From Tubulanus polymorphus (Eukaryota; Nemertea; Palaeonemertea; Tubulaniformes; Tubulanidae), in assembly GCF_964204645.1 (NCBI RefSeq), contig NC_134032.1:11588275-11652274 (forward strand): a stretch of DNA of 64,000 nucleotides, written 5' to 3'. The notes under the pieces are model-generated. The model was not told the origin of the DNA. It searched no databases and saw only the letters and a program-made list of their open reading frames with translations. The position numbers and the translations under genes were made by a program. Below are positions 1 to 64,000 of the stretch, piece after piece (the first letter of the stretch is position 1; each line of letters starts with the position of its first letter).

Positions 1-38
1 AATAGTTCTAAAATCTGAATTCTGATGGCTATTTGCAG

Positions 39-340
39 GAGCTGTAACCGGACTGGCGTGGAATCGCAGATTTGCCATTCGGCAGAATTCACCAGATGTG
101 GCGATGGCAGTTGGCCAGAGAACCGTGGACCACGACGACGAAAAACGCCGTAAACATCCGTGCGGTTTTTGCGAAAAACGTTTTTTGTCGCCCGCGCATC
201 GTAATCGGCACGAACGACTTCACACGGGCTTACAACCATTTCAATGTCCGATGTGCGAGCGACGTTTCAATTGTAAATCGAACTATAATCGACACATGAA
301 ACAGGTCCATAACTTCGACCTGAACACATTTTATTTCTAG
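39..340 (+). CDS. Terminal zinc-finger exon, two C2H2 fingers (gene A)
   Basis: Last exon of a zinc-finger protein whose N and linker exons lie before the window. The acceptor TTTGCAG ends at 38 and leaves two bases (GA) to finish a codon, so it accepts a phase-1 donor like the other ZF exons here. It codes about 99 residues: a lead of ~45 residues, a CGFC finger ending H-x3-H, a linker TGLQPF, a CPMC finger ending H-x4-H, and a short tail ending TFYF before TAG. Paralogous exons at 8313 and 18287 share the lead and the intron sequence before the acceptor. AATAAA follows at 779. Nuclear DNA binding is inferred from the family. The exon looks intact. Confidence 0.8.
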
Positions 341-397
341 TTTTAAAGTTCGAACGTTTCGTTCAATGGATGGAAAAAAGTTTTCTAAAGGCTAGAA

Positions 398-580
398 AAC
401 TATACATCGTTGCTCCTAATCGGCTGCGTCATTTTCGAATTTGTAATCAGTTAATTTCTATAGTTGCCAGATATGTTATGGTTAGCTTGATCGCGATTTA
501 AAAAAAAGTAATGTACAGGGTAGATCGGCAGCTGGCCGGGTCAACTTTTAAACTCAGCAGTAATGAGAAACAAGGCATGA
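398..580. mobile_element. MITE copy (ends GATACCTTGTTTCTC / GAGAAACAAGGTATC)
   Basis: A diverged copy of a ~190-bp inverted-repeat element also seen at 31785, 56650 and 59670. The shared interior includes TGCTCCTAATCGG, TTATGGTTAGCTTGATC and GCCGGGTCAACTTTTAA. It lies in the 3' region of the exon at 39. Confidence 0.6.
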
Positions 581-778
581 TTTTTTCAACCAGAAGGTTT
601 AATTTATTTCTTCCGCATTCATGGTTTCATTTGATGAATGATATTGGAATCAAATCAGGATTTGGTTAAATCTTCAGTTTGAAACTACAATAATGATGAG
701 TAATTAATGTTTAAAGAAAGTTTTTCTACTGCTGTGAGTTTTTACCGGTTACATTATTTTCTTCTTTTAGACATATTG

Positions 779-784
779 AATAAA
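779..784 (+). terminator. Poly(A) signal AATAAA
   Basis: Canonical hexamer about 440 nt after the stop of the exon at 39. It is a plausible end of transcripts using that exon. Confidence 0.5.
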
Positions 785-2046
785 GTATTGATAACTTAAG
801 ATTTTCTTGTGTTTTTCCTCGGCGTTCACCATCTGGAACACTTGATAGTGAATGAGATTTCAAGTCTTGAACAGGTCACAAACCACCTGCTTGATTTTGT
901 TTTCATCAGAATGACAATATTAAGGAATCTCATGACAATGTGCAAGATTCCGACACAAGTTGCCGTGGGAAACCACTGGTGGCTGGTGACTGGTGGCTGG
1001 AATCCGCCTGCCACCTGGGATGATCAATTGCCAAGGTTAATTCATTTACTGGAGTTAAACAAGATGATATTCGGTTGCAATATACGTATCCGGACTAAAA
1101 TTTGAATCAGCGACTGCATGGTCACAAACACTGGTGGTGAACCGATCGTAAGAAACGCAAATGTCAGCGTTCGTCACTCTATCCTGAATAATTGACTTCA
1201 GTGAGACAAGCTGATGATTCAATTTATTCTTGATATTTTTTTTTAAATGTTTGGGGGATATACAGTATAGGATCTTTTGGCACCTTTACGATTCGTCCAA
1301 CTCGACGAGTGAAATCCGAGTTTGATCTTATACATGTATATCTCACAAAACGTATTTTTAAAACATCCGCGTTGAGCGGTTATCTGAATTGATCGGATCC
1401 AATTTGGGCGGATTCTACTGCGCGTACTGTTTCATTCTCCAGAACGGACACACAATAATTCTGAATTGTTTCATCGTTAAATTTTCGTTTGACGAGCGAT
1501 TCGTTATGATATGGGTTGGAAAACATCCAGGCGTAGGCCTTTTAGTGTTGACAGTTTTTTTTTAAATGATGGTTGGGTTTCTTACCGCAAATTGCGGTGT
1601 ACTAGCAAAATCCATCACTGATTTATACACCGTACTTCGGTGTAGACGCACTGAAAGGGTTCATGGGGTTTTTTCGCAAGACTTTATGAACCAGGCTATA
1701 ATAAATTAATCCTCTATCTGAATACAACAATCAATGAATTGCTTTGTCACATTTTGTTATTTATTAGCGAATTGGAATACAATGAATGTCTTTTCTTTAG
1801 AAAACCATTTGCGCATGTTTCAGTCATGTTCCACCTCTTAAGACATTTGTCAGACTAACATGTATGCAGGACTTCGCCTTAGACAATTCTAAATGAATAT
1901 AAAATACAAAGCAATGAATTTTTCGATGAATTTTTATCAGTTTTAAAAAACTGAAAAATCAAGGTTCGGTAAACATGACGAAGTGGAAGTAAAATTAGAT
2001 AAATCAACATAAAAACAATCATTTTGACGTAATTCGGATTTTGCAG
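785..2046. other. Non-coding stretch between gene A zinc-finger exons
   Basis: I see no gene. It holds a stretch at 800-890 (with TTCAAGTCTTGAACAGGTCAC) that recurs at 9160-9240 after the gene B ZF exon, and part of the ACACCGC inverted-repeat element at about 1583-1660. The rest is AT-rich and would be intron between alternative terminal exons. Confidence 0.4.
1583..1661. repeat. Partial copy of the ACACCGC hairpin repeat
   Basis: Contains ACCGC..GCGGTGT, ACACCGTACTTCGGTGTAG and the end GACGCACTGAAAGGGTT. Fuller copies lie at 23040 and, in the opposite orientation, at 58483. Confidence 0.6.
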
Positions 2047-2622
2047 GTGTGAAATGGTCGCCGCGGTTTCAAGTGCAGGAGGAAATCAGTTTAATCACAA
2101 GAGCAACTCTAACTGCTGCGAAATCGACATCCACAAACAAATCAACGCCTGCAAATGAATCTACAATTCAGAGGAAATCCTCACCAGTGAGGACATCTTC
2201 ACCTGAAAGAAACGATCAGTCACTTCTTCACGACCAATTCAATTGATCATTTGAACATATACAACGGATTAAAACCCTACGTTTGCACCGCGTGTAAAAA
2301 AGGCTTTACGCAAATCCAAAGTTTAAATCGTCACCTGAAATCCGTTCACATGGGATTAAAACCTTACGTTTGTACCGTGTGCAAAAAAGGTTTTACACAA
2401 GCCGGACATTTAAACACTCACCTGAAAACCGTTCACACCGGTTTAAAACCTCACATTTGTACCGTTTGCAAAAAAGGTTTTACGCAAGTTGCAAGTTTGA
2501 ATGTTCACGTGAAAACTGTTCACATGGGAATAAAACCTCACGTGTGTACCGTGTGCAAAAAAGGTTTCACGCAGGTCGGAAGTTTAAATCATCACCTGAA
2601 AACCGTCCACAACATTTTGTAA
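2047..2622 (+). pseudogene. Four-finger C2H2 terminal exon with a 1-nt frameshift (gene A)
   Basis: The acceptor TTTTGCAG ends at 2046 with two completing bases (GT), phase 1. The entry frame codes a Ser/Thr-rich lead (VKWSPRF..., then repeated STNKST/SSPV motifs) and stops at 2244-2246. The adjacent frame is open from 2191 and carries four perfect fingers (2281-2610), each C-x2-C-x12-H-x4-H with the theme KPHVCTVCKKGFTQ, ending TVHNIL. One extra base before about 2220 explains the break. The paralogue at 20507 runs through without it. This is either a recent lesion or a sequence error, since the fingers themselves show no decay. Confidence 0.7.
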
Positions 2623-2999
2623 TACGGACTGAAAATCGATTTCTTGAATATACAGTAAACTTCAAGATTAAAAGATTAAAAATGACTCATTTATTTCTCT
2701 ATTATCTATATACTGTTGGTCTCATATGGAATTCTTAATTGTTCAATTCGATGCTTGTAAAAATTACCTATTGTAAATGTGACACGTGTGAATGAACTGG
2801 ATAATCGTGCTAAAGTTTCGGAAACGTGGAACAGATTTTCATACCAAAATCAAACATTGTTGATGCATCGTTATCTAGCAGTTGGAAGGAGAATTGATTT
2901 ATTCAAAAAGGTAACGGCAAACATAACGCCTATTCATAGGATATAAGCTTCGTAAAACAAATTACGGCAGTTTTATTGTTTCGGTATTGGTAATATTTT

Positions 3000-3278
3000 A
3001 GGTGATGTCCGGCACGCCACCAGTTGTGTTAAATCATAACCATCAAGTGCTGCCCCTATATACGAGATTGACGGTAAACATAGGAACTAACTCGAAATCA
3101 TATCATTCCTACTGTTGCATGCGAGTAATAAATTAGTTTCGATATTCGCCAACGATATTTTTAGGGGCAGCACTGGACGGTTACGATTTCGCACCTGATG
3201 CAAACTGAGAAACGCTGATTGAATCAACTTGAATCTCGGTGCAGCGCCGTTTTCACGCTTGAAAAAGCTTTTGAGTTA
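3000..3278 (+). promoter_or_regulatory. Conserved promoter-like block with dyad element, gene B (P1)
   Basis: Shared with 10500, 22575, 33975 and 42285, each ahead of an N exon. A ~130-bp dyad spans 3046-3174: the left arm begins AGTGCTGCCCCTATA and the right arm ends TTAGGGGCAGCACT, around a conserved centre resembling CTGTGGCATGCGAGTAAT. A conserved tail (TTGAATCTCGGTGCAGCGCC) leads to a possible donor at 3279 (TTA|GTATGT). I read this as transcription start region plus non-coding exon 1, joined to the acceptor at 5090. No TATA box is obvious. Confidence 0.5.
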
Positions 3279-3709
3279 GTATGTCAGTATTCTGTCTATG
3301 AGGGAAACCTGGCTAATTTCAATTCCCCGATTGTCAGTCAAAAACGACGTCATTTGGCTGACTTTACTCCACCACCAGGCTCTGCCTGGTCCACGTACCA
3401 CACCACACACGCCATCATGGTACACGTCACACACATGCACTGGGCTGATGAAATTTACCTTAATCACGATAAACAATCACCGGTCCCCATCTTAACATCG
3501 ATCATGTCCCTGTTTTATACATGATGATCCAACGCTTTGTCCACACAGGGCTTGTATTTGAAGTTTGGCGGGGCCTGGGGCAAGAAATTTTAAAATTTTG
3601 AAGCATTTTAGATGCATTTCAAGCCAATGTTGGTGAATATTTCATAAGAAAGTCACTAAGTCATGAAATCTAATTACTTTTCTTCTGAAGTAGTGGAACT
3701 CTGGATCTT

Positions 3710-4544
3710 CAGGGGCGGACCCAGGGGGATGGGTAGACAGTATTGGAAGGAAATTTAAGGGCACCTTTCTGATCTTAGGGCACACCCAGTATCCAGGTCA
3801 ATGCGAGCGCCGAAGGCGCGAAGTCCTTAGAGGGGGGTCTGGGTTTTCAAAATTTTGAAAATATGGTACCATATAAAGGCTTTTAGAGGGCTTCTAGAGG
3901 CTAGCAGAGCAATCCAGAATAAACGAATTCGAGACAAGATTTCAACAGATGCGGATAAAAAATGAAGCTGGCGAACCCATGAAAGAATGGTTGTCGCCAA
4001 CTTCGCCTAGTGCCCCTATAATCTTTAAAAGTGCCCCTTAACAATTATACAGAATACGGCTAAGTGCCCCTTCATTGTTAACAATCGGCAAAAATTGCCT
4101 CGTCTTCACATTTATCCTTATGTCGTGTGCCATCTTCCAAACCAAAAGAGCCCCTAAAATTTTAAAAATTAGGCAAAAAAGTGCCCTTTTCTTCAACATT
4201 TTCCGCGTATAGTGCCCTCTTCTAAAGTACGAGTGCCCCTTTAGCCCTCCCTGAAAAGGCAAGGACAAGGTGCCCTCATCTAAAGCATGAGTGCCCCTTG
4301 CAAAAGGAAAGTGCCCTTTTTAATTTATCATGATTAAAGGCTTTACAAATATGATTATCTCTCCTCACTTTCTCGGCAGCGGTATATACCGATTAATTTT
4401 ATAATTATGCCCGGATTACGGACACGGAATTAGCGGTTGCTGAAATAATGCCGTCAAAAATATTGCCGGTGAAATTTCGAAGGGCACTTAAAAATTCTAG
4501 ACCGTATTGGGCAATACGGCTAATACGGTCTGAATCCGCCCCTG
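3710..4544. mobile_element. Non-autonomous DNA transposon, ends CAGGGGCGGAYYCAG
   Basis: Bounded by CAGGGGCGGACCCAG and, inverted, CTGAATCCGCCCCTG. The interior has GAGCGCCGAAGGCGCGAAG and repeated GTGCCCCTT stretches but no long open frame. A relative sits at 35397-35748. It lies in the presumed first intron of gene B. Confidence 0.65.
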
Positions 4545-4871
4545 ATCTTGTGGGGAGGTGCGCTCGGATCCAACACGCCTCCCCTGGGTACGGGCCAGTT
4601 ATCAAAGCCCATATTCAAGTGCATGTGTCCACAACATCATGCGGAACCACCTTGTACAGCAGCCGGGCCTGTTTTTATAACTCATCCCTAGATTAAACCT
4701 TTGTACATCAGCGCATGCCAGGGTTTCAAGGAATGAAGGAAGTGCAGCCAGGGTTAGGCCTTGTGTAGGGGGAGTCAATGAAACCCTGGCAAATGAGAAT
4801 GCCTTCAAAATACAGGACCCTAATGCAACTCCATTGAATGTGGGTTTTGTACGCACCCTTGATTAAAAGCC

Positions 4872-4985
4872 TGGGCCCGGTTTTATAGACTGATATAACC
4901 TTTAACCTGGGGGCTAACTCAATTGATAATGAATTGAGTTAGCCCCTGGGTCATAGGTAACACCAGTCTTTAAAACTGGCCCCTG
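4872..4985. mobile_element. Foldback MITE (GGGCCCGGTTTTATAGACTG)
   Basis: Near-palindromic: CTAACTCAATT faces AATTGAGTTAG at the centre, and GGTTTTATAGACTG faces CAGTCTTTAAAACTGG outside. A related copy is at 19237. Confidence 0.6.
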
Positions 4986-5120
4986 AAGATTAAGGCATTG
5001 TTCAAGGAATACAAACCCTAAAAGTAAGGTACCTGTGTGCAAGGGATTCTAAAACTCCCAAAGACTAAACTAAATTTCTTCAATTTTCAGAAGTTATATA
5101 GATAGAGAAGTGATGTTAAA

Positions 5121-5268
5121 ATGTTGCTGTTGGAAGGTGTCGAGGTGCACGTATGCGAGGATGCATTTAAAAGTTGTCTGCGTCAACACATGGATTGGTT
5201 AGATGAATTAGTTATTGATGCTGATGATAGTACCTGGTTTAGATGGATGTCTCGACGTCAAACTAAAG
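5121..5268 (+). CDS. N-terminal module exon, gene B (three residue changes)
   Basis: Acceptor TTCAATTTTCAG ends at 5090. ATG at 5121 starts 49 residues beginning MLLLEGVEVHV, and the exon ends ...AAAG before GTTCGT at 5269, phase 1. Compared with the C, D and G copies it has three changes, all nonsynonymous: Arg to Cys at residue 12, Arg to Gln at residue 22 and Asn to Ser at residue 37. Two look like CpG transitions. With the frameshifts in this gene's linker and ZF exon, this suggests relaxed selection. The module is a short, charged, Trp-containing, probably helical domain that I cannot assign to a known family. Confidence 0.75.
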
Positions 5269-5347
5269 GTTCGTCTTTAAGAATTAGACCTCAAATTCAA
5301 CAATTCTGGTCATAAGGGGAAATGGTAGGATGGAAGGGGTTAAATTA

Positions 5348-5780
5348 GGGAGCGTTCACAGATTAGTACCTCAAAATTGCCCGTTTTTCTGACCCTCCTA
5401 CCCCCTTGTACCACCTTTGTACCAAATTCACTGACCCCTCTTAAGTACGTACCATGGCAACCGTGACCGCCCCCAATTATATTGATACCAAGCACACAGA
5501 ACAAAATTCCAATATGAAGAAATGACACAATAAAAGAATTAAGCAAGTATTGTTGTTTATTGATTTTATAGATACCTGGTAGTAAAAGCCGCGATAAAAC
5601 ACCAGTGGTATCGTCTATTTTCATTTGAGTTTGGTGCATAAAGTACATACCAAGATTGATTAATACCCCCTCCCTCAAAGTACGTACCTTTTTTGCTGAC
5701 CCCCTTCCCCATCTACCACTTTGTACCAAAATTCAGTAACCGCCTCCCCCAATAGAAGTACGTAATTCATGAAGACTCCC
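5348..5780. mobile_element. PIF/Harbinger-like MITE, 3-bp TTA target duplication
   Basis: Present in the gene B intron and absent from the matching gene C intron, where the empty site reads TTAAATTATGAGGCAGGG. The insert is flanked by TTA on both sides (5345-5347, 5781-5783). Its ends pair as GGGAGCGTTCACAGATTAGTAC against the inverse of GTAATTCATGAAGACTCCC. A 3-bp TTA duplication fits PIF/Harbinger. The interior holds two related halves with TACCACTTTGTACCAAA and AAGTACGTACC motifs. Confidence 0.75.
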
Positions 5781-5992
5781 TTATGAGGTAGGGCTATTGG
5801 GTTACTAAAACAGGTGAACCCTTGAAATGTGGGATAAAAATTGGCTAAATCTTGCATGTTAACTAATGAAATTATACCTTCTGAAACAATAGACCTGAAT
5901 GATAAAGGACTCTTTGAAATGTAAACTAGGTTGAATTAGTCTAAATATTGATTAGTTCCCTTAAGACATTTTGTTATCTATTGTGTTTGCAG

Positions 5993-7004
5993 ATCAGAGC
6001 CTTCAAACTCATCAAACGTCCGGAGATGGAAGCGAAACGCTCGATGCCAATCAACCAAAAACTGGACAAAAAAGACGATTTGAAGTTCAAAGCCGAACAA
6101 GAACTGTCGCTCAGAACGTTTTAAAAGCTGTGAAATGTGGCAGAAGAGGTGCAGCTGTACCGGGGGCGTTACCGCAGCAACGAGGTTCAACAATCACAAA
6201 CGGTGACGGCCAGCAGTGGTAATCTTGATACTCAGTTTCAACAACAGAGGACGCCACTGCGTACTAGCCAATTAACAGGTGTTAAACCAGCTCCACCTGG
6301 TGGTGAATCACCCAGAATATGGTTACAATTGGAAATCGACTTGAAACCATCGGTTACCAACGTTGTATCCCAGCGACAATTGAATGAATCAGAGAATGTG
6401 TCGTCAACAGCTACGGTCAGCTCGGCATCGGCGGAAACCGTCAATTTCTCAGTTCTAGATTTAAATGGTTATGAAATATCATCAAGCGCCGAAATCGAAT
6501 CAACTTTAGAAAGTATCAGAAATGCAGGGGAGGAATCAGACGATTCTACGATTCCTGACGATTCAAACGTTCGCGTTGACGTGCCATCGACAAATAGAAA
6601 TGAAACTATCCCCGAACAGTCGAGTGAAAGTGGATTATCGACACCCCCACCCCCGGCGATCTCCTGCTGCGAATACGCATTAGAAAAAATAAAATTGATC
6701 GTAAGTTCAGCTCCGTCGTTCGATCAGTTAGAAATATCTAGCAGCGCCACTGGTGGCGAAAACATCGAACTAAAATATAGTGAACAATTAACTGATACGA
6801 ATACCGCTGATATCAATACACTTCCGTTCCAACAATCGCATCATCACCTAGGTAACGGAGAAGGTGTTAAAAAAAAACTGATGAAAATTGAAATGGTTGA
6901 AATATCGTCAGGAAGCAACGATGATGATGATTATTCAACTCAACAGATCATACGACAACAACATGATCCACAACCGGGAACAAGTGGCAGTTTTAATCAA
7001 TCAG
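5993..7004 (+). pseudogene. Linker exon, gene B, with 1-nt insertion
   Basis: Acceptor TTTGCAG ends at 5992 and the donor is CAG|GTAGGTGT at 7004, as in every linker copy. The exon is 1012 nt where a phase 1-1 exon must be a multiple of three. An extra G near 6180-6183 (CAACGAGGTTC against CAACGAGTTC in gene C) shifts the frame, so the entry frame stops at 6222. After the shift, a second frame keeps the rest of the linker, including the acidic C-terminal motif, to the donor. The motif EISSGSNDDDDYSTQQ is still readable, so the damage is recent or an assembly error. Confidence 0.75.
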
Positions 7005-8312
7005 GTAGGTGTTAACAGTGATTTTATCTATTCACTCATTTTAAAAACTACATTTTTTCAAAAAGCAAACGTCTAAGTTGGCCATCAGTCCAATTTTGTC
7101 GTGTGTTAATAAAATTCTGAATTTTGGAGGTTTTTCAAGTTTTTGGTGCTGAAAAGTATGAGTTATATTCCATTTTGATATTTGAAAAAGAAAAAATATC
7201 CAATGATTATTCGTCATTGCAGTTCTTATTTTTGCGGATCTCTGGTTTTTGTAGCTCGTCCCATGCGGTTTACGAGTTCTACAAAATTTGATTTAATAAA
7301 CCAATCATGAATATATTAGAGAAATAGGTATCTTTTCATCAGAGTTATGGCCATATCAAACAATTTTGGCAGCCTGAAATTTAATTTTCTTGCACGCATA
7401 GTTGCTCAGTACTAAAATCGTAAATATTTTTCAAAGCTGGGACAACATTCAATATTCTAGCATTAAAAAAGAAAATTTATTAATTTGGTTACAAAGTCAA
7501 TCATAGTTAATCAGTTTAACCAATAATGTACAGGATTTTTAACAGGACTTTCATTCGGAACTGGGTGGCAGATAAAAGTCGCTTGCCAATTTTGGTTTCT
7601 GAGAAAAGTTTTTTTTTGGCGTACCGGTACTGGTGTAACAGTCGTGACTCAATATCAGATGCAACGATTTGATTCTTGAAGCTCATAAACCCGAGAGCTT
7701 TGATCATGAGTCCTGCAGTGGAGCTGGGTCCACAATTGTTTTTATTTCAGGCGACTCATGGCACTGTGGTTATAACCTGGCTATCCATTATATGTTTCAT
7801 CGATGTTGGTTGCAATTTTTTGGTCTAGTTGATGGGTTTTTTCAAGGATGAGGAATATCTCTCTTTCTCACCCTGTAGGTCCATGGTCAGGGTCCCAGAT
7901 GGCCATTTTGTATTTTTCATTTGTTGGCTACAACTTACGAATAAAGGGCTGAATTCAAACCCAAGAACATGTCTATGACATACTTTTGAGCCCAAATGTA
8001 CTTTATCAGTTTTGGACAAGGAAGTTTTTTTTATCAAAACGCTTTTCTGTAAAGATTTTTTCTGATCAGTGTTTAGTCAGGAGCAATCTGGTGTTACGCA
8101 TGTATAAGATTTACATAATATCAAAAATACATGTATTTTTGATAATATTGAAAACCATGATTTTTATATGTATTTTCTTCGTTGTTTTCTAAGGCGGAAG
8201 ATTGACTGTGATAGAGTCTATTTCTGCATAGAACAGTTCATATGAATGAGGATGTTTAATTCGGTAATCATCAGATGAAAATTAAAATCTTGATTCTGGT
8301 GGCTACTTGCAG
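7005..8312 (+). other. Intron between gene B linker and zinc-finger exon
   Basis: No gene seen. Its first ~80 nt match the post-linker introns of genes C, D and E. The stretch 7990-8100 matches 18040-18125 upstream of the paralogous exon at 18287, so the intron was duplicated together with the exons. Confidence 0.5.
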
Positions 8313-8859
8313 GTTTTGTGATCGGACCGGCGCGGCATGTCGAAAAGGACCGTGAGATTGAAAACGAGCAGAATTTGTCAGGGATGGTGATGTCAGTTCC
8401 TCCGGAAACAGTAGATCACAATGTACATCGAAAACACCAGTGCAGTTTTTGCGAAAAGCGGTTTTTTTCATTCAGAGATTTAAATCGGAACTTATTCACA
8501 CCGGCGAAAAACCGTTTAAATGTCCGATATGCGAGCAACTTTTTAAAGATAAATCAGACTATCAACGGCACATGAAATGGGTTCATATCTACCCGTGTGT
8601 TAGACCGTTTAAATGTCGGTATTGCCAAAATGGGTTTAAATCTCCTGGAGAACTTGGACAACACGAACGAATTCACACCGGTGAAAAGCCGTATAAATGT
8701 CCGATGTGCGCGCTACGTTTCAATTGGAAATTACACCGTAATTTGCACGTGGAAGCGGTTCATAACAATAAAAAACCGTTAAAATGTCCGATATGCGAGA
8801 AATGTTTCAATCAGAAACATCACTATAGAAATCACATGAAACGCGTTCATAACGCCTGA
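8313..8859 (+). pseudogene. Five-finger C2H2 exon, gene B, 4-nt deletion in finger 1
   Basis: Acceptor GGCTACTTGCAG ends at 8312, phase 1. The entry frame reads a lead matching the exon at 18287 (IGPARHV...), then CSFCEKRFF. The helix of finger 1 lacks about 4 nt (CGGAACTTATTCAC where paralogues read CGGCACGAACGAATTCAC), so this frame stops at 8575. The neighbouring frame is open to 8859 and carries four clean fingers: CPIC H-x4-H, CRYC H-x3-H, CPMC H-x4-H and CPIC H-x4-H, ending RVHNA. AATAAA is at 9129. All lesions of gene B together suggest a young pseudogene. Confidence 0.7.
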
Positions 8860-9128
8860 ATATCAAAAAGGAGTTTCGTCTCGTAAGATGTTAGGAGGAA
8901 TTTCCATAATACTTCTTTTCTGTACAAAGATAATTGAGATATTGTTGATGATGGGACTTAAAAACAGAATTTGAGAGTACATGTACATGTAATATCATAT
9001 TTTCTTAAAAGTTATGCAATGTTCCATGAAATACGTTCAATTTTTGAAAGTTTTTCCTTAGATTTGTTTAGAAGCAATACGTTTATGTTACCGGAGAGAT
9101 GTTCACGTATATGATATAAGACGTGTTT

Positions 9129-9134
9129 AATAAA
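9129..9134 (+). terminator. Poly(A) signal AATAAA
   Basis: Canonical hexamer 270 nt after the gene B ZF exon stop. Confidence 0.5.
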
Positions 9135-9282
9135 TGAGATTTAAAAAAAACAAGCTTTTATTTGTGTGTTTGTCTTTGTCGTTCCCTGGAATACTGACTG
9201 TGACTGAGCTTTCAAGTCTTGAACAGGTCACACGCGCCTGCCATGCTCTTCTATAATCATAAAGAAGAAACTAGAGAATGGA

Positions 9283-9410
9283 TTCTGATGGCTAGTTGCG
9301 GGTTTCGGACCGGTGTGGCATCTCGAATTGGACAGTTACTGTCGGATTGGAATCGAGCTGAATTTTTCTGGTATGGCGACTTCGGTTGATAGCATCGAGA
9401 CCTCTAACCG
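9283..9410 (+). pseudogene. Relic of a gene-A/B-type zinc-finger exon start
   Basis: GGATTCTGATGGCTAGTTGCGGG matches the intron end and acceptor of the exons at 39, 8313 and 18287, but the AG is gone. The next bases (TTTCGGACCGGTGTGGCATCTCG) match the lead of 18287. No fingers remain. The rest to 10380 shows nothing I recognise except GTCGC-rich repeats at 10140-10320. Confidence 0.6.
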
Positions 9411-10388
9411 GCGGGGTACGAATCCTTGCCACACTAGCCCGTTACACGCGCAGATGCCATTATCAGCATATCAAAAATCCCGTTTATTTTAGTCATGGAA
9501 TTTCCAGTTATAGTTTACCCGTGAAATTTGTCTCGGCGATTATACAACGAGCATTCTAATTGGCTGCTGCCGAGGGATGATGTCTATGTCTATTGAACAC
9601 TTCATATGGCCAATGGATGGGAAAGAGTTTTTCCAAAATAATTCACCGCACAGAACTCCCGATCTACCGCCCACAGGTGCAGAACGATTTTGGCGCGGTA
9701 TAGAGAGTATGGCGGTATATTGGGGTGTACCATTTAAATGCGTGAAACTTCATAACAGCTGTTACTAATTTTGTCTTTTGTCTGAGTTATTTATTGCTTA
9801 AAATCCTCAGGGTTCAAGTAATTTCGCGCCAAAGTGGTTCTGGAGCAGTGTGCGTTGGTCTGTCGGCAACAGCTGAAGTATTCTTTGAACATGTTATTAC
9901 CATAACGCGGTTAAACTATGCAATGAATCGCGAGATCGAAAAGTCTTCTGAAATTATCAAAACGCTAAAATTGATTAGAAATCCAAATTTTCGGTCTTTC
10001 ACTAAAAAGCATAATCGAGAATAACTCAGTACTGGTACAAAATCTCACATGTCACAGTATATATGATTCGTAATTGTGGGAAATATATTTTTACGTGTAA
10101 TTACCATGTTTTGACCATATGTATACTCTTAGTGTAGATGCGTCGCAGAAAGTAGAACATGTGCGACTCATTGCGACCGAGGTTGCTGGCAGTCGCAACC
10201 CGTCGCTGGCAGTCGCAAGGTAGCTTAAGTCGGCGGGTCGTTGTGACGTGATCGTCGCTGGCGGTCGCAGTGAGTCGCAAGCCGACGCCGCAAGGCCGAC
10301 CTACGCCCGCCTTTAGTTATCCTGCTGAAATAGTAAAGACTTATTCTACGGACGGTCCAAGTTACAACGCAGCCCACACATAGAATAG

Positions 10389-10475
10389 AATGGTCGCCGC
10401 GGTTTCAAGTGCAGGACGAAATCAATTTAAACACAAGAGCAACTCTTGACTGCTGGGAAATCAGATTTGTTGTTT
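10389..10475 (+). pseudogene. Relic 5' end of a four-finger exon (type of 2047)
   Basis: ATGGTCGCCGCGGTTTCAAG and the following ~60 nt match the start of the exon at 2047, but the acceptor and all fingers are missing. It directly precedes promoter block P2, as the exon at 2047 precedes P1. This marks the boundary of the duplicated unit. Confidence 0.65.
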
Positions 10476-10489
10476 CGGTATCGGTTTCA

Positions 10490-10860
10490 AGAATTGTTCC
10501 GATTGCAAAAACCTCAGGCGGTGTCCGGCCCGCAACCAGTTGTGTTAGATTTTGCCCGTTTAGTGCTGCCCGTGAATACAACATTAGCGGTAAACACCCG
10601 AACTAACTCAAATACACACAATCTTTACTGTGGCATGCGAGTAATCAATTAGTTCGGACATTCGCCGTCAACGATATGTATAGGGGCAGCACTTGACGGT
10701 TACGATGCGCACAAGTTGCCCGCCATGATGCGAAACTTCTGATGATAGTTTGCAAGTTTGCTTTCCTCTGGATTTGTAACCGAGAAACGTCGAACAAGTG
10801 ATTGAATCATCTTGAATCTCGGTTCAGCGCTATTTTACGCATAATAAAGCTTTTGACTCG
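10490..10860 (+). promoter_or_regulatory. Promoter-like block with dyad element, gene C (P2)
   Basis: Dyad at 10562-10693 with the centre CTGTGGCATGCGAGTAAT. It is preceded by the shared CCTCAGGCGGTGTCCGGCCC stretch and followed by TTGAATCTCGGTTCAGCGC. A donor-like CTCG|GTATGT lies at 10861, aligned with the stronger CG|GTAAGT of P3. Inferred: start site near TTCAGC, with a non-coding exon 1 spliced to 13011. Confidence 0.5.
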
Positions 10861-10890
10861 GTATGTCTGTATTCTGACTGCGAGGGAAAC

Positions 10891-10998
10891 CACAGGGGCT
10901 TATCACAATAAATAGTTTGATTGATGGAGTATGATGATAAATGATCAGATGTCGATGGTATCATCCATCCTCCATCAAATTGTGACAAGCCCCTGTGA
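10891..10998. mobile_element. hAT-like MITE (CACAGGGGCTTRTCACAAT ends)
   Basis: CACAGGGGCTTATCACAAT faces ATTGTGACAAGCCCCTGTG. The short flanking sequence ACTGYGAGGGAAAC occurs on both sides. It lies just after the presumed exon 1 donor of gene C. Relatives are at 34280 and 34606. Confidence 0.6.
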
Positions 10999-11394
10999 CT
11001 GTGAGGGAAACTCCTTTAAACACGGCTAATTTTTCTTCATTCCATAGTATCCATAGTAGATCATGTAGATAGCGGATGAGTTATTCTGCCGGCGTAAGTT
11101 ACTCTCTGTCTGGCCCTGATTAACACCACAGATCCACCTCACACACAGGAGCCTAGCTAGCAATCCCAATAACCCACGGTCCTGAGTTTTGCCTCTTCAT
11201 AAAACCTCGTTTTCTCCTCGAAGCTTGCCGCCTACGCCGACCTGAGCGGCAACCAACAAAAAAAAATCATGGCCTGTTTAGACTAAAAATGAAGCTGAAG
11301 GAGGAAGTGTAGGTTGAACGGGCTAGTATAGAGCCCAACGCACACGCCACCGAAAAAACATTTTTTCCTCGTAAAAAAAAGTTTCCATGTTTTT

Positions 11395-12630
11395 AGCCCA
11401 CTTGGGACTTTAGTCCCAGCGGGCTATTGCGTTCACTTTTCGTCCGTCTGTTCGTCTGTCCGTAGATGGAATCCAGTTATTTTGGGAAGTTTTGAAGACA
11501 CTTCAAGGTAATGTCTTGATATTTGGGTTACACATGTATCTACCCTAGACATATCTTCAGCCCAAAAACTGGCCCTGTCAGAATCAAGATGGCCGACTGG
11601 CAGCCATTGTTGTTCAACAAAATCTGCACTTTTTACACATTTTTGAACTTTTTGAGGGACATTTTGAAGACGCTTTGATCAATTACCTTGATCTTTCGGA
11701 TATATGTGAACCCCCCCAGGGCCCATCAACATAACAAAAATTGGGTCGGTCGGACTCAAGATGGCCGTCCTATGACCTTTTTAGTGCCCAAAAATGTTAA
11801 TTTTGGCCCAAATTCTGAGTCCTGTAGCTTCCTACTGGTTTGCCATTTCTCATTGCAATTTGTGATGGGTATTCTTTGGAAAGGGATGTTTTATACCTGA
11901 GACAGGTATTTTTCATCAGCCATTTATGACGCAATTGGCGGCCATCTTGGTGTCAGCAGTACTCATTCGTAAGTGGGAAAAAGTTTTTCCACATTATATT
12001 GATACCTAAGCGTATTTTGCTACCACAATCAATAAGAAAGTTGTAGCTCATAACGTGTTCTATGATTGTGGTGAGTTTCAAGGTAATAGGATTTCGTATG
12101 TGGCCAACAGGGGGCGTTGAATTATACAATATCTTAGCATTTCTTTATTATATTCGTATCAATGCATATTTTGTAACCACAATCAAAAGTTGTAGCTCAT
12201 GACATCATCTATGATTGTTGCGAGTTTTAAGGACATAAGTTTTTCTATATGGTCACCAGGGGGCGTTGAATAGTAGAATAACTTAGTATTTCCTTATTAT
12301 ATTGGTACCTAGGCATATTTTGTTACCATGATCAATTGCAAAGTTGTAGTTCGTGACATATTCTATGATTGTGGTGAGTTTTGAGGTCATTGGGTTTTGA
12401 ATATGGTCACCAGGGGGCGTTGAATAGTAGAATGGCTTAGTATTTCCATATTAAATTGGTAACGAGGCATATTTTGTTATCACAATCAATTACAAAATCG
12501 TAGCTGCTAACATGTTCTATGATTGTGGTGAGTTTCAAGGTCATTGGATTCTGTATATGGTCACCAGGGGGCGTTGAATATTGAAATTGTTAGATTGTTG
12601 AGCATTTGAAACCACTTCCCAAGTGGGCAT
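11395..12630. mobile_element. Inverted-repeat element (AGCCCACTTGGGA) with internal tandem array
   Basis: The outer ends AGCCCACTTGGGA and TTCCCAAGTGGGCAT are inverted copies. After a GTCCGTCTGTTCGTCTGTCCG stretch come copies of AAGTTTTGAAGACRCTT and then the ~150-bp tandem array at 11975. A short fragment of the family recurs at 45306-45400. No transposase frame is visible. Confidence 0.6.
11975..12590. repeat. Four ~150-bp tandem repeats, each with a CTCF-like motif
   Basis: Each unit carries TCTATGATTGTGGTGAGTTT and then CACCAGGGGGCGTTGAA (first copy CAACAGGGGGCG). The motifs start near 12104, 12253, 12407 and 12561, spacing 149, 154 and 154. The core matches the bilaterian CTCF consensus, but the repeat sits in a mobile element. 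Confidence 0.75.
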
Positions 12631-13010
12631 GGTGTCCCTGGACCCCCTAGTTTGTTATGCCGTGTGCGGGGGAGGCAAAACACAAAAGCCAAACTGAAAA
12701 AACATTTGCATTGGGCTTAACCAAGGGTTGGAATCAAAATTAAACAAAATAGTCCTAGCGGTCTTTCAGCAGTCCTTCAAATTTAGTGTCCAGAGGCTTA
12801 GCGTCAGGTTTATTAGATTTAAAGTTAAGGGTTAAGTTATGCATCATTCATGATAGGGTGCTATAAAGTGAAAAAAGTATGGCGCAAAAGAAGCAGGTTG
12901 GCTCAGGTGGTAACTACGCTTGCATGTTCTAGCCCCATAATGGATTATGCACCCGAGTGCGAGAGATTTTAGAACTTCAAAAAGCTTAACTCAATTCTTT
13001 CAATTTTCAG
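12631..13010 (+). other. 5' flank or first-intron end of gene C
   Basis: No gene. A short tRNA-like A-box (GGTTGGCTCAGGTGGTAAC) is at about 12896 without a matching B-box. It ends with the polypyrimidine acceptor TTCTTTCAATTTTCAG at 13010. Confidence 0.4.
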
Positions 13011-13032
13011 AAGTAAGAGAAGTGATGTCAAA

Positions 13033-13180
13033 ATGTTGCTGTTGGAAGGTGTCGAGGTGCACGTACGCGAGGATGCATTTAAAAGTTGTCTGCGTCGACA
13101 CATGGATTGGTTAGATGAATTAGTTATTGATGCTGATGATAATACCTGGTTTAGATGGATGTCTCAACGTCAAACTAAAG
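13033..13180 (+). CDS. N-terminal module exon, gene C
   Basis: Acceptor CAATTTTCAG ends at 13010. ATG at 13033 starts 49 codons plus one base, and the donor is AAAG|GTTTGT. The sequence is the array consensus except Arg to Gln at residue 46. Features: a hydrophobic start (MLLLEGVEVHV), a charged stretch around DAFKSCLRRHMDWLDEL, then acidic IDADD and the Trp pair in TWFRWM. No known effector domain is recognised. By position it should serve as KRAB, ZAD or BTB do in other ZF families. This start is chosen because it is the first ATG after the acceptor in all six copies. Confidence 0.8.
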
Positions 13181-13469
13181 GTTTGTCTTTAGGAACAAGA
13201 CCTCAAATTCAACAATTTTGGTCGTAAAGGGAAATGGTAGGATGGAAGGGGTTAAATTATGAGGCAGGGCTACTGGGTTACTAAACCAGGTGAACTCTTG
13301 AATAAATGTGGGATGAAAATTGGCTAAATCTTGCATATTAACTAATGAAATTATACCTTCTGAAACCATAGAACTGAATGATTAAGGACTTAAAGATGTA
13401 AACTAGGTTGAATTAGTCTAAATACTGATAAGTTCCCTTAAGACATTTTGTTATCTATTGTGTTTGCAG

Positions 13470-14477
13470 ATCAGAGCCTTCAAACTCATCAAATGTCCGG
13501 AGATGGAAGCGAAACGCTCGATGCCAATCAACCAAAAACGGGACAAAAAAGACGATTTGAAGTTCAAAGCCGAACAAGAACTGTCGCTCAGAACGTTTTA
13601 AAAGCTGTGAAATGTGGCAGAAGAGGTGCAGCTGTACCGGGGGCGTTACCGCAGCAACGAGTTCAACAATCGCAAACAGTGACGGCCGGCAGTAGTAATT
13701 TTAATACTCAGTTTCAACAACAGAGGACGCCATCACGTACTAGACAATTAACGCGTGTCAAACCAGCTCCATCTGGTGGTGAATCACCCAGAATATTGTT
13801 ACAATCGGAAATCAACTTGAAACCATCGGTTACCAACGTCGTATCGCAGCAACAATTGAATGAATCGGAGAATGTTGTGTCATCCATAGCAACAGCTCCG
13901 GTCAGCTCAGAATCAGCGGAAACCGTCAATTTCACGGTTCTAGATTCAAACGGTTGTGAAATTTTATCAAGCGTTGATATTGAATCAACTTTAGAAAGTA
14001 TTAAGAATGCAGAGGAGGAATCGGATGATTCTATGATTCCGGATGATTCAAACGATGCAGCATCGACGAATAAAAATGAAACTAACGTCGAACAGCCGAG
14101 TGGAAGTGGATTATCGACACCCCCGCTCCCGGCAGTATCCAGCTGCGATTACAAGTTAGAACAATTAGAATCGATCGTAAGTTCATCTCCGTCGTTTGAA
14201 CAATTTGAACTATTTAGTGGCGCCGCCAATCCCGAAAAAGTGGAACTAAAATACAGTGAACAATTAACTGATACGAATGCCGCTGATATCAATACGCTTC
14301 CGGTCCAACAATCACATCATCACCAAGGTTATGGCAGCATTAAAAATGAACCAATGAAAATAGAACCGGTTGAAATATCGTCAGGAAGCGACAATGACGA
14401 AGATTATTCAACTCAACAGATCGTACAACAACAACATGATCCACAACCGGGAACAAGTGGAGCTTTTGATCAGTCAG
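13470..14477 (+). CDS. Linker exon, gene C (335 residues, intact)
   Basis: Acceptor GTTTGCAG at 13469, donor TCAG|GTAGGTGT at 14477, 1008 nt, phase 1 at both ends. The first codon is completed as GAT. In order: QMSGDGSE start, basic GQKRRFEVQSRTRT and a KAVKCGRRG cluster (nuclear-localisation-like), PGALPQQR, a long Ser/Thr/Pro/Gln-rich disordered region with EIxSTLESIKNAEEES, STPPLP, and at the end IKNEPMKIEPVEISSGSD then DYSTQQIVQQQHDPQPGTSG. MKIE resembles a sumoylation site, and VEISSGSD followed by acids resembles a SUMO-interaction motif. It probably tethers the N module to the fingers and recruits partners. Confidence 0.85.
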
Positions 14478-15166
14478 GTAGGTGTTAACAGTGATATTAT
14501 CTACTCACTTGACTAGTTTTAAAAACCACATTTGTTCAAAAAGCAAGCATCTCGATTAGTTTGCCATCAATCCAGTTTTACTTTGAAAGTTGTTTGCATT
14601 TTTTTGGCGAGTTGAATTTCTTTTTGATTTTGAAAAAATATCCATCAATTGTTTGACATTACAAGTTGTTTTTAATTTTTGTGGATCTGTGGTTTTTAGA
14701 AGTTCGTCTAGCAGCAGGCAGTAAACAAGATTTAAATTGAATAGATAATTTTGTAATTTTTCATCAGTGTTTTTGTTCGTTGTCAATCAATTTTGGCTGC
14801 CTGATTATTAATACTTCAGTCAAAATTGTAAATTGAAACCTTTTTAAATTGAAAAACTAGGCCAAAAAATGTTTTTCAAAGCTGGGACCACTAATGTTTT
14901 TATTTCAGGCAACCTTTTAAGTAACTGTATTTATGTTACATGACTATCCTTATATTTGACTCCTGCTGCAAATAACTGGTCTAATTGATGGGTTTTTCGA
15001 AGGATTTGGAATATCCTCTTTTTCTCATCAAACTTTTTGTTCAGGTTTTATCCGCTTGAAAGTGTCCCTTGTTCGTGTCTTTGAGGCATTTTTCTGCCTC
15101 CCCCTTTCGCACGAAACGTCATTATTTGAACGCTCGCGTATCATCGGTTCTCATGGCTCTTTGCAG
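14478..15166 (+). other. Intron after gene C linker
   Basis: Starts with sequence shared by genes B, D and E (TTTTAAAAACCACATTTGTTC). I see no gene in it. Confidence 0.5.
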
Positions 15167-15450
15167 GTGGCGCTTTCACCGATAAGCCATGGGAACCGAC
15201 CGCTTCCAGAATGCGGTGGCCGATCATCAACCGTAAAAATACCGCGTCACAACAAAAAGCCAAGTGGATCGGGAAATATCACCTTGCATTCGGTACTGCA
15301 AAAGTAGCTCGGCCTAGTGGCAAATCCAAAAAATATAAATGTCGGTTTTGGGAGATACATTTTTAAGGATTCATCGCTTGCACACCGGTGAACGCCCGTT
15401 TAAATGTCTGATGTGCAAGTTGAGATTCACGAAATTATTCTCCTCAAACG
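15167..15450 (+). pseudogene. Decayed two-finger exon, gene C (type of 54923)
   Basis: The acceptor TTCTCATGGCTCTTTGCAG is intact and phase 1. The lead is open, but in finger 1 the second Cys is Trp (YKCRFWEIH) and a stop follows. GGATTCATCGCTTGCACACC and TGTCTGATGTGCAAG remain as fragments of the finger 1 end and finger 2. The intact relative is the gene G exon at 54923. Confidence 0.7.
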
Positions 15451-15534
15451 AAAAGGATTGATTGTCATGAGACTCGGATGCCATCTATTAATCATTACTG
15501 AAATTATAACGAAGGCTCTCGTGGCTCTTTACAG

Positions 15535-15947
15535 ATAGCCGGGTCTCCGCATCACCTCCATGGGAACCGCTGCAATATGAAGGAGTTACAATCGAAGGGA
15601 GTCTTTCTCGTAGCAACGGCTTCAGGTCTAAGTCTCAGTCGAAACCGATGACTGGTGGCGCCACCGGTGGTGATAGTATGAAATATAAATGTCAGCTTTG
15701 CCGTAAGGGATTTATTCGACCGTCAGATCGTACGCAACACGAGCGAATTCACATCGGTTACAAACCGTTTAAATGTCCTACATGCGAACGAGGATTCAAG
15801 CGGAAAGCTCACTGTGACCTGCACATCAAACGCATTCATACCAACGACAGACCGTTTAAATGTCAGTTTTGCGAAAAAGCGTACGCTTCAATCGGAGAAA
15901 AAAACCAACACGTGCGAATACACGCTGGTGGCGAAACGCTGTTCTAA
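15535..15947 (+). CDS. Three-finger C2H2 exon, gene C, shortened by a stop codon
   Basis: Acceptor GGCTCTTTACAG ends at 15534 and two bases (AT) complete a phase-1 codon. About 36 residues of lead, then a Gly-rich TGGATGGDS, then CQLC H-x3-H, CPTC H-x4-H and CQFC H-x3-H. A TAA at 15945-15947 stands where paralogues have AAA in the linker motif KPFKC. The next finger (CPTCGKCFN...HMARVH) stays in frame for another 90 nt, followed by a second stop. So a single nonsense change removed finger 4. A protein ending after three fingers is still possible. A more decayed copy is at 28735. AATAAA is at 16431. Confidence 0.65.
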
Positions 15948-16039
15948 TGTCCGACGTGCGGGAAATGTTTCAATAAGAAAGGAAACTGTAAATCGCACAT
16001 GGCACGCGTTCATACTGATAAAAATACGTTTAAATGTTA

Positions 16040-16290
16040 AGCCTAGTCTACATCGACACTCGATTGGAGACAACTAGTTGCCGGGCAGTTGTCGGCGCAT
16101 GAGAGGAACTAGCTGGACTCAGTTCCACAGTCGTGAGTTAGAGTTAACTTGGAGTTAAAGTAAGTTCATTTTCAATGAGTTAACCCAGAGTCAAATCTTA
16201 ACTCAGAACTGTGGAACTGGGCCCTGGATACAATCAGTCGCTTGAATTTATCGACGTATGCTGCTAGCTAACGACCAGTTGCAGCCGGAT
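16040..16290. mobile_element. Repeat AGCCTAGTCTACATCGACAC with nested MITE
   Basis: A second copy at 16490-16640 shares GATTGGAGACAACTAGTTGC and GATACAATCAGTYGCTTGAA. Comparing the two reveals a 108-bp insert at 16117-16224 flanked by TGG (16114-16116, 16225-16227). The insert ends are CAGTTCCACAG and CTGTGGAACTG. The same MITE family is at 40522. Confidence 0.65.
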
Positions 16291-16430
16291 CAAATTGTAA
16301 ATGACTCATGAAACGTTTCATATGTTTCATTTGGTTAAATGGAGATGTTCAGTAATTTCGTAGTTCTGCTTCATAGATGAGTTTTTATGCCCTGGTACCA
16401 AAACTGTGGAGGTATTTTCTGACATATACA

Positions 16431-16436
16431 AATAAA
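16431..16436 (+). terminator. Poly(A) signal AATAAA
   Basis: About 480 nt after the stop of the exon at 15535. Confidence 0.4.
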
Positions 16437-16489
16437 TGATTGACTACAATTAAACTGTAAGTAAGTGGTTATATTTTGGGTTCTTAAAG

Positions 16490-16640
16490 CCTAGCCTACA
16501 TTGACACTGCGATTGGAGACAACTAGTTGCCGGGCAGTTTTCGGCCCATGAGAGCAACTGGCTGGATACAATCAGTTGCTTGAATTTGTCGATGTTAGCG
16601 AGCTTATGACTGGTTAGCGTCCATCTATCTCCAGTTCCAC
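16490..16640. repeat. Second copy of the AGCCTAG...TTGACACTG repeat
   Basis: It carries the uninterrupted version of the nested-MITE target (GGCTGGATACAATCAG). A related inverted end (CAACTAGTTGTCTCCTGTCG) is near 17871. Confidence 0.55.
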
Positions 16641-17271
16641 CCAGTTGCTCATGTTCTATTTTTTGACGCCTTATAAAACGTTACCATTATGAAACCTAAA
16701 CAATGCTAACCATTCAGCGTCATTTTACAAACGACAGCCGTAAATCGATGTGCAAAACGTCACAGGTTTATGTGTACACAAACAAGCTATCTGGCAAAAT
16801 ATTATTGACATAGATGTAGGATGGCTTCCTGTGATTATATAATGACCTATATTTGAACGTCGAAATGTTATATTGCATTGAATATCATTAGAAGACGTAT
16901 TGTAATAGTAAAGGATGTATGATTATATCAGAAGCGGCAGGCATAAATAGAAATGATAAGTAAATCGGATTATTCGGTTAAATGGCGGATGTATACACGA
17001 TGCGGAAGTCTGATATAAAAGTCAGACCCTGACGTGGGCATGCCGGTGGAATGACGAAGCTATCTACGATGTGTGTAGGGCAAGCGTGAATTTCATCAGC
17101 GGCTACAAGCGGTCAATATGAAAATGTGTAAACATATAATTTCAATATTCAAACGTTTTAGAAAATATGTTTGATATTAGGAGTATGCAAGTTTCGTGAA
17201 ATTAGCATTTTATAATAGCATAGCTGTCATATACGGCTCCGTGTCCTCTGATGGCATGTGTATTAGGTGAC

Positions 17272-17480
17272 AATTCAATTCAATTCTTTATTGATCCTTA
17301 TTACATTGAAATTCCGGGATAAAATTCCCAAATTCAATAAATACAAATTTTAAAATAAATTAATACAACATACATGACACATGGGTAATTCATACAGAAC
17401 AACATAAGCATGTTATTTTAAATGACAATGTCTACTTCAACCCACCCAGACTCAAGACTCTAGGATATCGAGTGACAGCC
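17272..17480 (-). mobile_element. Possible retroelement 3' end, minus strand
   Basis: TTCAATTCTTTATTGATCC followed by A/T-rich sequence looks like the reverse complement of a retroelement 3' UTR with its poly(A) signal. No coding part is visible. The rest of 16640-18286 shows nothing I can name. Confidence 0.25.
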
Positions 17481-18286
17481 AAACCCGTGGCCCGGGCCGG
17501 CTGGCTAGGCCACACGATATGCTCGAAGTCATGATGAAGCAGACATCAGAAGAGCTCTTTCTTCATCCATGGAGGCAATGAAGTTGCAAACCAGCTTAGA
17601 GGCATAAGTAAATGAAGTCGGTCGCAAGTTCGCAATCTATTATTGAGAATTTTCAATAAAAAAATTTAAACCACTACTAGAGTCGAAGACCTGTATCATC
17701 TACCCAATCGCCAAATCTCATCATTCCCCAAATTTCTTAAAACTTCGATTTCAAATTTGCAATTCCACATTAGCTAAGCCCAGAAATTCTACATTTTTTC
17801 CCCAGGCGTCAAATAATTTTCTAAAATTAATTTTCTTGTTTCGATGTGCGCAAGGTACTCGCTCACTAGCAACTAGTTGTCTCCTGTCGCTTTGTCGTTG
17901 TATGCTTAGCTTTAAGGTTCACGATCAAGGTCCCTGAGAGCCAGTTTTCTTGGCTGTAACTCGCAAATGGCAGTCTGATTCCAAGAACATCTTTCACACT
18001 TATGAGCCGAAATTCATTTCAGTTTTGCAATCGGTAAATGCGTAGGTAGTTTTTACGATGAAAACGCTTTTCGGTAAAGATGAGTTTTTCCGACCAGTGT
18101 TTTGTCAGTAGCAATTTGTTACTCGAGAAAATATATTAAGACATCAGAATCTAAGATTGAGAACCAAGACGGACAATACTGACTATAGAGTTTATCTCTG
18201 CGTAGAGCGATGCGTATTAATCGGGATGCTCAAATTCTGTATGATAAGATGAAAATTAAAATCTAGACTCTGATGGCTATTTGCAG

Positions 18287-18858
18287 GTTTTGAGATCGGA
18301 CCGGCGCGGCATCTCGGAAAGGACGCATACAATCAAATGGGGAATGAGCAGAATATGTCGGGGACGGCGACGTCAGTTCCGGTTCCGGAAACGGTAGATC
18401 ACCAGCGCAGTACTCGCGAAAGACAGTGTTTGGCATCCAAAGATTTAAATTGGCACAATCGACGAATTCACACCGATGAAAAACCGTTCAAACGTCCGAC
18501 GTGTGAGCAACGTTTCAATGACGAATCAAGCTGCAGACGACACAGGAAATCATTTCATATCGATGAAAAACTGTTTAAGTGTCAGTTTTGCGATAAAAGC
18601 TTCGGTACTCGCGCGCAATTTATAAAACACAAGCGAATTCACACCGGCGAAAAACCGTATAAATGTCGTAAGTGCGAGCTACGATTCACGCAGAAAGGGA
18701 ACTGTAAACAGCACATGCTGGCGGTTCATAAGAATGAAAAACTGTTCGAATGTTCGACGTGCGGGCGACGTTTCAATCGAAAATATCACTGTAAACAGCA
18801 TATTGAACGCGTACATAACAACTCAATATCAATATCAAAGAAGACTTTCATTTTGTAA
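18287..18858 (+). CDS. C2H2 exon, gene C, three intact and two degenerate fingers
   Basis: Acceptor TGATGGCTATTTGCAG ends at 18286, phase 1. The lead (FEIGPARHLGKD..., SGTATSVPVPETVDH) matches the exons at 39 and 8313. Finger 1 has lost its second Cys (RQCLASKDLNWH). In finger 2 the first Cys is Arg (KRPTCEQRF). Fingers 3-5 are complete: CQFC H-x3-H with TGEKPYKC, CRKC H-x4-H and CSTC H-x4-H, ending ERVHNN plus a short tail to FIL. The open frame of 190 codons suggests it can still be used with reduced finger number. AATAAA is at 19565. Confidence 0.75.
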
Positions 18859-19236
18859 AATAAAGTTAGGGAATAATTCCATGGTACACTTATTTTGCCA
18901 CGAGCGAATTCCCCTCAGTGGGTATAGCACCTAGCCCCCTCCCCTTCCCCATGGTATAAATACCCCCCGGTAAATGCCCAAAAGGGTAAACGCCGGCCCC
19001 AGGTAAAAATCGCCCAAGTTCAGTTCTTCAAACTAAAGTATGAAAACCTAAATGAAAATACCATATTTATTTAGACTGTGATTATGCTTTTCATTGAAAT
19101 TCGTCTTGTGGTGACATATCATTGAAATATCTGTTTTTTGTTGTAATGGAAGCAAATCGTGCAGGTTCCAATGTATTCACAGTATTTTGGAGCCGGTCCA
19201 CAAGAACCTTAGTGTCTTATGTACCAAAGTACACTA

Positions 19237-19336
19237 GGGACCAGTTTTTGAGACTGATATTATCTTTAACCCGGGGATAACTCGATTCATTTTCAATTTA
19301 GGTAACCCCTGGGTTAAAGTTGATACCAGTCTATAT
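19237..19336. mobile_element. Foldback MITE, copy 2
   Basis: TTTTTGAGACTGATATTATC and AACCCGGGGATAACTCGATT face TAACCCCTGGGTTAAAG and ACCAGTCTATATAACC. It matches 4872-4985. Flanking CCTTAGTGTCTTATGTACC also recurs at 19855 and 43055, a further small repeat. Confidence 0.55.
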
Positions 19337-19564
19337 AACCGGCGCTAGGATCATAGAGCAGTGGAGATCACTGCGGGAACTACCACTTGCAGTACTGAGT
19401 GAATTCCACTTTTGAATTGAAATCATTACATTTTCAATATTGTTATTTCTCTATATATCAGCTCCTGTATTGTATGGAATATTTAATGCTTCAATTCGAT
19501 GGCTGTAAAATTATCGCAAAAAATTACACGTGTGAATGAATTGTTTCTTCGGTGAAGTTTAGAA

Positions 19565-19570
19565 AATAAA
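19565..19570 (+). terminator. Poly(A) signal AATAAA
   Basis: About 710 nt after the stop of the exon at 18287. Confidence 0.4.
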
Positions 19571-20186
19571 GCTTTTCTGTTTCATGAATAGTTGATGCGT
19601 TGTTCCATTCATTTTTGGCAGCTGAAATGACGACGTGATTCAAAAAGGTCCCGGCAACATAGTTAGAAAATATATGGTTTTGTCAAATAAACTTTCACTT
19701 TTATTACAACTCGAACCTATGGAAACCCTGAAGTGACGACATCTTGAGTTCATTAGTGAGTTAACAAAATACAAAAAAATTCAACAATGCGGACCCAGCG
19801 GGTACCCAAAAAAATGGTGCCTGGAAACTGTAAAACGGCTTATTCACCAAAAACCTTAGTGTCTAATGTACTACAGACTAAACGGATCGTAGAGCGGAGA
19901 TCACGGCAGGATCAACAACCACTTTCAACAAGACTGAGTCAATTTTGGGATAGATGATTTTATTTTCGCACAGAATTGACGAGACACTATAGTGAACACT
20001 AAACATTGTAATCTGAAATAGGAAGCACATGAAACGAATACCAAATATTTTATCCGACTTTTAAACGGAAACATTTTAATCTATGGAACGGAACATGTAT
20101 TGATTTCAACTTCTTGTAGAATCTCTGATATACCCTAAAATTCGCCATTGAAAATGCTGATGTAGAATTCTCACGACTCTTTGTAG

Positions 20187-20306
20187 ATGTTGGATATGGG
20201 GTAGGCCTACCATATGACTTACTGCCGATTGGTACGCCGAGTCGTCGTCTTCCCGGGAACATCGATGCCCATGAACAATCATGTGAAGGTTCTGATATCG
20301 AACCAG
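20187..20306 (+). CDS. Small symmetrical exon, gene C (40 residues, no finger)
   Basis: Acceptor CTCACGACTCTTTGTAG ends at 20186 and a donor CAG|GTAATG follows 20306. The 120 nt are open and phase 1 at both ends (DVGYGVGLPYDLLPIGTPSR...). The first residues match the lead of the large exons at 30351 and 31997 (VGYDVPRELLP, LPIG). Those exons continue into fingers, but this one reaches a donor and can be spliced to 20507 in frame. It may be a former terminal exon turned into an internal cassette, or a relic whose donor is chance. Confidence 0.5.
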
Positions 20307-20506
20307 GTAATGTACTTAGGTCTATTTTAATTTGTCTGGGGTCAATTTTTCTAGGATTTTGCTTAATTTTTTTTTTCTAGGATTTTGCTTAATTTTTTGA
20401 ATGCGCACCTCAAATTGGTCACGACCAGTAAAACTGCGCATTCCAAATGAACCATTGTGGTATTGAAAAATTTATAAATTTTTCCATTTTTCTGTGAATT
20501 TTTTAG

Positions 20507-20964
20507 ATGTCTCGCAGAAGAAATTCAGACCCACGAAGAATTCTACACCTGCAAAAAATGATCCAGCTTTAAGCGACCCAATCAACCGCGATGGTCCAAC
20601 CCGATTAAAACCACACGTTTGTACCGAGTGCAAAAAAGGTTTTGGGCACTTGGGCAGTTTAAATCGTCACCGAAAAACTGTTCACATGGGAGTTAAACAC
20701 GTTTGTACCGTGTGCAAAAAAAGTTTTACACAATCTGGATGGTTAAATGTTCACATGAAAACTGTTCACATGGGATTGAAACCTCATGTTTGTACCGTGT
20801 GCAAAAAAGGTTTCACACAAACCGGATGTTTAAATGTTCACATGAAAACCATTCACATGGGATTGAAACCTTATGTTTGTGCCTTGTGCAAAAAAAGTTT
20901 CAAGCAGGCTGCACATTTAAGAAATCACCTAATTACCATTCACAAGATTTCGAGTGGGTTGTGA
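20507..20964 (+). CDS. Four-finger C2H2 terminal exon, gene C
   Basis: The acceptor TTTTTTAG ends at 20506 and AT completes a phase-1 codon. After a lead of ~30 residues (VSQKKFRPTKNSTPAK..., DGPTR) come four fingers of C-x2-C-x12-H-x4-H: CTECKKGFGH, CTVCKKSFTQ, CTVCKKGFTQ and CALCKKSFKQ, joined by MGLKPHV-type linkers, with canonical Leu in the helices. It ends ISSGL. A fragment reading NVHMKTLHN in another frame follows at 20970-21008, a lost fifth finger end. The exon at 2047 is its paralogue, and gene G exons 57230 and 58038 share the FTQxGxLxxHL theme. AATAAA is at 21583. Confidence 0.8.
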
Positions 20965-20969
20965 ATTCA

Positions 20970-22560
20970 AATGTTCACATGAAAACCCTTCACAATATTC
21001 AGCAATAGTGACTTACACGTTGATTCCTTAAGGAGAAAATTGCTGTGATTTTTAGCTGCGCTGTAACTGAAAATAGACAGAGCTGTAAGGTTGGGGGATG
21101 AGCCAACGTCGTCCATCCTTCTGCCAGTCGTCCGGCATCAACTTGTCACATTTTTCTGCGTAACCGTATAAAGATTATGCTAGTCAGGGAATATGTTGAA
21201 AACTTTCGAATGACTTCTGGAAACTTACTTCGAAATGTTTACATTTGATACTTAAGAGAACTGAGTGCGTTTACATGACCTCATGTTCCTCTTGTTAATC
21301 CTATTAATTACAGTGGGACCTTGTCATAATGAACTCGGATACAACGATACATCGCATTAGTATTGAAATTCGTCCAAATGAGAAAATTCGATTAATTTCA
21401 TACTGGTTAAATGCACTATTGGGTTAACGAACATATTTTCTGGTCCTGTGAAGTTCGCTGTAACGAGGTTCCATTACCTTTCTGTAATTCAAACTTCTGA
21501 GAGTAAGACTCTGTCTACTGTCATATCAATAATGGTTATTTGTTGATAGCGTTTATGCGGGTTTTTTAATGAAAAAGTTGTAATAAACTGTATAGTATGT
21601 ATTGATCTTGAAAAATGTGTCTTGGTAAAGTATCATTGAAGCGTCAGTATCTTTCTGTGTAAAATTTGTAATGGAAAAAATCTCTGCAGTCTGAACCTGC
21701 AGCCCGGTCAGAGATTTGATGCTTTATCAAGATTCTTCACTAGTTTCTGTTGCGAGACATAGATAGTTTGTACGTGTAGCTTACTTCCATATTCTAAAGA
21801 GGAATATCGTAGTATTGGTAGATCTTAATGAGATACATGTAGCCTATTTAACAGTTGAGTTAAAATCATTTTATTTTCATCAAATATCATTGACTGTTCA
21901 ACTCACAATGCTGGAACCGGGTACATAGGGTGAGTTTTGATAATACAGAATTCATTTAACCTATTTCTCTATTTTAACTCTGTTAGATGTATTTTTGTAA
22001 TATATACATTTCTTAATTGTTGAATTCTATGCCTAAAAATGACACATGTAAATGAAATGTTTTTCAACGACGAGCTTTGAAAATATGGTTTTTATGATTC
22101 CATCAATTGTTGATGTATTTTTCTATTTATTTCACGCTGCTGGAAATGAGGATCATTGTCTCTAGCTTATGATCAAAGGAATGATTATCTCCAACCAAAC
22201 ATGGGATTTTGATGACAGGCTTTCATTGGTTCCTGAGCGGGGTACCGCCATCCCGGCATTCCATTCCATTCAGGTTGATCTCTGTCAATCAGTTGTCTCT
22301 TCTGATCTTTGGAAAATATCTGAAAGATTAACGTTACCGCGATACTAGCTACCCGACCTGTCGAGCTCTTACGTCAATTTCTATTTTAAATGGACGGACA
22401 TTTGGTAGCGTCAAAGCTTCAATTAAACTCAGAATTTCCCCTATTGGTGTCCAGTCATTGAGTAATTCAAAGAAGGTAGCGGTGAAATATAGCGGGTGTT
22501 TCAAAATATCATAAACAAACTGGCATATTTGTACTGTTTGTTTGCAAAAACTATGATTTG
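20970..22560. other. Intergenic stretch between genes C and D
   Basis: Besides the finger fragment to 21008 and AATAAA at 21583-21588, I see no gene or clear repeat. Confidence 0.4.
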
Positions 22561-22561
22561 C

Positions 22562-22947
22562 TGTTTCGATATCGGTGTTTCAAGAATTGTTCAATTGAAA
22601 AAACCTCAGTCGGTGTCCGGCCCGCTACCAGTTGTGTGAAATATTGCCAGTCAAGTGCTGCCCCTTTATACAACATTAGCGCAAAACATAAGAACTAACT
22701 AGAATAAAAAAGTTCCTACTGTGGCATGCGAATAAATAATTAGTTCCTATATTTGCCGTCAACGATATTTTTAGCGGCAGCACTTGACGGTTGATATTTC
22801 GACCACGTTGCCCGCGACGCCGAAACTTTTGATTCCATTTAAGCTTCTTGCTTTTCACTGAGGCGAGGAGAAACGCCATACAAGTTATTGAATCAATTTG
22901 AATCTTGCTTCAGCAACGTGTTCACGAAATAACCTTTATGTTAATCG
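22562..22947 (+). promoter_or_regulatory. Promoter-like block with dyad element, gene D (P3)
   Basis: Contains CCTCAGTCGGTGTCCGGCCC, the dyad at 22654-22784 (AGTGCTGCCCC ... GGCAGCACT) around CTGTGGCATGCGAATAA, then TTGAATCTTGCTTCAGC. The best donor of the series, ATCG|GTAAGT, is at 22948. The N-exon acceptor is only ~430 nt downstream, the shortest predicted first intron. Confidence 0.5.
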
Positions 22948-23039
22948 GTAAGTCCGACTGGGCTCTATCCATCGGAGGGAAACGGAAAGCCTCTAGGTAA
23001 TTAATAAACTTTTTTAAAGGTAGCAGCCTCTACTCTAGT

Positions 23040-23297
23040 CTACTCTAAGTGCTGGAGATAATTTAAAAATTTTGAAAAATTCCACCCTCGTGTGTTGAAT
23101 AACGGGAATACCACTATACTAGTGCGTCTACTACACTGCGGCGCGGTGTATCATTAGTTACTACTACTGTTTGACAGGTGCTGCCATCTTTCAATAGAGA
23201 TAAAAACTAATTATATCAATACACCGCAGTGCAATGTACTATCAAAATCCATAATCATCATACACCGCACCGCCGTGTAGACGCACTGAAAGGGTTA
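23040..23297. mobile_element. ACACCGC hairpin element, fuller copy
   Basis: Contains CTACACTGCGGCGCGGTGTA, ACACCGCAGTGCAATGTA and ACACCGCACCGCCGTGTAG, plus GTTTGACAGGTGCTGCCATC. It ends GACGCACTGAAAGGGTTAA. The element at 58483-58772 is the same in reverse orientation. Confidence 0.6.
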
Positions 23298-23395
23298 AGG
23301 GATAATCAATCTAACAGCAAGATTCCTGAATGTAAGGGATTTTAGTTCCAAAGACTGAAATGAATTTCTTCAATTTTCAGAAAGGTAACGTCAAA

Positions 23396-23543
23396 ATGTT
23401 GCTGTTGGAAGGTGTCGAGGTGCACGTACGCGAGGATGCATTTAAAAGTTGTCTGCGTCGACACATGGATTGGTTAGATGAATTAGTTATTGATGCTGAT
23501 GATAATACCTGGTTTAGATGGATGTCTCGACGTCAAACTAAAG
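23396..23543 (+). CDS. N-terminal module exon, gene D
   Basis: Acceptor CTTCAATTTTCAG ends at 23380. ATG at 23396 and the donor AAAG|GTTTGT give 49 codons plus one base. The DNA is the consensus of the series and the same as gene G throughout as read by eye, including third codon positions, although introns and linkers differ. An in-frame upstream extension from 23360 crosses the acceptor and is not used. Confidence 0.8.
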
Positions 23544-23867
23544 GTTTGTCTCCAAAAATATTACCTCAAAATTTATCACTTTTGATCCCTGGAAGGATGA
23601 TTGGTTAAATCTTAAGAACGCTCTTTAATGGGACTGCGGGGTATCGGGTTACTTTGAAACTACACCAGGTAGAATTATTCATGGAATCCTTAAAAAGGTG
23701 GTAGGGGTAGAAACTGGCATAAATCTTGCATGTTAACTATTGAAAGCGTAGCATCGGAAATAATAGAACTAAGTGATAATAATAGATTCATTGAAATGTG
23801 AAGGGTTAAAGTTGTCTAGATATTGATACGTTCCCTGTAGAGGTTTTGTTATCTATTGTGTTTGCAG

Positions 23868-24516
23868 ATCAGAGAAGAGAACCTCAAATACATCAAATGT
23901 CCGGAGATGGAAACGCGATTCACATCGACGAGAATCAACCAAAAACCCGACAAAAAAGACAATTTGAAGTTCAAAGTAACGTTTTAAAAGCTGCGAAACG
24001 TCACAGAGGAGCAGCAGCTGTACTGGGGACGTTACCGCAACAACAACAATCACAAACAATGACCGCCAGCAGTGGTAATCTCGATACTCGGTTTCAACAA
24101 CAGAGGACGCCACTGTTTACTAGGAAAACATCAACCGTTGAACCAGCTCCATCTGGTGTTGAATCACCGATAATATTGTTACAATCGGCAACGGACTTGA
24201 AACCATCGGTTACCAATGTCGTATCGCAGCAACAATTGAATGGATCGGAGAATGTTGTGTCATCGACGGCAACGGCTCCGGTCATTTCCGCTCCACCATT
24301 CAAACAATTAGAACTGGCTAACAGCGCCGCCAGTGGTGAAAAAGTGGAAAAATATAGCGAACAATTAAGAGCTACAAATACTGCTACGCTTCCATTTCAA
24401 CAATCACATGATAACCAAGGTTACGGCAGCGTTAAAAAGGAACCGATAAAAATTGAACCGATTGAAACATCGTCAGGAAGCGACGATGATGAAGATTATT
24501 CAACTCAACAGATCGT

Positions 24517-24549
<33 letters not shown>

Positions 24550-24590
24550 TGATCCACAACCGGGAACCAGTGGAGCTTTTGATCAATCAG
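23868..24590 (+). CDS. Linker exon, gene D (241 residues, CAA expansion)
   Basis: Acceptor GTTTGCAG at 23867, donor TCAG|GTAGGTGT at 24590, 723 nt, phase 1-1. It begins QRREPQIHQMSGDGN, has a reduced basic part (KRQFEVQSNVLKAAKRHRG) and lacks the EIESTLESIKN segment of genes B, C, F and G. The end is VKKEPIKIEPIETSSGSD, acids, DYSTQQIVQ and a run of Gln before HDPQPGTSG. VKKE and IKIE fit the sumoylation pattern. The CAA run lengthens polyglutamine relative to the three to four residues elsewhere. Confidence 0.85.
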
Positions 24591-24894
24591 GTAGGTGTAA
24601 ACAGCCATTTTAACTATTCACTTGTCAAGTTTTCGAAAACCACATGTTCAAAAAAGCATCGGCTTGCCATTAATACAGTTTTGCAATCCAGTTTGACCAT
24701 GTTCATTGAATTCTGAATTTTGAAGGTTGTTTGAGTTATATTTCCTATTTTTTGAAATAAAAGTATCTGACTTTCATTTAACATCGACGGATAATTTCTT
24801 TTGTGGATCTGTGGTTTTCGGGGGCACATCCACGTTGATCACTAGATCCCAGTGTTACGCATGCAGGACAAGCTGCTGTATTGCCAAATGGACT

Positions 24895-24975
24895 AGTTCT
24901 ATTGGTTTCCTGGTTAGCACGCTTGCTTTCTACGTACGAGACCCAGGTTCAATCCCCGGTGAGAGTGTGTGTTTT
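24895..24975 (+). mobile_element. tRNA-like SINE head or tRNA relic
   Basis: TGGTTAGCACG resembles a pol III A-box and GGTTCAATCCC a B-box, about 35 nt apart. Acceptor stem pairing is poor, so I read it as a SINE head, not a tRNA gene. It lies in the intron after the gene D linker. Confidence 0.4.
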
Positions 24976-25445
24976 CACTGTCACGTTTCTTAGTTGTTAT
25001 ACTGTATTGGTGAACAGAACATCCTCTGGTAAACACTAATCTCGGCAAACACAAATCTTGAAGATTTTAAGCGTTTTTAAATGTTCCAGCTAATTTTAGC
25101 GAATATTTCATATAACTAAGTCACTTGAAATTTTCTTTGACAAAATGTAGTGGAAATAGTCGCTAATCTCGATTTATGAACTGAGGGTTTTTACGTACTG
25201 GTAATGGTATGTAGGCCTACCTACTTCGTGCACTGGTTCCACAGGCTAGGCTTTATCAGACTAGGGGATTTTGATTTTTGAAGTCAAGAGTTTTGAGTGC
25301 TGCAGTGGAGCTGGGCTGACAAGTGTTTTTATTTTCACCAAATTGTTAAATTCTCTAAAAAATATCCAAATAATCAGAAATATATTTTAAAAAATACTGA
25401 TGTGCCATGAATTGAAAACTTGGTTCGATTGTATAAGTGCTGAAG

Positions 25446-26131
25446 GTCAACTTATACTGACGATAAGCAGTGATGCTAGAAAACACAAATGTCGATATTG
25501 CGATATGATATTTGACCGGTTTGATCGAAAATTGAAGCGACACGAGCGAATTCACACCGGCGAAGTGGTGTTTAAATGTCCGACGTGCGAGAAATGTTTC
25601 GTACAGTTCGCAGGCTGTAAACAGCACATAGAAGCGGTTCATTGCGATGAATCCAATGACAAACCGTTGATATGTTCGATGTGCACGAAACGTTTTTCGA
25701 AGAACTCATGCCGCAATCGGCACATAAAATGCGTTCATACCGAGGAACAATTTAAACCGTTTAAATGCGAGTCGTGCGACAGGGAGATAGATTGTCACGA
25801 GGAATGGGCGCGACACGAGTTGACGCACTTCCAGGGTGGAAAACCGTTCGAATGCGCGATGTGCAAGGAACGTTTTCCGCATAAATCAATGCGTAAACTC
25901 CACATGAAACGCTCTCATAACAGTAAAAAACTGTTGAAATGTCTGATTTGTGGCGAAGACATGAAATCTCGAGATGAATTGAAGAAACACGAGATATTAC
26001 ACTTGCGTGTTAGACTATTCAAATGTTTCACGTGCGAGCAACGTTTTCCGTGTGAACGTGCGCGCCAAGTCCACACGGAAAGCATTCATATAATCGAAAC
26101 TGAATCAATTCCTAGATTTGATGTTATTTGA
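25446..26131 (+). CDS. Seven-finger C2H2 terminal exon, gene D
   Basis: Fingers in order: CRYC (13 residues to the first His, one more than usual), CPTC H-x4-H, CSMC H-x4-H, CESC H-x3-H, CAMC H-x4-H, CLIC H-x3-H and CFTC H-x4-H, then IETESIPRFDVI. The start is uncertain. The usual exon start has been deleted: intron sequence TGATGTGCCATGAATTG passes directly into sequence matching the lead of 31997 (AEGQLI). A possible phase-1 acceptor is GCTGAAG|GTCAAC at 25445. The 3' UTR was split by an LTR insertion at 26362. Confidence 0.7.
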
Positions 26132-26361
26132 AATGGATCATCCTTGGTTATTTAATTTTCTAGGCCTACTTCACATTCCATTTTTAGTTATTTCAGAATC
26201 AAACTCGTTCAATTAGTAATTTTGATATAAAAAGGGAGTTTTAGAAAGGAATTTCATAGTACTCCTGTATATAGTAAATATTTTTCTTTTCTAAGATGAT
26301 TGAGTTTCTTGAATTCTTTTTAGTAGGTACATGTACCAATGACAGTGTTTGAGAGTAATAT

Positions 26362-28203
26362 TGTGGCGAAAATGGACCCTGTTTCTGTTTAATACCTCTG
26401 GTTCATTTTTGTTTCTGCACCTCATCCTTTCCTCCGATATCTCCGAGTGGGGCGTATTTATTTGTATATGTATCTGTTTTCGATGGTTTAAATTTGTAGT
26501 CTAAAAATTTGGACACTGTAAAGGTTTTCGGGCGTCTCGTTACGGTCTATTCGCGTTCGGGTTGGGGTTTGGATCGGTTTCTGTCGGGAAATAGCACGAT
26601 CACATCTTTTTATTCAGCTTTTATCGTAAATTCGCGCTATAACATTCAAGTTACTTACCTGTAGTCTATTCTTTTGATATCGTTTTTTACTTTAGAACTG
26701 CCGTTTGGTAATGTCATAATCCTATTTTCATCATATTTACATAGTTTGATTTGTTTTCTTCGGTTTCCAGGCGGCTTACTATTCTTGCGCGCGTACATCA
26801 AACTCGGGTTTGATATTCGAATTTCGTTTTTATCCTCTTTAATGTATTCTTTTGGTATTTTTTAGCGCGTGTATTGACTATATTTAATTTCTGGGAGCAT
26901 TAATCTTCCTGTTAACTATTTTATTCGCGTTCTATTTAGTGCGCGCTCTTGGCCTACTTCGCGCGTAGTGATATCACTACTGGCCAATGAGCGCACTCGG
27001 ATTCCTATAAAAGGCGGGTCGTTCGAGCGTGTCGGGCATTCCGATCTTTAGTATCATTACGCGTCACACGCAGAATTCCGACTTCACTATTGACTTTGCT
27101 ATCGAGAACATAAATTATATATAAGACGTAAGAGATTGATCCTTCCTATCTCGCCTTCGGGTTGGATATGATCATCTTGTCCAACCCGAAGGAAGCAAAT
27201 TATTTATTCGCGTTAACTTACGTACGATCGTCTGGCCGAGTTTGATTTTCGGCCGAGTTTGATTTTTCGGCCGAGTTTGATGTCGCCGTTTATGACTATC
27301 TTCTAGTTAAACTTTTACCGGCCGACTGAGAGCGTCACCGATCAAGATATTTCGTCGAGCAAGCTTGTGTACATATTCGTTATCTACCCGCCGGGTGCTT
27401 CGATTTTTAAATTATTTTCTTGCCGATTTGATTCGCTCTCGGTCGGGTGATTTAAATGTAAATAAATGTATATATATATAACATATTCCGAGCGATGATT
27501 TGAGATCGTCGTTAGCACCTTTCGAGTCTCATACTGTACGCCCGAATGAGACATGCATTTTTGACGCGACCACGACGCGAGAATTTTTCGAGACGCGCCG
27601 CGAACTAAGAGAATTTAAAGATATGCTGTTAATTTTATTGACTAAGTTACATTAAATTTGAGAGTCCACGGGCTCTTATCTTATGACGATTTATATAAGT
27701 CTTATATCTTCGTCTTTTCTGAACGAGGAGAGGAGTTCCGCCGCTATTTTTCACCTCAGTGCCAATCTATTATTATTCGTCTTTATGAGAGGACCAGTTC
27801 GATCAGGGACGTGTCAGCAGTAGTTAGATGGAGACCATCAATCGAGGATCTGAACCCTCAGTCCTTTATTGACTGATGGCCTTCATCCGGGGGTAGTCAT
27901 GACAGAGGGTCATACGTAGAGAACGGTAGATGTTGGGGAGAACTAGGTTCGAACCCGAGCGAAATCCTGGCCAGGTAGTCGCCTACTTGGATGCTGAGCC
28001 CTGATCATGGAATGAGAAGGATAGATATTTATTTGACGATAATTTAGATAAGAATTAATATCTTTTCCCTGAGGAGGAATTACTTCCCCCAATATTTTCG
28101 TATAACCCGATTATATTGTTTCAGGGCGAACCCTAGTAGCAAACGCCTATTTTACTTATCCAACCCTATAAAGAAACACGCTACCCAGGAGAGAAACGCT
28201 ACA
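26362..28203. mobile_element. Solo-LTR-like insertion, 1.84 kb, ATAT duplication
   Basis: Paralogous 3' UTRs at 33160 and 41710 read GAGAGTAAT... then AGATTCTTGTTTTTGA. Here the same sequence is split by 1842 bp beginning TGTGGCG and ending CGCTACA, with ATAT on both sides (26358-26361, 28204-28207). TG...CA-type ends and a 4-bp duplication fit an LTR. Inside, a CCAATGAGCG motif and TATAAAAGGCGGG (about 27007) form a promoter-like pair. No gag or pol frame is seen, so it is a solo LTR or a short non-autonomous element. Confidence 0.65.
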
Positions 28204-28614
28204 ATATTGTAGATTCTTGTTTTTGACAAGTCAGTATAGAACTGAAATATTTTCTACATATAATCTATTTCCCACAAAGTCTAGTTATATGTTGGCGGCA
28301 ATGTTTAGTTCATGTTATTTGAGCCGTGTTAATATATGTTTTCGAATATATGAATAGATGTAACATTCATAACCAAAATTGTCTTTGTAGAGTCTCCTTT
28401 AACTAAGTCTTTGTGGGTGGTCCTTTTTCTGAGCTCTCTATCCCTGGTTGATGGCTTGAATCGTTAGAAAGAGTTTATTCTTGGAAATGTCGATTGTCAT
28501 GCTGTAGGTTTCCTCCAGCACTTTAGGATAAAAATTATGAAAGGAATAAGTTTATTATATTGAATTGCTATCGAGGGACATGGAACCTTGACCGACAAAT
28601 GTTCTTGCGAAAAA

Positions 28615-29012
28615 AAAAGATTTACGAAATTATTCTCCCCGCAAACGAAAAGGATTGATTGTTGTTGTTAGACTCGGACGCCATCTATTAGTCATTACTG
28701 AAATTATAACGAAGGTTCTCATGGCTTTTTGTGGGTGGCCGAATCACCGTGCCACCTCTATTGCCATGGGAACCGCTTCAATATGAAGGAGTTACCATTG
28801 AAGCAAGTTGTACTAACAAGTACTGACTTACTGGATCCAAGTGGACCAATGACTGGTGGCGCCACCGTGGTGATAGTTTGAAATATGAATGCCAGTTCTG
28901 CCGTAAAGGATTTATTCGACCTTCAGATCGTACGTGACACGAGCGAATTCACACCAGTTACGAACCGTTATAATGTCCGACATGCGAGCAACAATTCAAG
29001 CGGAAATCCCCC
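28615..29012 (+). pseudogene. Decayed copy of the exon at 15535, left part (gene D)
   Basis: Matches 15420-15800 closely. The acceptor is lost (CTTTTTGTGGGTGG), stops interrupt it (CGTACGTGACACGAG) and CAGTTCTGCCGTAAAGG keeps finger 1 recognisable. Part of finger 2 (CATGCGAGCAACAATTCAAG) leads to an insertion at 29013. The finger continues at 29381. Confidence 0.75.
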
Positions 29013-29324
29013 ATTAAACTTCAAGATCCTATTGTTGGCTTAGAAATGTTTCTATCGACTGGCTCCAAAATACCTGCAAGACCTTTTATCACCTTACTCC
29101 CCGACTAGAATATTACGTTCAGCAGATGATCTTTTGCTTACTCAACCCCTCAGTCGCTGCTCCACGTTTGTGGAACAACCTTCCTCGCCATGTAAGAGCG
29201 GCTTCGAGAATCTCTGTCTTCAAGAGAAGCCTCAAAACACATTTGTTTTCACCACATTAGATTTATTCAGTAATAAAGTGTCATTGATCACTTAAGTGGA
29301 TTCTGGCACTTAAAATACCATAAT
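29013..29324 (+). mobile_element. 5'-truncated LINE 3' end
   Basis: An open stretch reads SVAAPRLWNNLPRHVRAA followed by SVFKRSLKTHLF and a stop. This is the typical C-terminal end of CR1/Jockey-like reverse transcriptase proteins. It is followed by (TAA)n. It inserted into the helix of a decayed zinc finger: CGGAAATCCCCC before, CTGCACATGAAATTTG after. Confidence 0.75.
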
Positions 29325-29325
29325 G

Positions 29326-29380
<55 letters not shown>
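29325..29380. repeat. (TAA)n microsatellite at LINE end
   Basis: About 18 units of ATA/TAA directly after the LINE fragment, probably its 3' tail expanded. Confidence 0.9.
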
Positions 29381-29381
<1 letters not shown>

Positions 29382-29877
29382 CTGCACATGAAATTTGTTT
29401 GGTAAAGTGGAGCAAATAACAAGAAGATATTTTTCAACCGATGAAACTAGATATGATGATCAGAAGGATTAGCATCAACATGATTTAGGGTTGGTGGTAG
29501 GGTAGGGTTTAGGGTTCATTACTATAAGGTAGCTTAGGCTAAGGCTACATGTAGTTAAAAAATCTGTGGTTCCGGAAGCTGTGTGAAAACGTTACGCTTA
29601 CACTCTTAAGTTCAGACAGTCATTGCGCATGCGCGACAAGTCGGTTATTATAGGATCTAACTTCTACCATATTAGACATCAATTCAAGGCCATTGTTTTA
29701 AAGTTGTCTTTTGATTTTGAACTTGAAATCATTGAAAATTTATTTAAATTCGATCCCCCTGTTCGACTACAACTAAAATTCGCCTCTAGAATTTGAATTT
29801 CTGCGACAACTTTTGAACCGGAACCAGCAGGCATTTCATCGTCGGATCAGGGAATTATCACTCTGCATCAAGTATGG
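29381..29877. other. Non-coding stretch after the LINE
   Basis: Starts with the rest of the broken finger (CTGCACATGAAATTTG). At 29486-29518 there are degenerate TTAGGG-like words, too few for an interstitial telomere. No gene seen. Confidence 0.4.
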
Positions 29878-30090
29878 CAATACCAGCCCCACCTGGTGAC
29901 ACAACCATGAAACATAGATGTCGGTTTTTTAGGATGCAGTTCCGAGGATTATTGATTTAACACAACAGGAACGCGTGCACACCGGCGAACGTCCGTTTAA
30001 ATGTCCGATTGTGATGTGCGATTCATGCGGAAAGCTCATCGTAAAGGCCATCTGAAACGTCGTCATAATTTCAACATGGAAACATTCGCG
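29878..30090 (+). pseudogene. Decayed two-finger exon, gene D
   Basis: Readable pieces: CACCTGGTGACACAACC lead, KHRCRFF, an HERVHTGERPFKCP-like part with an internal stop, then GATGTGCGATTCATGCGG and HLKRRHNFN in a shifted frame. Both fingers carry lesions. No good acceptor precedes it. Confidence 0.65.
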
Positions 30091-30102
30091 ATTCAGGAAC
30101 TC

Positions 30103-30221
30103 GGAAACTAGCAGACTGATTTCACAAACTAGCATACTGATTCCACAAACTAGCAGACTGATTCCACAAACTAGCAGACTGATTCCACAAACTATCAGAC
30201 TGATTCCACAAACTAGCATCT
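30103..30221. repeat. 21-bp minisatellite, about six units
   Basis: Unit CACAAACTAGCAGACTGATTC with single-base variants, immediately after the decayed exon and 130 bp before the intact exon at 30351. Confidence 0.9.
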
Positions 30222-30350
30222 ACTGATTTTATTCGCCAATCATGTATCTATTTCATTGTTTCAGCTTTGTTGATTTAACCACAAAGTATGATGTTTGAAA
30301 TGTTGATGTGCCATAAATTAAAATCTGGATTCTCTTACGACTCTTTATAG

Positions 30351-31033
30351 GTGTCGGATACGACGTGCCGCGCGAATTATTACCTTCTGTTGAACTGAGT
30401 CGTCTGCCGATTGGAAAGGCCGACGCTCAAGGTCGATTTAGAGTAATGACAGGATGTGAAAAGTTGAACATCAAACCTGGTAGTACTAGTGGAGCCACCT
30501 ATAGATCTAAGCCTAACACGTTGATGACTGCAGATTGTACACGGCGTGAGCGAACACACACCAGTGAAAAACCGTTTAAATGTCCGACTTGTGAGAAATG
30601 TTTCGCGCTGAAATCACAGTGTAAACAGCACATGAAACTGGTTCATACAGATGAACGACCGTTTAAATGTCAGCTTTGCGATAAAAAGTTTTATTCGGCT
30701 ACAGATCATAAACGACACGAGCGCGTGCACACCGGCGAAAAACCGTTCCAGTGTCCGATGTGCGAGAAACGTTTTGCACGGACATCAAATCGTAATAAGC
30801 ACATGAAACGGGTTCATGCCGATGAAAAAGAGTTTAAATGTCAGGTTTGTGATAAAAGGTTCATTACTCCTGCAGATTGCAAACAACACGAGCGAATTCA
30901 CACCAGCGAAAAACCGTTTAAATGTCCGACGTGCGAGAAATGTTTCACAAGAAAAGATAGCTGTAAAAATCACATGAAACACATTCATAATGACACGTTC
31001 GATTCCAGATCTGACGTTCAAAATGATCATTAA
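30351..31033 (+). CDS. Five-finger C2H2 terminal exon, gene D
   Basis: Acceptor TTACGACTCTTTATAG ends at 30350, phase 1. Lead VGYDVPRELLPSVELSRLPIG, then a partial degenerate finger (TADCTRRERTH) and five complete fingers: CPTC H-x4-H, CQLC H-x3-H, CPMC H-x4-H, CQVC H-x3-H and CPTC H-x4-H. The strict alternation makes two-finger units, and linkers alternate between TDERPFKC and TGEKPFQC types. The tail is DTFDSRSDVQNDH. Helix position 4, usually Leu, is Cys, His or Arg here. The exon appears fully intact. Confidence 0.85.
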
Positions 31034-31996
31034 TCCATTTTACGTTAACTCGGACAAAATCGGACTGGCGAAGTTATTTCGAATGAAGCAAGATTTTTGA
31101 TAGAAAATTGGAAAATAATTTTGTTTTTGTCAGAGTTGGTCCAAATTAAGAGTAGGTGAGTAAATTGACATGGTTCCCACAGTATAAAAGTACAGGGAAT
31201 TTTGATATAATGATTCCCAGTTTTGAAATATTTGGGAATTTGAAGAATTTTCCTCAAATCATAGAAATAGTTGGGAAGTTCATTTACATTTCACGTATTG
31301 CATTTGCCAAGGGCAACTTTCTTCAGTGATTTCCCTCGAGAATCACCTTTATCAACCAGTCACCATTAAAATGTTTACTGTAGCATAATGTATCTGTTCA
31401 TTTCCATTTGGGAAAATTGGAAAAATCACCCGTGAAATACTTGGGAAAACCCTGGGAAATTTTAATTCATATTACTGTGGGAACCATAAGTTGAAGTCAT
31501 CCGTCCATATTTTATTATGACCAGCCTTTGCGCTTTTAATATTTGACTCATTGAAGATACAAATTTGTGGAAGTGGATTCTGATGGTGAAATATGTTCAT
31601 TTTTTACTCGAATTTACATCAATGAAAAATTAGTATCACATCTTACAAAAAACAAAGCTGAGCTTTACTGAATACAACTCATTGAATAATTATTGTGTAG
31701 CAGATCATGGACTTGCTGTTGTGTTATGCTTTCATCCCATATTGCCACTCGAAACAGAATATTTTTATAAGACTAGACAAATATGATACCTCGTTTCTCC
31801 TGATAGGCCGGGTCATTTTTGTAAACTGCAATAAAAATGGTAATAAATCAGTTCATTTCTATAATAGCCGGGTGTTAGCTTGATCATGATTTTTTAGAAA
31901 GAAGTAATGTACATGTGTGTGGGTTTCAATGTATTTGAGGTTCCAAGAGTCAAATAAATCCTAAATTAAAATCTGGATTCTCACTACTCTTTGTAG
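31034..31996 (+). other. Intron or 3' region between gene D zinc-finger exons
   Basis: AT-rich with no gene. A partial GATACC MITE is at 31785-31915. It ends in AAATTAAAATCTGGATTCTC, the intron-end element shared with the exons at 30351, 37612, 39482 and 40835. Confidence 0.4.
31785..31915. mobile_element. GATACC MITE, partial copy
   Basis: GATACCTCGTTTCTCCTGAT and the interior GCAATAAAAATGGTAATAA match 56650. The right end is missing. Confidence 0.55.
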
Positions 31997-32958
31997 GTGT
32001 CGGAGACAACGTACCCCGTGAACCACTGCCGTCTGTTAGATTAAGCGGTCTGCCGTCACAGGAGGTCAGCACTGAAGGTCAATTAATACCGATGAAGAGT
32101 AGTGGGCACAACTCTGAAAAATTGACGGGTAATGAACCGATACAAACCGGCAAAAAACAGTTTAAATGTCCGAAGTGCGAGCAATGTTTCGGGCAGTCTA
32201 AAAGCTGTAAACAGTACTTGGAAGATACTCATGAAAGACCACTTAAATGTTCGATGTGCGAGAGGCGTTTTCTAACCAGCTCAAAGCGTAGTAAGCACAT
32301 GAAAAGCGATCATAGGAATGAAAAATTTAAATCATTTAAATGTGAGGTTTGCGATGAAGAGATTACAACTCGCACGAATTGGGAGCAACACGAGCGTAAA
32401 CACGTGGGCATATATCCGTTTAAATGTCTGATGTGCGAGCAATGTTTCACCCAGTGTAAAAGCTATAAACAGCACATGAAAATGGTTCATCCCGATGAAA
32501 ACTATGAAGAACCATTTAAATGTCCGATGTGCGAGGATTATTTTTCAAAGCGCTCAAGGCGTAATAAGCACATGAAACGCGTTCATACGAATGAAAACTT
32601 TAAACCATTTAAATGTAAGTTTTGCGATAAAGAAATAGAATGTTGCGAGAAATGGGAGCCACACGAGCGCAAACACCTGGGTGAAAATCCGTTTAAATGT
32701 CCCAGGTGCGAGAAATGTTTTCCGGATAGATCAGCGTGTAAACGACACGTGAAAACTGTTCATATAAAACCATTCAAATGTCAGTTTTGCGAAAAAGAGA
32801 TAAAATCTCACGAGGAATTGGAGAAACACGAGCGATTGCACGTGCACGCCAAACTGTTCCAATGTTTGATGTGCGAGCAACGTTTTACGCATAAACGTAG
32901 CCGCAAATTCCACATGAAAAGCATTCATAAAATCGAACCAAACACAAGCAATGACTAG
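31997..32958 (+). CDS. Nine-finger C2H2 terminal exon, gene D
   Basis: Acceptor TTCTCACTACTCTTTGTAG ends at 31996, phase 1. The lead has PREPLPSVRLSGLPSQEVST. Nine fingers: CPKC (first His is Tyr, degenerate), CSMC, CEVC, CLMC, CPMC, CKFC, CPRC, CQFC and CLMC. Several H-x3-H fingers lack the usual Phe and have Ile (CDEEITT, CDKEIEC, CEKEIKS) with Trp or Leu at helix position 4. The longest finger array in the window. Ends KIEPNTSND. The closest relative is the six-finger exon at 40835, which lacks three internal fingers. AATAAA is at 33300. Confidence 0.85.
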
Positions 32959-33299
32959 ATTCGATGTTTAGTTGAAATGGCTCATCAGCGATTAACACGA
33001 CATTCGATTTTAAAGTTATTTCAAAATCGAATGTGTTCAAGTAGTAATTTCGAGGTAATATAAAAAGGGAGTTTAAGTTAGGAATTTCATGTTAACCACT
33101 TCTGAAATTTTCTTTTCAAGGATGATTTTTTTAATCGTTGGTACAAAAAAACAATTTTTGAGAGTAATGCGTAGATTCTTGTTTTTGAGCTGTAAAGAAC
33201 TGAGAAGAGTTTTTTTCTGCATAATAATCTTATTTTTTGTGAATACTTGTTATTTGACGGTAAAATTGTGTTCATGTTATTCAAGAGACGTAACGATAG

Positions 33300-33305
33300 A
33301 ATAAA
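33300..33305 (+). terminator. Poly(A) signal AATAAA
   Basis: About 340 nt after the stop of the nine-finger exon. Confidence 0.5.
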
Positions 33306-33378
33306 TAAATAGATATTAGATTCATAACCAAATTTCGATTGTTTATTTTTTTTGTGAGCTCTCCATTCCTGATTGATA

Positions 33379-33547
33379 CAGTAGACTCCGCCTAACTCGG
33401 TTCTATTTGGTCCATAATTTTTTTACCGAGTTAACCGAATACTGACTTAGAGATCGGGGAATTATAGGATTTTTATGTCAGGGATCAGAAAATATGTATG
33501 GAATTTCACCGACGCAGCTTGTTTACCAAGTAGGGCGGAATCTACTG
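33379..33547. mobile_element. Tc1/mariner-like MITE with TA duplication, copy 1
   Basis: TA|CAGTAGACTCCGCC at the left, GGCGGAATCTACTG|TA at the right. An orthologous insertion at 41927-42103 sits at the matching place in the gene E 3' region, so it predates that duplication. Confidence 0.75.
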
Positions 33548-33974
33548 TAATTTGAATCCTTAATAGTTTCTTGGGAATGTCTGTGTATCCCTAGAAACCT
33601 GTCTATTCCTAGAAGTATATGTATTCCTAGACACCGTGTGTTTTCCTAGAAACCTGTGTCACCTTCCTAGCTGTGCTTTCTAGCTGATAGACATATTTTC
33701 CTGCCAGTTTCACTCTAAACATATTTTACGATTAATTAATATGCAACAGATATTTGATTATAATTTCGTAACAATAAAACTTTCCCAGTAAAGCGTGTTA
33801 AACACTGGTGTTTATGAAAAATAATAATCATATTTTAATCTAAGTCGAGAACTCATGGCAGCATTAGGCCGGTGCGTTGATTTATTATTCAATTTGAAAG
33901 TTACTGAACGTAAACACATTTTCGTGATGTAAAAAGTAATTTTGCGGGCAGATTTTACGAGATTCAACTATTTA

Positions 33975-34514
33975 AACTGAAGATGGAATTCATCATGTCC
34001 CAAATAATTTCCCGTCACTTGCTGCCCCTATATACAACGATAGCGGCGAACAAGGGAACTAAATCGAATCGAGACAATTCCTACTGTGGCATGCGAATAA
34101 TAAATTAGTTCGCATATTCGTCGTCAACGATAGGAGCAGCACTGGACGGTTAAAATTTCGCACATGTAAGGCCTACACAAGAAATCTTTTTGACGAGTTG
34201 CTTGCTTTCCACTGGATTTGTAAAATGTAACCGAGAAACGCGATACGATCGAATCAAATCTCTGTTCAGCTTTTATAGCCACACAGGGGTTCGTATCAGA
34301 GTTGTAGGTAATGTAAAAACGATAATCTGTTAATCCAATGTATATAGTATATATTATGTTAAAATAACAAGGGGGCTAACGACGCTCACACTACTCAACT
34401 TCAACTATTTTATATATACTATATACATTGGATTAACAGATAATCGTTTTTACATTACCTACAACTCTGATACGAGCCCCTGTGTTTATAGCACGACGAT
34501 AAGTCTTGAATCCG
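33975..34514 (+). promoter_or_regulatory. Promoter-like block with dyad, gene E (P4), hAT insertion in exon 1
   Basis: Dyad at 34017-34143 around CTGTGGCATGCGAATAATAA, then AATCTCTGTTCAGCTTTTATAG. A hAT-like MITE (34280-34484) splits the presumed exon 1. The likely donor is CCGA|GTAAAA at 34515. The uninterrupted form is P5 at 42285. Confidence 0.45.
34280..34484. mobile_element. hAT-like foldback MITE, 8-bp duplication TTTATAGC
   Basis: A nearly perfect ~70-bp inverted repeat (ACAGGGGTTCGTATCAGAG ... CTCTGATACGAGCCCCTGT). TTTATAGC lies on both sides (34272-34279, 34485-34492). The paralogous P5 lacks it. An 8-bp duplication and CAGGG ends fit hAT. Confidence 0.8.
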
Positions 34515-34605
34515 AGTAAAAACATTCATTAAAAAAGGGACACTATGCAGTCCTACAGTACCAGTACACCGCTACGCTACAAGTACTGTACTGACACTGT
34601 ACAAC

Positions 34606-34881
34606 CACAGGGACTTGTCACAATTGATAGTGAATGAATAAAACCAATATCAATGACCAGGTCCACTATCCCTGTATAATATAAAAAGTCTTCTAGGTTG
34701 TATTAAAGCTTATTTCATGTGAATCGGTTGAGCATTTTTGGAATTACAGTCGATTGAAGTGGAGAAGTCATTGTCAGATTGAAAATTTGTTGCCACCCTT
34801 GTTATTTTATTATACAGTTGCAGGGATACTGGTACCCCCATCATTGGTCTCATCCATTATCAATCGTGACAAGTCCCTGTG
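34606..34881. mobile_element. hAT-like MITE, 8-bp duplication TGTACAAC
   Basis: CACAGGGACTTGTCACAATTG faces CAATCGTGACAAGTCCCTGTG. The exact duplication TGTACAAC lies at 34598-34605 and 34882-34889. 276 bp, no coding capacity. Confidence 0.85.
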
Positions 34882-35396
34882 TGTACAACCCAACCAGTGT
34901 TAACATTTTCCTGTCTGGAAGACAGATTGTTATATTTTGAGTAGGCATAATCAGTGCACTCTCCACTCTCAGATGTGCTGGTGAGCAGAGGTTCATTCTC
35001 TGTTCATTAACAAAACTATCATTCTCTGCTCTGGTGAATACAAGTTTTTGTTGTCGGACCCTGCTTTAAAGAACAAGTTCATGATTCCAACAAGTATAAA
35101 AAATCCGATAAAATAGGAATCTTTTAGGGTAGACTAGAGCATTTGTAATAAAATGATTATTTAGGCCTACTGGGAACAATATATTTTGATAAGTAGGGCT
35201 GATTAAAGAGATATCAAAAATGGTCATCGGTATTTAACAGTATTGTTTTCCAAAATAGTTAATAAAGGTTATTGTGGGTTTTAAAGTGATATGTAAGCTT
35301 AATCCTTCTGCATCTACCTCGCATCATTCTGAAGATTGACGGTGCAACTGAAGATCTAGGCATTGTACTAGAATTAGAAAGTGAAGATTTATGTGC

Positions 35397-35748
35397 CAGG
35401 GGTGGATCTAGAGGCAGACAATGACAGGAGCACAGAATTAAAAAAAGGGCAATTCATTAGAAAAAGCACTATTCATGACAGGTGAGCGCCGAAGGCGCGA
35501 AGCGTTCGCGGGGGGTCTGGGAGACTTCCCCCAGAAAATTTTTGAATTTCAGCCCATTTTAATGCAATTTCCAGGCACCTGAGACACAAAAATGACATTC
35601 TGCAACAATGATGGGAATTTATTAATATGGGAACAATGAGGAAAATGAAATTAATATGGAAAAAATTTTTTCGCACTTTTTCAAAAAGGGCACTCAGAAT
35701 TTGCGACAGGAGCATGGCTCCGCGTGCTCCCGTCTAGATCCGCCCCTG
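35397..35748. mobile_element. Non-autonomous DNA element related to 3710-4544
   Basis: Ends CAGGGGTGGATCTAGA and TCTAGATCCGCCCCTG are inverted. It shares GAGCGCCGAAGGCGCGAAG. It lies in the presumed first intron of gene E, as its relative does in gene B. Confidence 0.6.
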
Positions 35749-35838
35749 TGTGCAAGGAATTTTATATCTTCCAAAGCCTAAACTAAATTTCTTCAATTTT
35801 CAGAAGTTAGATAGGATTGATAGAGAAGTGACATTAAG

Positions 35839-35986
35839 ATGTTGCTGTTGGAAGGTGTTGAGGTGCACGTACCCGAGGATGCATTTAAAAGTTGTTTGCG
35901 TCGACACATGGATTGGTTAGATGAATTAGTTATTGATGCTGATGATAATACCTGGTTAAGATGGATGTCTCAACGTCAAACTAAAG
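35839..35986 (+). CDS. N-terminal module exon, gene E
   Basis: Acceptor CTTCAATTTTCAG ends at 35803, ATG at 35839, donor AAAG|GTTCGT. Relative to consensus: Arg to Pro at residue 12, Phe to Leu at residue 40, Arg to Gln at residue 46, and two silent changes. The Pro within the charged helix-like stretch may disturb folding. Confidence 0.8.
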
Positions 35987-36443
35987 GTTCGTCTTCAAAA
36001 ATATTTCTTCAAAATTTTCATCCATAAAGAGAAATGGTACGGTAGGATGGATGGGGTTAAATTGGCTAAATCGTAATCATTTTGTTTAAGAATGGATGGG
36101 GTATAATTGGTTAACTTTGCAACTACAGGTGGTTTGACTTATCCCCTTAAGTAAAACCCTTAAAAAATTGTGGGGTAGAAATTGACTTAATCTTGCATGT
36201 TAACTGATGAAAAGATACCTTTGAAATAATCGAATGGAGTGAGTAAAGATTCTTTGAAATGTAACTGGGTACTATAGGCAGTACCGTCGATTAAAAAAGA
36301 ACATGAAACTGGACCCCTCAAATATTTAAGAATTACCCTTAAATACCCTCAAATTTTGAGATGACTGACCTGTAGGAACCCCGGTAAAAGTTAAAAATAT
36401 ATTGATAAGTTCCCTTTAGTCATTTTGTTATTTGTATATGCAG

Positions 36444-37181
36444 GTCAGAGAAGAGAACCTCATATACATTTGATGTCTGAAGATGGAAACACAATGTACA
36501 AGGACGCTAATCGACAAAAAAGACATTTTGAAGTACAAAGCCAAATGATAACCGTTGATCAGCAAGTTTCTAATGCCGCGAAACGTCACAGAACAGGTGC
36601 AGCTGTACCGGGGACGTTACCGCAGCAACGAGTTCAACAATCACTATCAATGACCGCCAGCAGTAGTAATCTCGATACTCAGTTTCAACAACAGAGGACG
36701 CCACTGTTTACTAGACAAACATCAACCGTTGAACCAGCTCCATCTGGTTGTGAATCGCTCAGAATATCGGTACCATCAGGAATGGACTTGAAACCATCGG
36801 TTACCAACGTCGCATCGCAGCAACATTTGAATGATTCGCAGAATGTTGTGTCGTCAATGGCAACAGCTCCGGTCAGTTGCGTTCCATCGTTCGAACAATT
36901 AGAACTGTTCAACAGCGCCACCAGTGGTGCAAATATGGAACTTAAATACAGCGAACAATTATCTGATACAAATACCACTGATATCAATAGACTTCCAATC
37001 CAACAATCTCATCATCACCTGGGTAACGGAGAAATCATAGGCGTTAAAAGTGAATCCATTAAAATAGAACCGGTTGAAATATTATCAGGAAGTGACAATG
37101 ATGAAGATTATTCAACTCAACAGATCATACAACAACAACATGATCCACAACCGGGAACCAGTGACACTGTTAATCATACAG
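36444..37181 (+). CDS. Linker exon, gene E, first copy (246 residues)
   Basis: Acceptor TATATGCAG at 36443, donor ACAG|GTAGGTGT at 37181, 738 nt, phase 1-1. Starts GQRREPHIHLMSEDGN. The basic part is KRHFEVQSQ plus AAKRHR. The IESTLESIKN segment is missing, as in gene D. The end is VKSESIKIEPVEILSGSD, acids, DYSTQQIIQ, HDPQPGTSD. Nearly identical to the copy at 38110. Because both ends are phase 1 it could be used alone or joined to the next linker copies. Confidence 0.85.
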
Positions 37182-37611
37182 GTAGGTGTGGAAAGCAATT
37201 TTTATCAATCTGATTATCATTTTTCAAAAAGCAAGCATCTTAATAAGCGTTCGAGTTTTGCCATATTAATTGAATTCAGAATTTTTGAGGTTTTTGTTTT
37301 ATTGGTTTTTTGCATCATGAAAGAGTTCGTGTTAAATATCCTTTTTGTTGATTTCGAAAGAAAAATATCTGATGATTATTTGACATCAAAAGATAATTTT
37401 TTACCGATCTGAGGTTTTTGTTGCTCGTCCGATGCAGTAAACCACCTCTCAGTCTGATTGGAACACCCCAAAATCGTAGAATGCCCAAACTGAAGCCTTG
37501 CCACTGGAGGCAATCTTAGTGTCATACCCATAATATTGTATGATCAGAAATATGTAAAGACTGCCGATGTGCCATAAATTAAAATCTTGATTCTCTCATC
37601 ACTCTTTGTAG

Positions 37612-37808
37612 GTGTCCGAGACAACATGCCCTGTGTACAACAGCCGTCTGTTAGATTAAGCGGTCTGCCGTCCCAGGAGGTCAGCACTGAAGATCGATTG
37701 ATACCGATGAAGAGTAGTGAGTACAACTCTGGAAAATTGGCGGGTAATGAACCAATGCAAACAGGCAAAAGACAGTTTAAATGTCGGGGATACTCATGTA
37801 TCTCATGA
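37612..37808 (+). pseudogene. Truncated zinc-finger exon, gene E, copy 1
   Basis: Acceptor CATCACTCTTTGTAG ends at 37611, phase 1. The lead (VRDNMPCVQQPSVRLSGLP...) is intact to the first Cys of finger 1 (QFKCRGYS), then a stop. The fingers are gone: the sequence jumps from ...GATACTCATGAAAAA to the linker-upstream intron (ATTGTGGGGTAGAAATT). Usable only as a fingerless end. Confidence 0.75.
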
Positions 37809-38109
37809 TAGATACTCATGAAAAAATTGTGGGGTAGAAATTTGCTTAATCTTGTTAACTGATGAAAAGATACCTTTGAAATAATCAAATGGAGTGAGTA
37901 AAGATTCTTTGAAATGTAACTGCGTACTATAGGGAGTACCATGGGTTAAAAAAAACATGAAACTTGACCCCCTCAAATATATAAGAATTACCTTTAAATA
38001 CCCTCAAATTACCCTCAAATTTTGAGATGACTGACCTGTAGGAATCCCAGTTAAAGTTGAAAATATATTGATAAGTTCCCTTTAGTCATTTTGTTATTTG
38101 TATATGCAG

Positions 38110-38847
38110 GTCAGAGAAGAGAACCTCATATACATTTGATGTCTGAAGATGGAAACACAATGTACAAGGACGCTAATCGACAAAAAAGACATTTTGAAGT
38201 ACAAAGCCAAATGATAACCGTTGATCAGCAAGTTTCTAATGCCGCGAAACGTCACAGAACAGGTGCAGCTGTACCGGGGACGTTACCGCAGCAACGAGTT
38301 CAACAATCACTATCAATGACCGCCAGCAGTAGTAATCTCGATACTCAGTTTCAACAACAGAGGACGCCACTGTTTACTAGACAAACATCAACCGTTGAAC
38401 CAGCTCCATCTGGTGGTGAATCGCTGAGAATATCGTTACCATCAGGAATGGACTTGAAACCATCGGTTACCAACGTCGCATCGCAGCAACATTTGAATGA
38501 TTCGCAGAATGTTGTGTCGTCAATGGCCTCAGCTCCGGTCAGTTGTGTTCCATCGTTCGAACAATTAGAACTGTTTAACAGCGCCACCAGTGGTGCAAAT
38601 ATGGAACTTAGATACAGCGAACAATTAACTGATACAAATACCGCTGATATCAATAGACTTCCAATCCAACAATCTCATCATCACCTGGGTAACGGAGAAA
38701 TCATAGGCGTCAAAGGTGAACCCATAAAAATAGAACCGGTTGAAGTGTTATCAGGAAGCGACGATGATGAAGATTATTCAACTCAGCAGATCATGCAGCA
38801 ACAACATGATCCACAACCGGGAACGAGTGACACTCTTAATCATTCAG
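38110..38847 (+). CDS. Linker exon, gene E, second copy (246 residues)
   Basis: Acceptor TATATGCAG at 38109, donor TCAG|GTAGGTGT at 38847, 738 nt. It differs from 36444 at few positions. It ends VKGEPIKIEPVEVLSGSD, and both VKGE and IKIE fit the sumoylation pattern. It has no N exon of its own, so it must be reached from the N exon at 35839, replacing or following linker copy 1. Confidence 0.85.
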
Positions 38848-39481
38848 GTAGGTGTGGAAAGCAGTTTTTGGTAAAAGTGCACATCCGCAACTCTCGGCGT
38901 AGATGGTTCAATCAATTACATTAAATATCATTGTTTCAGATTCAAAATGTCATCAGCATTTCAGTACATTGCGATTGCTATTGGTTAAGTTTTAAGATAT
39001 CTTCACTAGAAAGATTTTAGCCTGGATTCTGTCATTCAGTAGATTGTGTCAATCACGAGGTGCAGATCTGCACTTTTACTCAATTGTTATCAATCTAATT
39101 ATCAATTTTTTAAAAAGCAAGCATCTTAAATAGCGTACGAGTTTTGCCATATTTATTGAATTCAGAACTTTTGGGGTTTTGGTGTCATGAAAGACTTTGT
39201 GGTAAATTTCCTTTTTGTCGATTTTGAAAGAAAAATATCTGATGATTATTTGACATCAAATGATAATTTTTTACCGATCTGTGGTTTTTGTTGCTCGTCC
39301 AATGCAGTAAACAGCGTCTCAGTCTGATTGGAACACCCCAAAATTGTAGAATGCCCAAACTGAAGCCTTGCCACCGGAGGCAATTTTAGTGTCATGCCCA
39401 AAATATTGTATGACCAGAAATATGTAAAGACTGCCGATGTGCCATAAATTAAAATCTGGATTCTCTCACTACTCTTTGTAG

Positions 39482-39720
39482 ATGTCGAAAACGAACCACT
39501 GCCGTCGGTTAGATTAAGCGGTCTGCCGTCCCAGGAGGTCAGCGCTGAAGGTCGATTAATACCGATGAAGAGTAGTGAGCACAACTCTGAAAAATTGACA
39601 GGTAATGAGCCGATACAAACCGGCAAAAAACAGTTTAAATGTCCGAAGTGCGAGTGATGTTTCGCGCAGTCTAAAAGCTGTAAACAGCACTTAGAATGTA
39701 CTCATGTATCTGATGATACT
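39482..39720 (+). pseudogene. Broken zinc-finger exon, gene E, copy 2
   Basis: The acceptor is intact (CACTACTCTTTGTAG). The lead is open, then TGA at 39655-39657 replaces a codon in finger 1 (CPKCE, stop, CF). The remnant continues to LECTHV-like sequence and joins intron sequence at GATACTCATGAAAAAATTG, as in copy 1. Six fingers expected from 40835 are lost. Confidence 0.75.
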
Positions 39721-40026
39721 CATGGAAGATACTCATGAAAAAATTGTGGGGTAGAAATTGGCTTAATCTTGCAGGTTAACTGATGAAAAGATACCTTTGA
39801 AATAATCAAATGGAGTGAGTAAAGATTCTTCGAAATGTAACTGTGTACTATAGGGAGTACCGTGGGTGAAAAAAAAGTGAAACTCGACCCCAATATTTAA
39901 GAATTACCCTTAAATACCCTCAAAATTACCCTCAAATTTTGAGATGACTGACCTGTAGGAACCCCGGTTAAAGTTAAAAATATGTTGATAAGTTTCCTTT
40001 AGCCATTTTGTTATTTGTATATGCAG

Positions 40027-40293
40027 GTCAGAAAAAAGAACCTGCAAATATGGAACTTAAATACAGCGAACAATTAACTGATACAAATACCGCTGATATC
40101 AATAGACTTCCAATCCAACAATCTCATCATCACCTAGGTAACGGAGAAATCATTGGCGTTAAAAGTGAACCCATAAAAATAGAACCGGTTGAAATATTAT
40201 CAGGAATTGACGATGGAAGAGATTATTCAACTCAACAGATTGTACAACAACATGATCCACAACCGGGAACGAGTGACACTGTTAATCATACAG
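40027..40293 (+). CDS. Linker exon, gene E, third copy, internally deleted (89 residues)
   Basis: Acceptor TATATGCAG at 40026, donor ACAG|GTAGGTGT at 40293. A 471-nt deletion (157 codons) joins GQKKEP to ANMELKYSEQL. The frame and both phase-1 ends survive. It keeps VKSEPIKIEPVEILSG but loses part of the acidic run (IDDGRDYSTQQ). It sits directly before the only intact ZF exon of gene E, so it may give a short-linker isoform. Confidence 0.75.
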
Positions 40294-40521
40294 GTAGGTG
40301 TGGAAAGCAATTTTTATCAATCTAATTATCATTTTTCAAAAAGCAAGCAACTTAATAAGCGTTCGAGTTTTGCCATATTAATTGAATTCAGAATTTGTGA
40401 GGTTTTTGTTTTATTGGTTTTTGTGTCATGAAAGATTTTGTGTTAAATTTCCTTTTTGTCGATTTTGAAAGAAAAATTATCTGATGATTATTTGACATCA
40501 AAAGATAATTCTCTACCGATC

Positions 40522-40632
40522 AGGACCCAGTTCCACAGTTGTGAGTTAGAGTTAACTCTGAGTTAAAGTTAGTTCATTTTCAATGTTTTAACCAAGGGTC
40601 AAATCTTAACTCATAACTGTGGAACTGAACCC
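40522..40632. mobile_element. MITE with CAGTTCCACAG ends, copy 2
   Basis: Absent from the paralogous stretch at 39280, which reads ACCGATCTGTGGTTTTTG. Inverted ends CAGTTCCACAGTTGTGAGTTA and TAACTCATAACTGTGGAACTG. Same family as the nested insert at 16117. Confidence 0.75.
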
Positions 40633-40834
40633 TGTGGTTTTTGTTGCTCGTCCAATGCAGTAAACAGCCTCTCAGTCTGATTGGAACACCCCAAAATTGT
40701 AGAATGCCCAAACTGAAGCCTTGCCACTGGAGGCAATTTTGGTGTCATACCCAAAATATTGTATGATCAGAAATATGTAAAGACTGCCGATGTGCCATAA
40801 ATTAAAATCTGGATTCTCTCACGACTCTTTGTAG

Positions 40835-41523
40835 GTGTCCGAGACAACATGCCCTGTGAACCACTGCCGTCGGTTAGATTAAGCAGTCTGCCGTCCCAGG
40901 AGGTCAGCACTGAAGGTCGATTAATACCGATGAAGAGTAGTGGGCACAACTCTGAAAAATTTACGGGTAATGAGCCGATACAAACCAGCGAAAAACAGTT
41001 TAAATGTCCGAAGTGCGAGCGATGTTTTGCGCAGTCTAAAAGCTGTAAACAGCACTTGGAAGATACTCATGAAAAACCATTTAAATGTCCGATGTGCGAT
41101 CATCATTTTTCAAAGTGCTCAAAGCGTAATAAGCACAGGAAACGTGTTCATACGAATGAAAAATTTAAACCATTTAAATGTAAGTTTTGCGATAAAGTAA
41201 TAGAATGTTGCGAGAAATGGGAGCCACACGAGCGTAAACATCTGGGCGAAAATCCGTTTAAATGTCGCAGGTGCGAGAAATGTTTTCCGGATGTATGGGC
41301 GCGTAAACGACACGTGAAAACCGTTCATAAAAAATCATTCAAATGTCAGTTTTGCGAAAAAGAGATAAAATCTCACGAGGAATTGAAGAAACACGAGCGA
41401 TTGCACGTGCACGCCAAACTGTTCCAATGTTTGATGTGCGAGCAACGTTTTACGCATAAACGTAGTCGCAAATTCCATATGAAAAGCATTCATAAAATCG
41501 ATGCAAACACAATCAATGTCTAG
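40835..41523 (+). CDS. Six-finger C2H2 terminal exon, gene E
   Basis: Acceptor CACGACTCTTTGTAG ends at 40834, phase 1. Lead VRDNMPCEPLPSVRLSSLP. Six fingers: CPKC H-x4-H, CPMC H-x4-H, CKFC H-x3-H, CRRC H-x4-H, CQFC H-x3-H and CLMC H-x4-H. The CKFC and CQFC fingers have Ile where Phe is normal and Trp or Leu at helix position 4. Ends KIDANTINV. Paralogue of 31997 with three fingers fewer. It is the only intact finger array downstream of the gene E N exon. Confidence 0.85.
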
Positions 41524-41926
41524 ATGAATCAATGTGAAATGGCTAGTCAAAATGGCTCGTCGGGGATTAACACAACATTTTCAAGTTATTTCAAAATCGA
41601 ATGTATTCAAGTAGTAATTTTAAAAAAAGAAGTTTTAGTTAGAAAGTTACCACTTCTGAAATTCTCTTTTCAAGGATAATTTTTTTTCAATCGTACAAAA
41701 TACGGTATTTGAGAGTAATGTCATATATTCTTGTTTTTGACCTGTAAAGAACTGAGAAGAGTTTTTTTCCGCATGATAACCTTTTTTTTCGTGATGAATA
41801 GTTATTTGTCGGCTGCAACGTGTTCATATTATTCAAGAGATGTTAAGATGGGATAAATAGATATTCGATTCATAACCAAATTTTGATTGTTTATTGTTTT
41901 TGTGAGCTCTCTATTCCTGATCGATA

Positions 41927-42103
41927 CAGTTGACTCCGTTCGCCTAACTTGGTTCTATTTGGTCCTGGATTGTTTGACTGAGTTAACCGAAAACTGACTC
42001 AGAGATCGGGTTATTTTAGGATTTTTACGCCAGGGATCAGAAAGAAGTACGGTATGGAATTTCACCGATGCAGCTGGTTTGCCAAGTAGGGCGGAGTTTA
42101 CGG
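41927..42103. mobile_element. Tc1/mariner-like MITE with TA duplication, copy 2
   Basis: TA|CAGTTGACTCCG ... GGCGGAGTTTACGG|TA. It is in the same relative place as 33379-33547 and is therefore a shared old insertion carried by the duplication. Confidence 0.7.
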
Positions 42104-42284
42104 TAGTTTGAACACTTGGAGTTTCTGGGAGATTTCTGTGTTCTCACTAGAAACCTGTGAATTCGAAAGTTCCTGAATTTCCAATTCGAAAGTTCCTGAA
42201 CTTAAACACACTTTCATGATGTAAAAAGTACTATACATTGAGACAAAGATTCAACCATATACTTCTACATTTAAACTAGAGATG

Positions 42285-42621
42285 GAATTTATCATGTTCC
42301 AAATAATTTCCGGTCATGTGCTGCCCCTATATACAACAATAGCGGCGAATACAGAAACTAACTCGAATGGAGACTATTCCTACTGTGGCATGCGAGTAAG
42401 ATATTAGTTCGCATATTCGCCGTCAACGATATGTATAGGGGCAGCACTGGACGGTTACGATTCGCACAGGTTAGGGCTACAAGATATTTTTGACGAGTTG
42501 CTCGCTTTTCACTGGATTTGTAAAACGTAACCGAGAAACGCGATACGAGTGATTGCATCGAATTAAATCTCAGTTCAGCTTTTATCAGCTTATAGCATGA
42601 TGATATAAGTCTTGAGTCTGA
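42285..42621 (+). promoter_or_regulatory. Promoter-like block with dyad element, gene F (P5)
   Basis: Dyad at 42317-42448 around CTGTGGCATGCGAGTAAG, then AAATCTCAGTTCAGCTTTTAT and a possible donor CTGA|GTAAAA at 42622. This is the empty-site version of P4. Confidence 0.45.
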
Positions 42622-42703
42622 GTAAAAAAGTCCTTGATAGTCATTTAAAAAGAAACACTATCATAGTCACAAAGTCGAAGTCAACACCTATAATATGAAC
42701 TCT

Positions 42704-42835
42704 TCCACTGCCGCACTGCCACTGTCAGTCCTCTGTAGCTTAGATCATCCATTATACCTGGTACTAACCAGGGATACTGGATGATCTAAGCTACAGTTCA
42801 CCCCCAAACTTCAAATGCGAGCCCCTGTGACTGTG
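42704..42835. repeat. Foldback with CTGTAGCTTAGATCATCC arms
   Basis: CTGTAGCTTAGATCATCC faces GGATGATCTAAGCTACAG, followed by TGCGAGCCCCTGTG, an end resembling the hAT-like MITEs. The left outer end is not found. Confidence 0.5.
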
Positions 42836-43364
42836 TCCTACCTTGCTCCTAATTTTTACTGTCTAGAAGACAGATTGTTATATTGGTTATATTTTGAGTA
42901 GGCATAATCAGTGCACTCCCCACTCAGATGTGTTGGTGAGCAGAGGTTCATTAACTCTGTTCATTAACAAAACTCTAGCATTCTCTGATGAATTGAATAC
43001 AATTTTTTGTCGTCGGACCCATTGCATTGCTATTTAGTTCATAATTCACCAAGAACCTTAGTGTCTGATGTACGACATGTTGGTTACATTAGGATAGAGT
43101 GACGGAGATCACTGGTGGAGACAACCGCTGCCAGTGCTGGGTGAAATAATTTCAAGTATGAAAAATCAGCTTGTTAAATAGATCCTTCTGCCTGTGCCTC
43201 ACTTCATTCTGAGGATTGATGGTGCAACTGAAGATCTAGGCATCGTACTAGAATTAGAAAGATACAGTGAGGATTTGTATGTGGGATTATAGAACTTCTA
43301 AAGACTAAACGAAATTTCTTCAATTTTCAGAAGGTAGATTGATAGAGAAGTGAGTGACGTTAAA

Positions 43365-43512
43365 ATGTTGCTGTTGGAAGGTGTCGAGGTGCATGTACGC
43401 GAGGATGCATTTAAAAATTGTCTGCGTCGACACATGGATTGGTTAGATGAATTAGTTATTGATGCTGATGATAATACCTGGCTTAGATGGACGTCTCGAC
43501 GACAAACAAAAG
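43365..43512 (+). CDS. N-terminal module exon, gene F
   Basis: Acceptor CTTCAATTTTCAG ends at 43330, ATG at 43365, donor AAAG|GTTCGT. It differs from consensus by Ser to Asn at residue 18, Phe to Leu at residue 40, Met to Thr at residue 43 and three silent changes. A mix of silent and conservative changes suggests a maintained gene. Confidence 0.8.
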
Positions 43513-43889
43513 GTTCGTCCCGAAAGAACTCGCCTTAAATTCATTTTTTCTGGGTTTTGGAGAAATGATAGGGTGGCAGGCTAAATTGGCTAAATCTTAA
43601 AAAGGTCCTTGAAAATATTTTATCTACAAATGGAAGGATTTGAATACTTTGATAATGCACCAGTTGCTTTGATTCATTTGTCGAAATCTTTGAATAATTG
43701 TAGCTGGGTAAAAAATGACTAAATCTTGTTAGTCAACTACCTGGTAATGAAAATATACCTTCTGAAATAATACTGAGTGATTAAGAACAATCAGAAATCA
43801 ATTTACAAAGTGCACATTAAGAAATAAAGGGTTCAAGTTGTGTCTGAATATTGATAAGTTACCGGTAGATGTGATTATTGTTTATGCAG

Positions 43890-45230
43890 ATCAGAGAACA
43901 GAACAAGATATAACAATAGATCAAATGTCTGGAGATGGAAGCGAAACACCCGCTGCAAGTCAACCAAAAACCAGACAAAAAAGACGATTTGAAGTTCAAA
44001 GTCGAACAAAAACTGTTGCTCAGAACGTTTTAAAAACTGTGAGACGTCGTAGAGGAGGTGCAGCTGTACCGGGGGCGTTACCGCAGCAACGAGTCCAATC
44101 ACAAACATTGACGGACAGCAGTGGTAATCTTAATACTCAGTTTCAACAACAGAGGACGCCACTGTGTACTAGACAAACATCACCCACTGAACCAGATCCA
44201 CCTGGTGGTAAATCACCGAGAATATCGTTACAATCAGAAATAAACTTGATACCATCGGTTACCAACGTTGAATCGCAGCAACAATTGAATGAATCAGAAA
44301 ATGTTGTCTCGTCGACAGAGACACCTGCGGAACAATTAGATTTGACCGGTCCAGAAATCTTGTCAAGCGCCGAAATTGAATCTACTTTAGACAGTATTAA
44401 CAACGCACAGGTAGAATCTGACAATCCTACGATTCCCAACAATTCAATTGACTACGGTCAACACCAGACGACATCGCCACGTATTAAACAAAAATCACCC
44501 GTAAAACTGGCTCCACCTGTTGCTGAGTTGCCAAAGATATTGTTACGATCTGGAATCAACTTGAAACCGTCGAGTACGTACATCGTATCGCAGAAACAAT
44601 TGAATAAATCGGAAAGTGTGTCGTCGCCGGCAACAGCTCCGGTCAGCTCAGCATCGGCGGAATCTCTCGATTTCTCAGGTTTTGGTTTGACTGTTTGTGA
44701 AATTTTATCGTGCACCGAAATTGAATCAACTTTAAAAAGTATCGAAAATGCTGCGAAGGAATCAGACATTTCTACAGTCCCAAACGATGCAAACGTTGAT
44801 GCAGCATCGACGAATAAAAATCAGACTAACGTTGAACAGCCCAGTGAAAGTGGATTATCGACACCACCGCCCCCGGCGGTCTCCAGCTGCGATAATACGT
44901 TAGAACAATTAGAATCGGTCGTAAATTCCGCTCCGTCGTTCGAACAATTAGAAATGTCTAGCAGCGCCACCGGTGGCGAAAACATCGAACCAAAATATAG
45001 CGAACAATTAAATGATACGAATACCGCTGATATCAATACGCTTCCGGTCCAACAATCACGTCATCACCAAGGTCACGGAGAAGTCGGCGACGTTAAAAAT
45101 GAACCGATGAAAATTGACCCAGTTGAAATATCCTCAGGAAGCGACGATGATGAAGATTATTCAACTCAACAGATCGTACAACAACAACATGATCCACAAC
45201 CGGGAACAAGTGGCAGTTTTAATCATTCAG
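43890..45230 (+). CDS. Linker exon, gene F (447 residues, internal duplication)
   Basis: Acceptor TTTATGCAG at 43889, donor TCAG|GTAGGTGT at 45230, 1341 nt, phase 1-1. The longest linker. The middle module occurs twice: INLIPSVTNVESQQQLNES with AEIESTLDSINNAQ, then INLKPSSTYIVSQKQLNKS with TEIESTLKSIENAAKES. Ends VKNEPMKIDPVEISSGSD, acids, DYSTQQIVQ, HDPQPGTSG. Basic KRRFEVQSRTKT and KTVRRRRGG at the start. The exon next downstream in compatible phase is 45953. Confidence 0.85.
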
Positions 45231-45952
45231 GTAGGTGTTCACTGCAATTTTATCCATGAAATATCTCTAAACCAGTAAATTGTTGCTCATTTGGGGATTT
45301 TGCATTCGCTCTTCATCAGTTCGTCTGTCCGTGGACAGAAAGCAGTTATTATGGAAAGTTTTGAAGTCGCTTCAAATAGGTTGTCTTATATCATATAATT
45401 GATGCTGATATTTATCTTAATGATATTTGGTTTTGACCAGAAAAACCAAAAACTCGAAAAACTGATTGATCGAGGCTAATAGGATTGATGCGAGATTAAG
45501 TGATATTACAGCGACAATACATGTATCTTTGATAACAGAATATGAATATGAATTTATTTTCACTACAAATAACAATTATATACAATACAAAGATTACGTT
45601 AGATCACATTTACATACACTGTACATTGAATGTGAAGGACACACCAAGAGCCGTAAGGCTGTTTAATATCGTGGATTAGATTTATCCAGTCGCAGCGTGT
45701 GTGTCTTAGTCCGTGTCAACGTGTGTGTCTTTTAGTGTGTCCAGTATTAAGTGTGGGTATCTATAGGGCCTACAAAAGGAATTCCATTAGCTATACTAGG
45801 TTGTATCTTGAGTGGTGATATTGAAAGGGTTAATGAATTAGTTTTCTAGGTTAAGAATATGTTGGCTAGTGTTCGTATTATACGGCAACAAGATTTCATT
45901 TAGTCGATCATCGAAATCTTAAATCGTCGTGTCTCCTGGTTTGTATTTAAAG
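45231..45952 (+). other. Intron after gene F linker
   Basis: No finger exon. 45306-45400 is a fragment of the GTCCGTCTGTCCG/AAGTTTTGAAG repeat of 11395. An AT-rich stretch at 45535-45665 (TATACAATACAAAG, GAGCCGTAAGGCTGTTT) looks like a retroelement tail, with a 66-codon open frame I do not trust. Confidence 0.4.
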
Positions 45953-46210
45953 ATTCTAATCGAAAAGAAGATGACGTCGGTGACGCGGTTGAGGATGAAA
46001 GTGAGGATGATTACGTTCCCGATGAAGTTAGTGCCAGCGATCGTGAAAACGACACCGACGCCAAAAGCGAAGCGATCCCTGTCGTCAGGAGCCGAGTCAA
46101 TCGTCGGAATAATAATCGGCGGAATAACACGAATCATAATACAGCGAATATGGAAAATGATGAACAGATGAAGGCCTTTAAGTTGAGACTTAAATTGCAG
46201 ACACGTAACG
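45953..46210 (+). CDS. Acidic exon, first part of a non-canonical zinc protein module (gene F)
   Basis: Acceptor TTTGTATTTAAAG ends at 45952, and AT completes a codon with a preceding G, phase 1, exactly what the gene F linker donor supplies. 258 nt open: DSNRKEDDVGDAV, EDESEDDYVPDEVSAS, then basic Asn/Arg-rich RRNNNRRNNTNHN and NDEQMKAFKLRLKLQ. The donor AACG|GTGAGT is excellent. The acidic YVPDEVS-type start is typical of the uncharacterised family encoded by the next exons. It could instead be an internal exon of a separate gene with an unseen start. Confidence 0.65.
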
Positions 46211-46403
46211 GTGAGTTTAGCTTCTTTGTGGCCAACATTTATGTGGCCAATAATTATTGCCCTTCTTGTCGGGTGCTACCCCTCAATATAAGCTCTGGAT
46301 CCGCCTCTGAACAAACTATGATGTTGCATGCGTAATCTCCATAGAATGAACATGTATTTGTGTTAACATGATTCTATTTCTCTGTTTTCTCTCCTTACTA
46401 TAG

Positions 46404-46630
46404 TCACCATACCATTATACCCTCAGTTGGACAACGGCGCCAGGTGTTATAGCAAGTTGGATTACTGCCTTTTCTGTGGCTGGTCGTTCACATCGAAAAT
46501 ATCTGCTCATCTTAGAAATATGCATTTCGATGAGCCACAAGTGCAAAAGGCACTATCGCTTCCTTTCAAAGAGAGGAACCTCGCGTTTCTTAAAATGCAA
46601 AATGAGGGAAATTTCATGCACAACGTTAAG
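46404..46630 (+). CDS. YCxFC zinc-finger exon of an uncharacterised metazoan family
   Basis: Acceptor CTTACTATAG ends at 46403 and the donor is TTAAG|GTAAAT, phase 1 in and phase 0 out. It codes VTIPLYPQLDNGAR, then YCLFCGWSFTSKISAHL (C-x2-C-x10-H-x4-H), then EPQVQKALSLPFKERN and LKMQNEGNFMHNVKV. This finger followed by an LxNxGNxxHN motif recurs in long uncharacterised proteins of fish, echinoderms, cnidarians and molluscs, as I recall. Their role is unknown to me. Confidence 0.75.
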
Positions 46631-46900
46631 GTAAATAAAAACAGTTGAAAAGTAGTCTTGTAGTTCATGGCATATTCTATGTTTGTGGTTATAACTTATA
46701 AGGTCATTTGTTTTTGTGAAGAGGTATTGTAAAGTGTAGTTGTCTCTCTTCCTGAACGCTTATGGCAAATATTGGCGTCTCATGTTGGTGCTGAAATGCA
46801 TGTAGAATTGAAACTAACGCCACAAGACTTGAAAAGTTGTAATAATCATTTTTTGAAAAAAAATAGAATCTCTTGCAAACATTTTTGTTGCTGATTTTAG

Positions 46901-47168
46901 GTTATCGAAGCCGGAGAAGGGGAACTGGTGATTGCCAGGCGCCCGACCCACGATGAACGCACAGCTGCCGATTATCTCCCGTGTAAATTCTGTATGGCGT
47001 TCTACGTAAGAGCCGCCTTGTGCATACACGTGCCGAGGTGTGCCATGAAACCGTCCAACGCCGAATGTTCGAATTATTTGCGTAATGGAATGCGCATGTT
47101 GATGCCATATCTAAAAGTCAGTGAAAAGATGCAACGTCAGGACATAGTAGTTTACAGCCGGGAAAAAG
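46901..47168 (+). CDS. Second zinc-knuckle exon of the same module (gene F)
   Basis: Acceptor GCTGATTTTAG ends at 46900, phase 0. Codes VIEAGEGELVIARRPT then LPCKFCMAFYVRAALCIHVPRC... in order (C-x2-C-x11-H-x3-C, a C2HC-type knuckle) and RNGMRMLMPYLKVSEKMQ. A donor GAAAAAG|GTACAC at 47169 gives phase 1, matching the exon at 47789. Without that splice the frame stops at 47222-47224. The long middle part normal for the family is absent, so the protein is short. Confidence 0.7.
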
Positions 47169-47480
47169 GTACACTATCAGTCAAGGAATTGAATACATAT
47201 AGTATTACTGCAGGGGCGATATAGGAAAATCGAAAGGCCGGATTCCAGAAGATAAGAAAAGGCACATCTCAGATAAAACAGCCATTAATGAGATCACTCC
47301 CTCGGTATTAGATATTTCTCGAAAGATATACCCAAAAATATACCCATTTATGGAAGAAACAAGTGCAAAATTTAGAGGTTTTCATGACCTTCGTTGTAAC
47401 AAAAAGGGCAATTTCTATCGAAAGGCAGGTATCGCGACCCTATGACCTATCCCTTAGTGACCAACCCGAGAGTGACATTT

Positions 47481-47638
47481 TACCCTCTTCAGGCATAGCG
47501 CAAGTGATTAAATTTTCATATCATACTGGTATTTATATAAAATAAGACAAAGCTAATTGCAAACATATATATTTCATTTTATATAAATACCAGTATGATA
47601 TGAAAATTTAATTACTTGCGCTATGCCTGAAGAGGGGA
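47481..47638. mobile_element. Inverted-repeat MITE, ~60-bp arms, in a gene F intron
   Basis: TACCCTCTTCAGGCATAGCG starts a ~60-nt arm matched, inverted, by the arm ending at 47638 (CGCTATGCCTGAAGAGGGG), with a ~30-nt loop. Few mismatches, so a young hairpin. Confidence 0.85.
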
Positions 47639-47788
47639 TAATGTAGCTCCTGAAAACGTTTGCTAGAATAAATTGATATACTCATTAGAAAATGAGATTT
47701 GTACTGTTTTTGCTTCTATGGATTTTCAACTATTTGAACTCTCTACCAAAGATTTATTCGATATCAATCTCGTGTTTTATCTTTTCAG

Positions 47789-48030
47789 TAAAATGTGTCC
47801 ATCGAAAAAAGGTCCGTCACGCGATGTTGAGAAGAAAAATCCTGCGACGAAGATGGACGCAAATGGAAAACGACGCGTTCTGTCGAATTCTCAAAGATAA
47901 AATTCAAAATCAAACGATGCCCTCATTCGAAACGTTGAATAGCGTCGCCAAGGCGATCGGTGGTTCTAGGACTATAGCGCAAATTCGAACGAAACTGCAC
48001 AATGTTATATCCGGGAAGTTAAAACTGTAG
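47789..48030 (+). CDS. Myb/SANT-like C-terminal exon (gene F)
   Basis: Acceptor TTATCTTTTCAG ends at 47788, and TA completes a codon after a phase-1 donor (GTA, Val). About 79 residues: KCVHRKKVRHAMLRRK, then RRRWTQMENDAFCRILKD, an amphipathic segment, AKAIGGSRTIAQIRTKLHN and VISGKLKL before TAG. The WT..E...F start and the later R-T-x-Q-I-R-x-K-x-H motif resemble the C-terminal Myb-like part of the same family. An overlapping frame from 47673 ends early and is not used. Confidence 0.7.
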
Positions 48031-48365
48031 TCACAAAAAGGTATAGTAGACAGTATGTTACCAGTAACTGGGTTCGCACTAGTCCTGAATCCAGCAGATG
48101 TTTATGGAAATAAGTAACCACAGTTTCGGGACTTTAGTATCTGGTCTAAAGCGATGAAAAAGGTATGGAGTTTCAGAGATGTGGTACCTTTTCAGTATAC
48201 AGTCAACTGCCGGTTGTCTGCCCTCCATTTATCCACCACTCCCCAGGCGCGTTGGAAGTTATTTTTGATTAGTGTTTATGACTTTGTTAACTACGATATT
48301 TTGTTAGTGATTTTATGTTTGTTATTTCAATCATCATGCATTTATTGTCGCGTACGGAATATATA

Positions 48366-48545
48366 GACGTCCGATGCGCGAGTAATGTTTCAATCTGAAA
48401 GAAAGGCGTAGGTTGCGCGCGTGAAACGCGTTCGAACCAAATGAGAAACCGTTGAATCGTTCAAGCTGTTAGTGACCTTTTAATCATGAAGAAAACTGTA
48501 AATGGCACAAATCACTGGTTCATAAAGATGATAAACCATGATTAT
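48366..48545 (+). pseudogene. Relic C2H2 fingers, gene F
   Basis: CCGATGCGCGAGTAATGTTTCAATC, GTGAAACGCGTTCGAACC and GAAAACTGTAAATGGCACAAATC are pieces of two fingers with several stops. They show that gene F once had an ordinary ZF exon after its present module. AATAAA is at 48795. Confidence 0.65.
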
Positions 48546-48794
48546 GAAGCCAAGGTATGAGTAAAGTTTCATACTCGAAAGCGAATTATAAACTGTACAC
48601 TTAACACTTTCGTGATTTTCGATTTTCATTCCAGAGATAATTGAGTTAATTGGTTATGATCCGACTAGATATAGAACTTGAGAGTAATCTTGTAGATTTA
48701 GCCAGTAAAACACCAATACCATGAATTGCGAGGCCTGTAAAAGTGGTTAATTGTTAATATGTTATGAAAGGATTGTTTTTGCTGAAGTTTTGAA

Positions 48795-48800
48795 AATAAA
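48795..48800 (+). terminator. Poly(A) signal AATAAA
   Basis: About 770 nt after the Myb-like exon and 250 nt after the relic fingers. A second hexamer, AATAAA, follows within 10 nt. Confidence 0.45.
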
Positions 48801-49244
48801 GAATAAAAAGCATTATATTCTATGTTCTAAAGTTCTATTTATTTTCGGCTGCTGAATTTGGGAATAATTTCTCTCGTTGATTTCGAGGATCGGGAAATGT
48901 ATCTCCTTGACTGATCTTGATCTTGACTCTATCTCGCTGCCGATGCGTTGACAAATTCCTGGACTAAATGATTGTGTTATTTTGTTAAGTGCTGGCAATG
49001 TGATCAAAATAAATTTCATTTCAAATCCTAAAACTCCTCATATGACCTTAAAACGTAAGTCTCATTGATAGGGGATGAGCGTGAAAATCGGGTATAACTT
49101 TAGAACAACCCGCGTGTAGACGGGGTAAATTTGTTGGAATAAAGGACATTTGAGTTTGGTTGGCGGCACTCAACCGTACCGTGGCGACATCTACGATTAG
49201 ACTGGTATCGCTCTTCTTGGTTAGAAGCTGAATGGGGCTAGCCC

Positions 49245-49306
49245 CACTTCAACGCCGTTTTCACGCTCAATTAAGCTTGCGAATTGATGATTTCAACTCG
49301 TAATCG
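49245..49306 (+). promoter_or_regulatory. Conserved exon-1-like block, gene G (P6), without the dyad
   Basis: ACTTCAACGCCGTTTTCACGC matches P1 (GCAGCGCCGTTTTCACGC), followed by AAGCTT and the donor TAATCG|GTACGT at 49307, aligned with P3 TTAATCG|GTAAGT. The dyad found at the other promoters is absent or unrecognisable upstream. Confidence 0.45.
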
Positions 49307-50314
49307 GTACGTCAGTGTTGTCACTATAAGATGAACCGATTTAAATCTATTTTCACTGCTTGACTTGTAAATAAAACGATGTCATTAAACCACCCAGGAA
49401 GAAATTGAATGTAAAAAACAAGTGCTGCCATCTACCGTTGGCGTTGGCTTACCTTGAATTATTTAAAAATGTAATCTAGTAAAAGAAAGGCAAACTTTCG
49501 GTAATCTTGCCCCTTAGTTTAATGCATCGAACATTGATCCCTGCACTGTAGGCCTGTCATTGCATTATTGGTATGATCAATTCCATCAATCCAATGATTG
49601 ATGGATCAACTATATATAGAAACACTCACAAACATAAACAGCAACAAACAGATGAACCTTTTCTTTATTCAATTACACCACAGTAAGTGCATTATTAGGG
49701 AATTGCCTGCTGCACCTGTGACTGGTTGGGCAGGGTCCAACTGGATAAGGGTAACACATTCCTCTGTTGATGTGTGACTTACATGAATCGGGGTGTTAGT
49801 AGTAAATTCCAGCGCTGCACCTGGATTTCAACCAAGTCCATGGTTCTAATGCTAATTTACTAATCACTGGCACTAGTGACCAGTTATTGTTTGAAAGTTC
49901 TCTAATTGATGCTAATACTGCAATAGATTCTTATTAAACTCATTGCCATGATTTCCAAGTATGGTTATTCCACCAATTCATTCAGTGAATTGAAATAAGA
50001 TGATTATTTTGTGGGAATTATATCTTAGACAATACGCTCTATTTCACAAATCATAAATTAATGATGTAAAGATATTTTGAAATGATCTTAAGTGTTTTCT
50101 ATGCTATTGTTTCCAAAAATTGGTAAATTTAGGAAAATGGTTTTTGGGGTAAATAAGGGGTATTGAAATAGTAGGGATCCCCTGGCTATGAGGCATTGTT
50201 CTAGAAACATTAGGAAATTAAGTTAGAATTTGTGTTTCTCTTCTGATTTTAGGAACTTTTTATAAAACTGAACTCAAAGTTTCTGAAAGAATATTTTCAA
50301 ATTCAATTTTTCAG
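49307..50314 (+). other. Presumed first intron of gene G
   Basis: AT-rich. No gene or named repeat seen. Ends in the acceptor TTCAATTTTTCAG. Confidence 0.4.
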
Positions 50315-50340
50315 AAGTTAGATAGAGAAGTGACGTCAAA

Positions 50341-50488
50341 ATGTTGCTGTTGGAAGGTGTCGAGGTGCACGTACGCGAGGATGCATTTAAAAGTTGTCTG
50401 CGTCGACACATGGATTGGTTAGATGAATTAGTTATTGATGCTGATGATAATACCTGGTTTAGATGGATGTCTCGACGTCAAACTAAAG
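50341..50488 (+). CDS. N-terminal module exon, gene G
   Basis: Acceptor TTTTTCAG ends at 50314, ATG at 50341, donor AAAG|GTTCGT. Identical to the gene D copy as read by eye. The next intron is only 95 nt, against 290-725 nt in the other genes, so a compact constant N-plus-linker unit precedes the large ZF array. Confidence 0.85.
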
Positions 50489-50583
50489 GTTCGTCCTTAA
50501 AAAATCCTTCCTCAAGTTCATATCAATTTCAGGTGCTCTAATGTTGAAAAGTTCTCGGTTACTAAATCATTGTCTTAATGCAG

Positions 50584-51771
50584 GTCAGAGAAGAGGACAA
50601 ATACATCAAATGTCAGGAGATGGAAACGCAATGTACATCGGCACAAATCAATCAAAAACCGGACAAAAAAGACGATTTGAAGTTCAAAGCAGAACAAAAA
50701 CCGTCGCTCAGAATGTATTAAAAGCTGTGAAACGTCGGAGAGGAGGTGCAGCTGTACAGGGGGCGCTACCGCAGCAACGAGTTCAATCACAAACAATGAC
50801 GGCTGTCGGGCAGCAACCGATCGGTCTGTTACCAGCTCAACAGAGAATGACGCCCAATCGAGGAGGTCGCGGAAGAGGAAGAGGACGAGGTTTACCTCCT
50901 CGTCACGTTTCACCGGCTATGAACATTCCTCCTATGAATATGGGAAACCAACCCGGAGTCCATCAAATATCACCGGCTAATAGTGTTCGCAATCTTAATA
51001 CGCAATTTCACCAACAACAACAGAGGACGCCACCTCGTCTTATTACACAGACAACACCCATTAAACCAGCTCCACCTGGTGGTGAATCGCCGAGAACACC
51101 GTTACAGTCGGGAATGGACTTGAAACCATCGGTTACCGACATCGTATCGCAGCAACAGTTAAATGTTGTGTCGTCGACGGCAACAGCTCCGGTCAGCTCG
51201 GCGTCAGCGGAAGCCGTCAATTTCTCCATTTTAGATTCGACCGGATGTGAAATTTTATCGAGTGCCGAAATCGAATCAACTTTAGAAAGTATTAAAAACG
51301 CCGAAGAGGAATCAGATGATTCTACGATTCCCGATGATTCAAATGTCGATGCAGTATCGACGAATAAAAACGAAACTAACGTTGAACAGCCGAGTGAAAG
51401 TGGATTATCGACACCCCCGCCCCCGGCTGTCTCCAGCTGCGATAACACGTTAGAACAATTAGAATCGATTGTAAATTCCGCTCCGTCATTCGAACAATTA
51501 GAAATGTCTAGCGGCGCCACCGGTGGCGAAAATATGGAGATTAAATACAATGAACAATTAACTGATTCTGCTGCCGATATCAACATGCTTCCATTACAAC
51601 TACAACCGTCGCATCACCAAGGTTACGGCAGCGTTAAGAATGAACCGATGAAAATAGAACCGGTTGAAATATCGTCAGGAAGCGACGATGATGAAGATTA
51701 TTCAACTCAACAAATCATGCAGCAACAACATGATCCACAACCGGGAACGAGTGGCGGCTTTAATCATTCAG
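50584..51771 (+). CDS. Linker exon, gene G (396 residues, RG-rich insert)
   Basis: Acceptor TTAATGCAG at 50583, donor TCAG|GTAGGTGT at 51771, 1188 nt, phase 1-1. Starts GQRRGQIHQMSGDGN. Basic KRRFEVQSRTKT and KAVKRRRGG. A ~60-residue segment found only here follows: LLPAQQRMTPNRGGRGRGRG, LPPRHVSPAMNIPPMN and VHQISPANS. The RG run resembles RNA-binding or arginine-methylation regions. Then the common Ser/Thr/Pro-rich part with AEIESTLESIKNAEEES and the end VKNEPMKIEPVEISSGSD, acids, DYSTQQIMQ, HDPQPGTSG. This is the only linker in phase upstream of all ZF exons from 53267 on. Confidence 0.9.
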
Positions 51772-53266
51772 GTAGGTGTTAACTGCCATATTATCTTCAA
51801 TTATGCATTCATCTAGGGTCGATTTTTTTCAAAAACCACTCAGCTCTTTCAAATAAATAGCGCCTTCAATTCTTTAAGCCCTGCCTCCGAGTCTCCAGTT
51901 TATTTCGAATTTTGATTTAATGAGGTGTGGGAGCTAATCATATCTACTGACTCAAGTTGCGCTGATGCATTCAGTCTAAGTATGGACTTAGTGGGTTTAG
52001 ACCAGACTTAAGTAGGCGCTAAGAAAAATTTGGCGCAGTTTTTATAGCCCTCTCAATAATTTCGTTTAAGTTGGTGGGCTGCCCTGTGTAATGATGTGGT
52101 TCTTGAAATTTTGACCCCGCGTAGAATCAAGGTCCCGCAAACAACGAAGAAAAATTTTGGAATCATGTAAAAAAGTAATCTTTGCAATTATTGTTCTTTT
52201 TCAAAGTTCAACGGTACCTTGATTTTGCGTTGCGTAGTACGATAGATAATCTTGAAAATGTTGAAATTTTCCATGACCGAATGAAAAATTAATTACTTTT
52301 GAATGATTGATCGGTATTTCAAGGCCGAATCCAAATAACCAGTTGAAATAAAAAATCCCTGAAAATGTTCCGCTTCATGAAGATTTCAACGTTATTTTTT
52401 GAATTCAAGTTTGCTTAAATGTTGACAGTAAGTAGCCTTAGGTAAATATTCATAGGATTGAAAAATACGGCTTTTGATGAAATACGTAATCAGTTCGTGT
52501 CCTGAAAGTTCATTGGTCGCTTAGAATAGTTCGAATGTGAGCCAATCAGTACGCGGTTTACGGACGAAAACCGTGTCCGATGGTTACCTAGATTATGGCG
52601 TATTATACGGACCAATCAGAGAGCGTTAAACGGAATATTTCGGTTGTTAGTGAAGTCTGATTTTATTGACATGTTGGTTAGACTAGATGCACCGATCACT
52701 AGTCAGGTTTTTACGGTAAATGTGTAGAGGCGCGTTGCGGATGAACCAGTCGAGCGTAACATTTAAAGCATTGATCAATGGAGGGAACCAAGATGAACCA
52801 ATGGTGAACCAATGGCTTATACCGGCGTAGAGAACCTTGAAAAAATCTAATGTAACGGCGAGGACTGCTTTCTAATACTGGATAACTGAACATTGTCAAC
52901 AATGCGACCTGTTATCTCGCTTGATACCGGATGCGCCGGGTTTATTCTATTCATCGTCAAATTTCAGCTATTTGTCAACGATTTCTCAGTGACTCGCGGT
53001 CGATCAACCATTAAACACTGCCTACCCTTCTTTCGAGTTTATCTTAGTTTCGTATCTTACTTTCCCTGTCAACAGCTGCGGGAGGAACGCGCGAAAAGCG
53101 TTTTGAATAGGCGTCCTCTCCTCGATCGATGAGCTTCTAGTCATTTTGAAGTAATTTAACTTAAGTCAGGAAGAACTGTAGGAATATTTCTGTGGCCAAT
53201 ATTGTCCCTGACGCGACGAAATTCCTCTTCGAGATTCTTAAATTTAGTTCTCATCGCTTTTTGCAG
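51772..53266 (+). other. Intron between gene G linker and its first zinc-finger exon
   Basis: No exon recognised. It carries CCAAT boxes (CCAATCAG at 52542 and 52612, ACCAATGG at 52797 and 52809), which could mark an internal promoter or be chance. Confidence 0.35.
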
Positions 53267-53586
53267 GTTTGTTTCTCGCGACCGCGTTGTTCAATCCTCC
53301 GTCAGCCGAACTCGCGCCCGTCGGACAACATTCTCACAACGTCGATGGCGCCACTGCGTCGTCCCCTACGAGTCGAGGCGGCGTTACGAAATGGAAGCAT
53401 AAATGTCGTTTTTGCGATCGCGTTTGCGGCAGTAAATCGGATATCGCTCGACACGAGCGTATTCACACCGGCGAGCGACCGTTTCCGTGTCCGATGTGTA
53501 GCATGAGTTTTACTCTGAAAGGAAATCGTCGTCAGCACATGGAACGTATTCATAACTATAACAAAGCGTTCTTCAATGATATTTAA
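53267..53586 (+). CDS. Gene G zinc-finger exon 1 (two fingers)
   Basis: Acceptor TTCTCATCGCTTTTTGCAG ends at 53266, phase 1. Lead LFLATALFNPPSAELAPVG..., TKWKHK, then CRFC H-x3-H, TGERPF, CPMC H-x4-H, and the tail NYNKAFFNDI. Closely paired with 54340. Lead and fingers resemble the exons at 39 and 18287, so this is probably the ancestral type. Confidence 0.85.
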
Positions 53587-53614
53587 TGATGTTCCGACGA
53601 TCCTACCGGTGTCA

Positions 53615-53915
53615 AAAGCGAGGATCCACCAGGTGTCGTTATATTGTGCTGCATTCGTAGATTACTGCGGTATTTGACGATTCCACTTGTGGCAAGTGAT
53701 GATCCACCAGGTGTCGCTAGTGTGCAGTAGTCATAGATAACTGCAGCGTTCGGGAATTCCATTTGGGGCAAGTTAACATCCACCAGCAGGTGTGCTAGTG
53801 TGCGGTAGGACAATTCAATTACTATGGCAAGTGAACATCCACCAGGTGTTCTATTGTGATATAGGATTACGCAAATGCTGTGGCAAGTGAGGATCCACCA
53901 GGTGTCGCTCTGTTG
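53615..53915. repeat. Five copies of ATCCACCAGGTGTCG in a 54-80 bp array
   Basis: Cores near 53623, 53702, 53778, 53837 and 53893 with flanking GGCAAGTGA and ATTGTG words. In the 3' UTR of exon 53267. Each contains CACCAGGTG, an E-box-like palindrome of the Snail/ZEB type. Confidence 0.75.
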
Positions 53916-54196
53916 TGCAGGAGTTTATATTTAGCTTGAGGATTAAAGTATGATTAGATGTCACCTCGCTCCCAAACTAGATGTTTTCATTTCGTGTTGG
54001 AAAGACTTAAGATTGTTTCTATGTTCAATACGCTATACATTTAGGGGCAGACCTTCTTAAATCGTCGACATCAAACTTTTCTACTTCTAAATGTTGGAAT
54101 CACTGATCGACATCAGTTAAAAGCAGTTTTTTACCAACTTGACAGTTATTATCGGTTGTGTTTATAGCTTCAAAATTTTAAATACATCGCTTTTTT

Positions 54197-54202
54197 AATA
54201 AA
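54197..54202 (+). terminator. Poly(A) signal AATAAA
   Basis: Between exons 53267 and 54340, so the first exon appears to be an alternative 3' end with its own signal. Confidence 0.5.
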
Positions 54203-54339
54203 CAGTGGTTTTGACATAGAAAACTTACTTTCGTTTATATTTCTGTTTCGACATCAGAATCTCGAGGGTTTGAATTGGGCGCGGAACCCCGTCCGATATC
54301 CGACCTATTCTTAAATTCAGTTCTCATCGCTTTTTGCAG

Positions 54340-54656
54340 GTTTGTTTTACGCCACTGCGTCGTTCGATTATGGCGCGTCTGCCGAACTCGCGACGGGCAG
54401 ACGACGTTCTCGCGTAAGTGGTGGCGCCGCTGTTGACGACGACACAAGCGAACCGACGAAATGGAAGCATAAATGTCGTTTTTGCGATAAACTCTGCAGC
54501 AGTAACGCGGATGTCGTTCGACACGAGCGTATTCACACCGGCGAACGACCGTTTCCCTGTCCGATGTGTAGCATGAGTTTTAATTTGAAAGGAAATCGTC
54601 GTCAGCACATGCAACGAATGCATAACTATAACAAAGCTTTATTCAGTGATATTTAA
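54340..54656 (+). CDS. Gene G zinc-finger exon 2 (two fingers)
   Basis: Acceptor TTCTCATCGCTTTTTGCAG ends at 54339, phase 1. Lead LFYATASFDYGASAEL..., TKWKHK; CRFC H-x3-H, TGERPF, CPMC H-x4-H; tail NYNKALFSDI. Tandem duplicate of 53267. The fingers differ mainly in finger 1 helix residues (SSNADVVRH against GSKSDIARH). Confidence 0.85.
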
Positions 54657-54922
54657 CACAGTTCTGAATCGCACGGCGGTGTTCAGCGGTGGTGTGGCGC
54701 GGAGGCATCGAAACAGAGGTTTTTTCGTTTTGATTCGTAAATCGGCGCCCAGTTTTCTAAATCAATTATATCATTGGAAATGATCTTATTTCAACCCGGA
54801 ATTAGATCGTACTGGACTCGGTTTAAAAAAAAAATTTCCAACGGTTGAATGAAAATTTGTCGGTGGTGGTTGAAAAACTGAAATCATTTCTAATCCTCGG
54901 TTCTCATGGCTCTTCGTTGTAG

Positions 54923-55275
54923 GTGGCCTGGATTTCGGACATTGCGGTGATGCGTTGCCATGGGAACGCAGGATTACCGAACACGACGGAGCCGGGATGT
55001 TTATATCGCCCGACGACGAAATCCGACCGACGCTGCCGACGAGAACGAGCGCCTGGGCGTCGCGCGCGCGCGATAAGAAGTGTCGATTTTGCGACAAGTG
55101 TTTCCCGTCGCCGACGGAGACGCGGCGTCACGAGCGCGTGCACACCGGCGAACGTCCGTTTCGATGCCCGATGTGCGAGAAGTGTTTCAAACATAAGTAC
55201 GATCGCAAGAAACATCTTCGCGCCCTTCACAACTTCGATGAAAACGCGTGGGACAAAAGCTTAACTCTGATATAG
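54923..55275 (+). CDS. Gene G zinc-finger exon 3 (two fingers)
   Basis: Acceptor TCTTCGTTGTAG ends at 54922, phase 1. A lead of ~50 residues (LDFGHCGDALPWERRITEHD, SPDDEIRPTLP, then an Ala/Arg stretch), CRFC H-x3-H, TGERPF, CPMC H-x4-H, tail NFDENAWDKSLTLI. High GC. The decayed counterpart in gene C is 15167. ATTAAA at 55513 may end it. Confidence 0.85.
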
Positions 55276-55779
55276 TCTCAGGCAGGGGGCGTGTACGTCG
55301 TTCGGAACTGTGTTCGAAAAGTCCGAGATACATTTGAAATATTTCACGGTGGTTAAACATATCAGTTATCGGTTGCAGAATGGATAGTTTATAGAATAGA
55401 GGTTTCCGGGTCCTGATTTGACTATGTAGTGCCTTCTTCTGGCTGAATTTTGCAAAAATATGTCGCATTTCTATCTAAACTTTTTGTTTAGTGGTTATTT
55501 TCTTATTTTTTTATTAAAGAAAGACTCTCTAAAGAGCATTAATTAATTAATTTAAGGCAGTAATGATTGTTTTTTTGTTTTAGCTGCCTGTTTATGTAAA
55601 TCAAGGGCAACTTCTGAAAATTCGGGTTTCGTAATGCATTCGCTGCGAAAATCGAGATATCTCGAGTTTCACGGTTCAACCCCTGACAACCCTGCCTCCC
55701 TACCTCCACCCCCTACCCCATGTTTACTACTTACAATATTTAACTCTTACTGATATAAGTTTCCCTTGGCATTTTGCAG

Positions 55780-56120
55780 GTGAACTGAACCTAATGCCGA
55801 GGGAAATCTTCCAATACGACCTAAACTACCGACATTTGTTATACTCGGTCAACGCGAGCCTACCGTCGCCACCTGGCGGTAGTTATCATCATCACCATCA
55901 TCATCACCAGAAAGCGATGACTAGATGGCGCTCTTTGCCGTTGAAATACGACTGTCAGATATGTTTGAAAAAGTTTCGAACGCCGACGTTGTTGAAACGG
56001 CACATTCGCGTGCACACGGGCGAAAAGCCTCACCGATGTCAGGTGTGCGGGGAGGGCTTCGCCGAGCCGGCTAATTACAATCGGCACGTACGTAGAAAAC
56101 ATCCGCCATGGGGCAGTTAA
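55780..56120 (+). CDS. Gene G zinc-finger exon 4 (two fingers, His run)
   Basis: Acceptor TTGGCATTTTGCAG ends at 55779, phase 1. Lead ELNLMPREIFQYDLNYR..., LPSPPGGSY followed by seven His in a row, then CQIC H-x3-H, TGEKPH, CQVC H-x4-H, short tail PPWGS. Only copy of this type in the window. Poly(A) signal AATAAA at 56910. Confidence 0.85.
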
Positions 56121-56649
56121 AATATCGGTGAGGAGGGATGCACAGTACTGTTCTCCATACGCTGTCTGCAGTTTTTTAAGAAATCTTAATTCAATTCTTA
56201 TGTTTATGATATGTCGTGGCTGCTGAAGTAGCGAGGCTTTCGATCCCTCGGAAAAAATACTGAAACTTAAGCTTAATTTAAGTGTCATTTTGCACATTAG
56301 CTCAATATATTTCAAAGCATTATCAGCATTGATAGAATATTGACATCCACGCCGGACGGGGCAGCAGATATTTCATAAGGGGTGGCTGTGAAAATGAAAG
56401 GGCTGGCCGACCTTCTAAAACCTGGAAAACATAGGAAAGGTTTGTGGAATTGTCAGGGGCAGTTGAAAACGTCAATGAATGCAGATTCCATCAGGGTATA
56501 TGGGAACAGGATATGAAAGGGTTAAAATTCAATAAGCATGCTATTTGAGACACAATCTGTAAATGGTCTATTATATTAATGCAGAATTTAAGAACACTCT
56601 TGATATTTTGTCAACTGTCAGTTATTTGTTGTTCGAGGCTGAAAAATGT

Positions 56650-56841
56650 GATACCTTGTTTCTCCTAATCGGCTGGGCCACTTTTCCATAGTGCAATAAA
56701 ATTTGTTATCAGTTCATTTCAATAGCTGCCAGGTGTTATGGTTAGATTGGTCATGATTCTTAAAAAGTTATGTACAGGATATATATGCAGCCAGCCGGGT
56801 CAACTTTTAAGCTCGGCAGAAATCATGAGAAACAAGGTATC
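56650..56841. mobile_element. GATACC MITE, best-preserved copy
   Basis: GATACCTTGTTTCTC at the left and GAGAAACAAGGTATC at the right are perfect inverted ends, 192 bp, no coding capacity. Other copies are at 398, 31785 and 59670. Confidence 0.85.
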
Positions 56842-56909
56842 AATTTTGTTATCCTTATATACGTATTATGAATACGTTTATGTTTATCTTAAAGAACAAA
56901 GTATAAATG

Positions 56910-56915
56910 AATAAA
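56910..56915 (+). terminator. Poly(A) signal AATAAA
   Basis: 790 nt after exon 55780, before exon 57230. Confidence 0.4.
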
Positions 56916-57229
56916 GTTATATTTAATAATCATAGAAATTATCGTTGTTGATTATTATTCTTTTTAATGCTCCGTAGACGGATTTAACGACGCAAAATGT
57001 TGTTTTTCATCGTAAATTCATGAATTTCAAGAGAACCACGGGATTGTGTGCGGGACTGGCCTGACCGGTGAGAACCATCAAGGGACTGACTGTATGACTA
57101 ATGCCTCGTAAACCAATTGAACACTGAAATATTTGCCTCAATTCTTGTTGCAACAATATTATCCCAGTTACCATGACTACACATGTAATGGACGAATTGT
57201 AATTGAGTTTTCCCATTACAATTTTGTAG

Positions 57230-57579
57230 GTGAAATCAAGTCCGGTGGCTCCACCTATTGGTCATCGTCTACATACGCGAATCGAGGAGGCTTTCGGTCG
57301 CCGCGTCAGAGTAACAGGGAATATCGCCCCGGCCAGGGGGGTGGTGGCGCTAGCGCAGCCGGAGCGGACGATCTGAGACGACATCAGTGCGAAATTTGCG
57401 ATAAACGATTCGCGTCGGCTTCGTTGTTGAAGATTCATCATCGCGTTCACACCGGCGAAAAACCGTACGTCTGCGCCGTCTGCCAGAAACGATTCACTCA
57501 AATCGGCAGCTTAAACGTTCACTTGAGAAAAGTGCACAACATACTGTACTGCGTGTCTGCGGACGGAGCTCGGAAATAG
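57230..57579 (+). CDS. Gene G zinc-finger exon 5 (two fingers)
   Basis: Acceptor TACAATTTTGTAG ends at 57229, phase 1. The lead is Ser/Tyr/Arg/Gly-rich ([27 protein letters not shown]), then CEIC H-x3-H, TGEKPY, CAVC H-x4-H with [11 protein letters not shown] and tail [13 protein letters not shown]. Finger 2 and the NIL tail resemble the four-finger exons at 2047 and 20507, which look like expansions of this finger. Confidence 0.85.
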
Positions 57580-58037
57580 GAACTTAACATCTCAATCAGA
57601 CGGATCCCAGAAATAGGAACTTAATGTCTCAATCAGACAGAATCTGGAAGTATGAACTTTCCATCTCTATCAGACAGAAACCTGTGATAGGAGGTCGCTG
57701 CCCGACTAGCAGCTATCTCCCCATCTAGTCAACAAACCCTTTCAGAAATGATACTCTCTACAGGTCATCGGACATGAGACCCCCTACCAGTATTAATGCG
57801 CCCCAACTGGTCGGATGAACGTAGTGCACGTGATAGGAATAATATTCGAAGTGGAGTCGAAGCGCTGTTTCCAATCTGATGAGAATTTAAAAATTGACAT
57901 GACCATATGTTAGAAAATATCTGAATGAAATGGACTCATGATTTAGGAGATCGCATGACTTCAAATTGATATTCAAATTTATCAAATATTTGAAATAATT
58001 TCGAAATGTTATCCCAGTTTCCCATTGCATTTTGCAG
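57580..58037 (+). other. Intron or 3' region between exons 5 and 6 of gene G
   Basis: Begins with three short repeats of GGAACTTAAYRTCTCAATCAGA-like sequence (57578-57670). No gene seen. Confidence 0.4.
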
Positions 58038-58402
58038 GTGCGTCGTGGGAAACTGGAGGTTACCGGAGAATGCCGCCGCGGAATCCGTTGTCTGCCGCGA
58101 GGAACGTGCAACAACGACGACCGCCGTACGTCGTCGCCGTCACTAGGCAACCGCAGCCGTTGGCGACGGTGAAAAGCGACGTACCGCGGCCGCATCAGTG
58201 CGACGCGTGCTACAAGGCGTTCACGTCGCGAACGAATCTGGAAATACACAAACGCGTTCACACGGGCGTTCGTCCGCACGTCTGCCCGGTGTGCAAGAAA
58301 CGATTCACGCAGAAAGGAAATTTGAAAACGCATTTGCGCACGGTGCACAACATACTGAACTGTGTAGCCGCGGACGGCTCCGATAATGCGAACGTTCCCT
58401 GA
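58038..58402 (+). CDS. Gene G zinc-finger exon 6 (two fingers)
   Basis: Acceptor GCATTTTGCAG ends at 58037, phase 1. Arg/Pro-rich lead ([20 protein letters not shown]), CDAC H-x3-H, TGVRPH, CPVC H-x4-H with [11 protein letters not shown], tail [17 protein letters not shown]. Duplicate of 57230. Confidence 0.85.
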
Positions 58403-58482
58403 AAATCATTTAAAAAAAAAATGGGCAACAGAGAAAACACTTCGATCGATAAACTGAGTGAACAAATCAGAAATTGTTTAAC

Positions 58483-58772
58483 CCTTTCAGTGCGTCTACA
58501 CCGCAGTGCGGTGTATGAATCGGTGATGTATTTTGCTAGTACACCGCACTGTGGTGTATTGATGTAATTAGTAATTAGTTTATATATCTATTGAAAGATG
58601 GCAGTACCTGTCAAACATAGTTAAATACTAGTAACTAATGATACACCGCGCCGCGGTGTAGATGCACTATAGTGGTATTCCCGTTATTCAGCACACTAGG
58701 GTGGAATTTTTTTTAATTTTCAAATTATCTCCAGCACTATAGGGTATTGATTAGTCAGCACTGAAGGGGTTA
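58483..58772. mobile_element. ACACCGC hairpin element, reverse copy
   Basis: Reverse complement of 23040-23297. Begins CCCTTTCAGTGCGTCTACAC and ends AGTCAGCACTGAAGGGG. The ends CCCYTTCAGTGC are inverted, so this is likely a full MITE of ~290 bp. The rest up to 59670 shows nothing recognisable. Confidence 0.65.
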
Positions 58773-59669
58773 AAAATGTTTTGGATTGTCAAAATTGTAC
58801 TGAACCAGAAAATGGTTTTTACGAAACTTTTAGTTGAAAAATATTGACCTTTAAGTTATCAGTGTAGCGAATCAGAAAGATTGGTTTCGAAGAGAAATGA
58901 TCTCATTATTATTATTATCAAAAACATTGATCAAAGATTTTTTTAACTTTTGTTGAAATGTTTTGTCAGAATCAGAAAATGGTTGCAAGAAAACATTTTG
59001 TTGAAAGTTCTCTTCTTATTTACCTTTAATGAACAGCCCCAAGGTTTGGAATCGTCAATTAATTTCATCGTTCGAACGCCCTGGTTTCTTGTGCGTTTAA
59101 TATTAATATCTCTTAATATAATATTAACATAAATATCATTATTTACTTCAAAATTACGAGTCATTTCGGGTACCAGTTAGTTAGGGTACCAGAAGGTGTA
59201 TGTTTGCATTTATAGCTTTATTTTTACTCAATTGACTAGATACAGAAATTGCATATATGTACTTAATGTTTTGACGCATGCATTAGAGTATACTTGTATA
59301 TGGTAGTTCTATTAGAATGAAATATATCAACTGTATGTTAAAAACAGAATTAGTTGAAATTTTTGAACGACGCATTATCAGAGCTGCCAACTGTTACTGA
59401 TTTCAGTTATTTTTTACTATTTTCATCTAGAAACACTGATTTGTTTGTTTGATATCTACAGAAATGTGACAGATGCTGCTACACAGGAGCGTCCTGCCGT
59501 CGATTACCGATAAATTTGAACTTTTTTTTCGTATTTCGATGAAATGTTCCTGAAAAGAAAATCAATACATTGTTGAATGCACGTTACTGAGGTTGGCAGC
59601 CCTGAATTCTATGAAATTCGATTTGATCGTATCGAATTTATGTGCGGTGGCTATTAGCTAAAGAAAAAT

Positions 59670-59858
59670 GATACCTTATTGCTCCTAATCGGTTGGGTCA
59701 GTTTTGTAGACCGCAATAAAATTTGTAATCAGTTCATTTCCTTAGCTGTCAGGTCTGTTATGGTTAGCCGGATTTCTAAAATAAAAAGTAATGTTCGGGG
59801 TAGATAGGCTGCCGGCCAGGTCAACTTAAAGGCAAGCAGATGGAGAAACAAGGGACCT
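59670..59858. mobile_element. GATACC MITE copy
   Basis: GATACCTTATTGCTCCTAATC ... GGAGAAACAAGGGACC. Shares its interior with 56650. Confidence 0.7.
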
Positions 59859-60084
59859 ATTTTTCTAGCCTTAACACATTCGCCGCTTGCTTGACAATAC
59901 AGTGGCGCCCCCAAGTGCTGCATGAATTCGCTGTTAGATAGGCTCAAACAGCCATTTTGGCAGCTACAACTTTTAACACGATGACATCTATCAGGACTTA
60001 AGATATTTTTCAACAAAATCGGTGATGATTTATACCAAAAATATGCCAACAAATCATTTATTTTGAATCGTCATTATCTTCCAG

Positions 60085-60485
60085 GTGGCATTTTCAACAA
60101 TGATGACCTGCCATTAGGCATCAAAGATTTTCCGGGACAGTTCGGTGGAACGTTTCCTTCGACTATGACGTCCGTCGCTAGCGCAAGCGGCCATCAACGA
60201 CGGAGGAAATCGTCGTATCCGGGAATGGGCAGAAATCGTTCGGCTGGATTCGCTGCGAGTCGTTCCTCTGACGCCGGTGCCGCGGCCGGCGGCAGTTCGA
60301 TCGAATTGATGGTGAAAGGAATTTGTCCGATTTGTAAGAAAGATTTTCGCTGTCGCTCAGCGCTGGAGAAACATATGCGCGTTCATACCGGCGACAACCC
60401 GTTCGCTTGCGACGTTTGCGGCCGCACGTTCAATCAGAAAGGATCGTTGAACAGGCATCGGAAATTCGTTCATCAACTGATCTAG
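60085..60485 (+). CDS. Gene G zinc-finger exon 7 (two fingers)
   Basis: Acceptor TATCTTCCAG ends at 60084, phase 1. Lead GGIFNNDDLPLGIKDFPGQF, Ser/Ala/Gly-rich part, IELMVKGI then CPIC H-x3-H, TGDNPF, CDVC H-x4-H with FNQKGSLNRH, tail QLI. First of a group of three (also 60810 and 62547). Confidence 0.85.
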
Positions 60486-60809
60486 TCACTTCGCAGCCCT
60501 AAATGATGTAGTGACTTATCTTAAAACTCTTACTATACAGGACAATTGAACATGACTTTCGATCGATAAGGATAGACTTATACCAAGAATGAGATAGTGA
60601 CAGCATGCGTTTTTTCGGTGTTTGGTGTGGTGGAAGTTTCATTTATTAACTATTTTATGTCTACGTTGAAAACTGTATGATTTATACCGGTTGTTAGATA
60701 ATCAATCTGCTGATGGTCGTCACATGTACGCTGATTAGAAATCCGTCTGCTCACGTCGCGATTCTAAACAATTATCAACCAGTTATTTTCAATCGTCGTT
60801 ATTTTCCAG

Positions 60810-61207
60810 GTGGCGCACTCGGCAATGTCGACATGGTATTTGGCGCGATGGATCTCCCTGGACAGTTCGGAATGTACACGAATCCAAATCTGGAAATTAC
60901 CCGTAGCGGTCGTGGTGGTCACCAACGAAGGCAGTCGTCAATGTTGCCGGGGACTGGCAGACGTCGCCAGGCGGTTGTCACGGGAAACAGTCCGCTCGCC
61001 GCAGCTGGTGCCAGTTCGATCGATTTGATGGTGAAAGGAATTTGCCCGATCTGTAAAAAAGATTTCGGTTTTCGCTCGGCTCTGGAGAAGCACATGCGGG
61101 TCCACACCGGCGACAACCCGTTCGCTTGCGAAGTTTGCGGCCGCACGTTCAATCAGAAGGGGTCGTTGAGACGGCATGAAAAAAATGTCCATCGTATTGT
61201 GAATTAG
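60810..61207 (+). CDS. Gene G zinc-finger exon 8 (two fingers)
   Basis: Acceptor TTATTTTCCAG ends at 60809, phase 1. Lead GALGNVDMVFGAMDLPGQF, IDLMVKGI, CPIC H-x3-H with FGFRSALEKH, TGDNPF, CEVC H-x4-H, tail RIVN. With exon 61609 it forms a pair duplicated as 62547 plus 63256. Confidence 0.85.
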
Positions 61208-61608
61208 CCTCTAGGTGGCACTACAGCAGTCTGAATACCAGACTATGTACGGATAGATACTAGACTAGCACTGCGGAGATCTACATAGCCACTAGATCGC
61301 GATGTGGTTGGCTATTGAGCATTCCATAGGGGCTGGCATGATCCATTTGTTGATCAGTTTTTTATGTGGGCTCTTAACTGAAAAATGAAATTTATGTTGA
61401 CTTCTCTTTCAATGCCCCAAAGGGTTTCATTGTAAATATTTTAGTGACAATTTATTTGGTGCCATTTTGACTTTTGAACAATAATGCTTGATAGCGATGA
61501 AGTTTTAGAGTTTACCCATGTGTATAATGTCTGTCAGTGGTGTAGTAGACTTTATTGCTTGAATTATTTCAAATGAAATAAACCAATTTATGTGTCGAAT
61601 TATTGCAG

Positions 61609-62030
61609 GTGTTGATGATGAAAACTTTGTATTGTCTCCAACGACAACACCGGCAATGGCAGACGGACATATGATACCAAACCTGTCCCAAATCGTCGTT
61701 AACCGGTCCAATTACAACCCGGCAGTTTGGATGAAGGATTATTCCGTTCCGAAGCGGTCATTTACATCAGCGCTGCAAGTACGACCTCCATGTGGCAGTA
61801 TAAGAACGGAAGAACCCATTGCGACTGCATCTACACCTCATTCGAAGGTCGTTACATTGCATAAATGTCTCGTTTGCGCGAAGTGTTTCCAGACAAAATC
61901 TAAGTATAAACGTCACTCCATGATACACACCGGCGAACAACCGTTTCAATGTCAGTTCTGCCAACGATTGTTCAATCAGAGATCATCGCTCATGCGTCAC
62001 ATGACCAGTATCCACGGTTGTGTGGAATAG
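61609..62030 (+). CDS. Gene G zinc-finger exon 9 (two fingers)
   Basis: Acceptor GAATTATTGCAG ends at 61608, phase 1. Lead VDDENFVLSPTTTPAMADGH..., WMKDYSVPKRS, VVTLHK then CLVC H-x3-H, TGEQPF, CQFC H-x4-H with FNQRSSLMRH, tail GCVE. Intron end TGTGTCGAATTATTGCAG is shared with 63256. Confidence 0.85.
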
Positions 62031-62546
62031 AGAGATTTGTCTGCTAGCTGAGCGTGGCTGGATATACAAACGGCATATACAGCATGAAAATCCGTTTTCA
62101 CATTTATTAGATCATTGGTGGCGTGGAATGAAAGTCCGTCTGCTCATGTTGCATTGTCTGCTCGTGTTTTGAAATATGCGTCGTAGCTCGGAATACGAAG
62201 TTGTGGTTTAAAACCACATTCAGTGACAGTTTACGTTTATTTCAGTCTATAGAACCGGGTCCAAATATTTAGGATTATCCCATTGTTACAGCGTCTAAAA
62301 AATCCCGACTGTGGTTTGGTTCGCGCTCTCATTATTGGTTTTTCTTTTGAACTTCGCGGGTTTATTGGAATATTCTAATATCGACTATTCTATACCTATT
62401 CATTGAAAACTGTCTACGCTGGTGTTAGTCCGTCTGCTGATAATCATCACACATACGTGTACACATGATGAAAATCCGTCAGCACACGTCGACATTTCGT
62501 ATTAACATATTTCACTAAGTTATTTTAAACCGTAATTATTTTCCAG

Positions 62547-62938
62547 GTGGCGTCCCCGACAATGATGACCTGGTATTTAACGCAATGGATATCCAAGGAC
62601 AGTTCGTAATGTACGCTGACCCGAATCTGGAAATATCTGCGAGCGGCCGTGGTGGTCACCAACGAAGGAAATCCTCGTTGCCGGGTGCTGGAAAACGTCG
62701 TCGTGCGGGAGTCACGGGAAACAGTCCGCTCGCCGCAGCTGGTGCCAGTTCGATCGATATGATGGTGAAAGGAATTTGCCCGATTTGTAAAAAAGATTTC
62801 GGTTTTCGCTCGGCTCTGGAGGTACACATGCGGGTTCACACCGGCGACAACCCGTTCTCCTGTGAAGTGTGCGGTCGCTCGTTCAATCAGAAGAGTTCGT
62901 TGAAACGACATAAAAGGAACATCCATCATATGAATTAG
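62547..62938 (+). CDS. Gene G zinc-finger exon 10 (two fingers)
   Basis: Acceptor TTATTTTCCAG ends at 62546, phase 1. Lead GVPDNDDLVFNAMDIQGQF, IDMMVKGI, CPIC H-x3-H with FGFRSALEVH, TGDNPF, CEVC H-x4-H with FNQKSSLKRH, tail HMN. Duplicate of 60810. Finger 2 contact positions differ slightly (QKSSLKRH against QKGSLRRH). Confidence 0.85.
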
Positions 62939-63255
62939 AAGCAGGCGCCAATCTGTATTTATAATGAAGCCACTAGATGGCGACGTGGTGGTCTACAGAA
63001 CCCTGAACCCTGTGGCAAAGCATTTTCATCCGGTTCAGTTGATCTGCGTACTGTGGATTTTTTTACAGAAAGCAGAAATTCATGTCAACTCAACTGAATA
63101 TGTTTAGAAGATTCTGTTATAACGATGATACCTGATAGCGAAAATGTTTTAGAGTTAGCAAAGTTGTTTTGGGTCGGCGGTGTTGAAGAGTTTCTAGCTG
63201 AAATCTCAATTTCCTGAAAATATAATAAACTGTTTTATGTGTCGAATTATTGCAG

Positions 63256-63680
63256 GTGTTGATGTTGATGAAAACGTTGTATTGTTTCCGACGACAACAT
63301 CGGCAGTGGCAGACGGACAGATGATACCGAACCAGTCTGAAATCTCCGTTAACCAGTTCGCTTACAACCCTGCCTTTTGGCTGAAGGATTATTCCGTTCC
63401 GAAACGGTCATCCACATTGTTGCAACAAGAACGACCTCCGGGTGGCGGCGTTAGAACAGAAGAACGCATTGCAGCACCATCTAAACCTCGGTCGAAGGTT
63501 GTTACGTTGCATAAGTGTCTCGTTTGCGCGAAGTGTTTTCAGACGAAATCTTCGTATAAACGTCACTCAATGATACACACAGGCGAACAACCGTTTCAAT
63601 GTCAATTCTGCCAACGATTATTCAACCAGAGATCGTCGCTCATGCGTCACATGACCAGTATCCACGGTTGCGTGGAATAG
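63256..63680 (+). CDS. Gene G zinc-finger exon 11 (two fingers)
   Basis: Acceptor GAATTATTGCAG ends at 63255, phase 1. Lead VDVDENVVLFPTTTSAVADG..., WLKDYSVPKRS, VVTLHK, CLVC H-x3-H with FQTKSSYKRH, TGEQPF, CQFC H-x4-H, tail GCVE. Finger 2 is the same as in 61609, so DNA specificity probably differs little. The array may continue past the window: 63681-64000 shows no further exon. Confidence 0.85.
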
Positions 63681-64000
63681 AGATCGATGATATTCTGAAG
63701 GTACTCGATTTTTTGTTCGGATACTAGAGAAATTGAAATGAAACTATCGCGACAAGTTGCGAGAAATTTCCGATCCCACCATCGGAAGAAGTTTACTTCA
63801 ATTCTTTCCTGCATTTAGAAACTGAAATCAAGGGCAAACTGGGATACAAAACTAGGACGTAGGACACTGACCATGGAAGATCTATCTAGGGAAGATACAC
63901 TTAAGAATTGTGTAAATCGAGTCTTGAAGATCCGTCTGCTAGCTACGCGGCTGAATATACTAATGGTCATGCAGTTTAAGAATCCATTTTCAGATTTTCT

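Follow-up and report, generated by a model that had tools for sequence, protein, structure and literature searches.

Introduction

Clusters of KRAB, SCAN and ZAD genes consist of tandem C2H2 genes in which the N-terminal module occupies an exon of its own and change falls at the DNA-contact residues, and the clustered protocadherins are arranged in tandem, with promoters that resemble one another and segments that are homogenised. The use of a single regulated start for many DNA-binding proteins is best known in insect BTB genes. According to one study (PMC11426971), C2H2 ends differ in 17 of the 20 isoforms of lola, mod(mdg4) has at least 30 isoforms, with ends that are mostly FLYWCH rather than C2H2, and TTK-type BTB is reported to be absent outside arthropods.

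The window analysed here, a stretch of 64,000 nucleotides, lies within a C2H2 zinc-finger (ZF) gene cluster of ~250 kb in the nemertean Tubulanus polymorphus, on which no paper was found in a search of titles and abstract openings. We consider it likely that this is a lola-like tandem cluster of sister C2H2 ZF genes with a different N domain. Like Drosophila lola and mod(mdg4), it appears to combine a constant start with many alternative ends, the latter predicted from sequence. In contrast to both, the constant cassette occurs 15 times in the cluster and, unlike lola-type BTB factors, the public gene models P0002-P0005 carry no BTB domain at E up to 0.01 (the scan covered these four of the six models). 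With the KRAB, SCAN and ZAD clusters it shares tandem C2H2 genes, a separate N exon and change at the contact residues, but N matched none of these modules in Pfam, and its banks are made of separate two-finger terminal exons, whereas theirs are one long finger array per gene. It also resembles the clustered protocadherins in its tandem units, similar putative promoters and homogenised segments, although the polarity is reversed, with a constant 5' part and a variable 3' part.

Results and Discussion

In the 264 kb around the window there are 15 N exons, six on the minus and nine on the plus strand, together with 102 frames of at least two fingers, and the array continues to the left of the window. 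The sequence-only reading, which described six cassettes, was right for the window itself, where tblastn found six N copies. These copies define units W1-W6, with the ATG of N at 5121, 13033, 23396, 35839, 43365 and 50341. The richest unit, p1, lies upstream of the window and has 35 frames of two or more fingers downstream. N is not restricted to this locus, as 30 diverged copies occur elsewhere in the genome. Among 18 of these 30, a linker-like psi-K-x-E frame of at least 60 residues was present downstream in 15, upstream in none and antisense in two, and a C2H2 frame was present downstream (within ~2 kb) in seven, with none upstream or antisense.

The coding part of N measures 148 nt, the length previously given to the whole exon, which spans 163-183 nt from acceptor to donor. 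The acceptor CTTCAATTTTCAG was confirmed before N, being exact at four of the six copies, with one mismatch at W2 and, as described, a longer T run at W6. The similarity of the 148-nt copies, at 94-100% protein identity (94% between W1 and W6), is not due to chance. N is nearly identical between units (mean dS of 0.085 over 14 copies), with less silent-site change than the linker. Its protein is the same in W3, W6, p1, p2 and m6, so that in two of the six public models the unit of origin of N is ambiguous.

No Pfam family matched the N of W6, and neither this query nor 18 members scanned singly matched BTB, KRAB, SCAN or ZAD; the single scans gave one weak match to PAH (E 0.039) and one to SSXT (E 0.16), both taken as chance. 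In NCBIfam, a bacterial and archaeal library, no family matched N. Of two matches among PDB sequences, the better, to C-Mpl binding protein, spans 15 residues at E = 1 and was likewise taken as chance. A possible likeness to an N-terminal helix of phosphodiesterases was set aside, as neither match was to a phosphodiesterase. The earlier statement that no described family has this N module thus held in Pfam, NCBIfam and PDB sequences. Relatives in other species were sought with an artificial consensus query, which returned two candidates, neither of them scoring; given that the engine also missed the dispersed copies of the same genome, this result carries no inference on other phyla. The structure predicted from six near-identical copies has two strands and two helices (mean pLDDT 73.5, pTM 0.38) and was judged too weak for a fold search.

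In every unit of the window N is followed by a linker, with eight linker copies in all and three of them in W4, rather than the single linker per cassette, six in total, that had been supposed. All eight share the donor CAG/GTAGGTGT, which occurs eight times on the plus strand of the window, each time at a linker end, and has no occurrence on the minus strand. Linkers range from 267 to 1341 nt, and in seven of the eight the length is divisible by three; that of W1 (1012 nt) is out of frame, and its matches are split over two frames. A conserved 5' block had also been described, as a set of repeated similar promoters. Blocks do lie upstream of all six N exons, at variable distances, but they form two partly different classes with a short core in common, one comprising W1-W5 and the other W6 with p3, m6, p2 and m1-m4, and their promoter role is putative. 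The 4.5 kb before p1, the richest unit, and before m5 contain no 5' block of the common kind, which counts against the reading preferred here.

All features of the window described below are on the plus strand. In W1, the 5' block core, a candidate promoter or 5' UTR exon that resembles those of W2-W5, is at 3235..3287, the N exon, with its splice signals, at 5091..5268, the linker at 5993..7004, and a four-finger frame, the best acceptor of which is out of phase, at 8362..8859. W2 (LOC141910368) has its core at 10818..10869, its N exon at 13011..13180, where alone the N of P0003 is found, and its linker, part of P0003, at 13470..14477. These are followed by ZF exons at 15535..15947 (taken to 15911 in P0003) and 18287..18858 (begun a few bases earlier in P0003) and by a four-finger exon at 20507..20964 (absent from P0003), all three with phase-1 acceptors. 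In W3 (LOC141909526), the core is at 22904..22934 and the N exon at 23381..23543, encoding the N of P0002, which fits W6, p1, p2 and m6 equally well. The linker at 23868..24590 and an eight-finger exon at 31997..32958 are part of P0002, and a seven-finger frame at 25391..26131, with its best acceptor out of phase, and a five-finger exon at 30351..31033, with a phase-1 acceptor, are absent from it.

W4 (LOC141909519) has its core at 34260..34299 and its N exon at 35804..35986, the only place where the N of P0005 and P0006 is found. Both models contain the linker copies at 36444..37181 and 38110..38847 and the six-finger exon at 40835..41523; the short third linker copy, at 40027..40293, is in P0006 but not in P0005. 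In W5 (LOC141909522), the core (42569..42609) and the N exon (43331..43512), the sole location of the N of P0004, precede a linker (43890..45230) and an end in four pieces (45952..48027), both included in P0004. This end has an acidic part, Cys/His-rich parts and a weak Myb/SANT-like part and is not C2H2, and downstream of W5 there is no frame of at least two fingers. The core of W6, at 49242..49315, has a donor-like TCG/GTACGT; its N exon is at 50315..50488 and its linker at 50584..51771. Downstream, at 53267..63680, lie 11 two-finger exons that are candidates for alternative terminal exons. Each of the exons in this bank carries a stop of its own; they start at 53267, 54340, 54923, 55780, 57230, 58038, 60085, 60810, 61609, 62547 and 63256. 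A further two-finger terminal exon with a phase-1 acceptor, at 39..340, belongs by position to the upstream unit p3.

The best acceptor is in phase 1 in 88 of the 102 ZF frames, compared with 111 of 248 non-ZF frames. These control frames themselves lean to phase 1 (45%) and were scored over the first 60 codons and not up to a finger, both of which tell against the preferred reading. The remaining 14 ZF frames (12 out of phase, two with no AG) imply that some ends may be decayed. In-phase ends follow a constant 5' part in W6 (11/11 in the window) and p1 (34 of 35 frames in phase 1), and several ends per cassette are likely in W6. As phase 1 is common to N, the linker and most ZF exons, the ends would be interchangeable at the sequence level. 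Among 28 pairs of ZF exons, each exon used once and those of W6 and p1 included, dN/dS was below 1 in every pair (median 0.45). DNA-contact residues differed in 168 of 388 comparisons and other finger positions in 387 of 1705; sequence outside the fingers had also changed (664/2313), which does not favour our interpretation. The pairs show the signature of constraint, with contact residues changing more than the rest of the fingers. The banks of m6 and p1 are mostly collinear, with reciprocal best partners for eight of ten m6 exons and one swap.

Six public proteins from five loci have N at the start and then a linker. The models of W2, W3, W4 and W5 (four of the six units in the window) run from N through the linker into an end, so the repeated order proposed earlier is upheld by sequence, phase and models, although its ZF end applies to W2, W3 and W4 and not to the non-C2H2 end of W5. 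A C2H2 domain exceeded the cut-off in P0002, P0003 and both W6 ends scanned (two of the 11), fell below it in P0005 and was absent from P0004; P0001 has no finger by pattern. The scan of P0002-P0005 returned zinc-finger families and one weak DUF, with no KRAB, SCAN or ZAD among them. P0003 joins two ZF exons, and the ends therefore need not be mutually exclusive. Two observations weigh against the preferred reading: P0005 and P0006 (the latter representing four sequences), isoforms of one gene, differ in their linkers and have the end in common, and the model of p2 lacks fingers altogether. No public protein was found for W6, p1 or m6, the units with many two-finger ends, in searches that covered the expected length with an insensitive engine, which returned no dispersed N copy either.

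Such models, with one set of ends per gene, would also be expected of an ordinary tandem ZF cluster in which every unit has a single end in use and the bank exons are mostly disused duplicates. This alternative, to which the missing models of W6, p1 and m6, the out-of-frame linker of W1 and the 14 frames lacking an in-phase best acceptor also lend weight, seems rather unlikely, given that all 11 W6 ends in the window keep open frames and phase-1 best acceptors and that dN/dS stays below 1 even in the W6 and p1 exons. A single shared locus, with any promoter joined to any end between units by long-range cis- or trans-splicing, is highly improbable: it would suit the common phase, the similar signals and an N that is near-identical between units and the same protein in five of them, but in 6/6 models the linker belongs to the same unit as the end, and 6/15 N exons lie on the opposite strand. 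The window units are best interpreted as sister genes in tandem rather than as one locus with six promoters feeding a common pool of ZF exons, as first proposed, since no model pairs a linker with the end of another unit. Of the modular transcription factor locus envisaged in that proposal, the order of parts is retained, and the shared locus gives way to sister genes, which fit better.

Building on the anatomy, phase, coding constraint and single-unit models of these sister genes, we infer how promoters, alternative ends, N and linker may work. Each unit would begin with a 5' block that resembles a promoter and a first exon without coding sequence, followed by N, which would encode a domain of ~45 residues, the linker and the ends, from none to 35 finger frames, each with its own stop. 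Because the junctions have phase 1 in common, splicing could connect the N-linker cassette to whichever ends of its own unit are in phase. In the end-rich units W6, p1, p3 and m6, different isoforms probably combine a constant start with varied DNA-binding ends, in the manner of fly lola. Judging from its position, N probably makes protein-protein contacts, and the psi-K-x-E and acidic motifs of the linker suggest recruitment of SUMO-type cofactors.

Conclusions

The chances appear evenly balanced that the cluster is an independent spiralian counterpart of lola, with an undescribed N domain of ~45 residues, a SUMO-type linker, 15 cassettes and ~100 swappable ZF ends, in which the p1 promoter would choose among up to 35 ends and the N exon would be kept uniform. 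The low silent-site change of N relative to the linker would offer a test case for gene conversion versus constraint at the sequence level. If true, this interpretation would extend the set of N-terminal domains known to accompany C2H2 fingers, and a separate origin in ribbon worms, with another N domain, would mean that the design evolves repeatedly.

Results

Six copies of the N exon are present in the window, C8:11588275–11652274 of the palaeonemertean Tubulanus polymorphus (genome size 267.8 Mb), as claimed from sequence alone, one in each of the units W1–W6. The coding part of N is 148 nt and the whole exon 163–183 nt. The acceptor claimed for N, with a longer T run in one unit, is exact in four of six copies and does have the T run at W6, but W2 has one mismatch. 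A 5′ block precedes every window N at variable distance. Linkers are present and number eight, with three in W4 (window 36444–40293). All eight linkers end in CAG/GTAGGTGT, a string absent elsewhere in the window on both strands. Linker length is divisible by three in seven of them; that of W1 (1012 nt) is not a multiple of three, and its matches are split over two frames.

The 5′ blocks fall into two classes with a short common core: those of W1–W5 are alike, and that of W6 resembles those of p2 and p3, upstream on the plus strand, and of m1–m4 and m6, on the minus strand. No block of the shared type was seen in the 4.5 kb preceding the N exons of the two remaining units, p1 (plus strand, like p2 and p3 upstream of the window) and m5 (minus strand). 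Most members of the W6 class end in a donor-like G/GTACGT, GTATGT or GTAAGT, which suggests that this block is a promoter with a non-coding first exon. The divergently oriented N exons of p1 and m6 are separated by 4.5 kb (93797–98269 of the joined 264 kb around the N exons); the shared block was seen for m6, not for p1.

Among 33 genome-wide N matches, 15 lie at C8:11.41–11.64 Mb (six minus, nine plus), m4 being matched from residue 8 onward only. The joined 264 kb holds 102 frames with two or more C2H2 zinc fingers (ZF). Assigned to the nearest preceding N on the same strand, 35 follow p1, 18 p3, 12 W6 (11 inside the window) and 10 m6; every other unit has five or fewer, and W5 none, contrary to the idea that each cassette ends in ZF exons. 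Candidate acceptors upstream of the first finger were ranked by a simple ad hoc score; the top one has phase 1 in 88 of the 102 frames (phase 0, seven; phase 2, five; without AG, two), against 111 of 248 non-ZF frames (90 or more residues, first 60 codons scored), a control that includes real exons such as linkers. CTNAY occurs 12–30 nt before the acceptor in 51 of 85 phase-1 exons (score 1 or more), compared with 12% of 5000 random AG; 40 are at −14, which is close for a branch point.

Pairs were drawn from these 85 exons at 50% identity or more, best first, using each exon at most once, and were kept only at dS 0.05–1.5. The point estimate of dN/dS is below 1 in all 28 pairs (median 0.45, highest 0.79). 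At contact positions −1, 2, 3 and 6, a difference is seen in 168 of 388 comparisons, versus 387 of 1705 at other finger positions (odds ratio 2.6); positions outside fingers differ in 664 of 2313, and in the 18 two-finger pairs contacts differ in 41 of 144 versus 105 of 631. These ZF exons are therefore coding sequence under constraint, in which the residues that contact DNA vary more than other finger residues.

Silent divergence is lower in N than in the linker for every one of 36 pairs drawn from nine units (W6–p1, dS 0.035 vs 0.264; W6–W5, 0.105 vs 0.583), and mean N dS is 0.085 across all pairwise comparisons of 14 copies, a set without m4. Beyond the coding part of N identity drops in an ungapped comparison, where m4 is out of register. 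Across the window and C8:11.41–11.64 Mb, N varies less at silent sites than the linker does, and less than its own flanks. This uniformity could come from short-tract gene conversion or from constraint on the letters themselves. Eight of the ten m6 ends have a reciprocal best partner in p1 (scores 294–629), collinear but for one swap; six of 12 W6 ends do, at lower scores (179–287). Since the W6 and p1 linkers are close while their ends match less well, similar cassettes precede banks of candidate alternative ends that differ far more.

Two public-protein searches returned six proteins starting with N, from five loci; judging by their naming style, we take them to be automatic models, not transcripts. 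Their pieces were placed by exact match. LOC141909526 (P0002) joins N to linker 3 and an exon at 31997; LOC141910368 (P0003), N2 to linker 2 and a pair of ZF exons; LOC141909519 (isoforms P0005 and P0006), N4 to two or three of the W4 linker copies, with short pieces between, and an exon at 40835; LOC141909522 (P0004), N5 to linker 5, followed at 45952–48027 by an end that is not C2H2; and LOC141909538 (P0001), N to the p2 linker and a short end without fingers. In place of C2H2 fingers, the P0004 end has parts rich in Cys and His and one that is weakly Myb/SANT-like. The N of P0003–P0006 is in each case unique to the named unit; that of P0001 and P0002 is an identical protein in W3, W6, p1, p2 and m6, so their unit was set by linker and end. 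Scored acceptors agree with the junctions in P0002 and P0005 and with that of the first P0003 end; the second P0003 end begins a few bases before the scored one. No model of W1 or W6 was found among public proteins starting with N.

Genome searches (E up to 0.001 in the first, 0.01 in the others) place N outside the cluster in at least 30 places, such counts being lower bounds. A ψ-K-x-E frame of 60 or more residues lies downstream of 15 of the 18 dispersed loci that were read (upstream 0, antisense 2), and a C2H2 frame within the 1.7–2.6 kb covered downstream of seven of these 18 (upstream and antisense 0). By eye, 13 of 15 dispersed loci examined at exon ends have a phase-1 GT donor, the exceptions being L019 and L022. 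Dispersed N also occurs in head-to-head pairs, as m6/p1 do: L024 (C7:17708871 minus, 17711049 plus; same N protein) and L015 (C7:16169802 minus, 16175987 plus). Two Trp are invariant in the N alignment, which also shows the pattern LKxCLxxHLDxLDEIVxxADExTWxRW. The W6 copy had no Pfam match, 18 members gave two weak single ones, and NCBIfam gave none for N; a weak structure prediction has two strands and two helices (pLDDT 73.5, pTM 0.38). In linkers (e.g. window 50584–51771; L024), ψ-K-x-E stands beside V-E-I-S-S-G-S-D-D-D-E or V-I-D-L-S-G-D-D-D, stretches that resemble SUMO acceptor and SUMO-interaction motifs.

Discussion

The modular system described in the sequence-only reading is real, ordered and larger than that reading could see, but it was partly misread as one locus. 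A single locus whose promoters share all ends is unsupported: linker and end come from one unit in six of six models. Each unit most likely constitutes a gene with a start of its own. N would provide a shared protein contact, the linker may recruit cofactors through its SUMO-type motifs, and the last exon would choose the DNA target; for W6, p1, p3 and m6, many ends probably share a single start. This proposed way of working is like that of Drosophila lola, a BTB gene with one constant start and many ends (PMC11426971); the Tubulanus system is not a BTB gene, no BTB domain having been found in the four models scanned. The cluster is a new variation on clustered C2H2 genes, whose proposed key step is the alternative use of ends.

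Follow-up and report, generated by a model that had tools for sequence, protein, structure and literature searches.

Loci that derive many transcription factors by combining one constant head with a choice of zinc-finger ends are known chiefly from the BTB genes of insects. In lola, constant 5′ exons encoding a BTB domain of the TTK type, which is arthropod-specific (PMC11426971), are followed by many alternative zinc-finger ends. In mod(mdg4), a constant N-terminal part with a BTB domain is combined with 31–41 alternative 3′ ends in most species compared; these ends encode FLYWCH domains and sometimes lie on the opposite strand, and the variable regions derive from independent primary transcripts that are joined by trans-splicing (PMC4667647).

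Gene G likewise places constant 5′ exons ahead of many putative alternative zinc-finger (ZF) ends. It is situated in the analysed window, a stretch of 64,000 nucleotides (C8:11588275-11652274) within a 268-Mb animal genome, and probably forms one unit, in which a constant N exon and linker are joined in cis to at least 12 alternative 3′ terminal exons. A preliminary description of this DNA had likened the locus to lola and mod(mdg4). The anatomical part of this analogy stands, as gene G possesses one constant 5′ part and many 3′ ends of the same phase, each with two C2H2 fingers. Membership does not, because the constant N part contains no BTB domain, and the likeness is therefore limited to anatomy. 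Where lola has its TTK-type BTB, gene G has a 49-aa domain without Pfam or PDB match; where mod(mdg4) has FLYWCH ends on either strand, the ends here are C2H2 and always share the strand with the N exon. The tens of 3′ ends in mod(mdg4) are comparable to the approximately 35 in a neighboring unit (C8:11496543). Unlike lola, about 15 such units are clustered here, and the genome does not look arthropod-like: the PF00379 cuticle domain, numerous in arthropods, has no genome match, whereas the nuclear-receptor domain PF00105, the positive control, has 58, so that the genome is probably not that of an arthropod. Searches for a mitochondrial COX1 and for GH6 found neither. Gene G may operate in the manner of lola and mod(mdg4) without being a member of this group, its head domain being unrelated.

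Other loci with arrayed exons differ in the position of the choice. The clustered protocadherins of vertebrates utilize tandem variable exons sharing constant exons, but the variable exons are located 5′ with their own promoters and the constant part is located 3′; in gene G this order is reversed, with the N exon and linker at the 5′ side. In the case of Dscam1, one of many exons is chosen from a tandem array, yet the choices are internal exons followed by constant exons, whereas the choice in gene G terminates the protein, each end having its own stop codon. ZAD, KRAB and SCAN clusters contain a known N domain, one per zinc-finger array; neither feature exists here, where 15 N exons stand against approximately 92 intact ZF exons. 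In the openly accessible literature searched, no locus of such a plan with a non-BTB head was found.

Constant N exon and linker of gene G

The reading frame of gene G starts with the ATG at 50341, and an in-frame TAG is located 15 bases 5′ of it. The constant part consists of the following elements.

50341..50488, plus strand: N exon, ATG and 49-aa N domain (MLLLEGVEV...RRQTK), phase-1 donor AAAG|GTTCGT
50489..50583, plus strand: short intron between N exon and linker
50584..51771, plus strand: linker exon of 1188 nt, both ends in phase 1
51772..51781, plus strand: linker donor, GTAGGTGTTA, with GTAGGT at 51772

The linker carries the basic motif AQNVLKAVKRRR together with SUMO-like KxE motifs, and its 3′ terminus reads PGTSGGFNHS|G. 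Because the linker exon is symmetric (phase 1/1), skipping it keeps the frame, and the N exon could join a ZF exon directly. Gene G contains one copy of the N exon and one of the linker, and a profile search with --max on both strands found no further N-like or linker-like frame among its ZF exons (best other E >1). Both statements of the preliminary description, namely that a single constant N exon and linker head the ZF array and that no others lie within it, agree with these results.

The N family has the consensus ExxLKxCLxxHLDxLDEIVxxADExTWxRWxxxR with two invariant tryptophans. A Pfam scan of the N domain and the linker identified no family, the PDB profile search gave no significant match for the N domain, and Foldseek gave no match. 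An AF2 model of the N domain, computed with the paralogue N sequences left out, predicts a β-hairpin and two helices with modest confidence (pLDDT 73). By analogy with BTB, the domain may provide a shared contact or dimerisation surface.

Eighteen diverged copies of the N domain are located elsewhere in the genome. The paralogue at C8:10.797 Mb, 0.8 Mb from the cluster and with 72% identity in the N domain, has one N exon and one linker, which contains AQNVLRAVKRRR and KxEP motifs as in the cluster and ends in the donor G|GTAAGT; the 16 kb that follow contain five or more ZF exons, each with a phase-1 acceptor, and no other N exon. At C8:15.968 Mb, an N exon and linker are followed by two ZF exons, the second of which has a phase-1 site and a stronger phase-0 site. 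Since the same plan exists in diverged paralogues, it belongs to the family and not solely to this array.

Predicted alternative zinc-finger ends

Downstream of the linker donor, twelve ZF ends follow, eleven of them inside the window.

53267..53586, plus strand: ZF end 1, two C2H2 fingers
54340..54656, plus strand: ZF end 2, two C2H2 fingers, duplicate of end 1
54923..55275, plus strand: ZF end 3, two C2H2 fingers
55780..56120, plus strand: ZF end 4, two C2H2 fingers
57230..57579, plus strand: ZF end 5, two C2H2 fingers, reciprocal best match in the unit at 11496543
58038..58402, plus strand: ZF end 6, two C2H2 fingers
60085..60485, plus strand: ZF end 7, two C2H2 fingers
60810..61207, plus strand: ZF end 8, two C2H2 fingers
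61609..62030, plus strand: ZF end 9, two C2H2 fingers
62547..62938, plus strand: ZF end 10, two C2H2 fingers, duplicate of end 8
63256..63680, plus strand: ZF end 11, two C2H2 fingers, duplicate of end 9
64256-64503 (C8:11652530-11652777), beyond the window: ZF end 12, phase-1 acceptor

The eleven intact exons previously reported, each with a phase-1 acceptor and its own stop, are thus recovered as eleven two-finger exons (acceptors 53267-63256), and the twelfth lies past position 64000, where a look for more exons had been suggested. Fusions of N exon, linker and ZF exon are open for all 12 ends and yield products of 527-586 aa. The recognition helices (positions -1, 2, 3 and 6) form 12 different pairs among the 12 ends, and the predicted isoforms should therefore differ in DNA preference.

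Acceptors, phase and branch point

A generic matrix of metazoan acceptors served to score sites in that part of the open frame which precedes the first finger. In the window, the best-scoring acceptor is phase 1 in 11/11 gene G exons; the corresponding chance, (1/3)^11 or ~6e-6, is nominal, because the exons are non-independent duplicates whose common phase is partly inherited. Cluster-wide, the best acceptor is phase 1 in 96 of 112 ZF frames (expected: one third), and this rule is common to very dissimilar exons and to the exons of the diverged paralogue. In end 12 the phase-1 acceptor is weak, at 0.2 bits versus 2.9 bits for a phase-0 site. On the donor side, every one of the 17 linker ends in the cluster retains the phase-1 site G|GTAGG, and throughout the cluster the blocks of homology end at the linker donor and begin at the ZF acceptor (query residues 53-54). 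A search for a spliced retrocopy showing the linker–ZF junction found none.

A branch-point-like yTnAy with its A exactly at -14 is observed in 43/92 cluster exons. Within 24 nt the motif exists in 64/92 exons, versus 35% of random YAG sites, and its "n" (-15) is unconstrained (0.05 bits) between constrained positions. Docking of the Dscam kind was considered and rejected, as pairing between the linker intron and the 120 nt 5′ of each acceptor does not exceed that of shuffles (z -2.1 to 0.8).

Conservation of the ends and poly(A) signals

The gene G ZF exons are under purifying selection: across duplicate pairs, the dN/dS of the fingers ranges from 0.04 to 0.47, with 0.04 for 61609/63256 and 0.08 for 60085/60810. 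Flanks are least conserved in the pair 53267/54340, which is 96% identical over the last 25 intronic nt and 82-95% identical in the finger-coding bins; further 5′ and past the stop, identity falls to ~30-50%, near background. Such retention of acceptor and exon without their flanks is expected of an exon that depends on splicing to upstream sequence. In many exons from several units, protein similarity begins at the acceptor itself, e.g. GVGYDVPRELLPSVELSRLP. In the pairs 60810/62547 and 61609/63256, some similarity reaches further 5′.

Diversifying selection on the DNA-contact residues was also considered, since change is more frequent at the contacts (34%) than elsewhere in the finger (22%; p 0.007); it is no higher than at other exposed helix positions (31%), and the effect is therefore not specific.

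That some exons have an AATAAA, as the preliminary description remarked, is literally true and uninformative, because the hexamers occur at background: AATAAA or ATTAAA is present within 400 nt downstream of 37/92 exons, upstream of 37/92 and in 45% of random windows. None of the 12 gene G exons has one within 150 nt downstream, and there is no enrichment after the ends relative to upstream, antisense or random sequence. This lack of enrichment after the stops counts against the alternative-end model, in which transcripts would presumably terminate behind each end.

Organization of the cluster

Gene G is part of a cluster at C8:11.40-11.65 Mb, in which profile and protein searches identified 15 N exons and 17 linker ends, located between 11.41 and 11.64 Mb, and 116 ZF frames, of which 92 have a phase-1 acceptor with a positive score and 24 have none. 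The minus strand carries all elements below 11.492 Mb, and the plus strand carries all those above 11.496 Mb. The number of ZF frames per unit ranges from none, in the window unit at 43365-45259, where N exon and linker are followed by the next N exon without an intervening ZF exon, up to approximately 35 in the unit whose N exon is at 11496543. At 11.49 Mb, two units are arranged head to head; they are inverted duplicates with clear collinearity (rho 0.82, p 0.001). For gene G, collinearity with other arrays is mixed, at 0.65 (p 0.0002) in one direction and 0.12, not significant, in the other.

Mode of joining and alternative explanations

The preferred model joins the constant part to one end by splicing in cis. 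A pre-mRNA would traverse the whole gene G array, and the phase-1 donor at 51772 would be joined to one of the twelve phase-1 acceptors, so that each transcript would have a single end; the selected exon would contribute two C2H2 fingers and the stop codon. The products would probably be nuclear DNA-binding proteins acting as transcription factors, with the N domain and SUMO-like linker in common and with differing fingers, and the N domain would probably serve protein–protein contact. Exon anatomy, common phase, the 12/12 open fusion frames, selection and the absence of other N exons or linkers are direct observations, and, with the strand order and the paralogue, they support the earlier proposal of alternative 3′ terminal exons.

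Joining in trans, in which a transcript of N exon and linker and separately promoted ZF transcripts would be united after transcription, as in mod(mdg4) and lola, is unlikely here. Trans-splicing is reported for these nearest functional analogues (PMC4667647, PMC11426971), the N exon and linker are near-interchangeable across units, and the unit at 43365-45259 would be a head with zero ends of its own. It requires no strand order, however, yet 116/116 ZF frames lie 3′ of an N exon and linker on the same strand in a cluster that uses both strands, and no conserved promoter-like block is found 5′ of the duplicate ends 53267/54340; splicing in cis therefore appears likelier than in trans. Independent promoters at the ends, which the preliminary description had regarded as refuting a shared N part, are too strong a refutation, because the mod(mdg4) variable regions are themselves independent, trans-spliced transcripts (PMC4667647). 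Extra promoters would favour trans-splicing and would not refute a shared N domain with alternative ends.

It is improbable that each ZF exon, or each small group, is an independent gene that begins with an undetected first exon of its own or at an ATG within the ZF exon. An in-frame ATG exists between the acceptor and the first finger in 8/11 window ends, some in good context (60810: GTCGACATGG), and the statement that no ZF exon has a plausible start was thus overstated, holding for 53267, 54340 and 57230 only. Conservation nevertheless starts at the acceptor, 5′ of these ATGs; 35/92 cluster exons have no in-frame ATG 5′ of the fingers, and for only 10/92 could an ATG 5′ of the acceptor lead into the exon. 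Moreover, acceptor and phase are conserved, which a self-standing gene would not need. The idea that one or two ends are in use and the remainder are relics of units whose N exon was lost, for which the broken ZF fragments of other units (the 24/116 frames without a positive-scoring phase-1 acceptor) can be cited, is very improbable, as all 12 gene G ends are open, the fingers of duplicate pairs are constrained (dN/dS 0.04-0.47) and the --max profile search found no N remnant.

In comparison with the insect BTB genes, the locus has an unrelated head, is situated in a genome that does not look arthropod-like, and exists as fifteen clustered units, each with a maximum of approximately 35 ends. 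Should transcripts bear out the model, the plan would have evolved more than once, and the choice among many 3′ terminal exons could be studied with N exon, donor, branch point and acceptor nearly constant.

Homogeneity of the N exon across units

Even at silent sites, the N exons of the cluster hardly differ from one another, with dS of 0.00-0.07 versus 0.24-0.45 in the linker, and the introns flanking them are only 55-69% identical. Gene conversion limited to the exon would account for this pattern, as would constraint at silent sites, and with either cause one common N domain is retained on all proteins of the cluster. The 250-kb cluster might even act as a super-locus, in which 15 heads of N exon and linker, their N domain homogenised, and approximately 90 intact ends could also be joined across units, the head of one unit reaching an end of the next by cis read-through or in trans; this extension is rather unlikely, and, if true, a non-arthropod animal would possess a protocadherin-like transcription-factor repertoire.

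The cluster ends with gene G, and genes resembling those of poly(A)-binding proteins are located downstream of it.

Exon homogeneity and duplication within the cluster

Across the cluster, the N exon of gene G (50341–50488) and 14 others (C8:11413659–11638761; C8 denotes contig positions) are near-identical between units, silent sites included (dS 0.00–0.07), whereas the linkers of the same units have diverged (dS 0.24–0.45), as have the introns flanking the N exons. Such low N-exon divergence against diverged linkers and introns would reflect either gene conversion limited to the exon or constraint on silent sites.

At C8:11490618–11498155, two N-plus-linker units stand head-to-head on opposite strands, and the ZF arrays behind them are collinear (rho 0.82); the arrangement is an inverted duplication. 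The ZF exons at C8:11577196–11577684 and C8:11579865–11580353 are recent duplicates, 93% identical (dS 0.11), with 8 of about 11 amino-acid changes at DNA-contact positions of the fingers; their DNA specificity looks to have diversified.

Units of unusual content and related loci

36395–37213, 38061–38924 and 39978–40325: three linker copies, each with a phase-1 donor
C8:11452477–11455056, minus strand: single ZF exon, approximately 27 fingers, 859 aa
45904–48030: unrelated open frames lying between two units, with the sequences DYLPCKFCMAFY... and RRWTQMENDAFCRIL...
C8:11654810–11667026: two tandem poly(A)-binding-protein-like genes flanking the cluster
C8:10781501–10797500, on the minus strand: a paralogue that has diverged, holding a single N exon, a single linker and five or more ZF ends

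In the paralogue, the plan of N exon, linker and multiple ends expanded independently; several of its ZF ends have a common C-terminus of their own, GFELPxGY. The unit at 43365–45259 possesses an N exon, an intact linker and a donor with no ZF exon ahead of the next N exon, and may be either an orphan or a user of the gene G ends. The open frames are perhaps another gene or mobile-element remains. The three linker copies share one upstream N exon (35839), with one ZF exon downstream. The linker in the unit of the approximately 27-finger exon (C8:11460037–11461674) contains several internal repeat copies.
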